DNA of 38,210 bases. Origin: a virus. The notes under the pieces were generated by a model. That model did no database searches. It was not told where the DNA came from and saw only the letters and a list, made by a program, of their open reading frames with translations. The position numbers were made by a program, and so were the translations under genes. Location: IMG/VR virus record IMGVR_UViG_3300017739_000030, positions 1 through 38,210 of that record; one strand, written 5' to 3'. Below, in pieces: positions 1 through 38,210 of the stretch; within the stretch, counting starts at the first letter, position 1; the number at the start of each line of letters is the position of its first letter.

Positions 1-60
1 AACGACGGTTACGTCGGGAGTGACTGAATAAACTTACTGGCATATAGCTAGTTAAGGTGA

Positions 61-218
61 TGAGACACAGGTGGTGCTGCTACGAAAGTAGAATCGATTT
101 ACCAATCGGGTCTCAGGCAAGAAGGTTTTTACTCTGTAGTAATGCCCCTTCTTTGTTGGTATACAGGATTCCAACCTCCCTCTTTTTATATTATGGTAAG
201 ACCTTCGGGTCTTTTTTT
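61..218 (+). ncRNA. Candidate structured non-coding RNA with its own terminator
   Basis: No convincing protein is seen in positions 28-364 before the small gene at 365, but the DNA is full of nested complementarity. TGAGAC (61-66) pairs with GTCTCA (110-115). This stem encloses a hairpin CTAC-GAAA-GTAG (80-91) with a GNRA-type tetraloop and a second hairpin CGATT-TACC-AATCG (95-108), giving a three-way-junction shape. Next comes AAGAAGG (119-125) with CCTTCTT (147-153), enclosing TTACT-CTGT-AGTAA (129-142), then TTGG/CCAA (156-159/171-174), then an intrinsic terminator (198-218). The pairing is seen directly; that it is an independent RNA is inference. It could instead be a structured 3' UTR of a gene lying upstream of the window. 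I do not recognise a known RNA family. Confidence 0.4.
198..218 (+). terminator. Rho-independent terminator (UUCG loop)
   Basis: AAGACC-TTCG-GGTCTT (198-213) is a perfect 6-bp stem closed by a stable UUCG tetraloop and followed by a T run to 218. It ends the folded region described at 61-218 and any transcript coming from left of the window. Confidence 0.85.
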
Positions 219-284
219 GTGTCTAGGTATAAACTCGTAGGCATTTATATTTGTGACTATAAGATCAAATGTGTTAGATCCCTG

Positions 285-292
285 ACTAAATA
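285..292 (+). promoter_or_regulatory. Possible T4-type late promoter box ACTAAATA
   Basis: ACTAAATA resembles the T4 late -10 box (TATAAATA) and the CTAAATA variant I associate with cyanomyoviruses. It lies between the terminator at 198-218 and the small gene at 365, where a promoter is needed. No experimental evidence is available and the box is short. Confidence 0.4.
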
Positions 293-364
293 GTGGTAGA
301 ATTAAGGGGAAACAAGATGTAACCAAACTCTTGTATATCATGAATTCAAAAATGGAGAACCTTT

Positions 365-520
365 ATGCAACACAATATAGAGTCACACAATCAATTAACT
401 GCTTGGAATACTCAGCAAGACGAACTTCTTAACGAATATTACGAGTGTATTATAGATTGCGATATCGGACAACACGGGAGTGATTGCAAAAGAATCTGTA
501 AAGGCATTTTAATTAACTAA
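365..520 (+). CDS. Small acidic/Cys-containing phage protein, 51 aa, unknown function
   Basis: The ATG is preceded by GGAG about 8 nt upstream (aatGGAGaacctttATG). The 51 codons read MQHNIESHNQLTAWNTQQDE and continue with ELLNEYYECI-type helical, acidic residues, then a Cys-containing segment ending CKRICKGILIN. The three cysteines (C32, C36, C45) are spaced as if paired or metal-bound, but this is only suggestive. The gene stands alone, flanked by a possible late box (285-292) and a strong terminator (534-561), which supports it being an expressed unit. It resembles small conserved hypothetical proteins of cyanomyoviruses; no function can be assigned. Confidence 0.7.
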   Translation: MQHNIESHNQLTAWNTQQDELLNEYYECIIDCDIGQHGSDCKRICKGILIN

Positions 521-533
521 ACCTAAACGTAAA

Positions 534-561
534 AGGGGGTCGAAAAAGACCCTCTTTTTTT
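534..561 (+). terminator. Rho-independent terminator
   Basis: AGGGGGTC (534-541) faces GACCCTCT (548-555) across a short A-rich loop and is followed by a run of T to 561. It ends the 365-520 transcript and separates it from the structural/recombination run that follows. Confidence 0.85.
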
Positions 562-564
562 GTG

Positions 565-572
565 TCTAAATA
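565..572 (+). promoter_or_regulatory. Possible T4-type late promoter box TCTAAATA
   Basis: TCTAAATA lies immediately after the terminator at 534-561 and 10-22 nt before the two candidate starts of the next gene (582, 594). It would be read by the gp55/gp45-dependent late RNA polymerase and would drive the 582-onward run, which includes the tail-tube-like gene. Confidence 0.5.
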
Positions 573-581
573 CTATTACTG

Positions 582-788
582 ATGGATTACATTATGGACT
601 ATAAACCATATTCTCCTGAGTGGCATCGTAAAAGGTTTCTACAAGAAGCAATCTTTAAGTACCTTGACGACTATGTTGATAACGATATCATTATAAATGA
701 TATCAATGCAATTCTCTCTGAGAGATCAGATGACGCATATCAAGAGTATACAAAACTCAATCAACTTAAAGCCAAACTTAGTGAATAA
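582..788 (+). CDS. Conserved phage hypothetical protein, 68 aa
   Basis: This is a short, highly charged, all-helical-looking protein with no signal peptide or membrane segment. Two in-frame ATGs exist, at 582 and 594. The second (reading MDYKPYSPEW) may be the true start, because the late box at 565-572 would place the transcript start very close to 582; neither has a clear Shine-Dalgarno. The N-terminal YSPEWHRKRFL stretch followed by an acidic YLDDYVDND segment resembles small cyanomyovirus proteins encoded near the baseplate/tail genes. Function unknown. Confidence 0.65.
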   Translation: MDYIMDYKPYSPEWHRKRFLQEAIFKYLDDYVDNDIIINDINAILSERSDDAYQEYTKLNQLKAKLSE

Positions 789-791
789 CAT

Positions 792-1109
792 ATGCTATCA
801 ACCAAGTACCGACTTCGATTAGAAGCAATCTGTAATCAGATTGTAAATGGTGAAAATGTCGCATTGGATGACATGATTTGGGCACAGAAATTAGCAAAAA
901 CAAATACCACTGCTGCTACATGGTTGCGACAAGCACGACAGAAAGCAGCGAATCCCGACATGCCGAAGGGAGGGACGGACGATTTTCTGAATAGGATGGG
1001 GTTAGGCGAACCCGACCCATCTGATTATAGAGAAGGGTTCGAGAGTGCAGATGATATTAACGACTGGTTTAAACGTAACAAACCTGACGACTGGAGACAA
1101 CGAGACTAA
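792..1109 (+). CDS. Conserved phage hypothetical protein, 105 aa
   Basis: This is a soluble, helical protein. The N-terminal third (YRLRLEAICNQIVNGENVALDDMIWAQKLA) looks like a small helix bundle, and the C-terminal part is acidic and rich in Asp and Trp (EPDPSDYREGF, DDINDWFKRNKPDDW). It begins 3 nt after the preceding stop and its stop overlaps the next start, so it is translationally coupled to both neighbours, including the tail-tube-like gene. I recognise it only as a cyanomyovirus-type conserved hypothetical. It could be a small virion or chaperone protein for the tail gene, which is inference from context. Confidence 0.7.
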   Translation: MLSTKYRLRLEAICNQIVNGENVALDDMIWAQKLAKTNTTAATWLRQARQKAANPDMPKGGTDDFLNRMGLGEPDPSDYREGFESADDINDWFKRNKPDDWRQRD

Positions 1110-1657
1110 TGGCAAACTGGTATCAAGACCAATTAACAAACAGAAACTTTCTTTCCCCTATTGGGTTTTTATTCCTTTTGAATAAAGCAAAGAAGGTATC
1201 TTTCTTATGCCAAAGTGCAGAGATACCCTCATTTGAATTAGGGCAAGTTGATATACCTACAAGAGGTTTTGTTCCTTTACCAAGAGAAGGTAACATTAGA
1301 TATGGAGATTTATCTATTGAGTTTATAGTTGATGAAGATCTAAGAAACTATATGGAGATTCATAATTGGATGCGTGCTTTAGGAACACCTCAAGACACAA
1401 AAGAAAGAAGAGACTGGCAGAATAAATTTGCAGACGATCCAACAGAAGATGTTAGATTCTCAGATGGAACTCTACAAGTATTAAACAATAATAATCTAGC
1501 AAACTTTGATGTAGTATTTAAAGATCTATTTCCTGTAGGATTATCTACTATACCATTTAACTCATCTGAAGATGATAATGATTTTTTAATTGCTACTGCA
1601 ACCTTTAGATATACTTTGTACGAAATAAGAAACGTTAATACACAAACTAAGCGATGA
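1109..1657 (+). CDS. gp19-like tail tube / tail-tube-family virion protein, 182 aa
   Basis: The layout matches the T4 gp19 tail-tube fold. An N-terminal segment is followed by VSFLCQSAEIPSFELGQVDIP (like the FQCKATALPAG region of gp19), a loop with R-x-I-x-x-GD (NIRYGD), a beta strand ending in VDED, and a C-terminal F-KDLFPVGLSTI...FLIATATFRYTLYEI block like gp19's IKGLWPTNVGELQL...FEVTLALDYWE. Length (182) is close to T4 gp19 (163). T4-like phages encode several paralogues of this fold (gp19, gp48, gp54), so whether this is the tube monomer or a tube-junction paralogue cannot be told from sequence alone. It is late/structural and sits in a run begun by the possible late box at 565. Confidence 0.6.
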   Translation: MANWYQDQLTNRNFLSPIGFLFLLNKAKKVSFLCQSAEIPSFELGQVDIPTRGFVPLPREGNIRYGDLSIEFIVDEDLRNYMEIHNWMRALGTPQDTKERRDWQNKFADDPTEDVRFSDGTLQVLNNNNLANFDVVFKDLFPVGLSTIPFNSSEDDNDFLIATATFRYTLYEIRNVNTQTKR

Positions 1658-1794
1658 AGATACTTGAGTATATTATTTTAATAGGAATGATAGTATTCTT
1701 AGGATTTGTATTTCTCTATGAGTTGTTAGATTTGTTTTTGGTTAGACCTTTCTTTAGATTATTTAAAAGAAAAAAACGTAGGAGAAGGAGATGA
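1654..1794 (+). CDS. Small single-pass membrane protein, 46 aa
   Basis: The start ATG overlaps the previous stop (ATGA). The peptide has a hydrophobic span (YIILIGMIVFLGFVFLYELL, residues 6-25) followed by a strongly basic tail ending in KRKKRRRRR. This gives an inner-membrane topology with a positive cytoplasmic end. The tail overlaps the Shine-Dalgarno of the next gene (AGGAGAAGGAG), so part of the Arg run is coding-forced. Its size, single span and basic tail are compatible with a holin-like or membrane-anchoring micropeptide, but no function is assigned. Confidence 0.6.
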   Translation: MKILEYIILIGMIVFLGFVFLYELLDLFLVRPFFRLFKRKKRRRRR

Positions 1795-2180
1795 AGTTTG
1801 AATTTGAACATCAATGGGGTGGTAACGATAACTGGTATACTAAATCTAAACGATGGGCAAAGAAACAACCTTTCTGGATATCACACTTGGTGACAGGTTT
1901 TATAGAATGGTTGCATAAAATGTGGATTGATGGTAAAATAGAAATGCTCATGGACGATGTTGATCGTCAGATAAATACTATTCATTCCGAATGGGAGGCA
2001 AATGACAGAGAAATCACACCACACATCGTGGAGAAAGGAGTATTTGGAGATGAAGGCTGGTCTATCGAAATCACAAATCCTATTGTTGACAGAAGGTCCG
2101 ACTCAACTAGCACAGGCATGGTTACTCCAAGCAATGCACAACGATTACAACAAAATGAAAGGGATCAAACCCGAACCTAG
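1791..2180 (+). CDS. Conserved phage hypothetical protein, 129 aa
   Basis: A strong GGAGAAGGAG precedes the ATG, which overlaps the preceding stop. The first two thirds are a normal soluble protein rich in Trp and basic/acidic residues (WGGNDNWYTKSKRWAKKQPFW; WEANDREITPHIVEKGVFGDEGW). The C-terminal ~40 residues become Ser/Thr/Asn/Arg-rich and look like low-constraint sequence. That section overlaps a second reading frame (2050-2247) with its own ribosome-binding site, so the last part may be an overprinted tail. Function unknown; no signal peptide or membrane span. Confidence 0.65.
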   Translation: MKFEFEHQWGGNDNWYTKSKRWAKKQPFWISHLVTGFIEWLHKMWIDGKIEMLMDDVDRQINTIHSEWEANDREITPHIVEKGVFGDEGWSIEITNPIVDRRSDSTSTGMVTPSNAQRLQQNERDQTRT

Positions 2181-2247
2181 TCGTGAATCTGGATACCAGA
2201 CATCAATGAAAGAATGGTTTGCTCGTAACAAGGATCAGGGTGTATGA
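2050..2247 (+). CDS. Phage hypothetical protein, 65 aa, overlapping the previous gene by 131 nt
   Basis: The ATG at 2050 has AAAGGAG about 10 nt upstream and its stop overlaps the start of the next gene, as elsewhere in this run. The product reads MKAGLSKSQILLLTEGPTQ and ends MKEWFARNKDQGV, a plausible amphipathic helical protein. Of its 198 nt, 131 are shared in another frame with the upstream gene. An upstream in-frame ATG (2002) exists but has no ribosome-binding site. Alternative: only one of the two overlapping frames is translated in this stretch; the good RBS and stop/start coupling favour translation of this one. Confidence 0.5.
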   Translation: MKAGLSKSQILLLTEGPTQLAQAWLLQAMHNDYNKMKGIKPEPSRESGYQTSMKEWFARNKDQGV

Positions 2248-2435
2248 AATTAACACAAGAAATGATTGACCAGATTCAAGAAGCAATGCTTCACACCAAG
2301 AAAAATGGTGATATTAACTGGCAAGATGGTGATGAGATTGATGTATGTCTAGCAGGTACGTTTGCTGCTGATAGATTTATTGTCATTCACAATAGAACAA
2401 AGAGTAGCACATCTAAGCATAACTTTATAAAATGA
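2244..2435 (+). CDS. Conserved phage hypothetical protein, 63 aa
   Basis: ATGA-type coupling to both neighbours. The product starts MKLTQEMIDQIQEAMLHTKK, followed by a small beta-like core (GDINWQDGDEIDVCLAGTFAADRFIVIHN) and a Ser/Lys tail. The N-terminal helix plus NWQDGDEI pattern is familiar from cyanomyovirus hypothetical proteins located near uvsY/uvsW. No catalytic motif, signal peptide or membrane span. Function unknown. Confidence 0.7.
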   Translation: MKLTQEMIDQIQEAMLHTKKNGDINWQDGDEIDVCLAGTFAADRFIVIHNRTKSSTSKHNFIK

Positions 2436-2503
2436 ATGTATTGTTATTAATAACTGTAGTTAGTATAATTTGGGTTGTAGGTGTCATAGTATACTTAACA
2501 TGA
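2432..2503 (+). CDS. Membrane micropeptide, 23 aa
   Basis: The ATG overlaps the preceding stop (ATGA) and its own stop overlaps the next ATG (ATGA) at 2500. This is the same coupling used by all real genes in this run, and it argues against a chance ORF. Almost the whole peptide is hydrophobic (VLLLITVVSIIWVVGVIVYL), enough for one membrane span. Too short for family assignment. Alternative: a spacer that merely keeps ribosomes moving to the 2500 gene. Confidence 0.4.
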   Translation: MNVLLLITVVSIIWVVGVIVYLT

Positions 2504-2706
2504 GCGTAATGAAAGAAATTTTTTTTACTGAAAAAGAAATGCAAATCATTAGGGTTTGTTTAAACAATGCACCTTGTCCTTATGATGTAGGAGAAGGTGC
2601 TAAAGCAGTAAAGAATTTAATTGAAAAAGCAGGTGAACCAGAACCCTTAGAAGGTGAACCCTTGGTTCTGCAAAAATATGATCTATCGCAATTTGAACCT
2701 AAATGA
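2500..2706 (+). CDS. Phage hypothetical protein, 68 aa
   Basis: I chose the ATG at 2500 because it overlaps the upstream stop. A TTG at 2470 in frame would lengthen it by 10 residues but breaks the coupling pattern. The product starts MSVMKEIFFTEKEMQIIRVC, with one helix, a CPYDVGEGAKAVKNLIEKAG helix and an acidic Pro/Glu-rich C-terminus (EPEPLEGEPL). Soluble, unknown function. Its stop overlaps the uvsY start, so it belongs to the uvsY-uvsW transcription unit. Confidence 0.6.
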   Translation: MSVMKEIFFTEKEMQIIRVCLNNAPCPYDVGEGAKAVKNLIEKAGEPEPLEGEPLVLQKYDLSQFEPK

Positions 2707-3131
2707 ACCTTGAAACACTTCAAGAGATGTGGAAGAAAGACAGTGTAATAGATACTGACTTATACTGTGAAGAGTCTACAAAAATTCCACAACTTCACAT
2801 GAGATATATGGAGTTTCATAATACATTTTCTCTTATGAAAAGAGAACGTGACTTAGAAATGAGAAGACTTATAAGAGAGAAATGGTTATATTATAAAGGT
2901 AAAGCACCGTCAAAGGTATATAAGGATCTACCCTTTGATCTTAAACTAACTACAAAAGAAGAGATCAATATGTTTATCGAGTCCGATGATGACATCTGTA
3001 AACTACAATATAAAATTGACTACATAGAACAGATGATAACTTTTCTTGATAGTGTCCTAAGGCAAATTGGCAATCGTAATTTCCAAATTAAGAATGCTAT
3101 TGATTGGGAGAAATTTAAGAATGGATTCTAG
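2703..3131 (+). CDS. uvsY: UvsY, recombination mediator protein
   Basis: UvsY loads the UvsX recombinase onto single-stranded DNA coated with gp32 and is essential for T4 recombination-dependent replication. At 142 aa it matches T4 UvsY (137). The opening MNLETLQEMWKKDSVIDTD aligns with T4 MRLEDLQEELKKDVFIDST. The middle has the basic helix with WLYYKGKA (T4 LDYYSGRG), and the end keeps the helical ...RNFQIKNAIDWEKF (T4 RGFAIKHIQDMRAF). It is directly upstream of uvsW, the usual cyanomyovirus arrangement, while its partner uvsX lies at 27790. Confidence 0.88.
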   Translation: MNLETLQEMWKKDSVIDTDLYCEESTKIPQLHMRYMEFHNTFSLMKRERDLEMRRLIREKWLYYKGKAPSKVYKDLPFDLKLTTKEEINMFIESDDDICKLQYKIDYIEQMITFLDSVLRQIGNRNFQIKNAIDWEKFKNGF

Positions 3132-3140
3132 CATGATTTT

Positions 3141-4604
3141 ATGGACCTCCTTATTTGTAAGAAGAATGAAGTTTATCTGAAGGTTCAAGCAGAACCTCAT
3201 TTAAATTATGAATTAGCAGACTTCTTTACTTTTGAGGTAGAGTCTGCAAAATTTATGCAAAAGAATAGAAGATTTAAAGGTTGGGATGGAAAAATAAGAT
3301 TGTACTCACCTGCTACAGGAGAGATATATTGTGGTCTTGTAGATTATCTTACAGACTGGGCAGACGAAAAAGGATATGAATATTCACTAGAAGACCATGA
3401 AAACTTTGGTCATCCTCAAGAAACTAATCAGTTTGTTACTCCCGAATCTGTTGGTCAATTTGTAAAATCACTTCGGATACCGTTTCCCGTAAGGGACTAC
3501 CAGTATAAAGCAATATACGAAGCCCTGAGATACAACAGACGACTCCTATTATCCCCAACTGCAAGCGGGAAGTCCTTGATGATCTATGCATTAATTAGAT
3601 ACCATATAAATGTTAGTAGAAATGTTTTGATTGTAGTTCCCACTACATCTCTTGTTGAGCAGATGTATAAGGACTTTGAATCCTATGGTTGGAAAACTAA
3701 TGATTGTCATAAAATATATGCAGGTGCAAATAAGTATACAGATCATAGCGTAGTTATTACTACTTGGCAATCAATCTATAAAGAACCTCGTAAATGGTTT
3801 GATAGATTTGATGTAGTGATTGGTGATGAAGCACATCAGTTTAAAGCAAAGTCTTTAACTACACTGATGTCTAAACTTCATAAATGTAAATACCGTATAG
3901 GTTTCACTGGAACATTAGATGGTGCAAATGTAAATCAATTAGTATTAGAAGGTTTATTTGGTAGATGTTCAAAGGTAACTAAGACTAATGAATTAATTAA
4001 ACAAGGTTATCTTGCTAAGTTACAAGTAAAAATTATTCTACTTAAGCATGATGAACAACTCTTTGAAGGTTACCAAGATGAAATAGATTACTTAGTAGAA
4101 CACGAAGGACGTAATAAATTTCTCCGTAATCTTACATTAGATTTAAAAGGTAATACACTTGTTCTTTTCAACTATGTAGACCGTCATGGTATCCCTCTTT
4201 TTAACATGATAAATAGTCATACAGACAAACCTGTGTATCTCGTTCATGGGGGTGTTGATGTTGAAGATCGAGAAGATGTTCGGTTACTAACTGAGAAATC
4301 AGATAATGCCATTATCGTAGCATCCTACGGAACATTCTCTACAGGAATCAATATCAAAAGACTACATAACATTGTTTTTGCTTCTCCTTCTAAGTCCAGA
4401 GTACGTAACTTACAGTCTATAGGTCGTGTATTAAGGAAGGGAGAAAACAAATCACAAGCAACATTATATGATATTGCCGATGACATTTCCACTAATAGAG
4501 GAAACAATTATACATTGAATCATCTTATGGAAAGAGTTAAAATTTATAACGAAGAAAAATTTAATTATGAAATCATAGATGTCAAATTAAAAGCTTATGA
4601 TTAA
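3141..4604 (+). CDS. uvsW: UvsW, SF2 RNA/DNA helicase
   Basis: UvsW is a superfamily 2 helicase that unwinds R-loops and branch-migrates recombination intermediates, switching T4-like phages from origin- to recombination-dependent replication. At 487 aa it is close to T4 UvsW (503). Visible motifs are Walker A PTASGKS (139-145), VVPTTSLVEQ (motif Ia), DEAH box GDEAHQF (228-234), motif III FTGTLDG (255-261) and motif VI QSIGRVLRKG (425-434) with the arginine finger region. The N-terminal ~115 residues form the substrate-binding domain. The ATG at 3141 follows uvsY by 9 nt; its 3' end overlaps the next gene by 8 nt. Confidence 0.93.
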   Translation: MDLLICKKNEVYLKVQAEPHLNYELADFFTFEVESAKFMQKNRRFKGWDGKIRLYSPATGEIYCGLVDYLTDWADEKGYEYSLEDHENFGHPQETNQFVTPESVGQFVKSLRIPFPVRDYQYKAIYEALRYNRRLLLSPTASGKSLMIYALIRYHINVSRNVLIVVPTTSLVEQMYKDFESYGWKTNDCHKIYAGANKYTDHSVVITTWQSIYKEPRKWFDRFDVVIGDEAHQFKAKSLTTLMSKLHKCKYRIGFTGTLDGANVNQLVLEGLFGRCSKVTKTNELIKQGYLAKLQVKIILLKHDEQLFEGYQDEIDYLVEHEGRNKFLRNLTLDLKGNTLVLFNYVDRHGIPLFNMINSHTDKPVYLVHGGVDVEDREDVRLLTEKSDNAIIVASYGTFSTGINIKRLHNIVFASPSKSRVRNLQSIGRVLRKGENKSQATLYDIADDISTNRGNNYTLNHLMERVKIYNEEKFNYEIIDVKLKAYD

Positions 4605-5016
4605 TTACACTAAAAAAGATGAAGACTTTCACGGAATTTTTAAATTAGTAAGTGGTGAAGAAGTGCTTGCTAAAGCAGTGATCACCGAACAAGATGGAGA
4701 TTTTTTAATTTTTTTACAAGATCCTGTATGTATCCATGCTATCACTAAAGAAATTTCTGATCAGAAAGTAATGAGAGGAATGGGGTTCACTAAATGGATG
4801 CCCATGTCCGATGAAGACTTCTTTATTGTAAGAGATAGAGATATTATTACTATGGGAACGATGTCGAAACCTATCATATTGATGTATGAAGCATTTATAC
4901 TAGGCGACGACCCCACTAAAATTAACCGCAGAAAGACCAGTCCTGATAAAACTGAAGGATATCTAGGAAAGATCGAAGATGCAAGAGTAAGATTTGAAGA
5001 GCTCTATGACTCTTGA
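4597..5016 (+). CDS. Sm-like fold phage protein, 139 aa (paralogue 1)
   Basis: The product has the outline of an Sm/LSm-type beta barrel: FKLVSGEEVLAKAV (strands 1-2 with the conserved GE), DGDFLIFLQDPVCIHAI (strands 2-3), then FTKWMPMSDEDFFIVRDRDIITMGTMSKPIILMYEAFI (strands 4-5 and tail helix). The block F-x-x-W-x-P-x-S...(I/V)...P...Y recurs in the two adjacent genes at 24564 and 24895, so the phage carries at least three related proteins. Sm folds usually bind RNA as rings; a role in phage RNA or protein scaffolding is inference. It overlaps uvsW by 8 nt and is the last gene before the early promoter at 5053. Confidence 0.6.
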   Translation: MINYTKKDEDFHGIFKLVSGEEVLAKAVITEQDGDFLIFLQDPVCIHAITKEISDQKVMRGMGFTKWMPMSDEDFFIVRDRDIITMGTMSKPIILMYEAFILGDDPTKINRRKTSPDKTEGYLGKIEDARVRFEELYDS

Positions 5017-5054
5017 ACCCTTACAGTGTTATTGTACACTCAAGGTCAAGGGTT
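5016..5054 (+). other. Nested hairpin between transcription units
   Basis: AACCCTT (5016-5022) pairs with AAGGGTT (5048-5054) and encloses AGTGT (5025-5029) with ACACT (5036-5040). There is no T run behind it, so it is a weak terminator at best. It begins at the last base of the Sm-like gene and runs into the -35 box of the gp55 promoter, so it could be a Rho-assisted terminator, an RNA 3' end or a regulatory dyad. Confidence 0.4.
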
Positions 5055-5081
5055 GTCAAGCTTTTAGTTCTATGCTATACT
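5053..5081 (+). promoter_or_regulatory. Sigma70-type early promoter for the gp55-47-46 unit
   Basis: TTGTCA (5053-5058), a 17-bp spacer, then TATACT (5076-5081), ideally placed for transcription to start about 5088 and translate gp55 from 5104. This is a host-type promoter, as expected for the gene that later redirects polymerase to late promoters. The -10 shares the GCTATACTTAA context with the cobS-like promoter at 13762. Confidence 0.75.
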
Positions 5082-5103
5082 TAAAAAGTTAAACCAAAGG
5101 TAT

Positions 5104-5577
5104 ATGAAGAAAGCAGCACCTAAAAAACGACAGCATTATGTTGATAATCAAGAGTTTCTTGCTGCGATCATCAAATACAAAGAGAAAGTAGATATAGCAA
5201 AAGAAAAAGATTTACCAAAACCGCGTGTCAGTAATTATATTGGGGGTTGTTTTTTAAAGATTGCAACGCATCTATCATATAGACCAAACTTTATTAATTA
5301 CATGTATAAAGATGATATGGTTTGTGATGGTATAGAAAATTGTATACAATATATTGATAACTTTGATCCTGCTAAGAGTAGAAACCCATTTGCATATTTT
5401 ACTCAGATAGTATATTATGCTTTCCTAAGACGTATAGCAAAGGAGAAAAGACAGATGGATATTAAAGATAAAATTTTAGAGAAGTCAGGATACGAGCATG
5501 TATTCAGTGTAGATGGAGACGGTGGAGCAGAAATGAATCAGATCAAATCTCGTGTGGAGATGAATTCTAAACGATGA
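5104..5577 (+). CDS. 55: gp55, sigma factor for late transcription
   Basis: T4 gp55 is a minimal sigma factor that recognises TATAAATA late promoters and is activated by the sliding clamp gp45. This 157-aa protein (T4: 185) has the sigma-region-2-like core NYIGGCFLKIATHLSYRPNF, YKDDMVCDGIENCIQYIDNFDPAKSRNPFAYFTQIVYYAFLRRIAKEKRQ, with the NPFAYFTQIVYYAFLRRI helix characteristic of region 2 core binding and -10 reading. The C-terminal tail would carry the clamp-binding element. It has its own sigma70 promoter and overlaps gene 47 by 4 nt. Late boxes are seen at 565 and 37663. Confidence 0.9.
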   Translation: MKKAAPKKRQHYVDNQEFLAAIIKYKEKVDIAKEKDLPKPRVSNYIGGCFLKIATHLSYRPNFINYMYKDDMVCDGIENCIQYIDNFDPAKSRNPFAYFTQIVYYAFLRRIAKEKRQMDIKDKILEKSGYEHVFSVDGDGGAEMNQIKSRVEMNSKR

Positions 5578-6605
5578 AGATCCTACTTATTACGGATCAA
5601 CACTTCGGTGTTAGGAACGATAATGTCCATTTTATTAATCACTATAGAAAATTCTATAGTCAGATTGTAATTCCTTTTATAAAAGCATCAAAAATTGATA
5701 CTGTTATTAATCTAGGAGATACATTTGATAAACGTAGATCTATTAACTACTTGTCTTTAAACGAGGCAAAACAAATGTGGTTTGACCCACTAGCAGAGTT
5801 GGGTGTACAAATGCATATGCTAGTTGGTAATCATGATATCTATTATAAAAATACATTAAGAGTCAATGCTCCTAAAGAGGTATTGAGTTCTTATGATAAT
5901 ATTATATCTTATGATACACCATGCACAGTTAACTTTGGTGGATTAGACATCTGTTTTATTCCTTGGATATGTGATGATAACTATGATAAGACCCTTCTTA
6001 CGATAACTCAGACCGAAGCAACTGTTGCTATGGGTCATTTAGAGTTGAATGGATTTGAAGCACATCCTGGTCATTACATGGAAAATGGAATGGATCCTTC
6101 ATTTGTCAGTAAATTTAAAAAGGTATTTACAGGACACTATCACCAAAAATCTCATAGAGATAATATATATTACCTAGGAAACCCCTATCAACTTTATTGG
6201 AATGACTACAAATGTAAAAGAGGATTCCATGTCTTTGACACAGAAACTCTTAAAACTACTTTTTACAGAAATCCCTTTGATGTCTTTTATAAGCTTCATT
6301 ATGATAATGGAGTTGACATACCGAATGAGAAAGAACTGGAAGGAGCATTCGTCAAATTAATTGTAGAGGATAAAGGTGACTACACAAAATTTGATTATCG
6401 TATAAGACAACTGCAAGACATGGGTTTAGCAGATCTTAAGATCATTGAAGATATAAGTGTGGGAATCGAGAATGGATCGGTTGTAGAGACCGAAGACACT
6501 ATGACCCTCTTGGACTCATACATAGATGAGATAGATATCAAAGCAAACAAAAGTAATATTAAAAATATTATGAGGTCTTTGTACATTGAAGCAAGTGCAC
6601 TATAA
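5574..6605 (+). CDS. 47: gp47, SbcD/Mre11-type recombination nuclease subunit
   Basis: gp47 is the metallophosphoesterase nuclease of the gp46/47 complex, which resects DNA ends for recombination. At 343 aa (T4: 339) it has all calcineurin-like metal motifs: TDQHFG (D8, H10), NLGDTFDKR (D49), VGNHDIY (N86, H87, D88), MGHLELNG (H155) and the TGHYHQ pair (H188, H190). The C-terminal ~100 residues would be the gp46-binding and capping region. Its stop overlaps the small gene at 6605 by one base, and gp46 follows directly. Confidence 0.93.
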   Translation: MKILLITDQHFGVRNDNVHFINHYRKFYSQIVIPFIKASKIDTVINLGDTFDKRRSINYLSLNEAKQMWFDPLAELGVQMHMLVGNHDIYYKNTLRVNAPKEVLSSYDNIISYDTPCTVNFGGLDICFIPWICDDNYDKTLLTITQTEATVAMGHLELNGFEAHPGHYMENGMDPSFVSKFKKVFTGHYHQKSHRDNIYYLGNPYQLYWNDYKCKRGFHVFDTETLKTTFYRNPFDVFYKLHYDNGVDIPNEKELEGAFVKLIVEDKGDYTKFDYRIRQLQDMGLADLKIIEDISVGIENGSVVETEDTMTLLDSYIDEIDIKANKSNIKNIMRSLYIEASAL

Positions 6606-6871
6606 TGTTTATTCTAACTCAAAAAGATACTGGCGGTGTTCACGCAACTAAAGATAAAAAGAATACTAAAACTGTTCAAGTCTTTGAGAATGAGGATGAC
6701 GCAGTAAGATTTTTAACATTGTTAGAAGCAAACACAGTTAAGAAGAAAGAACAATGGGAAGTGATGGAAGTAGATACAGATATCATTGCTATGAATTGTG
6801 ACAATTATGGATATAATTATGCTATAATAAAACCAGACGAACTTATCATTCCAACTTTAGATACTAAATGA
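6605..6871 (+). CDS. Conserved phage hypothetical protein between 47 and 46, 88 aa
   Basis: A small soluble protein with an alpha/beta look: MFILTQKDTGGVHATKDKKN, a helix with VFENEDDAVRFLTLLEAN, then a strand WEVMEVDTDIIAMNCDNYGYNYAIIKPDELII. This strand-helix-strand shape (a protein reporting on a value, with a VFENEDDAVRF helix) resembles small ferredoxin-like folds, but I cannot name a family with confidence. It is squeezed between genes 47 and 46, overlapping both. T4-like cyanophages often carry a small ORF at this place. Possible accessory subunit of the 46/47 complex, by position only. Confidence 0.7.
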   Translation: MFILTQKDTGGVHATKDKKNTKTVQVFENEDDAVRFLTLLEANTVKKKEQWEVMEVDTDIIAMNCDNYGYNYAIIKPDELIIPTLDTK

Positions 6872-8589
6872 TTGTTTTTGAGAATATTAAGTGGAAGAAT
6901 TTTCTTTCCACAGGTGATCACTGGACTGAAATTAATTTTACTGAAAGTCCGTCTACTTTAATTATCGGTCAGAACGGTGCAGGTAAGTCTACAGTATTAG
7001 ACGCACTTTGTTTTTCTTTGTTTAACAAACCATTTCGTAGAGTAAAGAGAGGGCAACTGGTAAATAGTATCAATGAAAAAGGTCTTAAAGTAGAATTAGA
7101 ATTTTCTATTGGTAAAGATGAGTATAGAGTTTTTCGTGGAGCTAAACCTAATGTATTTGAAGTTTATCACAATAACAAACTTGTTGATCAAGATGCTGCG
7201 AATAGAGACATGCAGAAGTATCTCGAACAAACAGTTCTCAAACTCAACTTCAAATCATTTACACAAGTCGTCATCTTGGGTTCATCCACATTTGTCCCCT
7301 TCATGCAACTCACAGCACCTCACCGCAGAGAAGTTATCGAAGATTTACTCGACATCAATATCTTCTCAAACATGAATTCCTTGTTAAAGGATAGAGTGAG
7401 ATCAGCAAATAGTCAGAATAAAGATTGCACTCACATGCTTAGATTAGCAAAAGAGAAAGTTGAATCACAACAGAAGTTAATAAACTCTTTAACAGAAGTT
7501 AATCAGACAAGGCAAGATGAGAAACAGAATAAGATAAAGAATAATGATATGACTATTAAGGGATTGGAAAAGGAAAGAGATACTAACAAAACTAAATTAG
7601 AAGATTTGAAAAAAGAGTTAGATGGTGTTGATGATCAAAGATCATACATTTCTGATCTTAATAGTGAGAAAGCAGAAATTAATGCTGACTTAAAATTAGC
7701 AAAGAAAGAAATTAAATTTTTAGAAAGTCATGATACCTGTCCTACTTGTACTCAAGAAATAGATAAAGATTTTAAGTTTGATAAAGTTACTAATTTGCAA
7801 ACCGAAGGTGTCAAACTTACAAAAACATTAAAGAAAATTAAATTAGATATTGAAGATCTAATGCAAGATGTTAAACATGCTGATGATCTTTCCATGCAAT
7901 GTCATGCAGTTAGAACTGATATCCATAATGGTGACAGAGATATTGTTCGTCTTTCAATGGAGAATTTAGAAATTAATAAAGAATTAATTGATCTACAAAC
8001 TAATACTCCTAACATAGAAAAAGAGACTAGCACTCTAGTTGCCTTTAATAAAGAACTGTCTGTCACTGAAAAAAGTTGTAGTAAGATCAGTGAAACGATT
8101 GATGAATATTTTATCGTGTCTAATTTATTAAAAGACTCAGGTATCAAAAGTCAAATTATAAAGAAATATGTTCCAGTCTTCAACAATCTTATTAATAAAT
8201 ATCTGCACAGTATGGACTTCTTCGTTAATTTTACTCTTGACGAAAACTTTAATGAAGTAATCAAAAGTCGCTTTAGAGATGAGTTTACTTATTCTTCTTT
8301 CTCAGAAGGTGAGAAACAAAAAATTGATTTAGCACTATTGTTTACTTGGAGAGAAATTGCTAGAATGAAGAATAGTATAGCAACTAATCTTCTTATTCTT
8401 GATGAAGTATTTGACAGTTCACTTGATGCCGATGGAACTGCTGAACTCTTTAAGATTCTAAAAAGTTTTGGTAACGATTCAAATGTTTTCGTTATCAGTC
8501 ACAAGGGTGAAATTCTCGTAGATAAGTTTCTACGAACTATTAAATTTGAAAAAATTAATGACTTTAGTAAAATGTCAGAAGACTCTTAG
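6868..8589 (+). CDS. 46: gp46, SbcC/Rad50-type recombination ATPase
   Basis: gp46 is the SMC-like ATPase partner of gp47. At 573 aa (T4: 560) it has Walker [10 protein letters not shown] (34-42), two coiled-coil arms (about 170-285 and 300-425, rich in Lys/Glu), the zinc hook CPTC (291-294) at the apex, the ABC signature SFSEGEKQK (about 477-485), Walker [10 protein letters not shown] (about 507-515) and the H-loop VISHKGE near the C-terminus. The final 32 nt overlap the start of gcvP in another frame. All catalytic elements are intact. Confidence 0.95.
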
Positions 8590-11299
8590 TGAGTTTGTCA
8601 GAAGACACATAGGTCCTTCAAAGGAACAACAAACTCAGATGCTAGAGGATTTAGGTCTGTCTAGTATAGATGAATTAGTAAGAGAGATAGTTCCAGATTC
8701 TATACTACTTCGTGGTGACACTAAATTACCAGAGGGATGTAGTGAGTCAGAAGCACTAGCAGAACTTAAAGACATTGCAAGTCATAATAAAGTTAAACGA
8801 AGTTTAATTGGTCAAGGATATTATGGTACAATAGTTCCACCTGTTATTCAAAGGAACGTATTAGAAAATCCTGCATGGTATACATCTTACACACCATATC
8901 AGGCAGAGATATCACAGGGTAGATTAGAAGCACTATTTAATTTTCAAACTTTAATTACAGAACTAACTGGTCTACCAATAGCAAATGCTTCCCTGTTAGA
9001 TGAAGGAACTGCAGCAGCAGAGGCAATGATACTAGCATATAACTCATCTAAGAAAAATGTGTTTCTTGTAGATAGTAAAGTATTTCCTCAAACATTAAAG
9101 GTATTACAGACCAGAGCGAGACCATTAGGTATTACAATACGTCCACTAGATACAGAAACTGTAGATCTACAGGATGTAGGTGAGGCATTTGGTATGTTAA
9201 TTCAACTACCAAATAATCATGGTAATATAAAACATCCAGATGGATTACTAAGATGTGCAGAAGTTTATAATGTTACTAAGATTGTAGTAGTAGATCCTCT
9301 ATGTCAGGTATTGATGCAACCTGTAGGAGAGATGGGATTTGATATCGCAGTCGGCAGTATGCAACGATTTGGAGTTCCTATGGGATATGGAGGACCTCAT
9401 GCAGCATTCTTTGCAACCACTGAGAAATATAAACGTAAGATTCCTGGACGTATTGTTGGGCAGTCGGTAGATAGTGAAGGAAATCAAGCATTAAGATTAG
9501 CGTTACAAACAAGGGAACAACATATAAGAAGAGACAAAGCAACATCCAATATATGCACTGCTCAAGCACTCCTCGCAAATATGGCAGGTTTTTACGCTGC
9601 TTATCACGGTGCGGAAGGTCTGAAAAGAATAGCAACCAGAGTATTACGATATAGGCAAACGCTACAAAAAGCATTGAAGTGGTGCGGATATGAGGTTGAT
9701 GAATCTGAAGGGTTTGATACCGTCAGATGGAGAAGTTCCTTTATGATAGAAGATTTTAATGTGAGACATGAGGATGGTTGGAATATTGTTTCTTTAGATG
9801 AGTGTACAACATTAATTGAATTACATCAAATAATAGACACTCAAGTAGAGTTTCCTCATAGAGAGAATACAGTAAACCATGTCCTAGATTCAGTAGGAGA
9901 ATACAAATGGATGAGTATTCCTTATAGAAAAGAATCTTGGTTGACTCAAGAAGTATTTAATATCTATCATAGTGAAACTGATATGATGAGATACATCTAT
10001 TCATTATCATCTAAGGATTATTCATTAGTAAATGGAATGATGCCACTTGGCAGTTGCACTATGAAACTCAATGCAGCAGCAGAACTGATGCCTGTATCAT
10101 GGGAACAGTTTAATAATATACATCCATTTGTTCCACCAGGACAAGCACTTGGTTATGAACAAATCATGTGTGATTTACAAGATTGGTTATGTGATATCAC
10201 AGGGTTTGATGCAATCTCATTACAACCTAACTCAGGTGCACAAGGTGAGTATGCAGGTCTACTTGCAATTAAATCGTATCATGAAGCGAATGGAGATTTT
10301 AAACGTAAGAAGATCTTAGTGCCTAAGAGTGCACATGGAACTAATCCTGCAACCTGTATCATGGCAGGTATGGAAGTTGTTACTGTAGATTGTGATAGTG
10401 ATGGTAACGTAGATATACATGACTTAAGAATAAAAGCATGTTTAGATACAGATGAATTAGCAGGTTGTATGATTACATATCCTTCTACTCATGGTGTATT
10501 TGAAACAACTATCAAAGAGATATGTGAGATCGTACATGAGTTTGGTGGTCAAGTGTATCTTGATGGTGCAAATTTAAATGCACAGGTAGGTCTTTGTAAA
10601 CCAGGTCAGTATGGTGCAGACGTATGTCATCTAAACTTACATAAAACATTCTGTATTCCACATGGAGGTGGAGGACCAGGCGTAGGTCCTATTGGTGTAG
10701 CAGCACATTTAACACCTTTTGTTAATCAAAGAGTATCTGCAGCAACTCAAGGAAGTGCTAGTATTCTTCCTATCACATGGATGTATATTAGAATGATGGG
10801 TGCTGATGGTCTTAGAGAGGCAACAGAAATAGCATTGTTAAATGCAAACTGGTTAGCAAAGAAGATAGAACCATATTTTGATGTATTATATAAAGCAAAG
10901 AATGGTAGAGTGGCACATGAATGTATCTTTGATTGTCGTAACTTACCAGTAACTGCTGAGGATATTGCTAAAAGACTTATGGATTATGGATTTCATGCAC
11001 CTACATTGTCTTGGCCAGTGTTAGGAACTATGATGGTAGAACCAACTGAATCAGAATCTCTTAAAGAGTTAGAAAGATTTGGTGAAGCAATGTCAATGAT
11101 ACGAGAAGAGATTGATGAATGCCCTGAGATAGTTAAGAATGCACCGTATACACAGTCAGAAATATGTGGTGCATGGACTTATCCATTCACCAGAGAACAA
11201 GCAGTCTTCCCTAATAAACCAAAAAATAAGTTTTGGCCAGCAGTTAATCGTATAGATAATGTACATGGAGATAGAAATTTGGTATGTGCCTGCTCGTAG
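8558..11299 (+). CDS. gcvP: Glycine dehydrogenase (decarboxylating), P-protein of the glycine cleavage system
   Basis: GcvP decarboxylates glycine with PLP and passes the aminomethyl group to lipoyl-GcvH, feeding one-carbon units to tetrahydrofolate. I chose the ATG at 8558 (913 aa); an in-frame TTG at 8546 would add 4 residues. Both overlap gene 46. The family core is intact: VRRHIGPS at the N-terminus, [97 protein letters not shown] and the PLP-lysine motif [19 protein letters not shown] (K about 696). Usual length is about 950-980, so it is slightly short, mainly in the middle linker. No gcvT, gcvH or lpd is nearby, so it must use host partners. Composition matches the phage neighbours. 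Confidence 0.95.
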
Positions 11300-11323
11300 A
11301 CAGTTGAAAAAGTGTCCACTGGG

Positions 11324-11362
11324 TTGACCAATGGTCGTGTGAACCGCTATAATAATAGTATA
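11324..11362 (+). promoter_or_regulatory. Sigma70-type early promoter with dyad element
   Basis: TTGACC (11324-11329), an 18-bp spacer and a perfect TATAAT (11348-11353). The -35 overlaps a small inverted repeat GACC-AAT-GGTC (11326-11336). The -10 is the left part of a 15-mer TATAATAATAGTATA (11348-11362), a variant of the TATAC-N5-GTATA dyad also seen at 13762 and 33078. The leader then reads AACAAACAAACACG before the ATG at 11377, similar to the leader of the cobS-like gene. Confidence 0.8.
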
Positions 11363-11376
11363 AACAAACAAACACG

Positions 11377-13581
11377 ATGATAAATCAAGAAGTCAAAGGC
11401 ACCCTCGCTAAACTACTAGCAACTGAGAACCTAACTGTAGAGCACCGTAAAGTTTCTACTGCTTGTTTCGATGTTGACAAGCGTCTCTTGATCCTCCCAA
11501 TCTGGAAGACTGCTTCTAACACTGTATATGACCTTCTAGTAGGGCATGAAGTAGGACACGCTCTCTACACCCCTAATGATCCCTTTGGAGACGCTCCTCA
11601 AGCATTTGTAAACGTTATAGAAGATGCTCGTATTGAAAGGATGATGAAGGAGACATATCCTGGTCTTCGTAAGTCTTTCTTTGATGGTTATGCAGAACTC
11701 TGGAATGATGATTTCTTTGGTGTAAAGCATGAAGAACTAGAGACTCTTCCTTTGATCGATCGTATCAATCTATATTTCAAAGGCAATCGTTCAATGCCTT
11801 TCCAAGAGGACGAACAGCATTGGGTAGATAGAGTTTCTACCACTAAGACATTCCAAGATGTAGTTGACCTTGCTAACGAAATGTATGGTCATGCTAAAAA
11901 GATTGAAGATGCAAAACCAAAATTTGATGAAATGGAAGATCTTTTAGATCAACTAGAAGATGCTATGTATGAAGAGGATGGAGAAGGTAAAGAAGGCGAA
12001 GAGATTGAGAGAGAAATAGATATGAAGAATCAAGATAGTAATGGTGAAACTAAACCAACTCCATCTTCTGATTCATCTGATACTAACTCTTCAGAGGATA
12101 CACAACCATTAGATACAACTAGACCAAATGGTATTGGTGGTAATCAAATGACTTCTAGTCATGATGAGACTAAGAGTATTACAGAGGAAGCATTAGCAGA
12201 ATCTATCGAAACTCTTGTTGATGAAGATGCAAGAGAGTGGGTTTATCTAACTCTTCCAGAAGTTAATCTTAACAAGATCATTGTTCCTCATGACAAAATT
12301 CAAGAAGATCTTAGATATTTCTTCTACGGTCAAGCATTCTCAGATAAAGAAGCACTAGATCATTACATGTCGAATCTAGATTATGCTGCTGATCACTATG
12401 AGAAATACAAGAAAGGTGCACAGAAGTCTGTCAACTATCTTCTAAAACAATTTGAAATGAGAAAGTCTGCTGATGAGTACAAGAGAGCAGCAATATCTAA
12501 AACTGGTGTTATCAACACTAACACTCTTTACAAATACAAACTAACTGATGACATTTTCAAGAAAGTCACAATAGTTCCTGAGGGTAAGAATCATGGTCTA
12601 GTAATGTATCTTGACTGGTCTGGTTCTATGAATCATGTTCTCTTAGATACGATCAAACAAGTATTCAACTTAGTATGGTTTTGTCGTAAAGCACAAATCC
12701 CATTCCGTGTATATGCTTTCCAGAGTGGATACAGTTATGGTGGATACGGAGAGAGTAAGATGCATGAGGGTGTAACTCCAAAAGCAAACTCTCTTGCCTT
12801 TGATAATTCTTTCAAACTCTTTGAGTTCTTCTCATCACGTCAAAACAAAAGATCACTTGAGGAGTCTATGAAGTTACTCTATACTCAAGCATTTGCAATG
12901 AATGGTTATCGTCTAAGATACTGTCAAGAGTATGGACTAGGTGGCACTCCTCTAGCAGAAGCAATGATGTGCACTCGTAAAATTGTTGCTGAACTAAAAA
13001 GAGTTGAAGGTGTTACTAAAGTAAACGTTGTATCTCTAACTGATGGAGAGTCAAATCCTATGAGTTACATGAGAGAGTATTCAGAGGATGATGGTTATTA
13101 CTATAGGGATGATGAGTTCCGTATCTCAAGTGTTCAACATTCACATGGAAAAGTATTCTTCCTTCGTGACCCTGAGACTGGATACACTCGTAAACTCAAC
13201 AGTAGTCCTTATGAAACTACTCAAACTCTGGTTAGTTACATGAGAGAGATTACTGATTACAACTGGGTTGGTATTCGTATCTGCAGTAAAGGAGAACTAA
13301 TGAGACTCGTTCGTTCAATAACCTTTGAGCAAGATTTCGCTGACCAAATTGACAAAGAGTGGAAGAAAAACAAATTTGCTATCATCAAAAAGAAAGCAGG
13401 TTTTACTGAGTCTTTCTACATCCCTGATAGGGGAACTGGTTATGGAACTGAAGACCTTGAAGTTAAAACTAAAGGCGAAGTTGCAACCAAAGCAGAACTA
13501 CAACGTGCATTCAAAAAGCACATGGGTTCTAAAATGACCAACAAAACAATCCTTAATGCCTTTATCGAGCAAATAGCATGA
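11377..13581 (+). CDS. Zincin-like plus vWA domain protein (CobT-like partner of the CobS-like ATPase), 734 aa
   Basis: The protein has two recognisable parts. The N-terminal ~180 residues carry HEVGH (57-61) in LLVGHEVGHALYTPNDPF, followed by NVIEDARIERMM, an HExxH plus downstream E/D arrangement like a zinc peptidase. An acidic, Ser/Thr-rich linker (about 180-285) follows. The C-terminal half is a von Willebrand A domain with the MIDAS DWSGS (413-417) and TDGES (555-559). vWA proteins of this shape pair with MoxR/CobS-type AAA+ ATPases, and the partner gene is next. Annotation as cobaltochelatase CobT is possible, but the HExxH and the phage context fit a remodelling or protease-like pair equally well. 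It has its own promoter at 11324. Confidence 0.8.
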   Translation: MINQEVKGTLAKLLATENLTVEHRKVSTACFDVDKRLLILPIWKTASNTVYDLLVGHEVGHALYTPNDPFGDAPQAFVNVIEDARIERMMKETYPGLRKSFFDGYAELWNDDFFGVKHEELETLPLIDRINLYFKGNRSMPFQEDEQHWVDRVSTTKTFQDVVDLANEMYGHAKKIEDAKPKFDEMEDLLDQLEDAMYEEDGEGKEGEEIEREIDMKNQDSNGETKPTPSSDSSDTNSSEDTQPLDTTRPNGIGGNQMTSSHDETKSITEEALAESIETLVDEDAREWVYLTLPEVNLNKIIVPHDKIQEDLRYFFYGQAFSDKEALDHYMSNLDYAADHYEKYKKGAQKSVNYLLKQFEMRKSADEYKRAAISKTGVINTNTLYKYKLTDDIFKKVTIVPEGKNHGLVMYLDWSGSMNHVLLDTIKQVFNLVWFCRKAQIPFRVYAFQSGYSYGGYGESKMHEGVTPKANSLAFDNSFKLFEFFSSRQNKRSLEESMKLLYTQAFAMNGYRLRYCQEYGLGGTPLAEAMMCTRKIVAELKRVEGVTKVNVVSLTDGESNPMSYMREYSEDDGYYYRDDEFRISSVQHSHGKVFFLRDPETGYTRKLNSSPYETTQTLVSYMREITDYNWVGIRICSKGELMRLVRSITFEQDFADQIDKEWKKNKFAIIKKKAGFTESFYIPDRGTGYGTEDLEVKTKGEVATKAELQRAFKKHMGSKMTNKTILNAFIEQIA

Positions 13582-13721
13582 AATGTAAAGTCCAACTATT
13601 CACTGCAGGTACAATCTTCTACGAGGTTGTACAATGCAGAGACTACGATCACGCTAAAAAGATAGCGGAATCACGCAATCCTGATTGCCAAGTGATGAGT
13701 GTGACAGCAGTGTTCGATTAA
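13578..13721 (+). CDS. Small conserved phage protein, 47 aa
   Basis: ATGA overlap with the stop of the vWA gene. The product begins MKCKVQLFTAGTIFYEVVQC and ends MSVTAVFD, with a strand-helix-strand shape: a beta strand, EVVQCRDYDHAKKIAESRNP (a helix with basic and aromatic residues), then a strand. It resembles small cyanomyovirus proteins found between the vWA and cobS-like genes. Soluble, no catalytic motif. It ends 18 nt before the -35 of the cobS-like promoter. Confidence 0.75.
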   Translation: MKCKVQLFTAGTIFYEVVQCRDYDHAKKIAESRNPDCQVMSVTAVFD

Positions 13722-13738
13722 CAAACTGTCCACTCCCC

Positions 13739-13776
13739 TTACACATAGCAGATATAACTGCTATACTTAATGTATA
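13739..13776 (+). promoter_or_regulatory. Early promoter with operator-like dyads upstream of the cobS-like gene
   Basis: TTACAC (13739-13744), a 17-bp spacer and TATACT (13762-13767). The spacer holds a perfect inverted repeat TAGCAG-ATATAA-CTGCTA (13746-13763). The -10 is the left arm of a second dyad TATACTTAATGTATA (13762-13776). The -35 is weak, so an activator or an extended recognition is likely. The leader reads ACAAACAAACAAGACCC, echoing the leader at 11363. It fixes the gene start at 13793 rather than the upstream in-frame codons. Confidence 0.65.
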
Positions 13777-13792
13777 CAAACAAACAAGACCC

Positions 13793-14860
13793 ATGCCTTT
13801 TGAACCTAATCCTGTGACAACCGAACAACTCGTTCAACACTTAACTGATAATGTTGGTGTTGAGGTAGGATGTTCTGACATTCGTAATTCAGCAGAGTCA
13901 CTAAGCGTATCTTATGCTACTGCTTGTAAGAGGTTAAAGTCTTATAAATCAGGTATAGGCAAATGGAATCTTACCACTCAGCAGATTGAAGAGTGCTTTA
14001 AGAAACCATCTGCAAAACCTGCAAAAGAAGTTTCATACATCCCAGATAAAGATGGCACCTATGTCCCTTTTGGTAATTTCACGTCTGTTCGTAAAGTTAT
14101 CTCATCCGATAAATTCTACCCTGTATTTATTACAGGTCTTTCTGGAAACGGTAAGACTCTATCGGTTGAGCAAGCGTGTGCAGCAACTAATAGGGAGTTA
14201 ATTCGTGTCAACATCACCATCGAGACAGACGAAGATGATCTTATTGGTGGCTTTCGTCTTGTTAATGGCGACACTGTTTGGCACAACGGCCCTGTGGTCG
14301 AAGCTTTGGAGAGGGGAGCTATACTACTTCTAGATGAGATCGATCTAGCATCAAACAAGATCTTATGTCTACAATCTATCCTAGAAGGTAAAGGTGTATT
14401 CCTCAAAAAGATTGGACGTTATGTAAAACCTGCTAACGGATTCAACGTTATTGCAACTGCAAATACTAAAGGTAAGGGTTCTGATGATGGACGTTTCGTA
14501 GGAACTAATGTTCTTAATGAAGCATTCCTAGAAAGATTCCCAATCACCTTTGAGCAAGAGTACCCATCTGCTGCTATCGAAAGCAAGATTCTATTGAATC
14601 AAGGATGTGATGCAGAGTTCACTGAAATGCTTATCAAGTGGGCAGGTGTTATCCGTAAGACATTCTTTGACGGTGGTGTTGATGAAGTTATTACAACTCG
14701 TCGTTTGGTTCACATTGTTCAAGCGTATTCAATCTTTGGAGACAAGTTGACTGCAATCACTAATTGTGTCAACCGTTTCGATGATGATACTAAGCAATCA
14801 TTCCTTGATCTCTATACAAAGGTTGACGCACAAGAAGAACTAGAGTATACTGAGGGTTGA
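13793..14860 (+). CDS. cobS: CobS-like AAA+ ATPase (MoxR/CobS family), 355 aa
   Basis: Residues 1-80 form a helical DNA- or partner-binding-like domain. The AAA+ core has Walker A GLSGNGKT (115-122), DDLIGGF (147-153), Walker B LLLDEIDLA (177-185), sensor I ATANTKG near 225 and the arginine region FLERFPITF. CobS is the ATPase of aerobic cobaltochelatase in cobalamin synthesis and is a classic cyanomyovirus gene. In phages it is encoded next to a vWA protein, so it may instead power a CobT/vWA remodelling complex. I chose the ATG at 13793 because earlier in-frame starts lie inside the promoter and the 13578 gene. It is followed by a promoter within its 3' end. Confidence 0.85.
   Translation: MPFEPNPVTTEQLVQHLTDNVGVEVGCSDIRNSAESLSVSYATACKRLKSYKSGIGKWNLTTQQIEECFKKPSAKPAKEVSYIPDKDGTYVPFGNFTSVRKVISSDKFYPVFITGLSGNGKTLSVEQACAATNRELIRVNITIETDEDDLIGGFRLVNGDTVWHNGPVVEALERGAILLLDEIDLASNKILCLQSILEGKGVFLKKIGRYVKPANGFNVIATANTKGKGSDDGRFVGTNVLNEAFLERFPITFEQEYPSAAIESKILLNQGCDAEFTEMLIKWAGVIRKTFFDGGVDEVITTRRLVHIVQAYSIFGDKLTAITNCVNRFDDDTKQSFLDLYTKVDAQEELEYTEG
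14823..14851 (+). promoter_or_regulatory. Sigma70-type promoter inside the 3' end of the cobS-like gene, driving DUF3310-45-44
   Basis: TTGACG (14823-14828), a 17-bp spacer and TATACT (14846-14851), giving transcription start near 14858 and translation of the DUF3310 gene from 14880. A hairpin GAGGGT (14852-14857) with ACCCTC (14866-14871) overlaps the presumed start and could act as a weak attenuator or protect the 5' end. Placement before the replisome genes makes functional sense. Confidence 0.7.
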
Positions 14861-14879
14861 GACATACCCTCTCTATATT

Positions 14880-15194
14880 ATGAGAAAGTACAGCGAGGAT
14901 GAAATCCTCAAAGAAATCTCCGATTATATCGGAAACACATATACAGGTCATTATTCTGTCGGTAACGTTCAGACTCTTGACCTTATTGATTCTGTTGGAG
15001 ACGCTGAAGCATTCTGTAGAAGTAACGTTCTTAAGTATGCATCACGTTACGACAGAAAAGGGACAGCAAGAAAAGACATCATTAAGATCATTCATTATGG
15101 AATGTTGCTCCTTCACTTCAATGACAAGTCTGCTGCAGCAACAGCATCAGCAGCAAACAATCCTACATCATTTTCAGTTGACTACGACCGATGA
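14880..15194 (+). CDS. DUF3310-type protein, 104 aa
   Basis: The core IDSVGDAEAFCRSNVLKYASRYDRKG...KDIIKIIHYGMLLLHF matches the DUF3310 pattern seen in many phages (helical, with the conserved N-x-(L/I)KY-x-x-R-x-x-x-K-G block). Function is unproven; the family was named for a suspected nucleotide kinase-related role. The C-terminus is Ala-rich and low-complexity. The stop overlaps the gene 45 start. It is the first gene after the promoter at 14823 and lies with the clamp genes, typical for cyanomyoviruses. Confidence 0.8.
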   Translation: MRKYSEDEILKEISDYIGNTYTGHYSVGNVQTLDLIDSVGDAEAFCRSNVLKYASRYDRKGTARKDIIKIIHYGMLLLHFNDKSAAATASAANNPTSFSVDYDR

Positions 15195-15850
15195 CCGTTA
15201 TTTCACAACCAACACTAGAAGTCCTAAAAAACTTCTGTGCGATTAATAAATCTATTGTTATCAAACCAGGTAACACAATTTCAACTCTGAGTATTAATAA
15301 AAATATTCTTGCTATTGCAGAAGTTGAAGAACAGTTTGATTCACAGATTTCAATTTATGATTTGGGTGTATTCATTGGAGGTTTGAATACTTTAGATGCA
15401 CCTAAGATTGATACGACAAACGAGAATTTTGTAACTGTAAGTGATAGTTCTGGAATCTACAAGTCTAGATTTTTCTATGCTGACCCAGATATTATCACTC
15501 AACCACCAGAGCGTGAGATTACTCTTCCATCTGAGGATGTAAAGTTTCGTCTCCGTTCTGTTGATCTAGACAAACTACAAAGAGTTGCAAGCATTTATTC
15601 TCTTTCAGATCTTTGTCTGGTTGGAAGTAAAGGTGAAATGGGATTACAGTTAACCGATAAGAAGAATGAAACTTCCAATACTTTTTCTGTTAATGTTGGT
15701 AAGACTGATGATGAATTTTGTTTCTGTTTTAAAGTTGAAAATCTAAAACTTATTAAAGGAGATTATAATGTCACTGTAAGTAAGCAAAACGTTGCTCTCT
15801 TTGAAGGTGATATGATCAAATACTTTATCGCACTAGAACCTAATTCCTAA
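15191..15850 (+). CDS. 45: gp45, sliding clamp
   Basis: gp45 is the trimeric DNA polymerase clamp, and also the activator of late transcription through gp55 and gp33. At 219 aa (T4: 228) it has the paired beta-alpha-beta pattern of two PCNA-like halves: TLEVLKNFCAINKSIVIKPG, VEEQFDSQISIYDLGVFIGGLNTL, and FRLRSVDLDKLQRVASIYSLSDLCLVG in the second half. It overlaps both DUF3310 and gene 44, the conserved T4 order 45-44-(62). Confidence 0.92.
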   Translation: MTVISQPTLEVLKNFCAINKSIVIKPGNTISTLSINKNILAIAEVEEQFDSQISIYDLGVFIGGLNTLDAPKIDTTNENFVTVSDSSGIYKSRFFYADPDIITQPPEREITLPSEDVKFRLRSVDLDKLQRVASIYSLSDLCLVGSKGEMGLQLTDKKNETSNTFSVNVGKTDDEFCFCFKVENLKLIKGDYNVTVSKQNVALFEGDMIKYFIALEPNS

Positions 15851-16794
15851 TGTCAAGTGATTTTTTATGGGTGGAGAAATACAGACCAAAGAATATTGAG
15901 CACTGTATTCTTCCATCAGATGTGAAAGAAACCTTTAAGGGTTTCGTAAAACAAGGAGAGATACCAAATCTCCTACTCTCAGGTACTGCAGGTGTTGGTA
16001 AAACAACTATTGCAAAAGCATTATGCACTGAGTTAGGGGCAGACTTCTATGTTATCAATGGTTCTGACGAAGGTAGATTCTTAGATACAGTAAGAAATCA
16101 AGCAAGTAATTTTGCTTCTACTGTATCACTTACTTCTACAAGTAAGCATAAAGTTCTTATCATTGATGAGGCAGACAATACTACTCCTGATGTTCAACTT
16201 CTATTAAGAGCAAACATTGAAACGTTTCAAAAAAATTGTAGGTTTATATTTACTTGCAATTTTAAGAATCGTATAATTGAACCTCTACATAGTAGAACTA
16301 CAGTTATTGAATTCAATGTAAGAGGAAAAACTAAACAAGAACTTGCAGCAGCATTCTTTGCAAGATGTAAGGGTATCCTTACTGCCGAGGATGTATCATT
16401 CTCTGATAAGGTTGTTGCAGAAGTTGTTAACAAATACTTTCCAGACTTTAGAAGAACTCTTAACGAACTTCAAAAGTATTCATCAACTGGTGCTATAGAT
16501 ACTGGAATTCTAGCAGCATTAGGTGATGCTAATATGGATGCACTTGTTACTGCATTGAAAACTAAAAAGTTCAATGATGTCAAGAAGTGGGTTCATTCTA
16601 ATCTAGATGCCGATCCTGTATCTATCATGAGGAAGTTGTATGATAATGCATCTTCTACAATGGATGGTCCTAGTGTGGCAGCAGCAGTTTTAATTATTGC
16701 TGAGTATCAATACAAGTCTGCTTTCGTTGTAGACCAAGAAGTAAATCTTCTCGCATGTTTAACACAAATAATGTTGGAGTGTAATTTTAAATGA
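15850..16794 (+). CDS. 44: gp44, clamp loader large (ATPase) subunit
   Basis: gp44 is the AAA+ subunit that, as a tetramer with gp62, loads gp45. At 314 aa (T4: 319) it starts with the VEKYRPKNIEHCILP signature (residues 8-22), Walker A GTAGVGKTT (45-53), Walker B LIIDEADN (103-110) and sensor FIFTCNFKNRI. The RFC SRC motif region reads LHSRTTV. The lid and collar helices follow. The stop is coupled to a small membrane gene (16791), and a Dam methylase is then inserted before gene 62. Confidence 0.94.
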   Translation: MSSDFLWVEKYRPKNIEHCILPSDVKETFKGFVKQGEIPNLLLSGTAGVGKTTIAKALCTELGADFYVINGSDEGRFLDTVRNQASNFASTVSLTSTSKHKVLIIDEADNTTPDVQLLLRANIETFQKNCRFIFTCNFKNRIIEPLHSRTTVIEFNVRGKTKQELAAAFFARCKGILTAEDVSFSDKVVAEVVNKYFPDFRRTLNELQKYSSTGAIDTGILAALGDANMDALVTALKTKKFNDVKKWVHSNLDADPVSIMRKLYDNASSTMDGPSVAAAVLIIAEYQYKSAFVVDQEVNLLACLTQIMLECNFK

Positions 16795-17003
16795 ATCTTT
16801 TTATATCATGTCCACCAGTATATACTCTACCTGGTACTTGGACTAAATGTAATGCCCTCATACCTCACTATAACGCTGATCCAAATGCAACCTTTGGTAT
16901 TTCTATATTAGTAATATTAGTTCTACTATCTGGGTTTGGGGTATACAGAGCATTCTTCAATAACGAAGGTCTTACTGATCAATGGGATGAACACGATGAC
17001 TAA
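16791..17003 (+). CDS. Small membrane protein, 70 aa
   Basis: Overlaps gene 44 by 4 nt. An N-terminal part with two cysteines (C8, C20) precedes a clear transmembrane segment FGISILVILVLLSGFGVYR (residues 35-53) and an acidic tail (GLTDQWDEHDD). Its place in the replisome operon, before another membrane protein and dam, marks a small insertion relative to the compact T4 order 44-62. Function unknown. Confidence 0.65.
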   Translation: MNLFISCPPVYTLPGTWTKCNALIPHYNADPNATFGISILVILVLLSGFGVYRAFFNNEGLTDQWDEHDD

Positions 17004-17253
17004 CAAAAGAGATAAAGTGAGAGCACAAGTAAAATCCAGATGGTATTATGCTTTCTGGGGTATAGCAACAGTATCTGTTGTTGGAGGTCAACTGTATGTT
17101 GGTTCTTCCTATCGCTCTATGGCACAGTCTATGAATAGATGGTTTGAAGAAACGATTGAAATTATGACTGAACCAATTAAAAGACAAAAAGGATACTACG
17201 CTCCTATGACACCACCTACTCCAGAGGATTGGGGAATGACTATTGTCGAATGA
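16996..17253 (+). CDS. Small membrane protein, 85 aa
   Basis: I chose the ATG at 16996 (MTNKRDKVRAQVKSRWYYAF...), which overlaps the upstream stop region by 8 nt; 16987 is an alternative ATG. A basic N-terminus precedes one hydrophobic span (YYAFWGIATVSVVGGQLYVG, about residues 17-36), then a soluble helical tail with EETIEIMTEPIKRQKGYY and a Pro-rich end. Positive-inside topology predicts the N-terminus in the cytoplasm. Function unknown; coupled to dam by ATGA. Confidence 0.65.
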   Translation: MTNKRDKVRAQVKSRWYYAFWGIATVSVVGGQLYVGSSYRSMAQSMNRWFEETIEIMTEPIKRQKGYYAPMTPPTPEDWGMTIVE

Positions 17254-18092
17254 TTACTAAGACTGCTTTAAAAACTCCTCTAAGATATCCTGGTGGTAAG
17301 TCTCGTGCTATTAAAAAGATGGCACAATTTTTTCCAGACTTTACAGACTATACAGAATTTAGAGAACCATTCCTAGGTGGTGGATCTGTATCATTATACA
17401 TCTCTCAGGTGTTCCCACATTTAGATATTTGGGTCAATGATTTATATGAACCCTTGTATTGTTTTTGGAAGACACTACAAGTAAGTGGTGATAAACTTTC
17501 AAAAGAATTAACTGAACTAAAAACTAGGTATCCTGATAGGGGTAGTGCAAGAGGATTGTTTATTGAAGCAAAAGAATACTTAGAAAAGAAACCAAACGAA
17601 TGCGACCCCTTTCATAGAGCAGTCGCATTTTATGTTGTTAATAAGTGTTCGTTTAGTGGTCTATCTGAATCATCTTCTTTTAGTCCACAGGCATCAGATT
17701 CAAACTTCTCAATGAGAGGTATTGAAAGACTTCAGTATTATAGTCAAGTCATTCGTAAATGGCAGATTACAAACTTATCATATGAAAAACTTTATGAAAA
17801 TGATGAGAATGTATTTGTATATCTAGATCCTCCATATGATATTAAAGCAAACTTGTACGGTAAGAGAGGCACAATGCATGTAGGATTTGATCATGACAAG
17901 TTTGCAACTAGGTGTGATAGATATCAATGTGATCAAATGATTTCTTACAACTCTTCTAATCTAGTAAAGAATCGTTTTGAAGGTTGGCAGCAGACAGAAT
18001 ATGATCATACATACACCATGAGATCTGTAGGTGAATACATGTCAGATCAACAACAGCGAAAAGAACTACTTCTTCTAAATTATGTCATCTAA
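17250..18092 (+). CDS. dam: DNA adenine methyltransferase (Dam, D12 class)
   Basis: Transfers methyl from S-adenosylmethionine to adenine N6. The N-terminal LRYPGGKSR (11-19) and FREPFLGGGS (37-46) are the SAM-binding motif I region, YLDPPYD (191-197) is the catalytic DPPY, and VVNKCSFSGLSES (129-141) matches the D12 family. The 280-aa length fits Dam of T4 and bacteria (about 260-280). The ATG at 17250 is chosen over an in-frame TTG at 17229 because it shows ATGA coupling to the upstream gene. It lies between 44 and 62, an unusual place. No cognate restriction gene is seen, so self-protection or regulation is likely. Confidence 0.92.
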   Translation: MITKTALKTPLRYPGGKSRAIKKMAQFFPDFTDYTEFREPFLGGGSVSLYISQVFPHLDIWVNDLYEPLYCFWKTLQVSGDKLSKELTELKTRYPDRGSARGLFIEAKEYLEKKPNECDPFHRAVAFYVVNKCSFSGLSESSSFSPQASDSNFSMRGIERLQYYSQVIRKWQITNLSYEKLYENDENVFVYLDPPYDIKANLYGKRGTMHVGFDHDKFATRCDRYQCDQMISYNSSNLVKNRFEGWQQTEYDHTYTMRSVGEYMSDQQQRKELLLLNYVI

Positions 18093-18477
18093 TTATCCTC
18101 TTAAGGATTATCTAAACTCACTCAATTACTCTAAACAATATTTGATGGGCGAGGATGAAGATCCTGGTTGGGAAAAGAACTATCCTTCATACGTCATTAA
18201 TAAATGTATGTCACATCATCTAGATACTGTCATGTTTGCTAACGAGATGAATATGAATGCAGGTTTAGATAATCGTTTGCAATATGATTTTTTTATAAAT
18301 ATCGTCAGAAGCCGTAGAAGGTTTTCACCTTGGGGTAAGAAACAAAAGATTGATGATCTTGAACTTGTGAAGCGTTATTATGGGTACTCCTATGAGAAAG
18401 CAAAACAGGCACTTGAGATACTCACTCCACAGCAAATTACTTTTATTAAAGATAAATTGAACATAGGGGGTCAGTGA
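18082..18477 (+). CDS. 62: gp62, clamp loader small subunit
   Basis: gp62 completes the gp44/62 clamp loader. At 131 aa (T4: 187) it has the cyanomyovirus-type features: PLKDYLNSLNYSKQYLM, YPSYVINKCMSHHLDTVMFANEMN, then RSRRRFSPWGKKQKIDDLELVKRYYGYS. The YPSYVINKCMSHHLD motif is the signature I rely on. It overlaps dam by 11 nt and is followed by regA after one base. Confidence 0.85.
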   Translation: MSSNYPLKDYLNSLNYSKQYLMGEDEDPGWEKNYPSYVINKCMSHHLDTVMFANEMNMNAGLDNRLQYDFFINIVRSRRRFSPWGKKQKIDDLELVKRYYGYSYEKAKQALEILTPQQITFIKDKLNIGGQ

Positions 18478-18478
18478 A

Positions 18479-18904
18479 ATGAATGAACTTAAAGAAGTTC
18501 AGTGGAATAGAAATGAAATGGTGGAGGTGAATTTAAAGGAACCAGATGATTTCCTTAAAGTTCGTGAGACCCTTACAAGGATAGGTGTAGCCTCCAGAAA
18601 AGAAAGGAAGTTATATCAATCATGCCATATCTTACATAAGAAAGGACAGTATTACATTGTTCATTTTAAAGAGTTGTTTGCACTAGATGGTAAGAAAGCA
18701 AACCTCTCAGAAAATGATCTACAGAGAAGGAATAGGATTATTAAGTTACTATCTGATTGGGGATTGGTAGAAATAGTTAAGGAATCTAGCATTAAAGATG
18801 CTGCACCCCTAAGTCAAATCAAGGTAATTGCATACAAAGAGAAGGGAGAATGGACGCTTGAGTCTAAGTATAACATTGGGAAAAAACGTCAAGTTGTAGA
18901 GTGA
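18479..18904 (+). CDS. regA: RegA, translational repressor of early genes
   Basis: RegA binds ribosome-binding sites of early mRNAs. The sequence MVEVNLKEPDDFLKVRETLT (from residue 14), then RKLYQSCHILHKKGQYYIVHFKELFALDGK and RIIKLLSDWGLVEIV match T4 RegA nearly residue for residue. T4 RegA starts at the equivalent of residue 14 (ATG 18518). The ATG at 18479 adds MNELKEVQWNRNE and has an AGGGGGT upstream, so I kept it, but the shorter form (128 aa) is quite possible. Confidence 0.93.
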   Translation: MNELKEVQWNRNEMVEVNLKEPDDFLKVRETLTRIGVASRKERKLYQSCHILHKKGQYYIVHFKELFALDGKKANLSENDLQRRNRIIKLLSDWGLVEIVKESSIKDAAPLSQIKVIAYKEKGEWTLESKYNIGKKRQVVE

Positions 18905-18934
18905 TATATAGTATAGTGTTATCATATCAAAATA

Positions 18935-19345
18935 ATGGCAGAAGCAGTTAAAAAAGAAGAATCTAAAAAAGGTCTTCTTGGAAAACTAAAAGAACATGCT
19001 GAAGATAAAGAGGAACAACTTGCTATCCTTAGTACATTTGTTCGCTTATCTGTGTTGGTCTGGTCCGCAGGAATTTTAACATTAGCGTATGTTAAATTGC
19101 CAGAGGCATTTAAAATACCAGAACAAAAGCTGGATCCAACTTTCATAGCTTCGGTCTTCACAGGAACTTTAGCTACTTTTGGAGTCCAAGCAGCAGGTTC
19201 AAAGAAAAAGAATGGTGAAAACGCTAGTGCTAACATATCCAAAAAGGATATGGAGTTTCTTATTGCGAAGGCATCTGAGACTGCACCTGCTCAAACTATC
19301 AGAATTGAATCTGGTCCTGTAAAAATTGTCCCTGATACTAAGTAA
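18935..19345 (+). CDS. Two-span membrane protein, 136 aa
   Basis: A charged, Lys/Glu-rich N-terminal segment (about 30 residues) precedes two hydrophobic spans, RLSVLVWSAGILTLAYVKL (about 37-55) and FIASVFTGTLATFGVQAAG (about 69-87), then a soluble tail ending RIESGPVKIVPDTK. Two spans, a charged N-terminus and the small size resemble class II holins, but there is no endolysin next to it, so this is a possibility only. First gene after regA, with no clear promoter (an AT-rich TATAGTATAG lies at 18908-18917). Confidence 0.65.
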   Translation: MAEAVKKEESKKGLLGKLKEHAEDKEEQLAILSTFVRLSVLVWSAGILTLAYVKLPEAFKIPEQKLDPTFIASVFTGTLATFGVQAAGSKKKNGENASANISKKDMEFLIAKASETAPAQTIRIESGPVKIVPDTK

Positions 19346-19350
19346 TTATC

Positions 19351-19584
19351 ATGCAAAAAATTATTAATGTACTTGCTATTGCGTCTAGCGTTGTATCTCT
19401 TACCGTTGTTGGCGGTGGTGTTTATCTTTATACTCAAAAGGATGCCATCATAGAGGACATCAAAGAGAAAGCATTAGGTTCCTTTTCTAGTGGAATCAGT
19501 GATGCATTACCTGGTCTTGTAGACGCAGGTATTCCAGATGTAACTGGTGATGCAATTCCAGTGCCTTCAGCTCCTAGTTTTTAA
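19351..19584 (+). CDS. Small membrane-anchored protein, 77 aa
   Basis: An N-terminal hydrophobic helix (INVLAIASSVVSLTVVGGGVYLY, about 4-26) is followed by a charged helix (KDAIIEDIKEKALG) and a Pro/Gly/Asp-rich tail. The helix could be an uncleaved signal anchor, placing the tail in the periplasm. The preceding gene ends 5 nt upstream. The three genes 18935, 19351 and 19594 all start with a membrane segment and probably form one unit with 20203. Confidence 0.6.
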   Translation: MQKIINVLAIASSVVSLTVVGGGVYLYTQKDAIIEDIKEKALGSFSSGISDALPGLVDAGIPDVTGDAIPVPSAPSF

Positions 19585-19593
19585 GAGGTTACC

Positions 19594-20193
19594 ATGAATG
19601 TAAAATGGATATCAATTGGTGTAGTTGGTAGTTTGTTTGCAGTATCCCATCTGGGAATGATAGGTTATATTGCAACAAGAGAAAAAGAAGCTCAGTTACC
19701 TAGTTTAGATATACCTGTAGGTGACTATACATCGTATGCTGTTTCAGCAAATAAGGATGGATATAAGATAAGTTATCAGGCTAACGATCCTAAGACTGCA
19801 TATATCACTAAGGATATTAAGACTAAGGGTGGTTTCTTAGGACTATCAAATGAAACAACTAAGGTTGCTGAAGAATATTTCCTAGATGGTAAGACCAATC
19901 AAGGCGGTCCTGTATCTAACAAGAGATCTTGGATAGATATGCCACCTGGTTTGACTCCACAACAGACTGAAGAGATTGTTTCTGCAAGATCAGAAGAATG
20001 CATCAAAGCAATTGGAGGTGCAGAGGGAACTGGTCGCTTAGTTGGAACTAGCATTGGTGCTGCTGCTGCACCTGCTGTGAGTGGTATTCCATTCATAGGT
20101 TGGGTTGCTGCAGGTTGGATAGCAATGTTTGGTGGTAATCAAGGAGCCGATATAGGTGGCACCATGGCAGAGGACTTAAACGAGAACTGCTAG
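19594..20193 (+). CDS. Membrane protein with glycine-zipper C-terminus, 199 aa
   Basis: An N-terminal span (ISIGVVGSLFAVSHLGMIGYIA, about 6-27) anchors a soluble middle region (about 30-130). The end holds a Gly/Ala-rich double hydrophobic hairpin, GRLVGTSIGAAAAPAVSGIP then FIGWVAAGWIAMFGG and GADIGGTMAEDL, with repeated GxxxG spacing. Glycine zippers of this type occur in outer-membrane-inserting and pore-type proteins. The C-terminus is ...NENC with a final cysteine. No known family is recognised; the context suggests envelope interaction or lysis. Confidence 0.65.
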   Translation: MNVKWISIGVVGSLFAVSHLGMIGYIATREKEAQLPSLDIPVGDYTSYAVSANKDGYKISYQANDPKTAYITKDIKTKGGFLGLSNETTKVAEEYFLDGKTNQGGPVSNKRSWIDMPPGLTPQQTEEIVSARSEECIKAIGGAEGTGRLVGTSIGAAAAPAVSGIPFIGWVAAGWIAMFGGNQGADIGGTMAEDLNENC

Positions 20194-20202
20194 AGGTAGT
20201 CT

Positions 20203-20973
20203 GTGACTATACCTAATATACAACCTATCAGAGCACAACTTAATAGTGTAAATATTAAAACCATTGGAAATAATACGGTATTTATTCCGAACGTTCCAGA
20301 ATGGTTGACGGGTAACCCTGTACATTCAATACCTGCTGCACCACCTGCTACTGTTGTAATAGGTGCACCTGTTATTGACATGCCTGGTTGTGTAGAAGCA
20401 CACGAGCAGAGTGATAAAAGCGATAAGATTATTGAAGATGATGAAGATAATGTATTAGTATTCTGTGATGCAGGTGTGCCTTCATATGATGCGATGGATT
20501 TTAAACCAGATGAATTACTTATGGAGATGGAAGCACCTCCACCCCCTGTTGTTAATCCACCCGAATCTCCAGACATAGATCCACCAGAGGTTCCACCTAT
20601 CGATCCACCTGAGACAGAATGTCCTGCACCTAATCAACCTAGAGTCGGTGACCTAACTCAGAATGGAGAGGAGAGAGTTGTAGGTCATGAACTTCAAGGC
20701 ACTACCTGTGTAGTATTGTATGAGGATACTACAGTAGTCGAAAAATTTTTACCAACTGCAAATCAAGTCAGCACTACCGCATCAATTGCTGTAGTCGCAA
20801 CAGCCGCAGCTGCTGCCACACCTTTACTATTGAAAGTTATAAAACCAATCATAAAAAAACTAACTACTACTATAAAGAAGAAGTTAGGTAAGAAAATTAT
20901 TAAACCAACCCGTCAAGATATTGTGACGGATGAATATCGTAAGAAAAAAGGACTACCTCCTATCAAACGTTAA
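20203..20973 (+). CDS. Proline-rich, probably membrane-anchored protein, 256 aa (GTG start)
   Basis: It starts with GTG at 20203, 9 nt after the preceding stop; GAGGTAG lies just upstream. Residues about 110-145 are a Pro/Glu repeat (PPPPVVNPPESPDIDPPEVP, then PIDPPETECP), a rigid spacer. A hydrophobic stretch ASIAVVATAAAAATPLLLKVI (about 194-214) is followed by a very basic tail (KPIIKKLTTTIKKKLGKKIIKPT). This looks like a tail-anchored protein with a Pro-rich reach. It converges with the - strand genes: stop codons overlap by 4 bp at 20970-20973. Unknown function, perhaps virion or envelope contact. Confidence 0.7.
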   Translation: MTIPNIQPIRAQLNSVNIKTIGNNTVFIPNVPEWLTGNPVHSIPAAPPATVVIGAPVIDMPGCVEAHEQSDKSDKIIEDDEDNVLVFCDAGVPSYDAMDFKPDELLMEMEAPPPPVVNPPESPDIDPPEVPPIDPPETECPAPNQPRVGDLTQNGEERVVGHELQGTTCVVLYEDTTVVEKFLPTANQVSTTASIAVVATAAAAATPLLLKVIKPIIKKLTTTIKKKLGKKIIKPTRQDIVTDEYRKKKGLPPIKR

Positions 20974-21659
20974 GGATTACCGATAGATAAAGTTTTTAGA
21001 TCTTTGGCGTTACCTATCTTTTTTTTAGGTATGCTATGTGCATGTGGAGCTATGTTATTCACATTCTGTACAACAACGTCTGCACATATACTATAGTATG
21101 GGCTCTTAGGATGGAATGAAATTCCGTCTTTTATCAAAGTTCCACAATTTTTTAATCTTGCGATCTCAAAATCGAGACGTTTATTGGCTACGGCTTGGTT
21201 CATTAGTGCTATGTTTGCTGCTGCTGCCTCTTTACATTGCTGCTGTAGTTTCTTATCTAATGGTTTAGACCATGTAGCAGACACACCAACTGAGAAGTTA
21301 TAGTTATCTTTCTGTGCTGTTCTTGTAGGAACGTGATATAAAATATTACCTGGATTATCTAATACTCCATCATCATTTAAATCTGACATGTCATACACTG
21401 GTGAATCCCAGTATGACTCAAATGGTTTTTGTGCTGATGCCGTACCTGTAACGTATGGCGTAACGTTCATGGTAGGACCTTGGCATTGTATACCATTACC
21501 ATATGTGTTTGTTATATACGGACCTTGTAAAACCTGTATTGCCTGGTTGGTCACTGAGCCAGAACTATTCGCGATTGGAGATGCTGTTGCACTCACACCA
21601 CCAACAGTTTCAGCACGAACACTAGGCATAAACCCAGTGATAGCAAGGGATATCGCTAT
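20970..21659 (-). CDS. Secreted/virion-type protein, about 219-229 aa, start uncertain
   Basis: The reading frame is clear downstream: ETVGGVSATASPIANSSGSV, then QVLQGPYITNTYGNGIQCQG, PVYDMSDLNDDGVLDNPGNI (an EF-hand/dockerin-like DxNxDGxxDxP) and ARLKNCGTLIKDGISFHPKS. I recall homologues in other cyanomyoviruses that begin with a signal peptide directly before ETVGG. Here the signal-like part (TIAISLAITGFMPSVRA) has no ATG, GTG or TTG in front of it. The first ATG is at 21629 (inside the signal region), and an ATA at 21659 overlaps the upstream stop. The interval given assumes the ATA. Alternatives are a -1 frameshift from the upstream gene or a long read-in from an ATG at 21821. Confidence 0.65.
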   Translation of the reverse strand: MAISLAITGFMPSVRAETVGGVSATASPIANSSGSVTNQAIQVLQGPYITNTYGNGIQCQGPTMNVTPYVTGTASAQKPFESYWDSPVYDMSDLNDDGVLDNPGNILYHVPTRTAQKDNYNFSVGVSATWSKPLDKKLQQQCKEAAAANIALMNQAVANKRLDFEIARLKNCGTLIKDGISFHPKSPYYSICADVVVQNVNNIAPHAHSIPKKKIGNAKDLKTLSIGNP

Positions 21660-22087
21660 TGTTGAAAAATACTGGTTGTGTCTGTGACGCTTTGGACGGT
21701 GGTTTCTCTCTGTATTATTGTGTGGTTGGTCAGCCCTGGTCCCATCATCGTTTCTGTGTATTGAAACGCTGCACCTGGTGTTGTCTGTGTGAATGTGGGT
21801 GTTGACCCTACTCCTGTCCATGTTGAATTCACTCCCTCAATAGTTACATTACTACTTGATGTTGTAGGTGATAGATTATCAGTTGTTGTAATTCCATTTC
21901 CCGTTACAGAAAATTGGTAGCCTGTGTTATAGTCCATCGAATTTATGGTCTCTTTCACTGTAGAAGTCGTTTCCGTGTGAGTCGTCATCGAGCCTTGAGT
22001 GAAATTTGGTACCACAGGCACTGCTATGACTGGGTTTATAGCACCAGCTGTTGCAACAAGAAGGAATAATTTAAATTTATTCCTCAT
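21656..22087 (-). CDS. Secreted Thr/Ser-rich protein with signal peptide, 143 aa
   Basis: A signal peptide is clear: MRNKFKLFLLVATAGAINPVIA, with cleavage probable after VIA. The mature part is beta-rich with many Thr (TTHTETTSTVKETINSMDY, GNGITTTDNLSPTTSSSNV) and ends FQYTETMMGPGLTNHTIIQR, TTVQSVTDTTSIFQQ. The tail motif resembles small virion/secreted proteins of T4-like cyanophages. It is the middle of three co-oriented - strand secreted genes. Function not known; a role in tail-fibre-like adhesion or phage release is speculative. Confidence 0.75.
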   Translation of the reverse strand: MRNKFKLFLLVATAGAINPVIAVPVVPNFTQGSMTTHTETTSTVKETINSMDYNTGYQFSVTGNGITTTDNLSPTTSSSNVTIEGVNSTWTGVGSTPTFTQTTPGAAFQYTETMMGPGLTNHTIIQRETTVQSVTDTTSIFQQ

Positions 22088-22092
22088 GATAT

Positions 22093-22662
22093 TTAGTCGA
22101 ATATTGTTATTTCACTTACGAATTGCCCTGTTAAGGAGTTACCTGCAGCAATCGTTCCACTACCACTACCACCATTGTCAAGTGTAACTACATGAGCATT
22201 TGTGATAGTACCTGGTTTTCCAGCACCTGCTGTTCCACCACTGTAAGTGGTTATGTCTCCCCAACTAGCAGCACTAGCAGCATTGCTATCACCTTGTTGC
22301 CAAGATTGTGCAAAGGAGAATGATCCTGTGCAAGCTAAGTCACTACCACCACTTGTTGTTGATGATCCTGTGCATCCATTTTGAACACCAGAAATTGTTC
22401 CAACTGTTCCCTGACCTGTAGTAGTACTATAAGTGTTAACACCTATACCACCATCTACAGCAGAACTACCAGAGGCAGCAGGTGTATGTGATGTGATCAC
22501 GTTAGTTCCAGAAACTGAATAACTGTTTCCGATTCGTGTCTGATGCACCACTTGAGGTTCAACTACTAACTGTAAACTAGACTGATGTCTCGTTGATAAT
22601 CCACCTGCATGGGCAGCACCACCTACAGTCAATAACATAATGAGAGGTAAATACTTTTTCAT
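22093..22662 (-). CDS. Secreted Gly/Ser-rich protein with signal peptide, 189 aa
   Basis: A signal peptide MKKYLPLIMLLTVGGAAHAG leads a Gly/Ser/Thr-rich beta protein (IGVNTYSTTTGQGTVGTISG, SGGSDLACTGSFSFAQSWQQ, ASWGDITTYSGGTAGAGKPG). Two Cys pairs may form disulfides. It is the first gene of the - strand set and diverges from hsp20. Low complexity suggests an extracellular surface or virion protein. I do not recognise a named family. Confidence 0.75.
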   Translation of the reverse strand: MKKYLPLIMLLTVGGAAHAGGLSTRHQSSLQLVVEPQVVHQTRIGNSYSVSGTNVITSHTPAASGSSAVDGGIGVNTYSTTTGQGTVGTISGVQNGCTGSSTTSGGSDLACTGSFSFAQSWQQGDSNAASAASWGDITTYSGGTAGAGKPGTITNAHVVTLDNGGSGSGTIAAGNSLTGQFVSEITIFD

Positions 22663-22683
22663 TGTTTTGTGAGTTTATACGCA

Positions 22684-22769
22684 TTGACGTACAACTATAT
22701 AGGTGTGCTAATCCTTACCTTTAGGTTCGGAATGTACAGTTTATTTTTCGGTATTTCTATGGTTAAATA
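22684..22769 (+). promoter_or_regulatory. hsp20 leader with candidate early and late promoters
   Basis: A weak sigma70-like pair TTGACG (22684-22689) with GCTAAT (22707-22712, spacer 17) and a late-type box GTTAAATA (22762-22769) both precede hsp20. The leader also has a short hairpin around CGCC-TTCG-GGG (near 22776). The - strand gene 22662 diverges from the same interval, so one or two promoters must lie here; none is strong. Confidence 0.4.
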
Positions 22770-22821
22770 ATGATGTCGCCTTCGGGGACACACAACTAAA
22801 CTCGCTTATTTAAGGAGCAAC

Positions 22822-23271
22822 ATGACTGGTTTAACAAAGTGGACATCTAAGGATGTCGATTCAATTTTTAACGCTGTAAATCGTTATAGCGTAGGATATG
22901 ATGATCTATTCAATAGATTACATGCATATGGTACAGGAACACCACAAGGACAATACCCTCCATATAATATTGTCAAAGAGTCCGCAGAGAAATGGAGACT
23001 AGAACTAGCACTCGCAGGTTGGTCGAAAGATCAAGTAGAAGTATCAACCGAACAAAACGTACTGCTAGTCAAATCAAGAGAACAAGATCCAAGTACACAA
23101 GAAGAAGAATACGTTCATAGAGGTGTAGCATCTAGAACATTTGCTAGAGGATTTAATCTATCAGATGACGTAGAACTTGGTAAAGTCGAGTTTGTTAATG
23201 GAATGCTAACAATAGAGTTACAAAAGATCATACCTGATCATCAGAAAAGACAAGTCTATGACATAGGTTAA
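22822..23271 (+). CDS. hsp20: Small heat-shock protein Hsp20 (alpha-crystallin family), 149 aa
   Basis: Hsp20 holds unfolding proteins in solution for refolding. The alpha-crystallin domain runs from about 48 to 143: KWRLELALAGWSKDQVEVST, VLLVKSREQDPSTQEEEYVH, RTFARGFNLSDDVELGKVEF and VNGMLTIELQKIIP. The RGVASRTFARGFNL strand is of the IbpA type. It is common in T4-like cyanophages, usually near virion genes. A strong Shine-Dalgarno AAGGAG sits at 22811. A strong terminator follows at 23314. Confidence 0.92.
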   Translation: MTGLTKWTSKDVDSIFNAVNRYSVGYDDLFNRLHAYGTGTPQGQYPPYNIVKESAEKWRLELALAGWSKDQVEVSTEQNVLLVKSREQDPSTQEEEYVHRGVASRTFARGFNLSDDVELGKVEFVNGMLTIELQKIIPDHQKRQVYDIG

Positions 23272-23307
23272 CTATAATTTATACAGATCTTAATCTGTAG
23301 TTAACGA
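23267..23307 (+). promoter_or_regulatory. Candidate Pho box (tandem TTAA repeats) upstream of pstS
   Basis: The cyanobacterial Pho box is tandem 8-mers PyTTAAPyPy(T/A) with 3-bp gaps. Here CTTAATCT (23289-23296) and GTTAACGA (23300-23307) stand 11 bp apart, and upstream GTTAACTA (23267-23274) and a degraded TTTATACA (23278-23285) continue the same 11-bp phase. CTTAATCT is a full match, the others partial. The -10-like TATATT (23328-23333) begins 20 nt downstream, the right distance for PhoB-type activation. Published work showed cyanophage pstS responding to host PhoRB, so the site is expected. The first repeat overlaps the hsp20 stop. Confidence 0.6.
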
Positions 23308-23313
23308 TACAAA

Positions 23314-23351
23314 ACACTCACTTATGCTATATTAAGTGAGTGTATTTTTTT
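23314..23351 (+). terminator. Strong terminator of hsp20, with the pstS -10 box in its loop
   Basis: ACACTCACTTA (23314-23324) pairs perfectly with TAAGTGAGTGT (23333-23343), 11 bp, followed by T7 (23345-23351). The loop TGCTATAT carries the left part of the pstS -10 TATATT. So the hsp20 transcript ends where pstS transcription should begin, an economical overlap. A promoter start near 23340 would make the pstS leader only about 18 nt long. Confidence 0.85.
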
Positions 23352-23357
23352 AAACAA

Positions 23358-24323
23358 ATGAAAGCATTAGCAGTTGCCCTGCTCGGTCTGTTCGCAGTAA
23401 CACCGATGGCAGAAGCATCAACCAGACTGAGTGGAGCAGGTGCATCCTTTCCTGCTAAGGTCTATAGTCGTTGGTTTTACGATTTATCAAAGGAGAAAGG
23501 TGGACCAAGAGTAAACTATCAGGCAGTTGGTTCTGGTAGTGGAAGAAAAGCATTTATTGATCAGACAGTAAACTTTGGTGCATCTGATGATCCTATGAAA
23601 GATAGTGACATTGCCAAAGTAAAACGTGGTCTAGTTCAGATACCTATGACAGGTGGAACTATTGCATTTGGATACAACAATCCTGGTTGTGATCTTAAAT
23701 TGACACAACAACAGGCAGTTGAAGTTGCAATGGGAATTATTAATAACTGGAAAGAAGTTGGATGCGATGATCGGAGAATGACTTGGGCACATAGATCTGA
23801 TGGATCTGGAACAACTAAGGCATTCACTAATAGTATGGAAGCATTCTCTCCTACATGGACATTAGGTACAGGTAAGTCAGTTGCTTGGCCAACAGGTGTG
23901 GGTGGTAAGGGTAATGCTGGTGTTGCTGGTGTTATTAAGAATACACCTGGTGCTATCGGTTATGTAAACCAATCTTATATTGATGACATTGTTAGAGCAG
24001 CAGCACTACAAAACAAGTGGGGTGACTTTGTAAAACCATCAGTTGATGCAGGAGCAAAGGCACTTAATGGTATTGAACTTGATGAGAACCTTGCAGGAAC
24101 AAATCCAAATCCAGAAGCAGAAGGAGCATATCCGATTGCGACTTTGACTTGGATACTTGCATATGAAGAGGGTAATGGTAGAAATACCAAAGCAATAAAA
24201 ACATCACTCAGTAGACTACTAAGTGATGAGTATCAGGATAAGGCATCTAGTTTAGGATTTATTCCTTTGAAGGGGAAGATCCTAGAAAAGTCTCGTGCTG
24301 CTGTTGAAAAGATTGGTAAGTAA
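23358..24323 (+). CDS. pstS: PstS, periplasmic phosphate-binding protein
   Basis: PstS binds phosphate for the PstCAB transporter of the host and is a well-known cyanophage auxiliary gene. At 321 aa it has a signal peptide MKALAVALLGLFAVTPMAEA with cleavage before STRLSGAGASFP. Phosphate-site segments are visible: LSGAGASFP, AVGSGSGR and RSDGSGTTK. A GTG at 23340 in frame would add 6 residues, but lies in the terminator stem; the ATG at 23358 gives a normal signal peptide. No Shine-Dalgarno is obvious. It is preceded by a candidate Pho box. Confidence 0.95.
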   Translation: MKALAVALLGLFAVTPMAEASTRLSGAGASFPAKVYSRWFYDLSKEKGGPRVNYQAVGSGSGRKAFIDQTVNFGASDDPMKDSDIAKVKRGLVQIPMTGGTIAFGYNNPGCDLKLTQQQAVEVAMGIINNWKEVGCDDRRMTWAHRSDGSGTTKAFTNSMEAFSPTWTLGTGKSVAWPTGVGGKGNAGVAGVIKNTPGAIGYVNQSYIDDIVRAAALQNKWGDFVKPSVDAGAKALNGIELDENLAGTNPNPEAEGAYPIATLTWILAYEEGNGRNTKAIKTSLSRLLSDEYQDKASSLGFIPLKGKILEKSRAAVEKIGK

Positions 24324-24428
24324 TTACATGAAGTAAGATACTTGACCTGCATATGCTAGTGATGGTGCAAATGCTACTGCACAAATAACTGTAGCGAATA
24401 GTGACATTGCTGTGAAGTATGTTTTCAT
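24324..24428 (-). CDS. Membrane/secreted micropeptide, 34 aa
   Basis: A 34-codon frame on the - strand reads MKTYFTAMSLFATVICAVAF, then APSLAYAGQVSYFM. It is either a single membrane span or a signal peptide with AYA-GQ cleavage leaving GQVSYFM. It has a clean ATG, no other gene on either strand covers it, and a late-type box TAATAAATA stands 12 nt before the ATG. Its antisense stop is flush with the pstS stop. No family recognised. I give moderate weight because the signal-like sequence is coherent end to end. Confidence 0.55.
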   Translation of the reverse strand: MKTYFTAMSLFATVICAVAFAPSLAYAGQVSYFM

Positions 24429-24439
24429 GATTGACTAGG

Positions 24440-24448
24440 TATTTATTA
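24440..24448 (-). promoter_or_regulatory. Late-type promoter box TAATAAATA on the - strand
   Basis: On the - strand TAATAAATA matches T4 late TATAAATA closely and precedes the 34-aa gene (start 24428) by 11 nt. Transcription would start just before the ATG. Confidence 0.45.
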
Positions 24449-24505
24449 CTATGTATAATATAACACCTTTTCAATTTAAATGCGTGTGGTAATTACCATA
24501 TAGAT

Positions 24506-24542
24506 AAGGGGGATTGACAAATGTCAGTTCCCCTTTTATAAT
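24506..24542 (+). promoter_or_regulatory. Consensus sigma70 promoter inside a 30-bp dyad
   Basis: TTGACA (24514-24519), a 17-bp spacer and TATAAT (24537-24542): a perfect consensus promoter for the Sm-like/gp43 unit. The -35 and spacer sit in an imperfect palindrome, AAGGGGGATTGACA (24506-24519), centre AA, TGTCAGTTCCCCTT (24522-24535), 11 of 14 paired, then T4. The same DNA can fold as a terminator for transcripts coming from pstS, and can also be an operator. Transcription would start about 24549. Confidence 0.85.
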
Positions 24543-24563
24543 ATGGAGGATCGTTATTTTTTT

Positions 24564-24953
24564 ATGAGCGTAAGAATTGTAAGAACTAGAAATGGTGAAG
24601 ACATTATTTGTGATCTCTATGAGGTAACAACTAAAGATAAACCAGAAACTGCTGTTGCATTTCAAATGAACCATCCATACAATGTATGGTTAGAAGGTGT
24701 TGATCAACCTAGACTCTTAGTTGAAACTGAAGGTCAGGAGGGAGTGCAGAAGATTACTGATCCAGAAATTTTCTTCAAACCATGGACACCTCTATCTTGT
24801 AAGAAACAAATTCTTATGAAGATGGAAGAGGTAGTAACAGCATACGAGACCTATCCAGAGGTCATTGACAAGTACAACAAATTAGTGGAGGCAGATGGAG
24901 GAGGAACTACAGCAACAAGTAGTGAAGTTGATACTTCTACAACAAAGGAATGA
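24564..24953 (+). CDS. Sm-like fold phage protein, 129 aa (paralogue 2)
   Basis: Start is ATG 24564 (MSVRIVRTRNGEDIICDLYE): an ATG at 24543 lies upstream of the predicted transcription start (about 24549), so it cannot be used from this promoter. Strand pattern: RTRNGEDIICDLYEVTT (strands 1-2), AVAFQMNHPYNVWLE, then FFKPWTPLSCKKQILMKMEE and VVTAYETYPEVIDKYNKLV. The F-x-W-x-P-x-S...P...Y pattern matches the protein at 4597. A Ser/Thr-rich 20-residue tail follows. The Sm fold suggests RNA or multimer formation; unproven. Confidence 0.65.
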   Translation: MSVRIVRTRNGEDIICDLYEVTTKDKPETAVAFQMNHPYNVWLEGVDQPRLLVETEGQEGVQKITDPEIFFKPWTPLSCKKQILMKMEEVVTAYETYPEVIDKYNKLVEADGGGTTATSSEVDTSTTKE

Positions 24954-25152
24954 GTATCTAATCGGCACTATCACCGAACTTGATGAGGAGCCAAGTCTTC
25001 TTATTGAAAATTGTTATGAAGTAACTGATGAGGAAACTATTACACCGTTTCCTAAGTTCAGTGCACAGCGAGATATTTTCTTGACATCAGAGAATGTCTT
25101 GAGTATACTAGATGCTTCACCCAAACTTTTGGAAACGTATAAAAAGTTATGA
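24895..25152 (+). CDS. Sm-like fold phage protein, about 65-85 aa (paralogue 3), start uncertain
   Basis: The conserved part is NEYLIGTITELDEEPSLLIE, then ITPFPKFSAQRDIFLTSENV and LSILDASPKLLETYKKL, a shorter copy of the Sm-like pattern in the preceding gene. The family-like start should be right before NEYLIG, but the codon there is AGG, not ATG. An ATG at 24895, a GTG at 24922 and a TTG at 24928 are the possible starts, all overlapping the upstream gene. Its stop overlaps the DNA polymerase start (ATGA). A lost start codon or a non-ATG start are both possible. Confidence 0.6.
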   Translation: MEEELQQQVVKLILLQQRNEYLIGTITELDEEPSLLIENCYEVTDEETITPFPKFSAQRDIFLTSENVLSILDASPKLLETYKKL

Positions 25153-27638
25153 GTTCTTTTTACACCAACATTCAACTTGCTGGTGATACGATCTTATACA
25201 GAGGGTATGAAAATGGGAATCCCGTACAGTATCGGGAATCCTTTTCTCCTACCCTCTATGTTTTGTCTAAGAATAAAGAGAAGTTTAAAACACTTGATGG
25301 TAAATATGTTTCTCCTGTTAAGTTCAGTGCTGCAAGAGAAGCAAGAGAGTTTATCAAAACATATGATGGTGTAGAAAACTTTGAAGTTCATGGTTATGAA
25401 AGATTCGTTTATCAATACATCAGGGAACAGTTTCCCACAGATGTAGATTACGATATCAACCAGATGAAAGTCTATGCACTTGATATTGAGGTGCAATGTG
25501 AGAACGGATTCCCGAATGTAGAAGAAGCAGCAGAAGAAATGTTATCTATCACTATAAAGGATATGATAACTAAAAAGTATTATAGTTGGACAACAAAAGA
25601 ATTTGATGCACCAGAGGGGTTAACGTTAAACGTCTCATGGACAGAGCAAGAGATGCTCACAAATTTTTTAAAGTGGTGGGCAGAAAATACACCAGACATC
25701 TTGACAGGATGGAATGTTAACCTGTATGATATGCCATACATAGCTCGAAGAATTAATCGAGTGCTTGGTGAGAAGTGGATGAAATCCTTGTCACCTTGGA
25801 ATCGTGCAAATGAGAGGGAGGTTTATGTCCAAGGAAGGAAAAATTATGCTTATGACATTTCTGGGGTTAACATCCTTGACTATCTTGATCTTTACCGTAA
25901 GTTTACTTATAGTAACCAAGAGTCCTATCGTTTAGACCACATTGCTTTTGTGGAACTAGGACAACGTAAGGTTGACCATAGTGAGTATGAAAATTTCAAA
26001 GACTTCTACACATCTGATTGGCAGAAGTTTATGGAATACAACATCCAAGACGTTGAGTTGATTGACAGACTGGAAGATAAGATGAAGTTGCTAGAGTTAG
26101 CAATCACCATGTCTTATGACGCAAAGGTTAACTTTGAAGATGTATACTCACAGGTTCGTATGTGGGATACAATGATCTATAACTATCTTACAGATAGAAA
26201 TGTAGTTGTTCCTCCTAGACAGGCAGCAGCTAAAAAAGATGAAAAATACGCAGGTGCTTATGTCAAGGAACCGATACCAGGAAAGTATGATTGGGTTGTC
26301 TCTTTTGACCTCAACAGTCTGTATCCTCATCTTATTATGCAGTACAATATCAGTCCAGAGACCCTCTGGGAGACTAGACATCCCAGTGCGAGCGTTGAAA
26401 GGATCTTAAAACAAGAGATTGATTTTGATGGAAAGTTTGCTGTATGTGCTAATGGTGCACAATATCGTAAGGACATTCATGGTTTCCTTCCAGAGATGAT
26501 GCAGAAGATCTATGATGAACGCACGATATATAAAAAGAAGATGTTAATAGCAAAGCAAGAGAATGAAACAAAATCATCCGATAGACTCTCAAAAGATATT
26601 GCTAAATTTAATAACATCCAAATGGCAAGAAAGATCCAACTTAACTCTGCCTACGGTGCTATCGGCAACCAATACTTCAGATACTACAATCTTGCGAACG
26701 CTGAAGCGATCACGCTCTCAGGACAGGTAAGTATTCGTTGGATTGAACAACGGATGAATGAGTATCTAAATAAACTACTTAAAACAACGGAGGAGGATTA
26801 TGTCATTGCAAGTGATACTGATAGCATATATCTTAATCTCGGTCCTTTGGTTCAAAGTGTATACAAAGGGAGAGAAGCGAATGCTGAGAGCATCGTTACG
26901 TTCATTGATAAGATCTGTAAGTTGGAACTTGAGAAATATATTGAAAGTTCTTACCAAGCGTTGGCCGACTATGTAGGAGCGTATGATCAAAAGATGGTCA
27001 TGAAGCGAGAGAACATCGCTAACAAGGGCATCTGGACTGCGAAGAAACGTTACATTCTTAATGTATGGGATAGTGAAGGTGTTAGGTATACTCAACCTAA
27101 ACTTAAGGTTATGGGTATTGAGTGTGTTAAATCTTCAACACCTGCTGCCTGTAGAAACTCAATCAGAGATTGTCTTACAGTCATTATGAACGAGGATGAA
27201 GAAGCAGCACAAGAGTTTGTATCTAATTTCAAAACTCACTTTGAAGAATTACCAATCGAAGATATCTCATTTCCTAGAGGTTGCAATAATCTAAATAAAT
27301 GGTCTAACCCATCGAGTGTTTATAGTAAAGGCACACCCATTCATGTGCGTGGTGCACTGCTGTACAACTTTCATAACAAGAAAAATAAATTGACACATAA
27401 GTATCCTCTAATTCAAGACGGTGAAAAGATTAAATTTGTTTATCTAAAGACTCCTAACAAAATTGGTGAAAACGTGATTAGTTACTTAAATACATTTCCA
27501 AACGAATTTGGACTTGACAAACATGTGGACTATGAACTACAATTTAACAAGAGCTTCCTTGATCCAATTAAGGTCATCATGGATGTTATTGGGTGGCAAC
27601 CCGAAAAAGTAGCATCTCTGGAGTTTTTATTTGGATGA
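25149..27638 (+). CDS. 43: gp43, family B DNA polymerase
   Basis: Replicative polymerase with 3'-5' exonuclease. At 829 aa (T4: 898) it has ExoI DIE (112-114), the ExoII/III regions, the palm motif DLNSLYP (387-393; motif A), motif B KIQLNSAYG (495-503) and motif C DTDS (556-559). Thumb and clamp-binding C-terminus follow. Uninterrupted: no intron or split is seen, unlike some T4-like phages. It overlaps the Sm-like gene start and a small gene (27635). Sits with uvsX and 41, the usual replication cluster. Confidence 0.96.
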   Translation: MSSFYTNIQLAGDTILYRGYENGNPVQYRESFSPTLYVLSKNKEKFKTLDGKYVSPVKFSAAREAREFIKTYDGVENFEVHGYERFVYQYIREQFPTDVDYDINQMKVYALDIEVQCENGFPNVEEAAEEMLSITIKDMITKKYYSWTTKEFDAPEGLTLNVSWTEQEMLTNFLKWWAENTPDILTGWNVNLYDMPYIARRINRVLGEKWMKSLSPWNRANEREVYVQGRKNYAYDISGVNILDYLDLYRKFTYSNQESYRLDHIAFVELGQRKVDHSEYENFKDFYTSDWQKFMEYNIQDVELIDRLEDKMKLLELAITMSYDAKVNFEDVYSQVRMWDTMIYNYLTDRNVVVPPRQAAAKKDEKYAGAYVKEPIPGKYDWVVSFDLNSLYPHLIMQYNISPETLWETRHPSASVERILKQEIDFDGKFAVCANGAQYRKDIHGFLPEMMQKIYDERTIYKKKMLIAKQENETKSSDRLSKDIAKFNNIQMARKIQLNSAYGAIGNQYFRYYNLANAEAITLSGQVSIRWIEQRMNEYLNKLLKTTEEDYVIASDTDSIYLNLGPLVQSVYKGREANAESIVTFIDKICKLELEKYIESSYQALADYVGAYDQKMVMKRENIANKGIWTAKKRYILNVWDSEGVRYTQPKLKVMGIECVKSSTPAACRNSIRDCLTVIMNEDEEAAQEFVSNFKTHFEELPIEDISFPRGCNNLNKWSNPSSVYSKGTPIHVRGALLYNFHNKKNKLTHKYPLIQDGEKIKFVYLKTPNKIGENVISYLNTFPNEFGLDKHVDYELQFNKSFLDPIKVIMDVIGWQPEKVASLEFLFG

Positions 27639-27793
27639 AAAAAGCAATTTACCTTGTAGAGTATCAGAAAGCATTTGGTGCAGGCGAACATGCCAGATCT
27701 AAAACCTTTAATGATATCAAGGAAGCACAGTGGTTTGAACGTGCAATGAAACGTTCTAATTTTATTACTAAATTATTGACAGTTACAGAATGA
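27635..27793 (+). CDS. Small conserved phage protein, 52 aa
   Basis: ATGA coupling at both ends: it starts in the gene 43 stop and ends in the uvsX start. The product begins [20 protein letters not shown] with a basic helix [12 protein letters not shown], a strand-helix-helix small protein. An in-frame TTG at 27593 exists but breaks the coupling. T4-like cyanophages often have a small ORF here. Function unknown. Confidence 0.7.
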
Positions 27794-28794
27794 GTTTTCT
27801 AAAAGACATAGTTAAGGAGATCGACAATGAATACGCAACTCTCGTTAGTGATGGAGTGGCAGCTGGTGACACAAGCGGTTACATTGACACTGGTTCTTAT
27901 GTGTTTAACGCTCTCGTTAGTGGATCTATCTATGGTGGAGTCCCTGGAAACAAGATCACTGCTATTGCAGGTGAAAGCAGTACTGGTAAGACTTTCTTTT
28001 GCCTTGGCATTGTTCAACATTTCCTTGAGAGTAATCCAGATGCTGGCGTAATCTATTTTGAATCTGAATCTGCTATTAGCAAACAGATGATTGAGGATAG
28101 AGGTATTGATTCTAATAGAATGATGATTGTGCCTGTTACTACAGTACAACAATTTAGAACTCAAGCAATTAAAATTCTTGATAAATATACAGAGTTAGAT
28201 GATAAGAAACCTATGATGTTCGTTCTGGACTCATTAGGTATGCTCTCTACCAGTAAGGAGATAGAAGACTCTGAAGCAGGTAAAGAGACTCGTGACATGA
28301 CTCGTGCACAAGTTGTCAAATCTATCTTCCGTGTGCTAACCTTAAAGTTAGGGAAAGCAAGAGTTCCCTTACTTGTTACCAATCATACTTATGATGTGGT
28401 AGGTGCATACATTCCAACTAAAGAAATGGGAGGCGGTAGTGGACTCAAATACGCTGCATCAACAATTGTATATCTATCAAAGAAGAAGGAAAAAGATGGT
28501 AAGGAAGTTGTTGGAAATATTATCAAATGTAAAACCCAGAAGTCCAGACTAACGAAGGAGAACTCAAGTGTCGAGACTCGATTATTTTTTGACCGTGGAC
28601 TTGATAGGTACTACGGACTACTGGAGTTGGGTGAGAAGTATGGAGTTTTTGAACGTAAGGGAAACCGTATTGTTGTTGGGGAGTCTAGCGTCTATCCTTC
28701 TGCTATTCTCAAGGATCCTGACAAATACTTCACAACAGAAGTAATGAATAAATTAGACGAAGCTGCTGCCAAGGAGTTTCGCTATGGCAACTAA
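27790..28794 (+). CDS. uvsX: UvsX, RecA-like recombinase
   Basis: UvsX forms filaments on single-stranded DNA and performs strand exchange with UvsY help. At 334 aa (T4: 391) it has Walker A GESSTGKT (61-68), the catalytic VIYFESESA segment, Walker [12 protein letters not shown] and a loop with [11 protein letters not shown] (L2). Shortened at the C-terminus relative to T4. It is coupled to the small gene upstream and to the 2OG oxygenase downstream. Confidence 0.95.
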
Positions 28795-29350
28795 TCTAAA
28801 AGATTATATCAAGGTGTATGATCAAATGTTTGAAAAAACATTTTGTGATTCTGTAATTGAAGCGTACAACAATACAGATAAAACTGTTATTGATCGTGAG
28901 CAAAGACCTTCATTTACTGAGGTAAATATATCACAGAGGTATCTTGATAAAGATCCTCTTTGGATGAGTATACAAAAAACAATACAAGATGTATTTGTTG
29001 ATTGTATCCAGTTGTATATGAACTCCTTACAGGTTGAGGTTGACTTTCCTTCAAGGTATTCGTTTGAAGAATACCGAGTAAAGTATTATAATAATAACGG
29101 TCATGATCAATTCAAAGATCACGTTGATGTAGGAGACTACAATTCTGCTCGCAGATTTTTAGTTTTATTCCTATACTTAAACAATGTCTCAGTAGGTGGA
29201 GAAACATTTTTTCCTAGATTAGGAGAAGCGATTGCTCCTCAAACAGGTAGAGTTCTTATGTTTCCTTCCACATGGCAATACCGTCATGCAGGTCTACCTC
29301 CTGAGTCAGACAACAAGTATATCGTTGGAACTTATTTACACTACCTATGA
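28784..29350 (+). CDS. 2-oxoglutarate/Fe(II)-dependent oxygenase (prolyl-4-hydroxylase-like), 188 aa
   Basis: This family uses Fe(II), O2 and 2-oxoglutarate to hydroxylate proteins or small molecules. The metal triad is visible: H113 and D115 (FKDHVDVGD) and H168 (QYRHAG), with K178 ([12 protein letters not shown]) as the likely 2OG-carboxylate binder. The core double-stranded beta helix spans about 95-188. Common in T4-like cyanophages; the target is not known. It overlaps uvsX by 11 nt and gp41 by 4 nt, an insertion between recombination and helicase genes. Confidence 0.88.
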
Positions 29351-30726
29351 ATTTAGAAGTCACAATTCTAAGCAATCTTCTCTATAATGAGAAGTATACA
29401 CGGAAGGTTCTTCCTTTCTTGAAGGTAGATTATTTTACTGACAGATCTCATAAGGTTATCTTTCTAGAAATCCATGAGTATGTAACTCAGTATGATGCAC
29501 TACCATCTTTAAATGCCCTTGGTATTGAATGTCAAGAAAGAAGTGATCTATCCGAAGATCAATTTAAAGAAACAGTTGAGGTTTTAAATGTCCTTTCCAA
29601 TGATCCCTCGGAATACGATTGGCTCGTGGATACTACAGAAAAGTGGTGTCAAGAGCGTGCGATCTACCTATCGCTTATGGAATCTGTTAAGATTGCTGAC
29701 GGACAGGATTCCAAGAAAGATAAAGGTGCTATTCCTTCGATTCTTTCGGAAGCGTTAGGAGTATCTTTCGATCAGTCTGTTGGTCATGATTACATGTCAG
29801 ATGCAGAAGAAAGGTATGAGTTCTATCATCAAAAAGAAGAGAAGATTCCGTTCGATTTGGAATTCTTCAACAAGATTACAAAAGGCGGTCTTCCTAACAA
29901 GACTCTCAATATTGCTCTTGCAGGTACTGGGGTGGGTAAGTCTCTCTTTATGTGTCATGTTGCTGCTTCTTGTTTACTCCAAGGTAAGAATGTTCTTTAT
30001 ATTACCCTTGAGATGGCTGAAGAAAAGATTGCCGAAAGAATAGATGCTAACCTTTTGAATATACCCATTCAAAAAATAGTTGATCTTCCTAAAGTAATGT
30101 TTGAGAAAAAGATATCATCATTAAGTAAGAAGACACAAGGCAAGTTAATCATTAAAGAATACCCTACTGCGTCTGCACATGTAGGACATTTTAAATCATT
30201 ACTTAGTGACCTCGCTTTGAAAAGAAGTATAAAACCTGATATAATATTTGTAGATTATCTAAACATCTGTGCTTCACAGAGGTATAAAGGATCTATAGTA
30301 AACTCATATACCTATGTTAAAGCTATTGCTGAAGAACTCCGTGGTCTCGCAGTTGAGACTAAAGTACCAATCGTCTCTGCTACTCAGACTACTCGTGCGG
30401 GTTTTGGGAGTAGTGATGTTGATCTTACTGACACAAGTGAGTCTTTCGGTCTCCCTGCAACTGCTGACCTTATGTTTGCTCTTATTTCTACCGAAGAGTT
30501 AGAAGGGATGAATCAGATTATGGTCAAGCAACTGAAGAATAGATACAACGACCCTACAATGAATAAGAGATTTTGTATAGGTATTGACAGAGCGAAGATG
30601 AGATTGTATGATGTAGAGGAGTCTGCTCAAGACGACCTTGTTAACTCTGGACAAGAAGAAGAGAAGGTTGATCTTGTCAAACGTTTCAACGCTAAAAAAT
30701 CATTTAAAGAACTAAAGTATGATTGA
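29347..30726 (+). CDS. 41: gp41, replicative DNA helicase (DnaB-like)
   Basis: Hexameric helicase that drives the fork with primase gp61. At 459 aa (T4: 475) it has an N-terminal helical domain (about 1-150), Walker A AGTGVGKS (192-199), Walker B KPDIIFVDYLNIC and the DnaB-type motif QTTRAGF...DTSESFGLPATADL. Overlaps mazG by 8 nt. Confidence 0.94.
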   Translation: MNLEVTILSNLLYNEKYTRKVLPFLKVDYFTDRSHKVIFLEIHEYVTQYDALPSLNALGIECQERSDLSEDQFKETVEVLNVLSNDPSEYDWLVDTTEKWCQERAIYLSLMESVKIADGQDSKKDKGAIPSILSEALGVSFDQSVGHDYMSDAEERYEFYHQKEEKIPFDLEFFNKITKGGLPNKTLNIALAGTGVGKSLFMCHVAASCLLQGKNVLYITLEMAEEKIAERIDANLLNIPIQKIVDLPKVMFEKKISSLSKKTQGKLIIKEYPTASAHVGHFKSLLSDLALKRSIKPDIIFVDYLNICASQRYKGSIVNSYTYVKAIAEELRGLAVETKVPIVSATQTTRAGFGSSDVDLTDTSESFGLPATADLMFALISTEELEGMNQIMVKQLKNRYNDPTMNKRFCIGIDRAKMRLYDVEESAQDDLVNSGQEEEKVDLVKRFNAKKSFKELKYD

Positions 30727-31120
30727 TTTCAAAAAGTATACTGAATTTGTAGACGCTGTTACGTCTCAAGAGAGTAAATATGGTGGTCAATTTCAACTGC
30801 GATTAGTTGAACTATATTCTAAAGACTTTAATAGTCATCGAGCATTGACTGCTGCATTAGGACTATCTGCTGAAGCAGGTGAGTTTACTGAGATAGTAAA
30901 GAAGATACTATTCCAAGGTAAACCAGTTACTAAAGAAAATCTATTTCATATGAAACGTGAACTAGGTGATATCATGTGGTATTTTATCCAAGCATGTATT
31001 CTATTAGACACTACACCAGAAGAAATTATTGAAATGAATGTAGATAAACTTAAGTCTAGATATCCTGGTGGGGAGTTTGATGTACACTATTCTGAGAATC
31101 GTCAGGACGGTGATGTATGA
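30719..31120 (+). CDS. mazG: MazG-like nucleotide pyrophosphohydrolase, 133 aa
   Basis: MazG hydrolyses NTPs or, in bacteria, ppGpp. Metal-binding residues are visible: E52, E55 and E58 (SAEAGEFTEI) and E81 with D84 (RELGDIMWYF). This is the short phage MazG type (single domain, about 130-150 aa). Cyanophage MazG has been suggested to alter nucleotide pools or the stringent response. It follows gp41 and precedes a small gene at 31117. Confidence 0.92.
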   Translation: MIDFKKYTEFVDAVTSQESKYGGQFQLRLVELYSKDFNSHRALTAALGLSAEAGEFTEIVKKILFQGKPVTKENLFHMKRELGDIMWYFIQACILLDTTPEEIIEMNVDKLKSRYPGGEFDVHYSENRQDGDV

Positions 31121-31353
31121 GTGAAAAAATTACAGTTAAAGATTTTATAGAAATTGGTGAAGAGTTCTTTGACAAGTATTATTATGTTGCAAGGGAACTA
31201 GGTGAAGATCCTAAACCAGAAGAAATTTTAAAAGTCATGGATGCCTTGACTTCTATAGTTAGATACAATAGAGCTAATGAAACTAAACCTGTTGGATTTG
31301 CTACAGAAGAAAAACCAAAGGGTAGACTTTCTAACCTAGATGCGTTAGACTAA
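31117..31353 (+). CDS. Conserved phage hypothetical protein, 78 aa
   Basis: ATGA coupling to mazG. A helical, acidic protein: DFIEIGEEFFDKYYYVAREL followed by EEILKVMDALTSIVRYNRAN and a Lys/Pro tail ending SNLDALD. No motif beyond two helices. I recognise it only as a conserved cyanomyovirus type located after mazG. Function unknown. Confidence 0.7.
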   Translation: MSEKITVKDFIEIGEEFFDKYYYVARELGEDPKPEEILKVMDALTSIVRYNRANETKPVGFATEEKPKGRLSNLDALD

Positions 31354-31357
31354 ACGC

Positions 31358-31855
31358 ATGAACATATTCGTTACTTCCCCAGATCCTGTTGCATCGGCAC
31401 AGGTTCTTCCCGACAAGCACGTCGTAAAAATGCCCCTAGAAACTTGTCAGATGCTATCTATTGTTGCATCAGAAAAGTGGGGTCATGGTTTTGGTGTTCT
31501 ACCTAAAGTAGATGGTTCACCATACAAAACAGACAAAGGTGCATTCCGTAATCATCCTTGTACTATCTGGGCACAAACAAATTTTCGTTGGTTGATTGAC
31601 CACGGACTTGCTTTATGTGCTGAGTATACACATAGATATAATAAGACACACAGTTGTCAATATACTATTGAGTGTGCTGATATCATCTTTGATGATTGTC
31701 CTCCTCCTACAGACTTTGCTTTTGCAGGTCCTGATCAGTTTAAATACGATACAAGTATTGATATCTTTACTGCATATAAAAGATACATTGCATCTAAACC
31801 TTGGGTATCAACTAATTATCTTCGTGATCCAACACGCAAACCAGAATGGGTATGA
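31358..31855 (+). CDS. Conserved phage protein with DKHVVKM motif, 165 aa
   Basis: The motif DPVASAQVLPDKHVVKMPLE, then TCQMLS, belongs to a widespread phage family of unknown function. The protein has several conserved His, Cys and aromatic residues (WGHGFG, FRNHPCTIWAQTNFRWLIDHG, AEYTHRYNKTHSC), which could form a metal or nucleic-acid site. The C-terminal part reads KPWVSTNYLRDPTRKPEWV. No signal peptide. Its stop overlaps the next gene's ATG. Confidence 0.75.
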   Translation: MNIFVTSPDPVASAQVLPDKHVVKMPLETCQMLSIVASEKWGHGFGVLPKVDGSPYKTDKGAFRNHPCTIWAQTNFRWLIDHGLALCAEYTHRYNKTHSCQYTIECADIIFDDCPPPTDFAFAGPDQFKYDTSIDIFTAYKRYIASKPWVSTNYLRDPTRKPEWV

Positions 31856-32103
31856 TAAAAATCTATGCTTCTATGATGATCGCTGCAGTAGCATGGTGTG
31901 CTGCAGCACAGGCAGAACAAGTGGAATTGCCTAAAGAAACACTACATGGAGAGATAGACATATGGAATGTAAATCATCTCGTGGGTATAGAACATATGTT
32001 TATAAGAAATGCAAGAAAAGAACAGATAGAAAAGAATATGACCCAACCAGTTGATGCTATAGATGCTGCACTAGAAAATTTTGAGAAGAACATAAATAAT
32101 TAA
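31852..32103 (+). CDS. Small secreted protein with signal peptide, 83 aa
   Basis: The ATG at 31852 overlaps the upstream stop (ATGA). A signal peptide MIKIYASMMIAAVAWCAAAQA has a probable cleavage before EQVELPKETL. The mature part (about 62 residues) is charged and helical (LVGIEHMFIRNARKEQIEKN, PVDAIDAALENFEKNINN). An ATG at 31846 would add 2 residues. Periplasmic; function unknown. Confidence 0.7.
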   Translation: MIKIYASMMIAAVAWCAAAQAEQVELPKETLHGEIDIWNVNHLVGIEHMFIRNARKEQIEKNMTQPVDAIDAALENFEKNINN

Positions 32104-32122
32104 GTGGAGACCTGCGTAACTA

Positions 32123-33028
32123 ATGGCACGGAATACAGACCTAGCAGATGTCAATGAAATATATTGTGCTTTTGCATTAAACAAAAATAAATTTCCTGAC
32201 TCTGCATCAGAATCACAATACAAGAAAAAGGTAGAACTTCTTACTGAGGAACAAATCATTCAGCAAGTTGGTCGTGCTACTGTTATGTCTAAAGACTTTC
32301 TAATGTGGGCAAAGAAGCATGGTTATGAAGGTGTTCAAAAAGTATATTGGACAGCAAGACCTGGCTTTTCTTTTAAAGCGGTAGTTGGTGTAGATGTTAA
32401 TCAGAAAAAAAATCCTACTGACGTTTTGATCAAGTTCAAACGTGGTGGGTTTCTTGGTTTATCTGCCAAGTCAACATCTGGTAAAGGTGATATAGGATTT
32501 AAGAATCCTGGTGTAGGTACTGTAGAAAAGGATTTGGGAATAGACTTAAACGATATTAATAAGAGAGCAATAAAAGAAATAGTTAAAGACTTTGATCTAC
32601 CTCAATCAGCAAGTAGTAGAAAGAGTGCGATCAGAAAAAATAAGGCAACCAAGATGGTTACTGAAAAGGTTGGTCAAGCAGTTTTAAATGAGATGAGAGA
32701 GTTTATGTTAAAAACAGTAAACAAACTTGACCAAGGAAAGAGAAGGACTTATATTATGAAGAGTTGGATTGATGCCAGTGCAGACTTGTATCCTCCATAT
32801 GTAAAGGTCACAGGTAAAGGAACTAAGAATCCTTTTACTGCTGATATAGAAGATCCATTAAACAACCCTAAGTTAAAAGCACTTATGGAAAACAAAATTA
32901 TGTTTGAAAAAGTTGGTAATGAATCTATTGGAGTTAAGGCAGGTAATAAAAAGATATTAAAGATGAGGTTTAAATATGAGTCTGAGAAACTAGCAAGTAG
33001 TATGAAAATGTCTGGAGATCCTTGGTAG
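32123..33028 (+). CDS. Conserved phage hypothetical protein, 301 aa
   Basis: A soluble alpha/beta protein. The N-terminal 90 residues are helical and charged (LADVNEIYCAFALNKNKF). The segment DVLIKFKRGGFLGLSAKSTS (about 97-116), with an Asp followed about 16 residues later by S-x-K, resembles the D...(D/E)xK core of restriction-endonuclease-like nucleases, but the second acidic residue is not obvious, so I do not call it a nuclease. The C-terminal half is rich in Lys and has repeated helices. Cyanomyovirus-type conserved hypothetical protein; it precedes the ligase-like gene at 33105. Confidence 0.6.
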   Translation: MARNTDLADVNEIYCAFALNKNKFPDSASESQYKKKVELLTEEQIIQQVGRATVMSKDFLMWAKKHGYEGVQKVYWTARPGFSFKAVVGVDVNQKKNPTDVLIKFKRGGFLGLSAKSTSGKGDIGFKNPGVGTVEKDLGIDLNDINKRAIKEIVKDFDLPQSASSRKSAIRKNKATKMVTEKVGQAVLNEMREFMLKTVNKLDQGKRRTYIMKSWIDASADLYPPYVKVTGKGTKNPFTADIEDPLNNPKLKALMENKIMFEKVGNESIGVKAGNKKILKMRFKYESEKLASSMKMSGDPW

Positions 33029-33077
33029 ACACTTTATAAACTGGCACACCTACACTATGGATTCTACTTTGGAGTGC

Positions 33078-33092
33078 TATACTAATGGTATA
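33078..33092 (+). promoter_or_regulatory. Early promoter -10 / dyad TATACTAATGGTATA
   Basis: The 15-mer TATACTAATGGTATA (33078-33092) is the third copy of the TATAC-N5-GTATA dyad (others at 11348 and 13762) and is flanked by GC on the left and GACACAGAC on the right. No good -35 stands 17-18 bp upstream, so it may be activator-dependent. It implies that translation starts at ATG 33105 rather than 33057. Confidence 0.5.
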
Positions 33093-33104
33093 GACACAGA
33101 CGAC

Positions 33105-34028
33105 ATGCCCAACAAACACCTTGACCACCTTGAAGACTTAGTTTTCTTTGGTCGTAGGGAAGTGACTAATGCTGTCAACGAAGTGATGAACAATCCCAAG
33201 TTGTCTGTCAAATGGGATGGTGCACCTGCTATAGTCTTTGGAACTGATCCTCGTAATGGTAAGTTCTTTGTTGGAACTAAGTCTGTATTCAATAAAATAA
33301 AAGTAAAAATTTGTTATGATCAGACCGACATTGACACGCATTACAAAGGATGTTTGGCAGACATTCTTCGTTTATGTTTGCATCATCTTCCTCGCATCGG
33401 TGGTATTGTCCAAGCTGACTTCATTGGGGTCTCTGGTGGGATGGTTTATCGTCCTAACATTTTGGAGTATCGTTTCGATCAAAAGACTTATGGTCGTATT
33501 GTCCTTGCTGCACATACTGCTTACACAGAAATATCTCCTGATGCTATCGGGTACGGTGGCATTAATATTTACGGTGAAGATTCTTGCCAGTTCTTAGGAA
33601 GTAATGAAGCGGATGCACATATCACTAAACTACCAGATTTTAATTGGATCAAACTGTTGCTTAGACTAGCACGTTGTAAAATTCCTTCTGCTAAAGCACG
33701 TCCTCATATCCTTAAACATATCAATTCATTCATTCGTGCGGGCAGAATTCCGCGTCCTCAGGAAATGTATGACTCACTAGATGCTAAATATAAGTGTGAA
33801 GTTAATGTTACTACTTTCAAAGTGTGGTATATGCTCTTCCAACTGAAAGAACGTTTACTTGAAAACATCAAAGTTACTGGAAGCGTTTCATGCTACATAG
33901 ATGGTGAACCTACGGAACACGAAGGATTCGTCACTGTTGCTGAACATCCTGTGAAGATTGTAGACAGACTAACATTTAGTAAAGCAAACTTTAATCTCAA
34001 AAATAATTGGACGAATGAAAAACTTTAG
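33105..34028 (+). CDS. Nucleotidyltransferase/ligase-like phage protein, 307 aa
   Basis: The protein has signs of a covalent nucleotidyltransferase such as an RNA or DNA ligase: motif I KWDGAP (36-41; K is the candidate nucleotide-linked lysine), GKFFVGTKS (52-60), motif III-like IVQADFIG (101-108), motif IV EGFV (273-276) and motif V VKIVDR (283-288). Between 140 and 260 is a helical insert. I think it belongs to DUF6267, a phage family. I chose the ATG at 33105 (MPNKHLDHLED) because the promoter dyad at 33078 lies inside the longer frame (33057). Activity is not proven. Confidence 0.7.
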   Translation: MPNKHLDHLEDLVFFGRREVTNAVNEVMNNPKLSVKWDGAPAIVFGTDPRNGKFFVGTKSVFNKIKVKICYDQTDIDTHYKGCLADILRLCLHHLPRIGGIVQADFIGVSGGMVYRPNILEYRFDQKTYGRIVLAAHTAYTEISPDAIGYGGINIYGEDSCQFLGSNEADAHITKLPDFNWIKLLLRLARCKIPSAKARPHILKHINSFIRAGRIPRPQEMYDSLDAKYKCEVNVTTFKVWYMLFQLKERLLENIKVTGSVSCYIDGEPTEHEGFVTVAEHPVKIVDRLTFSKANFNLKNNWTNEKL

Positions 34029-35178
34029 TGCTTTTCTAGTTGAAGCCGAAAGATCATTTGCTGCTAAAACAGCACAGAAATTAAACCTTACACATGTGGG
34101 CTACGGAAAGTATGCCGACCAAAAGGGTAATGTAACTCACTTTAGTAAGGATGGTAAACTGTTACCTATTACAGATAAACAGAAGGAGGAACCTACACAG
34201 AATGGAGGAGAAGAAACTGGAGGAGGCGAGGGCAAGGTCGATCAAGGTAGCATATCTGTTACTTTTGGAAGATTTAATCCCCCGACTATTGGGCACCAGA
34301 GACTCATTGATAGAGTAGCAAGGGAAGCAAAGTCATCTGGTGGAGAGTATAGAATTTACCCATCAAGGACAGAGGATGCTAAGAAGAATCCCCTTGATGC
34401 TGGCACTAAAATTAAGTTTATGAAGTTGTCATATCCAGATCATGCTAACGCAATAGTTGATAATAGTGAGATGCGTACCATCTTTGATGTTCTTACTGCT
34501 CTAGACCAAGACGGATATAGTGAAGTTAACTTAGTAGTTGGTGGTGATAGAGTTAGCGAATTTAATTCATTAGCATCCAAGTATAATGGTGACTTATATA
34601 CATTTGAAAATATTAAAGTAACTTCAGCAGGTGGTAGAGATCCTGATGCTGAAGGTGTAGAAGGTATGTCTGCATCCAAGATGCGTAAAGCAGCGATAGA
34701 AGATGATTCCGACACATTCAGTAAGGGTGTTTCTAAAGAATTATCAAAAAAAGATAAAGAAGCCCTATATCTTACATTGAGACAATCAATGAATGTTAAG
34801 GAGTCGTTTGACGATTTCGCTGAGGCATCCTATGATTTGTATGAGATTGCTCCTAAGTTAGATCCTCAAGGTCTAAGGGAAGCATATTTTGAAAACGATC
34901 TTTTCGCAGTAGGTACTTTCGTTGAAAACGTTAACACAGGGATCATTTCTAAGGTTGTTAGTAGGGGTAGCAATTACGTCATCTCTATTGATGAGTCTGA
35001 TAATATATTTCGTTCTTGGTTAAAAGACTTGATTGAGAAAAATGATAGGTTTGGTTTTGATTGGACACCTGCAGGTGAGCATGGAACAGATGAACTCGAC
35101 AACTATATGCGTAGACTTACGCCAGGAGAGTTTATTAGAAAGATAAATAGAAAAGAGAAAGTCACTGCAAAAAAATGA
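34015..35178 (+). CDS. Nucleotidyltransferase (HIGH superfamily) with N-terminal phage module, 387 aa
   Basis: The central domain (about 78-230) has the HxGH-type motif GRFNPPTIGHQRLI (85-98) and SASKMRKA (219-226), which are the nucleotide-binding motifs of the NMNAT/PPAT/cytidylyltransferase group. The N-terminal module FSAFLVEAERSFAAKTAQKL (4-23), followed by a GYGKYADQKGNVTHF motif, is shared by head-associated phage proteins. The C-terminal ~110 residues resemble an Ig- or SH3-like end domain. Substrate unknown: NAD or CDP precursors are possible. It overlaps its upstream neighbour by 14 nt. Confidence 0.8.
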   Translation: MKNFSAFLVEAERSFAAKTAQKLNLTHVGYGKYADQKGNVTHFSKDGKLLPITDKQKEEPTQNGGEETGGGEGKVDQGSISVTFGRFNPPTIGHQRLIDRVAREAKSSGGEYRIYPSRTEDAKKNPLDAGTKIKFMKLSYPDHANAIVDNSEMRTIFDVLTALDQDGYSEVNLVVGGDRVSEFNSLASKYNGDLYTFENIKVTSAGGRDPDAEGVEGMSASKMRKAAIEDDSDTFSKGVSKELSKKDKEALYLTLRQSMNVKESFDDFAEASYDLYEIAPKLDPQGLREAYFENDLFAVGTFVENVNTGIISKVVSRGSNYVISIDESDNIFRSWLKDLIEKNDRFGFDWTPAGEHGTDELDNYMRRLTPGEFIRKINRKEKVTAKK

Positions 35179-35759
35179 ATTTAGAAGAATTACCTGATAT
35201 GTCAGATGCACTCAAGAAAGTGCAGCAATTTGACGAGAAGAAAAAACTCGATCCCGTTGGTAAAGAAGACGGTGACGTAGATAATGATGGTGACAAGGAT
35301 TCATCTGATGAGTATCTAATGAAGCGTCGTAAGGCAATCGGTAAAGCATTGAAGAAAGAAGCATATACTGTAACTAATGCTGATAAGAAAGGCAATACAC
35401 CTGCATACCAGAACTATAAGAAAGGTATGAAGGGTAAGGATGGCAAACCTATGTACAAAGCTGCCGATCATATGAAGGAAAATCAGGAGATTCATCCTGA
35501 TGACAATGCTCTCTCACCAGAAGAACTAGAAAGAGTGGCACAAATCTCTAAGGATTATGATGCTGCTATGGAAGAAGGTGCTTCATACGGTATCACCAAA
35601 GGATCTGGTAAACCATCAGGTGCTATGGCAGCATTTGGTAAAGCACCAAGAATGCAAAAAGGTGCAATGGCATATGATGGTCCTAATAAAGCAGCAAGTG
35701 AAGCAAAGGATAGAATCCTTGCAAAAACAAAAGCAAAACGTGAAGCAGCGAAAAAGTAA
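35175..35759 (+). CDS. Lys-rich virion-type protein with EF-hand-like loop, 194 aa
   Basis: Residues 34-45 read DVDNDGDKDSSD, a perfect DxDxDGxxxxxD calcium-loop pattern (D34, D36, D38, G39, D45). The following RRKAIGKALKKE is a basic helix. The rest is low-complexity, Lys/Ala/Gly-rich (GMKGKDGKPMYKAADHMKEN; AKDRILAKTKAKREAAKK). Such proteins are found among the internal head proteins and structural proteins of cyanomyoviruses. Coupled to the genes on each side by overlap. Virion role is inference from composition and context. Confidence 0.65.
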   Translation: MNLEELPDMSDALKKVQQFDEKKKLDPVGKEDGDVDNDGDKDSSDEYLMKRRKAIGKALKKEAYTVTNADKKGNTPAYQNYKKGMKGKDGKPMYKAADHMKENQEIHPDDNALSPEELERVAQISKDYDAAMEEGASYGITKGSGKPSGAMAAFGKAPRMQKGAMAYDGPNKAASEAKDRILAKTKAKREAAKK

Positions 35760-37177
35760 TGTTACTATCTTTCAAATCTCTTTCCGAAAAGAAAACCAAA
35801 GTCAAAATTAATCCTCAACTGAAGGATATTTTAGAGGATGGTGCACCTATTACTATGCATCCCTATTCAAAGGGTGGCAAAGTTAAGAAAGCTGTAAAAG
35901 AAAATCATGGTGAAGACTGTGATTGTATGAAGTGCGAATCGAAAAGAAGGAAGGAAGATGTGAATGATGGACCTGATGTTCAAAGTGAAGCTAAGGTAGA
36001 TAAAGGACGTAGTGACTACGGAAAGGCATCTATCAGAAACTATCGAAGATCAGGACCAGGTCATGGTGATCCTGGCATGTTTGACCCTGAGGGTAAGAGA
36101 GGAAAGACTATTGATAAACGTAGAGAAGAACACAAGGCACGTCGTGGTGTGAAGGGTGCTAAAGTACCTGCATACAAGAGAGAATCATTTCAACGTTTCG
36201 TAGAGTGTTGGAAGACTCATAAGAAGGTTGGCATGAAGATGAAGGGTGGTAAGTTGGTTCCTGATTGCAGACCAAAGAATGAGGAATTTGTTTTCGAGAA
36301 GATGTCCTCATACGATAGAAATAGAAAGGCAGCAGCAAAAAGAGCAGCAGCTAGAAACGCAGCAAGAGATGCAGGTAAAACTGGAGTAGTACCTGGTGTA
36401 GGTTATGTAACACCAAGAAGGGAAAGAGAAACTTATAGAGATGAGGCAGGTGTTCATAGACATAAGTCTGGTGCAAAAATGCCTAAGAATGAAGAGACTA
36501 AGTATGAGGTTATGAGCAAGAAGAAGTATGCTTCTACCCATAAAGATTTTAAAGGTGGCACTAAGAAAGAACCTAGAGTGTCAGTATACGATCCAGAAAA
36601 GAAAGCAACAGTATCTAGACTTGTTAAGTTTAGTGAGATGTGTTGTGCTACAAAACCTAATCCAAAAGCAAAAAAGCAAAGGGTAGCAAACGTAGGTCTT
36701 ACATCTGAATCTAAAGCAGAATTAATGCCACCTGAGATTATGACAACTTCCCTACCTGTGACAAAAAAGAAAGAATTGATGCATAGGATAAAGAAAGAAG
36801 ATGCATATATAGAGAACAACAATGAAAACATCTATGGTAGTCAGAAAGAAGTTTCTCAAGAAAGCAATCAAAGCAGCAAAAACGAAACTTCGATCTTAGC
36901 AGAAAAGGATTCTGCACTTGATATAGTAAAGAAAAAAATCATTGCTCAGTATGGTAAAGGTGCCATCATGAGAAAGGGTAGCAACCAGAAACCTAAGGTG
37001 AAAGGTGCTAAGTCTACTGTGGGAACTAACAAGTATAAAGACATGGCAGACAAAAAGAAAGAAACTGCTGCTGATGCTAAGAAGAGAGGGTTTAAAGACT
37101 CTAAGTCTTACATTGAAACTATGGCACGCTATGGTGGAAAGAAAAACTATGACAGTGGACGTGGACTAGGAACATGA
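35759..37177 (+). CDS. Large Lys-rich virion-type protein, 472 aa
   Basis: Extremely basic and low-complexity. Several short modules are recognisable: ENHGEDCDCMKCESKRR (a Cys cluster, possible zinc site), SDYGKASIRNYRRSGPGHGD, ESFQRFVECWKTHKKVGMKM, SYDRNRKAAAKRAAARNAAR (long basic helix) and a terminal YKDMADKKKETAADAKKRGF region. This modular pattern is typical of structural or internal head proteins of T4-like cyanophages; DNA-condensing function is plausible from the charge. No enzyme motif. It overlaps the next gene. Confidence 0.65.
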   Translation: MLLSFKSLSEKKTKVKINPQLKDILEDGAPITMHPYSKGGKVKKAVKENHGEDCDCMKCESKRRKEDVNDGPDVQSEAKVDKGRSDYGKASIRNYRRSGPGHGDPGMFDPEGKRGKTIDKRREEHKARRGVKGAKVPAYKRESFQRFVECWKTHKKVGMKMKGGKLVPDCRPKNEEFVFEKMSSYDRNRKAAAKRAAARNAARDAGKTGVVPGVGYVTPRRERETYRDEAGVHRHKSGAKMPKNEETKYEVMSKKKYASTHKDFKGGTKKEPRVSVYDPEKKATVSRLVKFSEMCCATKPNPKAKKQRVANVGLTSESKAELMPPEIMTTSLPVTKKKELMHRIKKEDAYIENNNENIYGSQKEVSQESNQSSKNETSILAEKDSALDIVKKKIIAQYGKGAIMRKGSNQKPKVKGAKSTVGTNKYKDMADKKKETAADAKKRGFKDSKSYIETMARYGGKKNYDSGRGLGT

Positions 37178-37386
37178 TAGACGAGACTACATCCTTAAAG
37201 AATGAACTTATTGCTAAAGCTTCAGAAAAGCATAAGATGGCGAAAGGAAAAAAATTCAAGGACGTAATGGATAAGGGAAAGGAAGCAAAGAACAAGTTGT
37301 ATACAACAACTAAAACTAAAGGTGTACGATTCTATGATAAAAAGGGATCTGGATACATGAAGGACGGAAAGAAAAAATACGACTGA
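37174..37386 (+). CDS. Small Lys-rich phage protein, 70 aa
   Basis: ATGA coupling to the previous gene. A very basic, low-complexity protein (DETTSLKNELIAKASEKHKM, then KGKKFKDVMDKGKEAKNKLY and GVRFYDKKGSGYMKDGKKKY). It could be a capsid-internal or DNA-binding protein. Similar in composition to the upstream 472-aa protein, from which its C-terminal module could derive. Function unknown. Confidence 0.65.
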   Translation: MIDETTSLKNELIAKASEKHKMAKGKKFKDVMDKGKEAKNKLYTTTKTKGVRFYDKKGSGYMKDGKKKYD

Positions 37387-37421
37387 TAGCCTATATAAGG
37401 TAGAACTATTGGAATCAAATC

Positions 37422-37616
37422 ATGTTTTCTTTTTTAATGCCATTGGCATACAAAGTAATCGATTCTGCTGTCGCAAAAATACCTGATGATGCAGAGCTCG
37501 GTGAAAAACTTATAGACATTTGCCTATTGATTATAGGAAAGGCAGTAAAGCTTACTAAAACAACTGCTGATGATGCTCTATTTGAAAAAGTCAAAGAAGC
37601 TTTAGCAGCAAAGTAA
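37422..37616 (+). CDS. Small amphipathic protein, 64 aa
   Basis: Starts MFSFLMPLAYKVIDSAVAKI, then DDAELGEKLIDICLLIIGKAVKL and a Lys/Glu-rich tail (DDALFEKVKEALAAK). Helices are amphipathic to moderately hydrophobic; two weak membrane-type stretches are possible. 35 nt separate it from the previous gene. A terminator follows (37639). Family recognised only as conserved in cyanophages. Confidence 0.65.
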   Translation: MFSFLMPLAYKVIDSAVAKIPDDAELGEKLIDICLLIIGKAVKLTKTTADDALFEKVKEALAAK

Positions 37617-37638
37617 GCACGCTCACAAGCGATTTTAA

Positions 37639-37657
37639 AGGGGTCTCAGAGACCCCT
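37639..37657 (+). terminator. Terminator hairpin after the 37422 gene
   Basis: AGGGGTC (37639-37645) pairs with GACCCCT (37651-37657) across TCAGA. The downstream T run is weak (ATTCTT), so it may be a pause or a moderate terminator. It separates the small-gene run from the late gene at 37707. Confidence 0.65.
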
Positions 37658-37662
37658 ATTCT

Positions 37663-37670
37663 TATAAATA
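37663..37670 (+). promoter_or_regulatory. T4-type late promoter TATAAATA
   Basis: TATAAATA (37663-37670) is an exact T4 late consensus, preceded by a terminator and followed 37 nt later by the virion gene ATG with TTAGGAG upstream. It should be read by gp55 with host RNA polymerase. Confidence 0.8.
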
Positions 37671-37706
37671 ATAATAGGAATTTTACGATCTTAGGAGCAT
37701 AAGAAC

Positions 37707-38210
37707 ATGGCACTTTACGGTGTAACTGACGCAGATGAAGCGAAACCCAAGTGGGCTGTACGAGGTAGTGGGGTAGATCCTCAGAATATCTTCGCAACAG
37801 CAGACGGATGGGTTCTTCGTCACTATAAAAATGCTGCAAAGACCTCATTCTGGGATGAAATTTTAGTCTCAGTTGATGGTCTAGTTGGTGCAGGTAGTAG
37901 AGGAACCAACACTGTTGGTAATGCAGACATTACTGCTGTGTTCTTTGAGGAGTCAACTTACGCTGCTTCTGCAACTGGAACAGTTATCGTTATCTACAAC
38001 GAACTCGTTGATGTAACTAACGGTGCTACTCTTGTAGTTACTAACACTACAGATAGTGCTAGTATAACTGCTACTGCTGCTGCACAGACAGACGTAAACC
38101 GTGTTGAATTTACATTCACATGTGCTGCTGCAAGTAAGGTACATACTATTGGTGCTCAGACAATTTCTGGAACAATCGTTGATGCAAATACATCAACAGC
38201 ATCTGATAAG
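37707..38210 (+). CDS. Virion structural protein, 5' part only (168 codons visible, cut by window end)
   Basis: The open frame starts at ATG 37707 after TTAGGAG and runs to the window edge without a stop. The N-terminus MALYGVTDADEAKPKWAVRG is a pattern seen in cyanomyovirus structural proteins, followed by Thr/Ala/Val-rich beta sequence (VGNADITAVFFEESTYAA; GTVIVIYNELVDVTNGATLV). It probably forms Ig-like or fibre-like domains. A perfect late promoter stands upstream. The gene continues past 38210. Confidence 0.8.
   Translation, partial: MALYGVTDADEAKPKWAVRGSGVDPQNIFATADGWVLRHYKNAAKTSFWDEILVSVDGLVGAGSRGTNTVGNADITAVFFEESTYAASATGTVIVIYNELVDVTNGATLVVTNTTDSASITATAAAQTDVNRVEFTFTCAAASKVHTIGAQTISGTIVDANTSTASDK

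Follow-up and report, generated by a model that had tools for sequence, protein, structure and literature searches.

Three sites in a 38,210-nt stretch of viral DNA (the window), which is a fragment of a T4-like cyanomyovirus, probably belong to an early-type class of promoters in these phages, at which host RNA polymerase would work together with a putative dimeric activator. What supports the class is its sequence pattern, its spacing, its conservation and its specificity to one group of phages. We infer the "early" timing from where the class sits in phages Syn9 and S-TIM4, within their clustered small unknown genes.

Each promoter would begin with a palindrome, TGTGMCASTT-N4-AASTGKCACA, that spans roughly -65 to -42 and is centred near -53.5; next come a degenerate -35 and a sigma70 -10, TATAMT, whose first T lies 29–31 bp, mostly 30, past the palindrome's TGKCAC. 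Four bases past the -10 would come the start-region motif RYATA, its first A probably being +1, and then a ACAAACAAA-like leader and the start codon. The housekeeping sigma of the host RNA polymerase would read the -10, and a dimeric activator sitting on the palindrome may touch the polymerase at a fixed distance. A repressor that contacts polymerase would need fixed spacing too.

Three candidate promoters

11296–11319, + strand: site 1 upstream element, an imperfect 24-bp palindrome, GTAGACAGTTGAAAAAGTGTCCAC; right half TGTCCA at 11313–11318, 29 bp from the -10
11324, + strand: site 1 -35-like TTGACC
11348–11362, + strand: site 1 -10 and start region, TATAATAATAGTATA; -10 TATAAT 11348–11353, N4, GTATA 11358–11362
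11377–13581, + strand: site 1 gene, phrog_459 "peptidase", 734 aa
13710–13733, + strand: site 2 upstream element, GTGTTCGATTAACAAACTGTCCAC, left half weak; right half TGTCCA at 13727–13732, 29 bp from the -10
13762–13776, + strand: site 2 -10 and start region, TATACTTAATGTATA; -10 TATACT 13762–13767, N4, GTATA 13772–13776
13793–14860, + strand: site 2 gene, cobS, 355 aa
33025–33048, + strand: site 3 upstream element, an imperfect 24-bp palindrome, GTAGACACTTTATAAACTGGCACA; right half TGGCAC at 33042–33047, 30 bp from the -10
33078–33092, + strand: site 3 -10 and start region, TATACTAATGGTATA; -10 TATACT 33078–33083, N4, GTATA 33088–33092
33057–34028, + strand: site 3 gene, phrog_455 protein

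At site 1, transcription would start near A11360. The ORF finder runs cobS upstream to TTG 13685. The -10 and GTATA of site 3 lie within the first codons of their own ORF, which has a second in-frame start, ATG 33105, downstream of the promoter.

A sequence-only reading had picked out a 15-bp TATAC/GTATA dyad at these sites and offered two explanations, a promoter class or an operator set. The sequences and coordinates it gave are exact, as they are for GCTATACTTAA at 5074, which shares the -10, and the GC before and A/C-rich leader after the motif are seen at all three sites. The dyad as described stands for sites 2 and 3; site 1 has TATAA/GTATA. The ATG had been placed 13–17 nt after the motif, and the real distances from the motif end are 14, 16 and 12 nt at sites 1, 2 and 3. 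Within the window, on both strands, TATAMTNNNNGTATA matches these three places only, versus a chance mean of 0.09 in 100 dinucleotide shuffles, none of which held three. Searching relatives with the motif, as that reading had proposed, turned up 22 matches across 14 related phage records, where the reversed pattern gave 2, and 21 of the 22 places carry a TGKCM box 28–31 nt before the -10, which bears out the promoter-class explanation and enlarges it. The dyad is most probably a sigma70 -10 box plus the start-site motif RYATA rather than an operator, and the two would happen to mirror each other in some promoters.

The upstream box and its palindrome

The unit shared by these promoters is a box, TGTCCA, TGGCAC or TGTCAC, placed 29–31 bp before the -10 with a peak at 30, and the box is the right half of the palindrome TGTGMCASTTNNNNAASTGKCACA. 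In six phage genomes and the window, 36 boxes lie 30 nt from a -10, 13 lie at 29 and 10 at 31, compared with 1–11 at each other distance from 10 to 54 nt; at 30 nt the opposite strand gives 3 and a scrambled box 1. The two halves of the palindrome are equally fixed, with 20 pairs at N10 and 0–3 at every other distance from 0 to 44, and a -10 follows 17 of 18 strict palindromes at 29–30 nt. A scan of IMG/VR found at least 120 stretches with N30, against 11 in total for the N24 control. Among the matches listed, 119 of the 120 N30 loci encode proteins of T4-like-cyanophage type, as do 4 of the 11 controls. Across 131 non-redundant sites, positions -65, -58 to -56, -51 to -49 and -42 are symmetric though they were left free in the search pattern. 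Four of the box-bearing dyad places fall at 49–52 kb of S-TIM4, where its small unknown genes are clustered.

All three sites in the window have a TGKCMC-like box 29–31 nt before a TATAMT-like -10 (gaps 29, 29 and 30). When both strands of the window were scored with a position weight matrix built from the IMG/VR loci, site 3 came highest (32.5) and site 1 second (21.9), the next non-site reaching -4.2. Site 2 scored -9.5, seventh among the scores listed, a low value explained by its TGTCCA box and weak left half. Sites 1 and 3 would be full examples of the pattern and site 2 a weaker variant; TAGACA, spaced by N10, forms the left half at sites 1 and 3, where the pattern GTGMCA-N10-TGKCMC has GTGMCA. 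Judged by eye, all 11 relatives of site 1 that reach the gene start retain the box (one of 12 loci was dropped, its gene start missing), and 42 of 44 distinct cobS upstreams have it 29–31 nt before the -10. Seven of the 80 cobS loci (L073, L075, L077, L078, L079, L081 and L082) were dropped as their matches did not begin at residue 1.

The promoter of gp55 belongs to a separate class.

5053–5081, + strand: gp55 promoter, TTGTCA 5053–5058, N17, TATACT 5076–5081, with no upstream box

Its relatives form a set of 54 distinct upstreams from 80 loci, those with less than 120 nt upstream or a duplicate sequence having been dropped. In 47 of the 54, TTGWC stands 16–18 nt before the -10; the upstream box was found in none of the 54. 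Sites 1–3 fall outside such a box-less sigma70 description: each has the box, and their best -35s are TTGACC, CTTACA and ACTATG.

Alternative readings

If the 15-bp dyad were itself an operator, a phage repressor lying over -12 to +3 would shut the genes down together. The motif's excess over chance, its overlap with -10 and start (the classic position for a repressor) and the search of the 14 related records all suit that idea, but its symmetry does not last: only 5 of the 44 distinct cobS upstreams are palindromic, the commonest arm pair being TATAA/GTATA (18 of 44) and the right arm varying as ACATA, TCATA, AGGTA and CTATC. GTATA is retained in 3 of the 11 site-1 relatives, and in six the right arm is gone while the upstream box is still there; at site 3 a synonymous GGT/GGC change disrupts the arm in relatives. 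We regard the dyad operator as extremely unlikely. Site 3 might also be coding sequence and nothing else, its motif mirroring a conserved peptide, CY(T/N)NGI. The ORF does span the motif, and 28 relatives (one of 29 loci was dropped, its gene start missing) keep its first codons as protein, MDSTLxCYxNGIxT or a close variant, with third-position changes. Against this, Syn9, S-SM1, G002 and other records have a noncoding TGGCAC or TGTCAC 29–31 nt upstream, and S-TIM4 has the box, -10 and GTATA yet no ATG there. Coding and promoter functions can coexist at site 3, and we consider the coding-only account improbable.

It is highly improbable that these are plain sigma70 promoters at which the box stands by coincidence or is left over from terminators and gene ends. 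In some relatives a terminator-like hairpin does separate the box from the -10, and the left half of the palindrome frequently lies over the upstream gene's end; but the box persists where that gene end differs, the distance peaks and the N24 control speak against chance, and the gp55 sigma70 promoters never have the box. A more serious contender, though still on the unlikely side, makes the upstream palindrome a repressor operator through which a phage product shuts down the early genes in the middle phase. It is favoured by the strict palindrome's occurrence in 9 of 201 host genomes versus 13 times in six phage genomes, and by the existence of a core early 57-aa AbrB/MazE-like protein. This protein's MazE match, however, falls under the Pfam cut-off (21.4 versus 24.7 bits), and the strict 29–31 bp spacing and the location upstream of -42 would more typically reflect contact between an activator and polymerase.

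Known promoter systems

Early promoters of the T4-like cyanophage Syn9 reportedly carry a "novel regulatory element" (Doron et al. 2016). That element and the present palindrome both belong to T4-like cyanophages and are both tied to early genes, and that study may already describe the palindrome. No early element was found in passages of PMC5780444, PMC5931967, PMC5082946, PMC5490813, PMC6359870, PMC9964418, PMC9004378, PMC5312081, PMC9692554 and PMC7238727.

Several familiar systems were rejected. Among the proteins scanned, the large ORFs proved to be DNA polymerase and phrog_22305, and none matched the RNA polymerase that phage single-subunit promoters would call for. The T4 late promoter sequence TATAAATA is not at these -10s, occurring in the window only at 18294 and 37663. 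For CRP- or NtcA-type sites, the consensus misfits the half-sites or the spacing.

T4 early promoters (sigma70, Alt-modified polymerase) are alike in their host sigma70-type -10 and their clustered small early genes, but have AT-rich upstream sequence in the place that the palindrome occupies in the cyanophage class. T4 middle promoters (MotA box and -10) share the fixed-distance upstream element, the sigma70 -10 and the dispensability of a good -35, whereas the MotA box lies near -30 and the palindrome at about -53. Passages of a 2010 review describe cyanomyoviruses as lacking alt, modA and modB, and homologues of motA and asi (PMC2984593). NtcA-type promoters of cyanobacteria and cyanophages, GTA-N8-TAC in passages of PMC3037559, likewise have an activator site upstream of the -10, but their half-sites and spacing differ from those of the palindrome.

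Host occurrences and the search for a factor

In one picocyanobacterial genus the palindrome also stands upstream of 16S rRNA, in at least three of its genomes; the 24-bp host site TGTGACAGTTTGATTAGTGGCACA compares with the phage consensus TGTGCCAGTTGAAAAAGTGGCACA. In the same genus it lies upstream of some defence- or mobile-type genes (an HTH-PIN pair, a P-loop ATPase, a type IIG restriction enzyme, a GajB-like helicase), and in another host genome upstream of an integrase gene; the site L533/L534, however, is between convergent genes and not upstream of the restriction gene. Tentatively, the phage palindrome may be a borrowed host operator, in which case a dimeric host activator of growth-linked transcription would drive phage early genes, rRNA and phage-answering genes from one signal; we hold this possible rather than likely.

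The strict palindrome was absent from 12 cyanobacterial genomes, including WH7803, RCC307 and WH5701. With 2 mismatches, the full consensus occurs in 16 of 400 genomes, at least one of which (L550) looks like phage sequence, at 23 places versus 3 for the control. The short pattern with 2 mismatches gives 14 versus 13 for the control in WH7803, and exceeds the control in some smaller genomes (13 versus 1; 14 versus 2). No palindrome within 2 mismatches was found in 24 of 26 16S upstreams, and at host sites the -10-like hexamer is mostly at 32–33 nt, not 30.

As to the factor, nine proteins encoded near host sites had no convincing relative among the matches listed from 2131 phage ORFs, and HTH_17 above cut-off was absent from the six phage genomes. 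In a Pfam scan of ten small Syn9 proteins that are conserved across these six genomes, the one weak MazE-like match alone suggests DNA binding.

Implications

In passages of the 2010 review, gene timing in T4-like cyanophages without T4's polymerase modifiers and MotA/Asi is called unclear (PMC2984593). A spacing-locked element with a computable consensus means that candidate early promoters can be listed in cyanophage genomes or metagenome contigs, and it puts several annotated gene starts in question. The 24-bp palindrome is itself a bait with which to pull out its factor. Were the host operator the same, one could test directly how host growth state, defence and phage take-over are linked.

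Three promoters and their surroundings

The window, a linear IMG/VR record of 38,210 bases, carries the genes of a T4-like cyanomyovirus replication cluster: UvsW, gp47, gp46, a phrog_459 'peptidase', CobS, gp45, gp44, a methylase, DNA polymerase, UvsX and gp41. From 8.5 to 14.9 kb it resembles Synechococcus and Prochlorococcus phages (71-75 % identity among the matches listed, the best of which are S-TIM4 and P-RSM4). A 917-aa ORF between gp46 and the phrog_459 gene (8546-11299) matches phrog_22305, of unknown function, and at its place the S-TIM4 annotation has only a small ORF of 240 bases. Elsewhere, TTGACA-N17-TATAAT at 24514-24542 abuts the first ATG of ORF 24543, which would imply a leaderless transcript or a true start further on, and late-promoter-like motifs (TATAAATA) lie at 18294 and 37663.

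The sequence-only reading had singled out a 15-bp dyad, TATAC-N5-GTATA, whose left arm is the -10 box. Direct look-up in the window found its three copies where it had placed them.

Dyad-type promoters of the window
11348-11362 (+), site 1: upstream of the phrog_459 gene, ATG 11377
13762-13776 (+), site 2: upstream of cobS, ATG 13793
33078-33092 (+), site 3: 12 nt before ATG 33105, an ATG itself within ORF 33057-34028

The dyad

TATAMTNNNNGTATA has these three matches in the window against 0.09 expected, and none of 100 shuffles reached three. The pattern also occurs at 22 places in 14 related records against two for the reversed pattern. Among cobS relatives the right arm varies. We compared 73 of these, from 80 loci fetched, with 44 distinct upstreams. 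Their arm pairs are TATAA/GTATA (18), TATAA/ACATA (6), TATAC/GTATA (5), TATAA/AGGTA (4) and six rarer kinds (11 upstreams together); only TATAC/GTATA is palindromic, and right-arm changes come without a compensating change on the left. With symmetry in 5 of 44 cobS upstreams and the right arm lost in 6 of 11 site-1 relatives, the dyad fails as a shared unit. We take the right arm for a motif of the start region, since it varies unmatched and is lost in relatives, and since 131 non-redundant promoters of the class described below prefer, after the -10 (its first base taken as -12), A or G at +1, T at +2 and A at +3, and then an A-rich leader.

A palindrome at fixed distance

What the alignment of relatives does hold upstream is TGTCCAC or TGGCACA. 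In the window and six phage genomes, Syn9 and S-TIM4 among them, a TATAAT-like hexamer follows this box (TGKCMC) most often at a distance of 30 (36 cases), flanked by 29 (13) and 31 (10), while the remaining distances from 10 to 54 have 1 to 11 cases each; at 30 the opposite strand gives 3 and a scrambled box 1. Judged by sequence, this box makes up the right half of a palindrome: GTGMCA precedes TGKCMC by N10 in 20 cases and by each other distance from 0 to 44 in at most three. The six genomes hold 18 strict palindromes: for 16 of them the -10 is at 30, for one it is at 29, and one has none. Four of the 18, including S-TIM4 41523-41544, are flanked on both sides by a -10 at 29-31 nt, possibly divergent promoters from one palindrome.

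Scanning IMG/VR for the composite yielded at least 120 stretches with N30 against 11 in all with N24; 119 of the 120 N30 stretches listed, and 4 of the 11 controls, carry ORFs that resemble ones from the six cyanophages. The consensus of 131 non-redundant sites is TGTGMCASTTNNNNAASTGKCACA, in which the search pattern had left T-65, S-58, T-57, T-56, A-51, A-50, S-49 and A-42 free.

Sites 1 to 3 as members of the class

Box and -10 are 29, 29 and 30 apart at sites 1, 2 and 3. With a weight matrix built on the IMG/VR sites, site 3 reaches 32.5 and site 1 reaches 21.9; the window's next-best place has -4.2 and the best of six Markov shuffles 10.1. Site 2 scores -9.5 with a matrix that penalizes TGTCC, a form left out of the search pattern behind it; we assign site 2 to the class because 42 of 44 distinct cobS upstreams carry the box 29-31 nt before the -10, some as GTGACA-N10-TGTCCA. 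A TGKCM box also lies 28-31 nt upstream at 21 of 22 places matching the dyad pattern in the 14 related records. S-TIM4 has four such places in a small-gene cluster at 49-52 kb.

Upstream of cobS in several relatives (L036, L040, L050 and others) a terminator-like hairpin (GACCCTCCC...GGAGGGTTT) lies between box and -10; the terminator of the upstream gene seems to be built into the promoter spacer. In Syn9 (L084, L086), the annotated starts of gp61 (44804), gp73 (48608) and gp183 (148771) fall upstream of or inside class promoters; either the genes probably begin further downstream than annotated, or promoter and coding sequence overlap.

Site 3 lies within a reading frame. The first codons of ORF 33057-34028 (MDSTLxCYxNGIxT or a near variant) are kept in 28 relatives, with third-position changes; TGKCAC 29-31 nt before TGCTATAAT is retained in Syn9, S-SM1, G002 and others, and S-TIM4 has the promoter without the ATG. 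The reading that fits best places a promoter inside the 5' end of the frame and a further in-frame start at 33105.

The gp55 promoter, TTGTCA (5053-5058)-N17-TATACT (5076-5081), belongs to another class than the three sites: TTGWC lies 16-18 nt before the -10 in 47 of 54 distinct gp55 upstreams, and the box in 0 of 54. Beyond its -35, CCCTTACAGTGTTATTGTACAC (5018-5039) is little changed in many relatives and is possibly a regulator site of this late-sigma gene.

The palindrome in host genomes

The strict palindrome, with 13 occurrences in the six phage genomes in this comparison, was found in 0 of 12 cyanobacterial genomes scanned; of 201 genomes from the WH7803 family, 9 have it. Most host genomes examined lack it.

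Host loci with a phage-type palindrome (one picocyanobacterial genus)
L487, L488, L516: upstream of host 16S rRNA
L533-L543: near host defence- or mobile-type genes

In three of the nine genomes (G033, G086, G113) the palindrome lies 429-442 nt before the 16S start, the gene being identified by sequence in all three and by Rfam in G033 and G113. In a fourth of the nine, G135, it precedes the same leader; G154 and G184 have one-mismatch sites with the same promoter sequence. The palindrome is retained among the 16S-linked sites while their flanks diverge. Ten genomes of this genus have 29 matches with at most one mismatch, where the control gives 10. Genes preceded by further sites in this genus are an HTH_17/PIN pair or HTH_17 gene, AAA_16 ATPases, a GajB-like UvrD helicase and a type IIG restriction enzyme, and some linked genes are of unknown function. 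One more site falls between convergent genes, next to a restriction gene. In another host genome an integrase is preceded by a site that has TAAATT 30 nt downstream. Palindrome and -10 are mostly 32-33 apart in hosts. By blastn against 50,697 phage records the host promoter gave 11 weak matches (best E 0.1), nine of them to cyanophages and centered on the palindrome. Part of the host matches may be phage DNA in bins; this, the different spacing and the absence from most host genomes count against a host link.

How the promoters might work

The sequences show pattern, spacing, conservation and group specificity. We infer that host polymerase with the housekeeping sigma would transcribe from these promoters, with a dimer on the palindrome acting as putative activator. 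Activation is suggested by a distance to the -10 that varies by no more than one base and by a palindrome placed upstream of the -35 region; the chief rival is a repressor that contacts polymerase from the palindrome. Whether activator or repressor, the factor could be either a regulator of the host or a protein encoded by the phage. One candidate is a 57-aa product of the Syn9 early cluster (53843-54016), present in all six phage genomes, whose MazE/AbrB match of 21.4 bits is below the cut-off of 24.7.

The palindrome sequence is printed in none of the literature passages found, a search that most subscription papers lay outside. A 2010 review (PMC2984593) describes sigma70-like motifs ahead of S-PM2 and Syn9 early genes, lists alt, modA, modB, motA and asi as missing, and calls early and middle control unclear. 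Doron et al. in 2016 reportedly found a novel regulatory element at early genes, with middle genes under host-like promoters; gp55-type promoters would then be the host-like class and palindrome promoters probably the early one.
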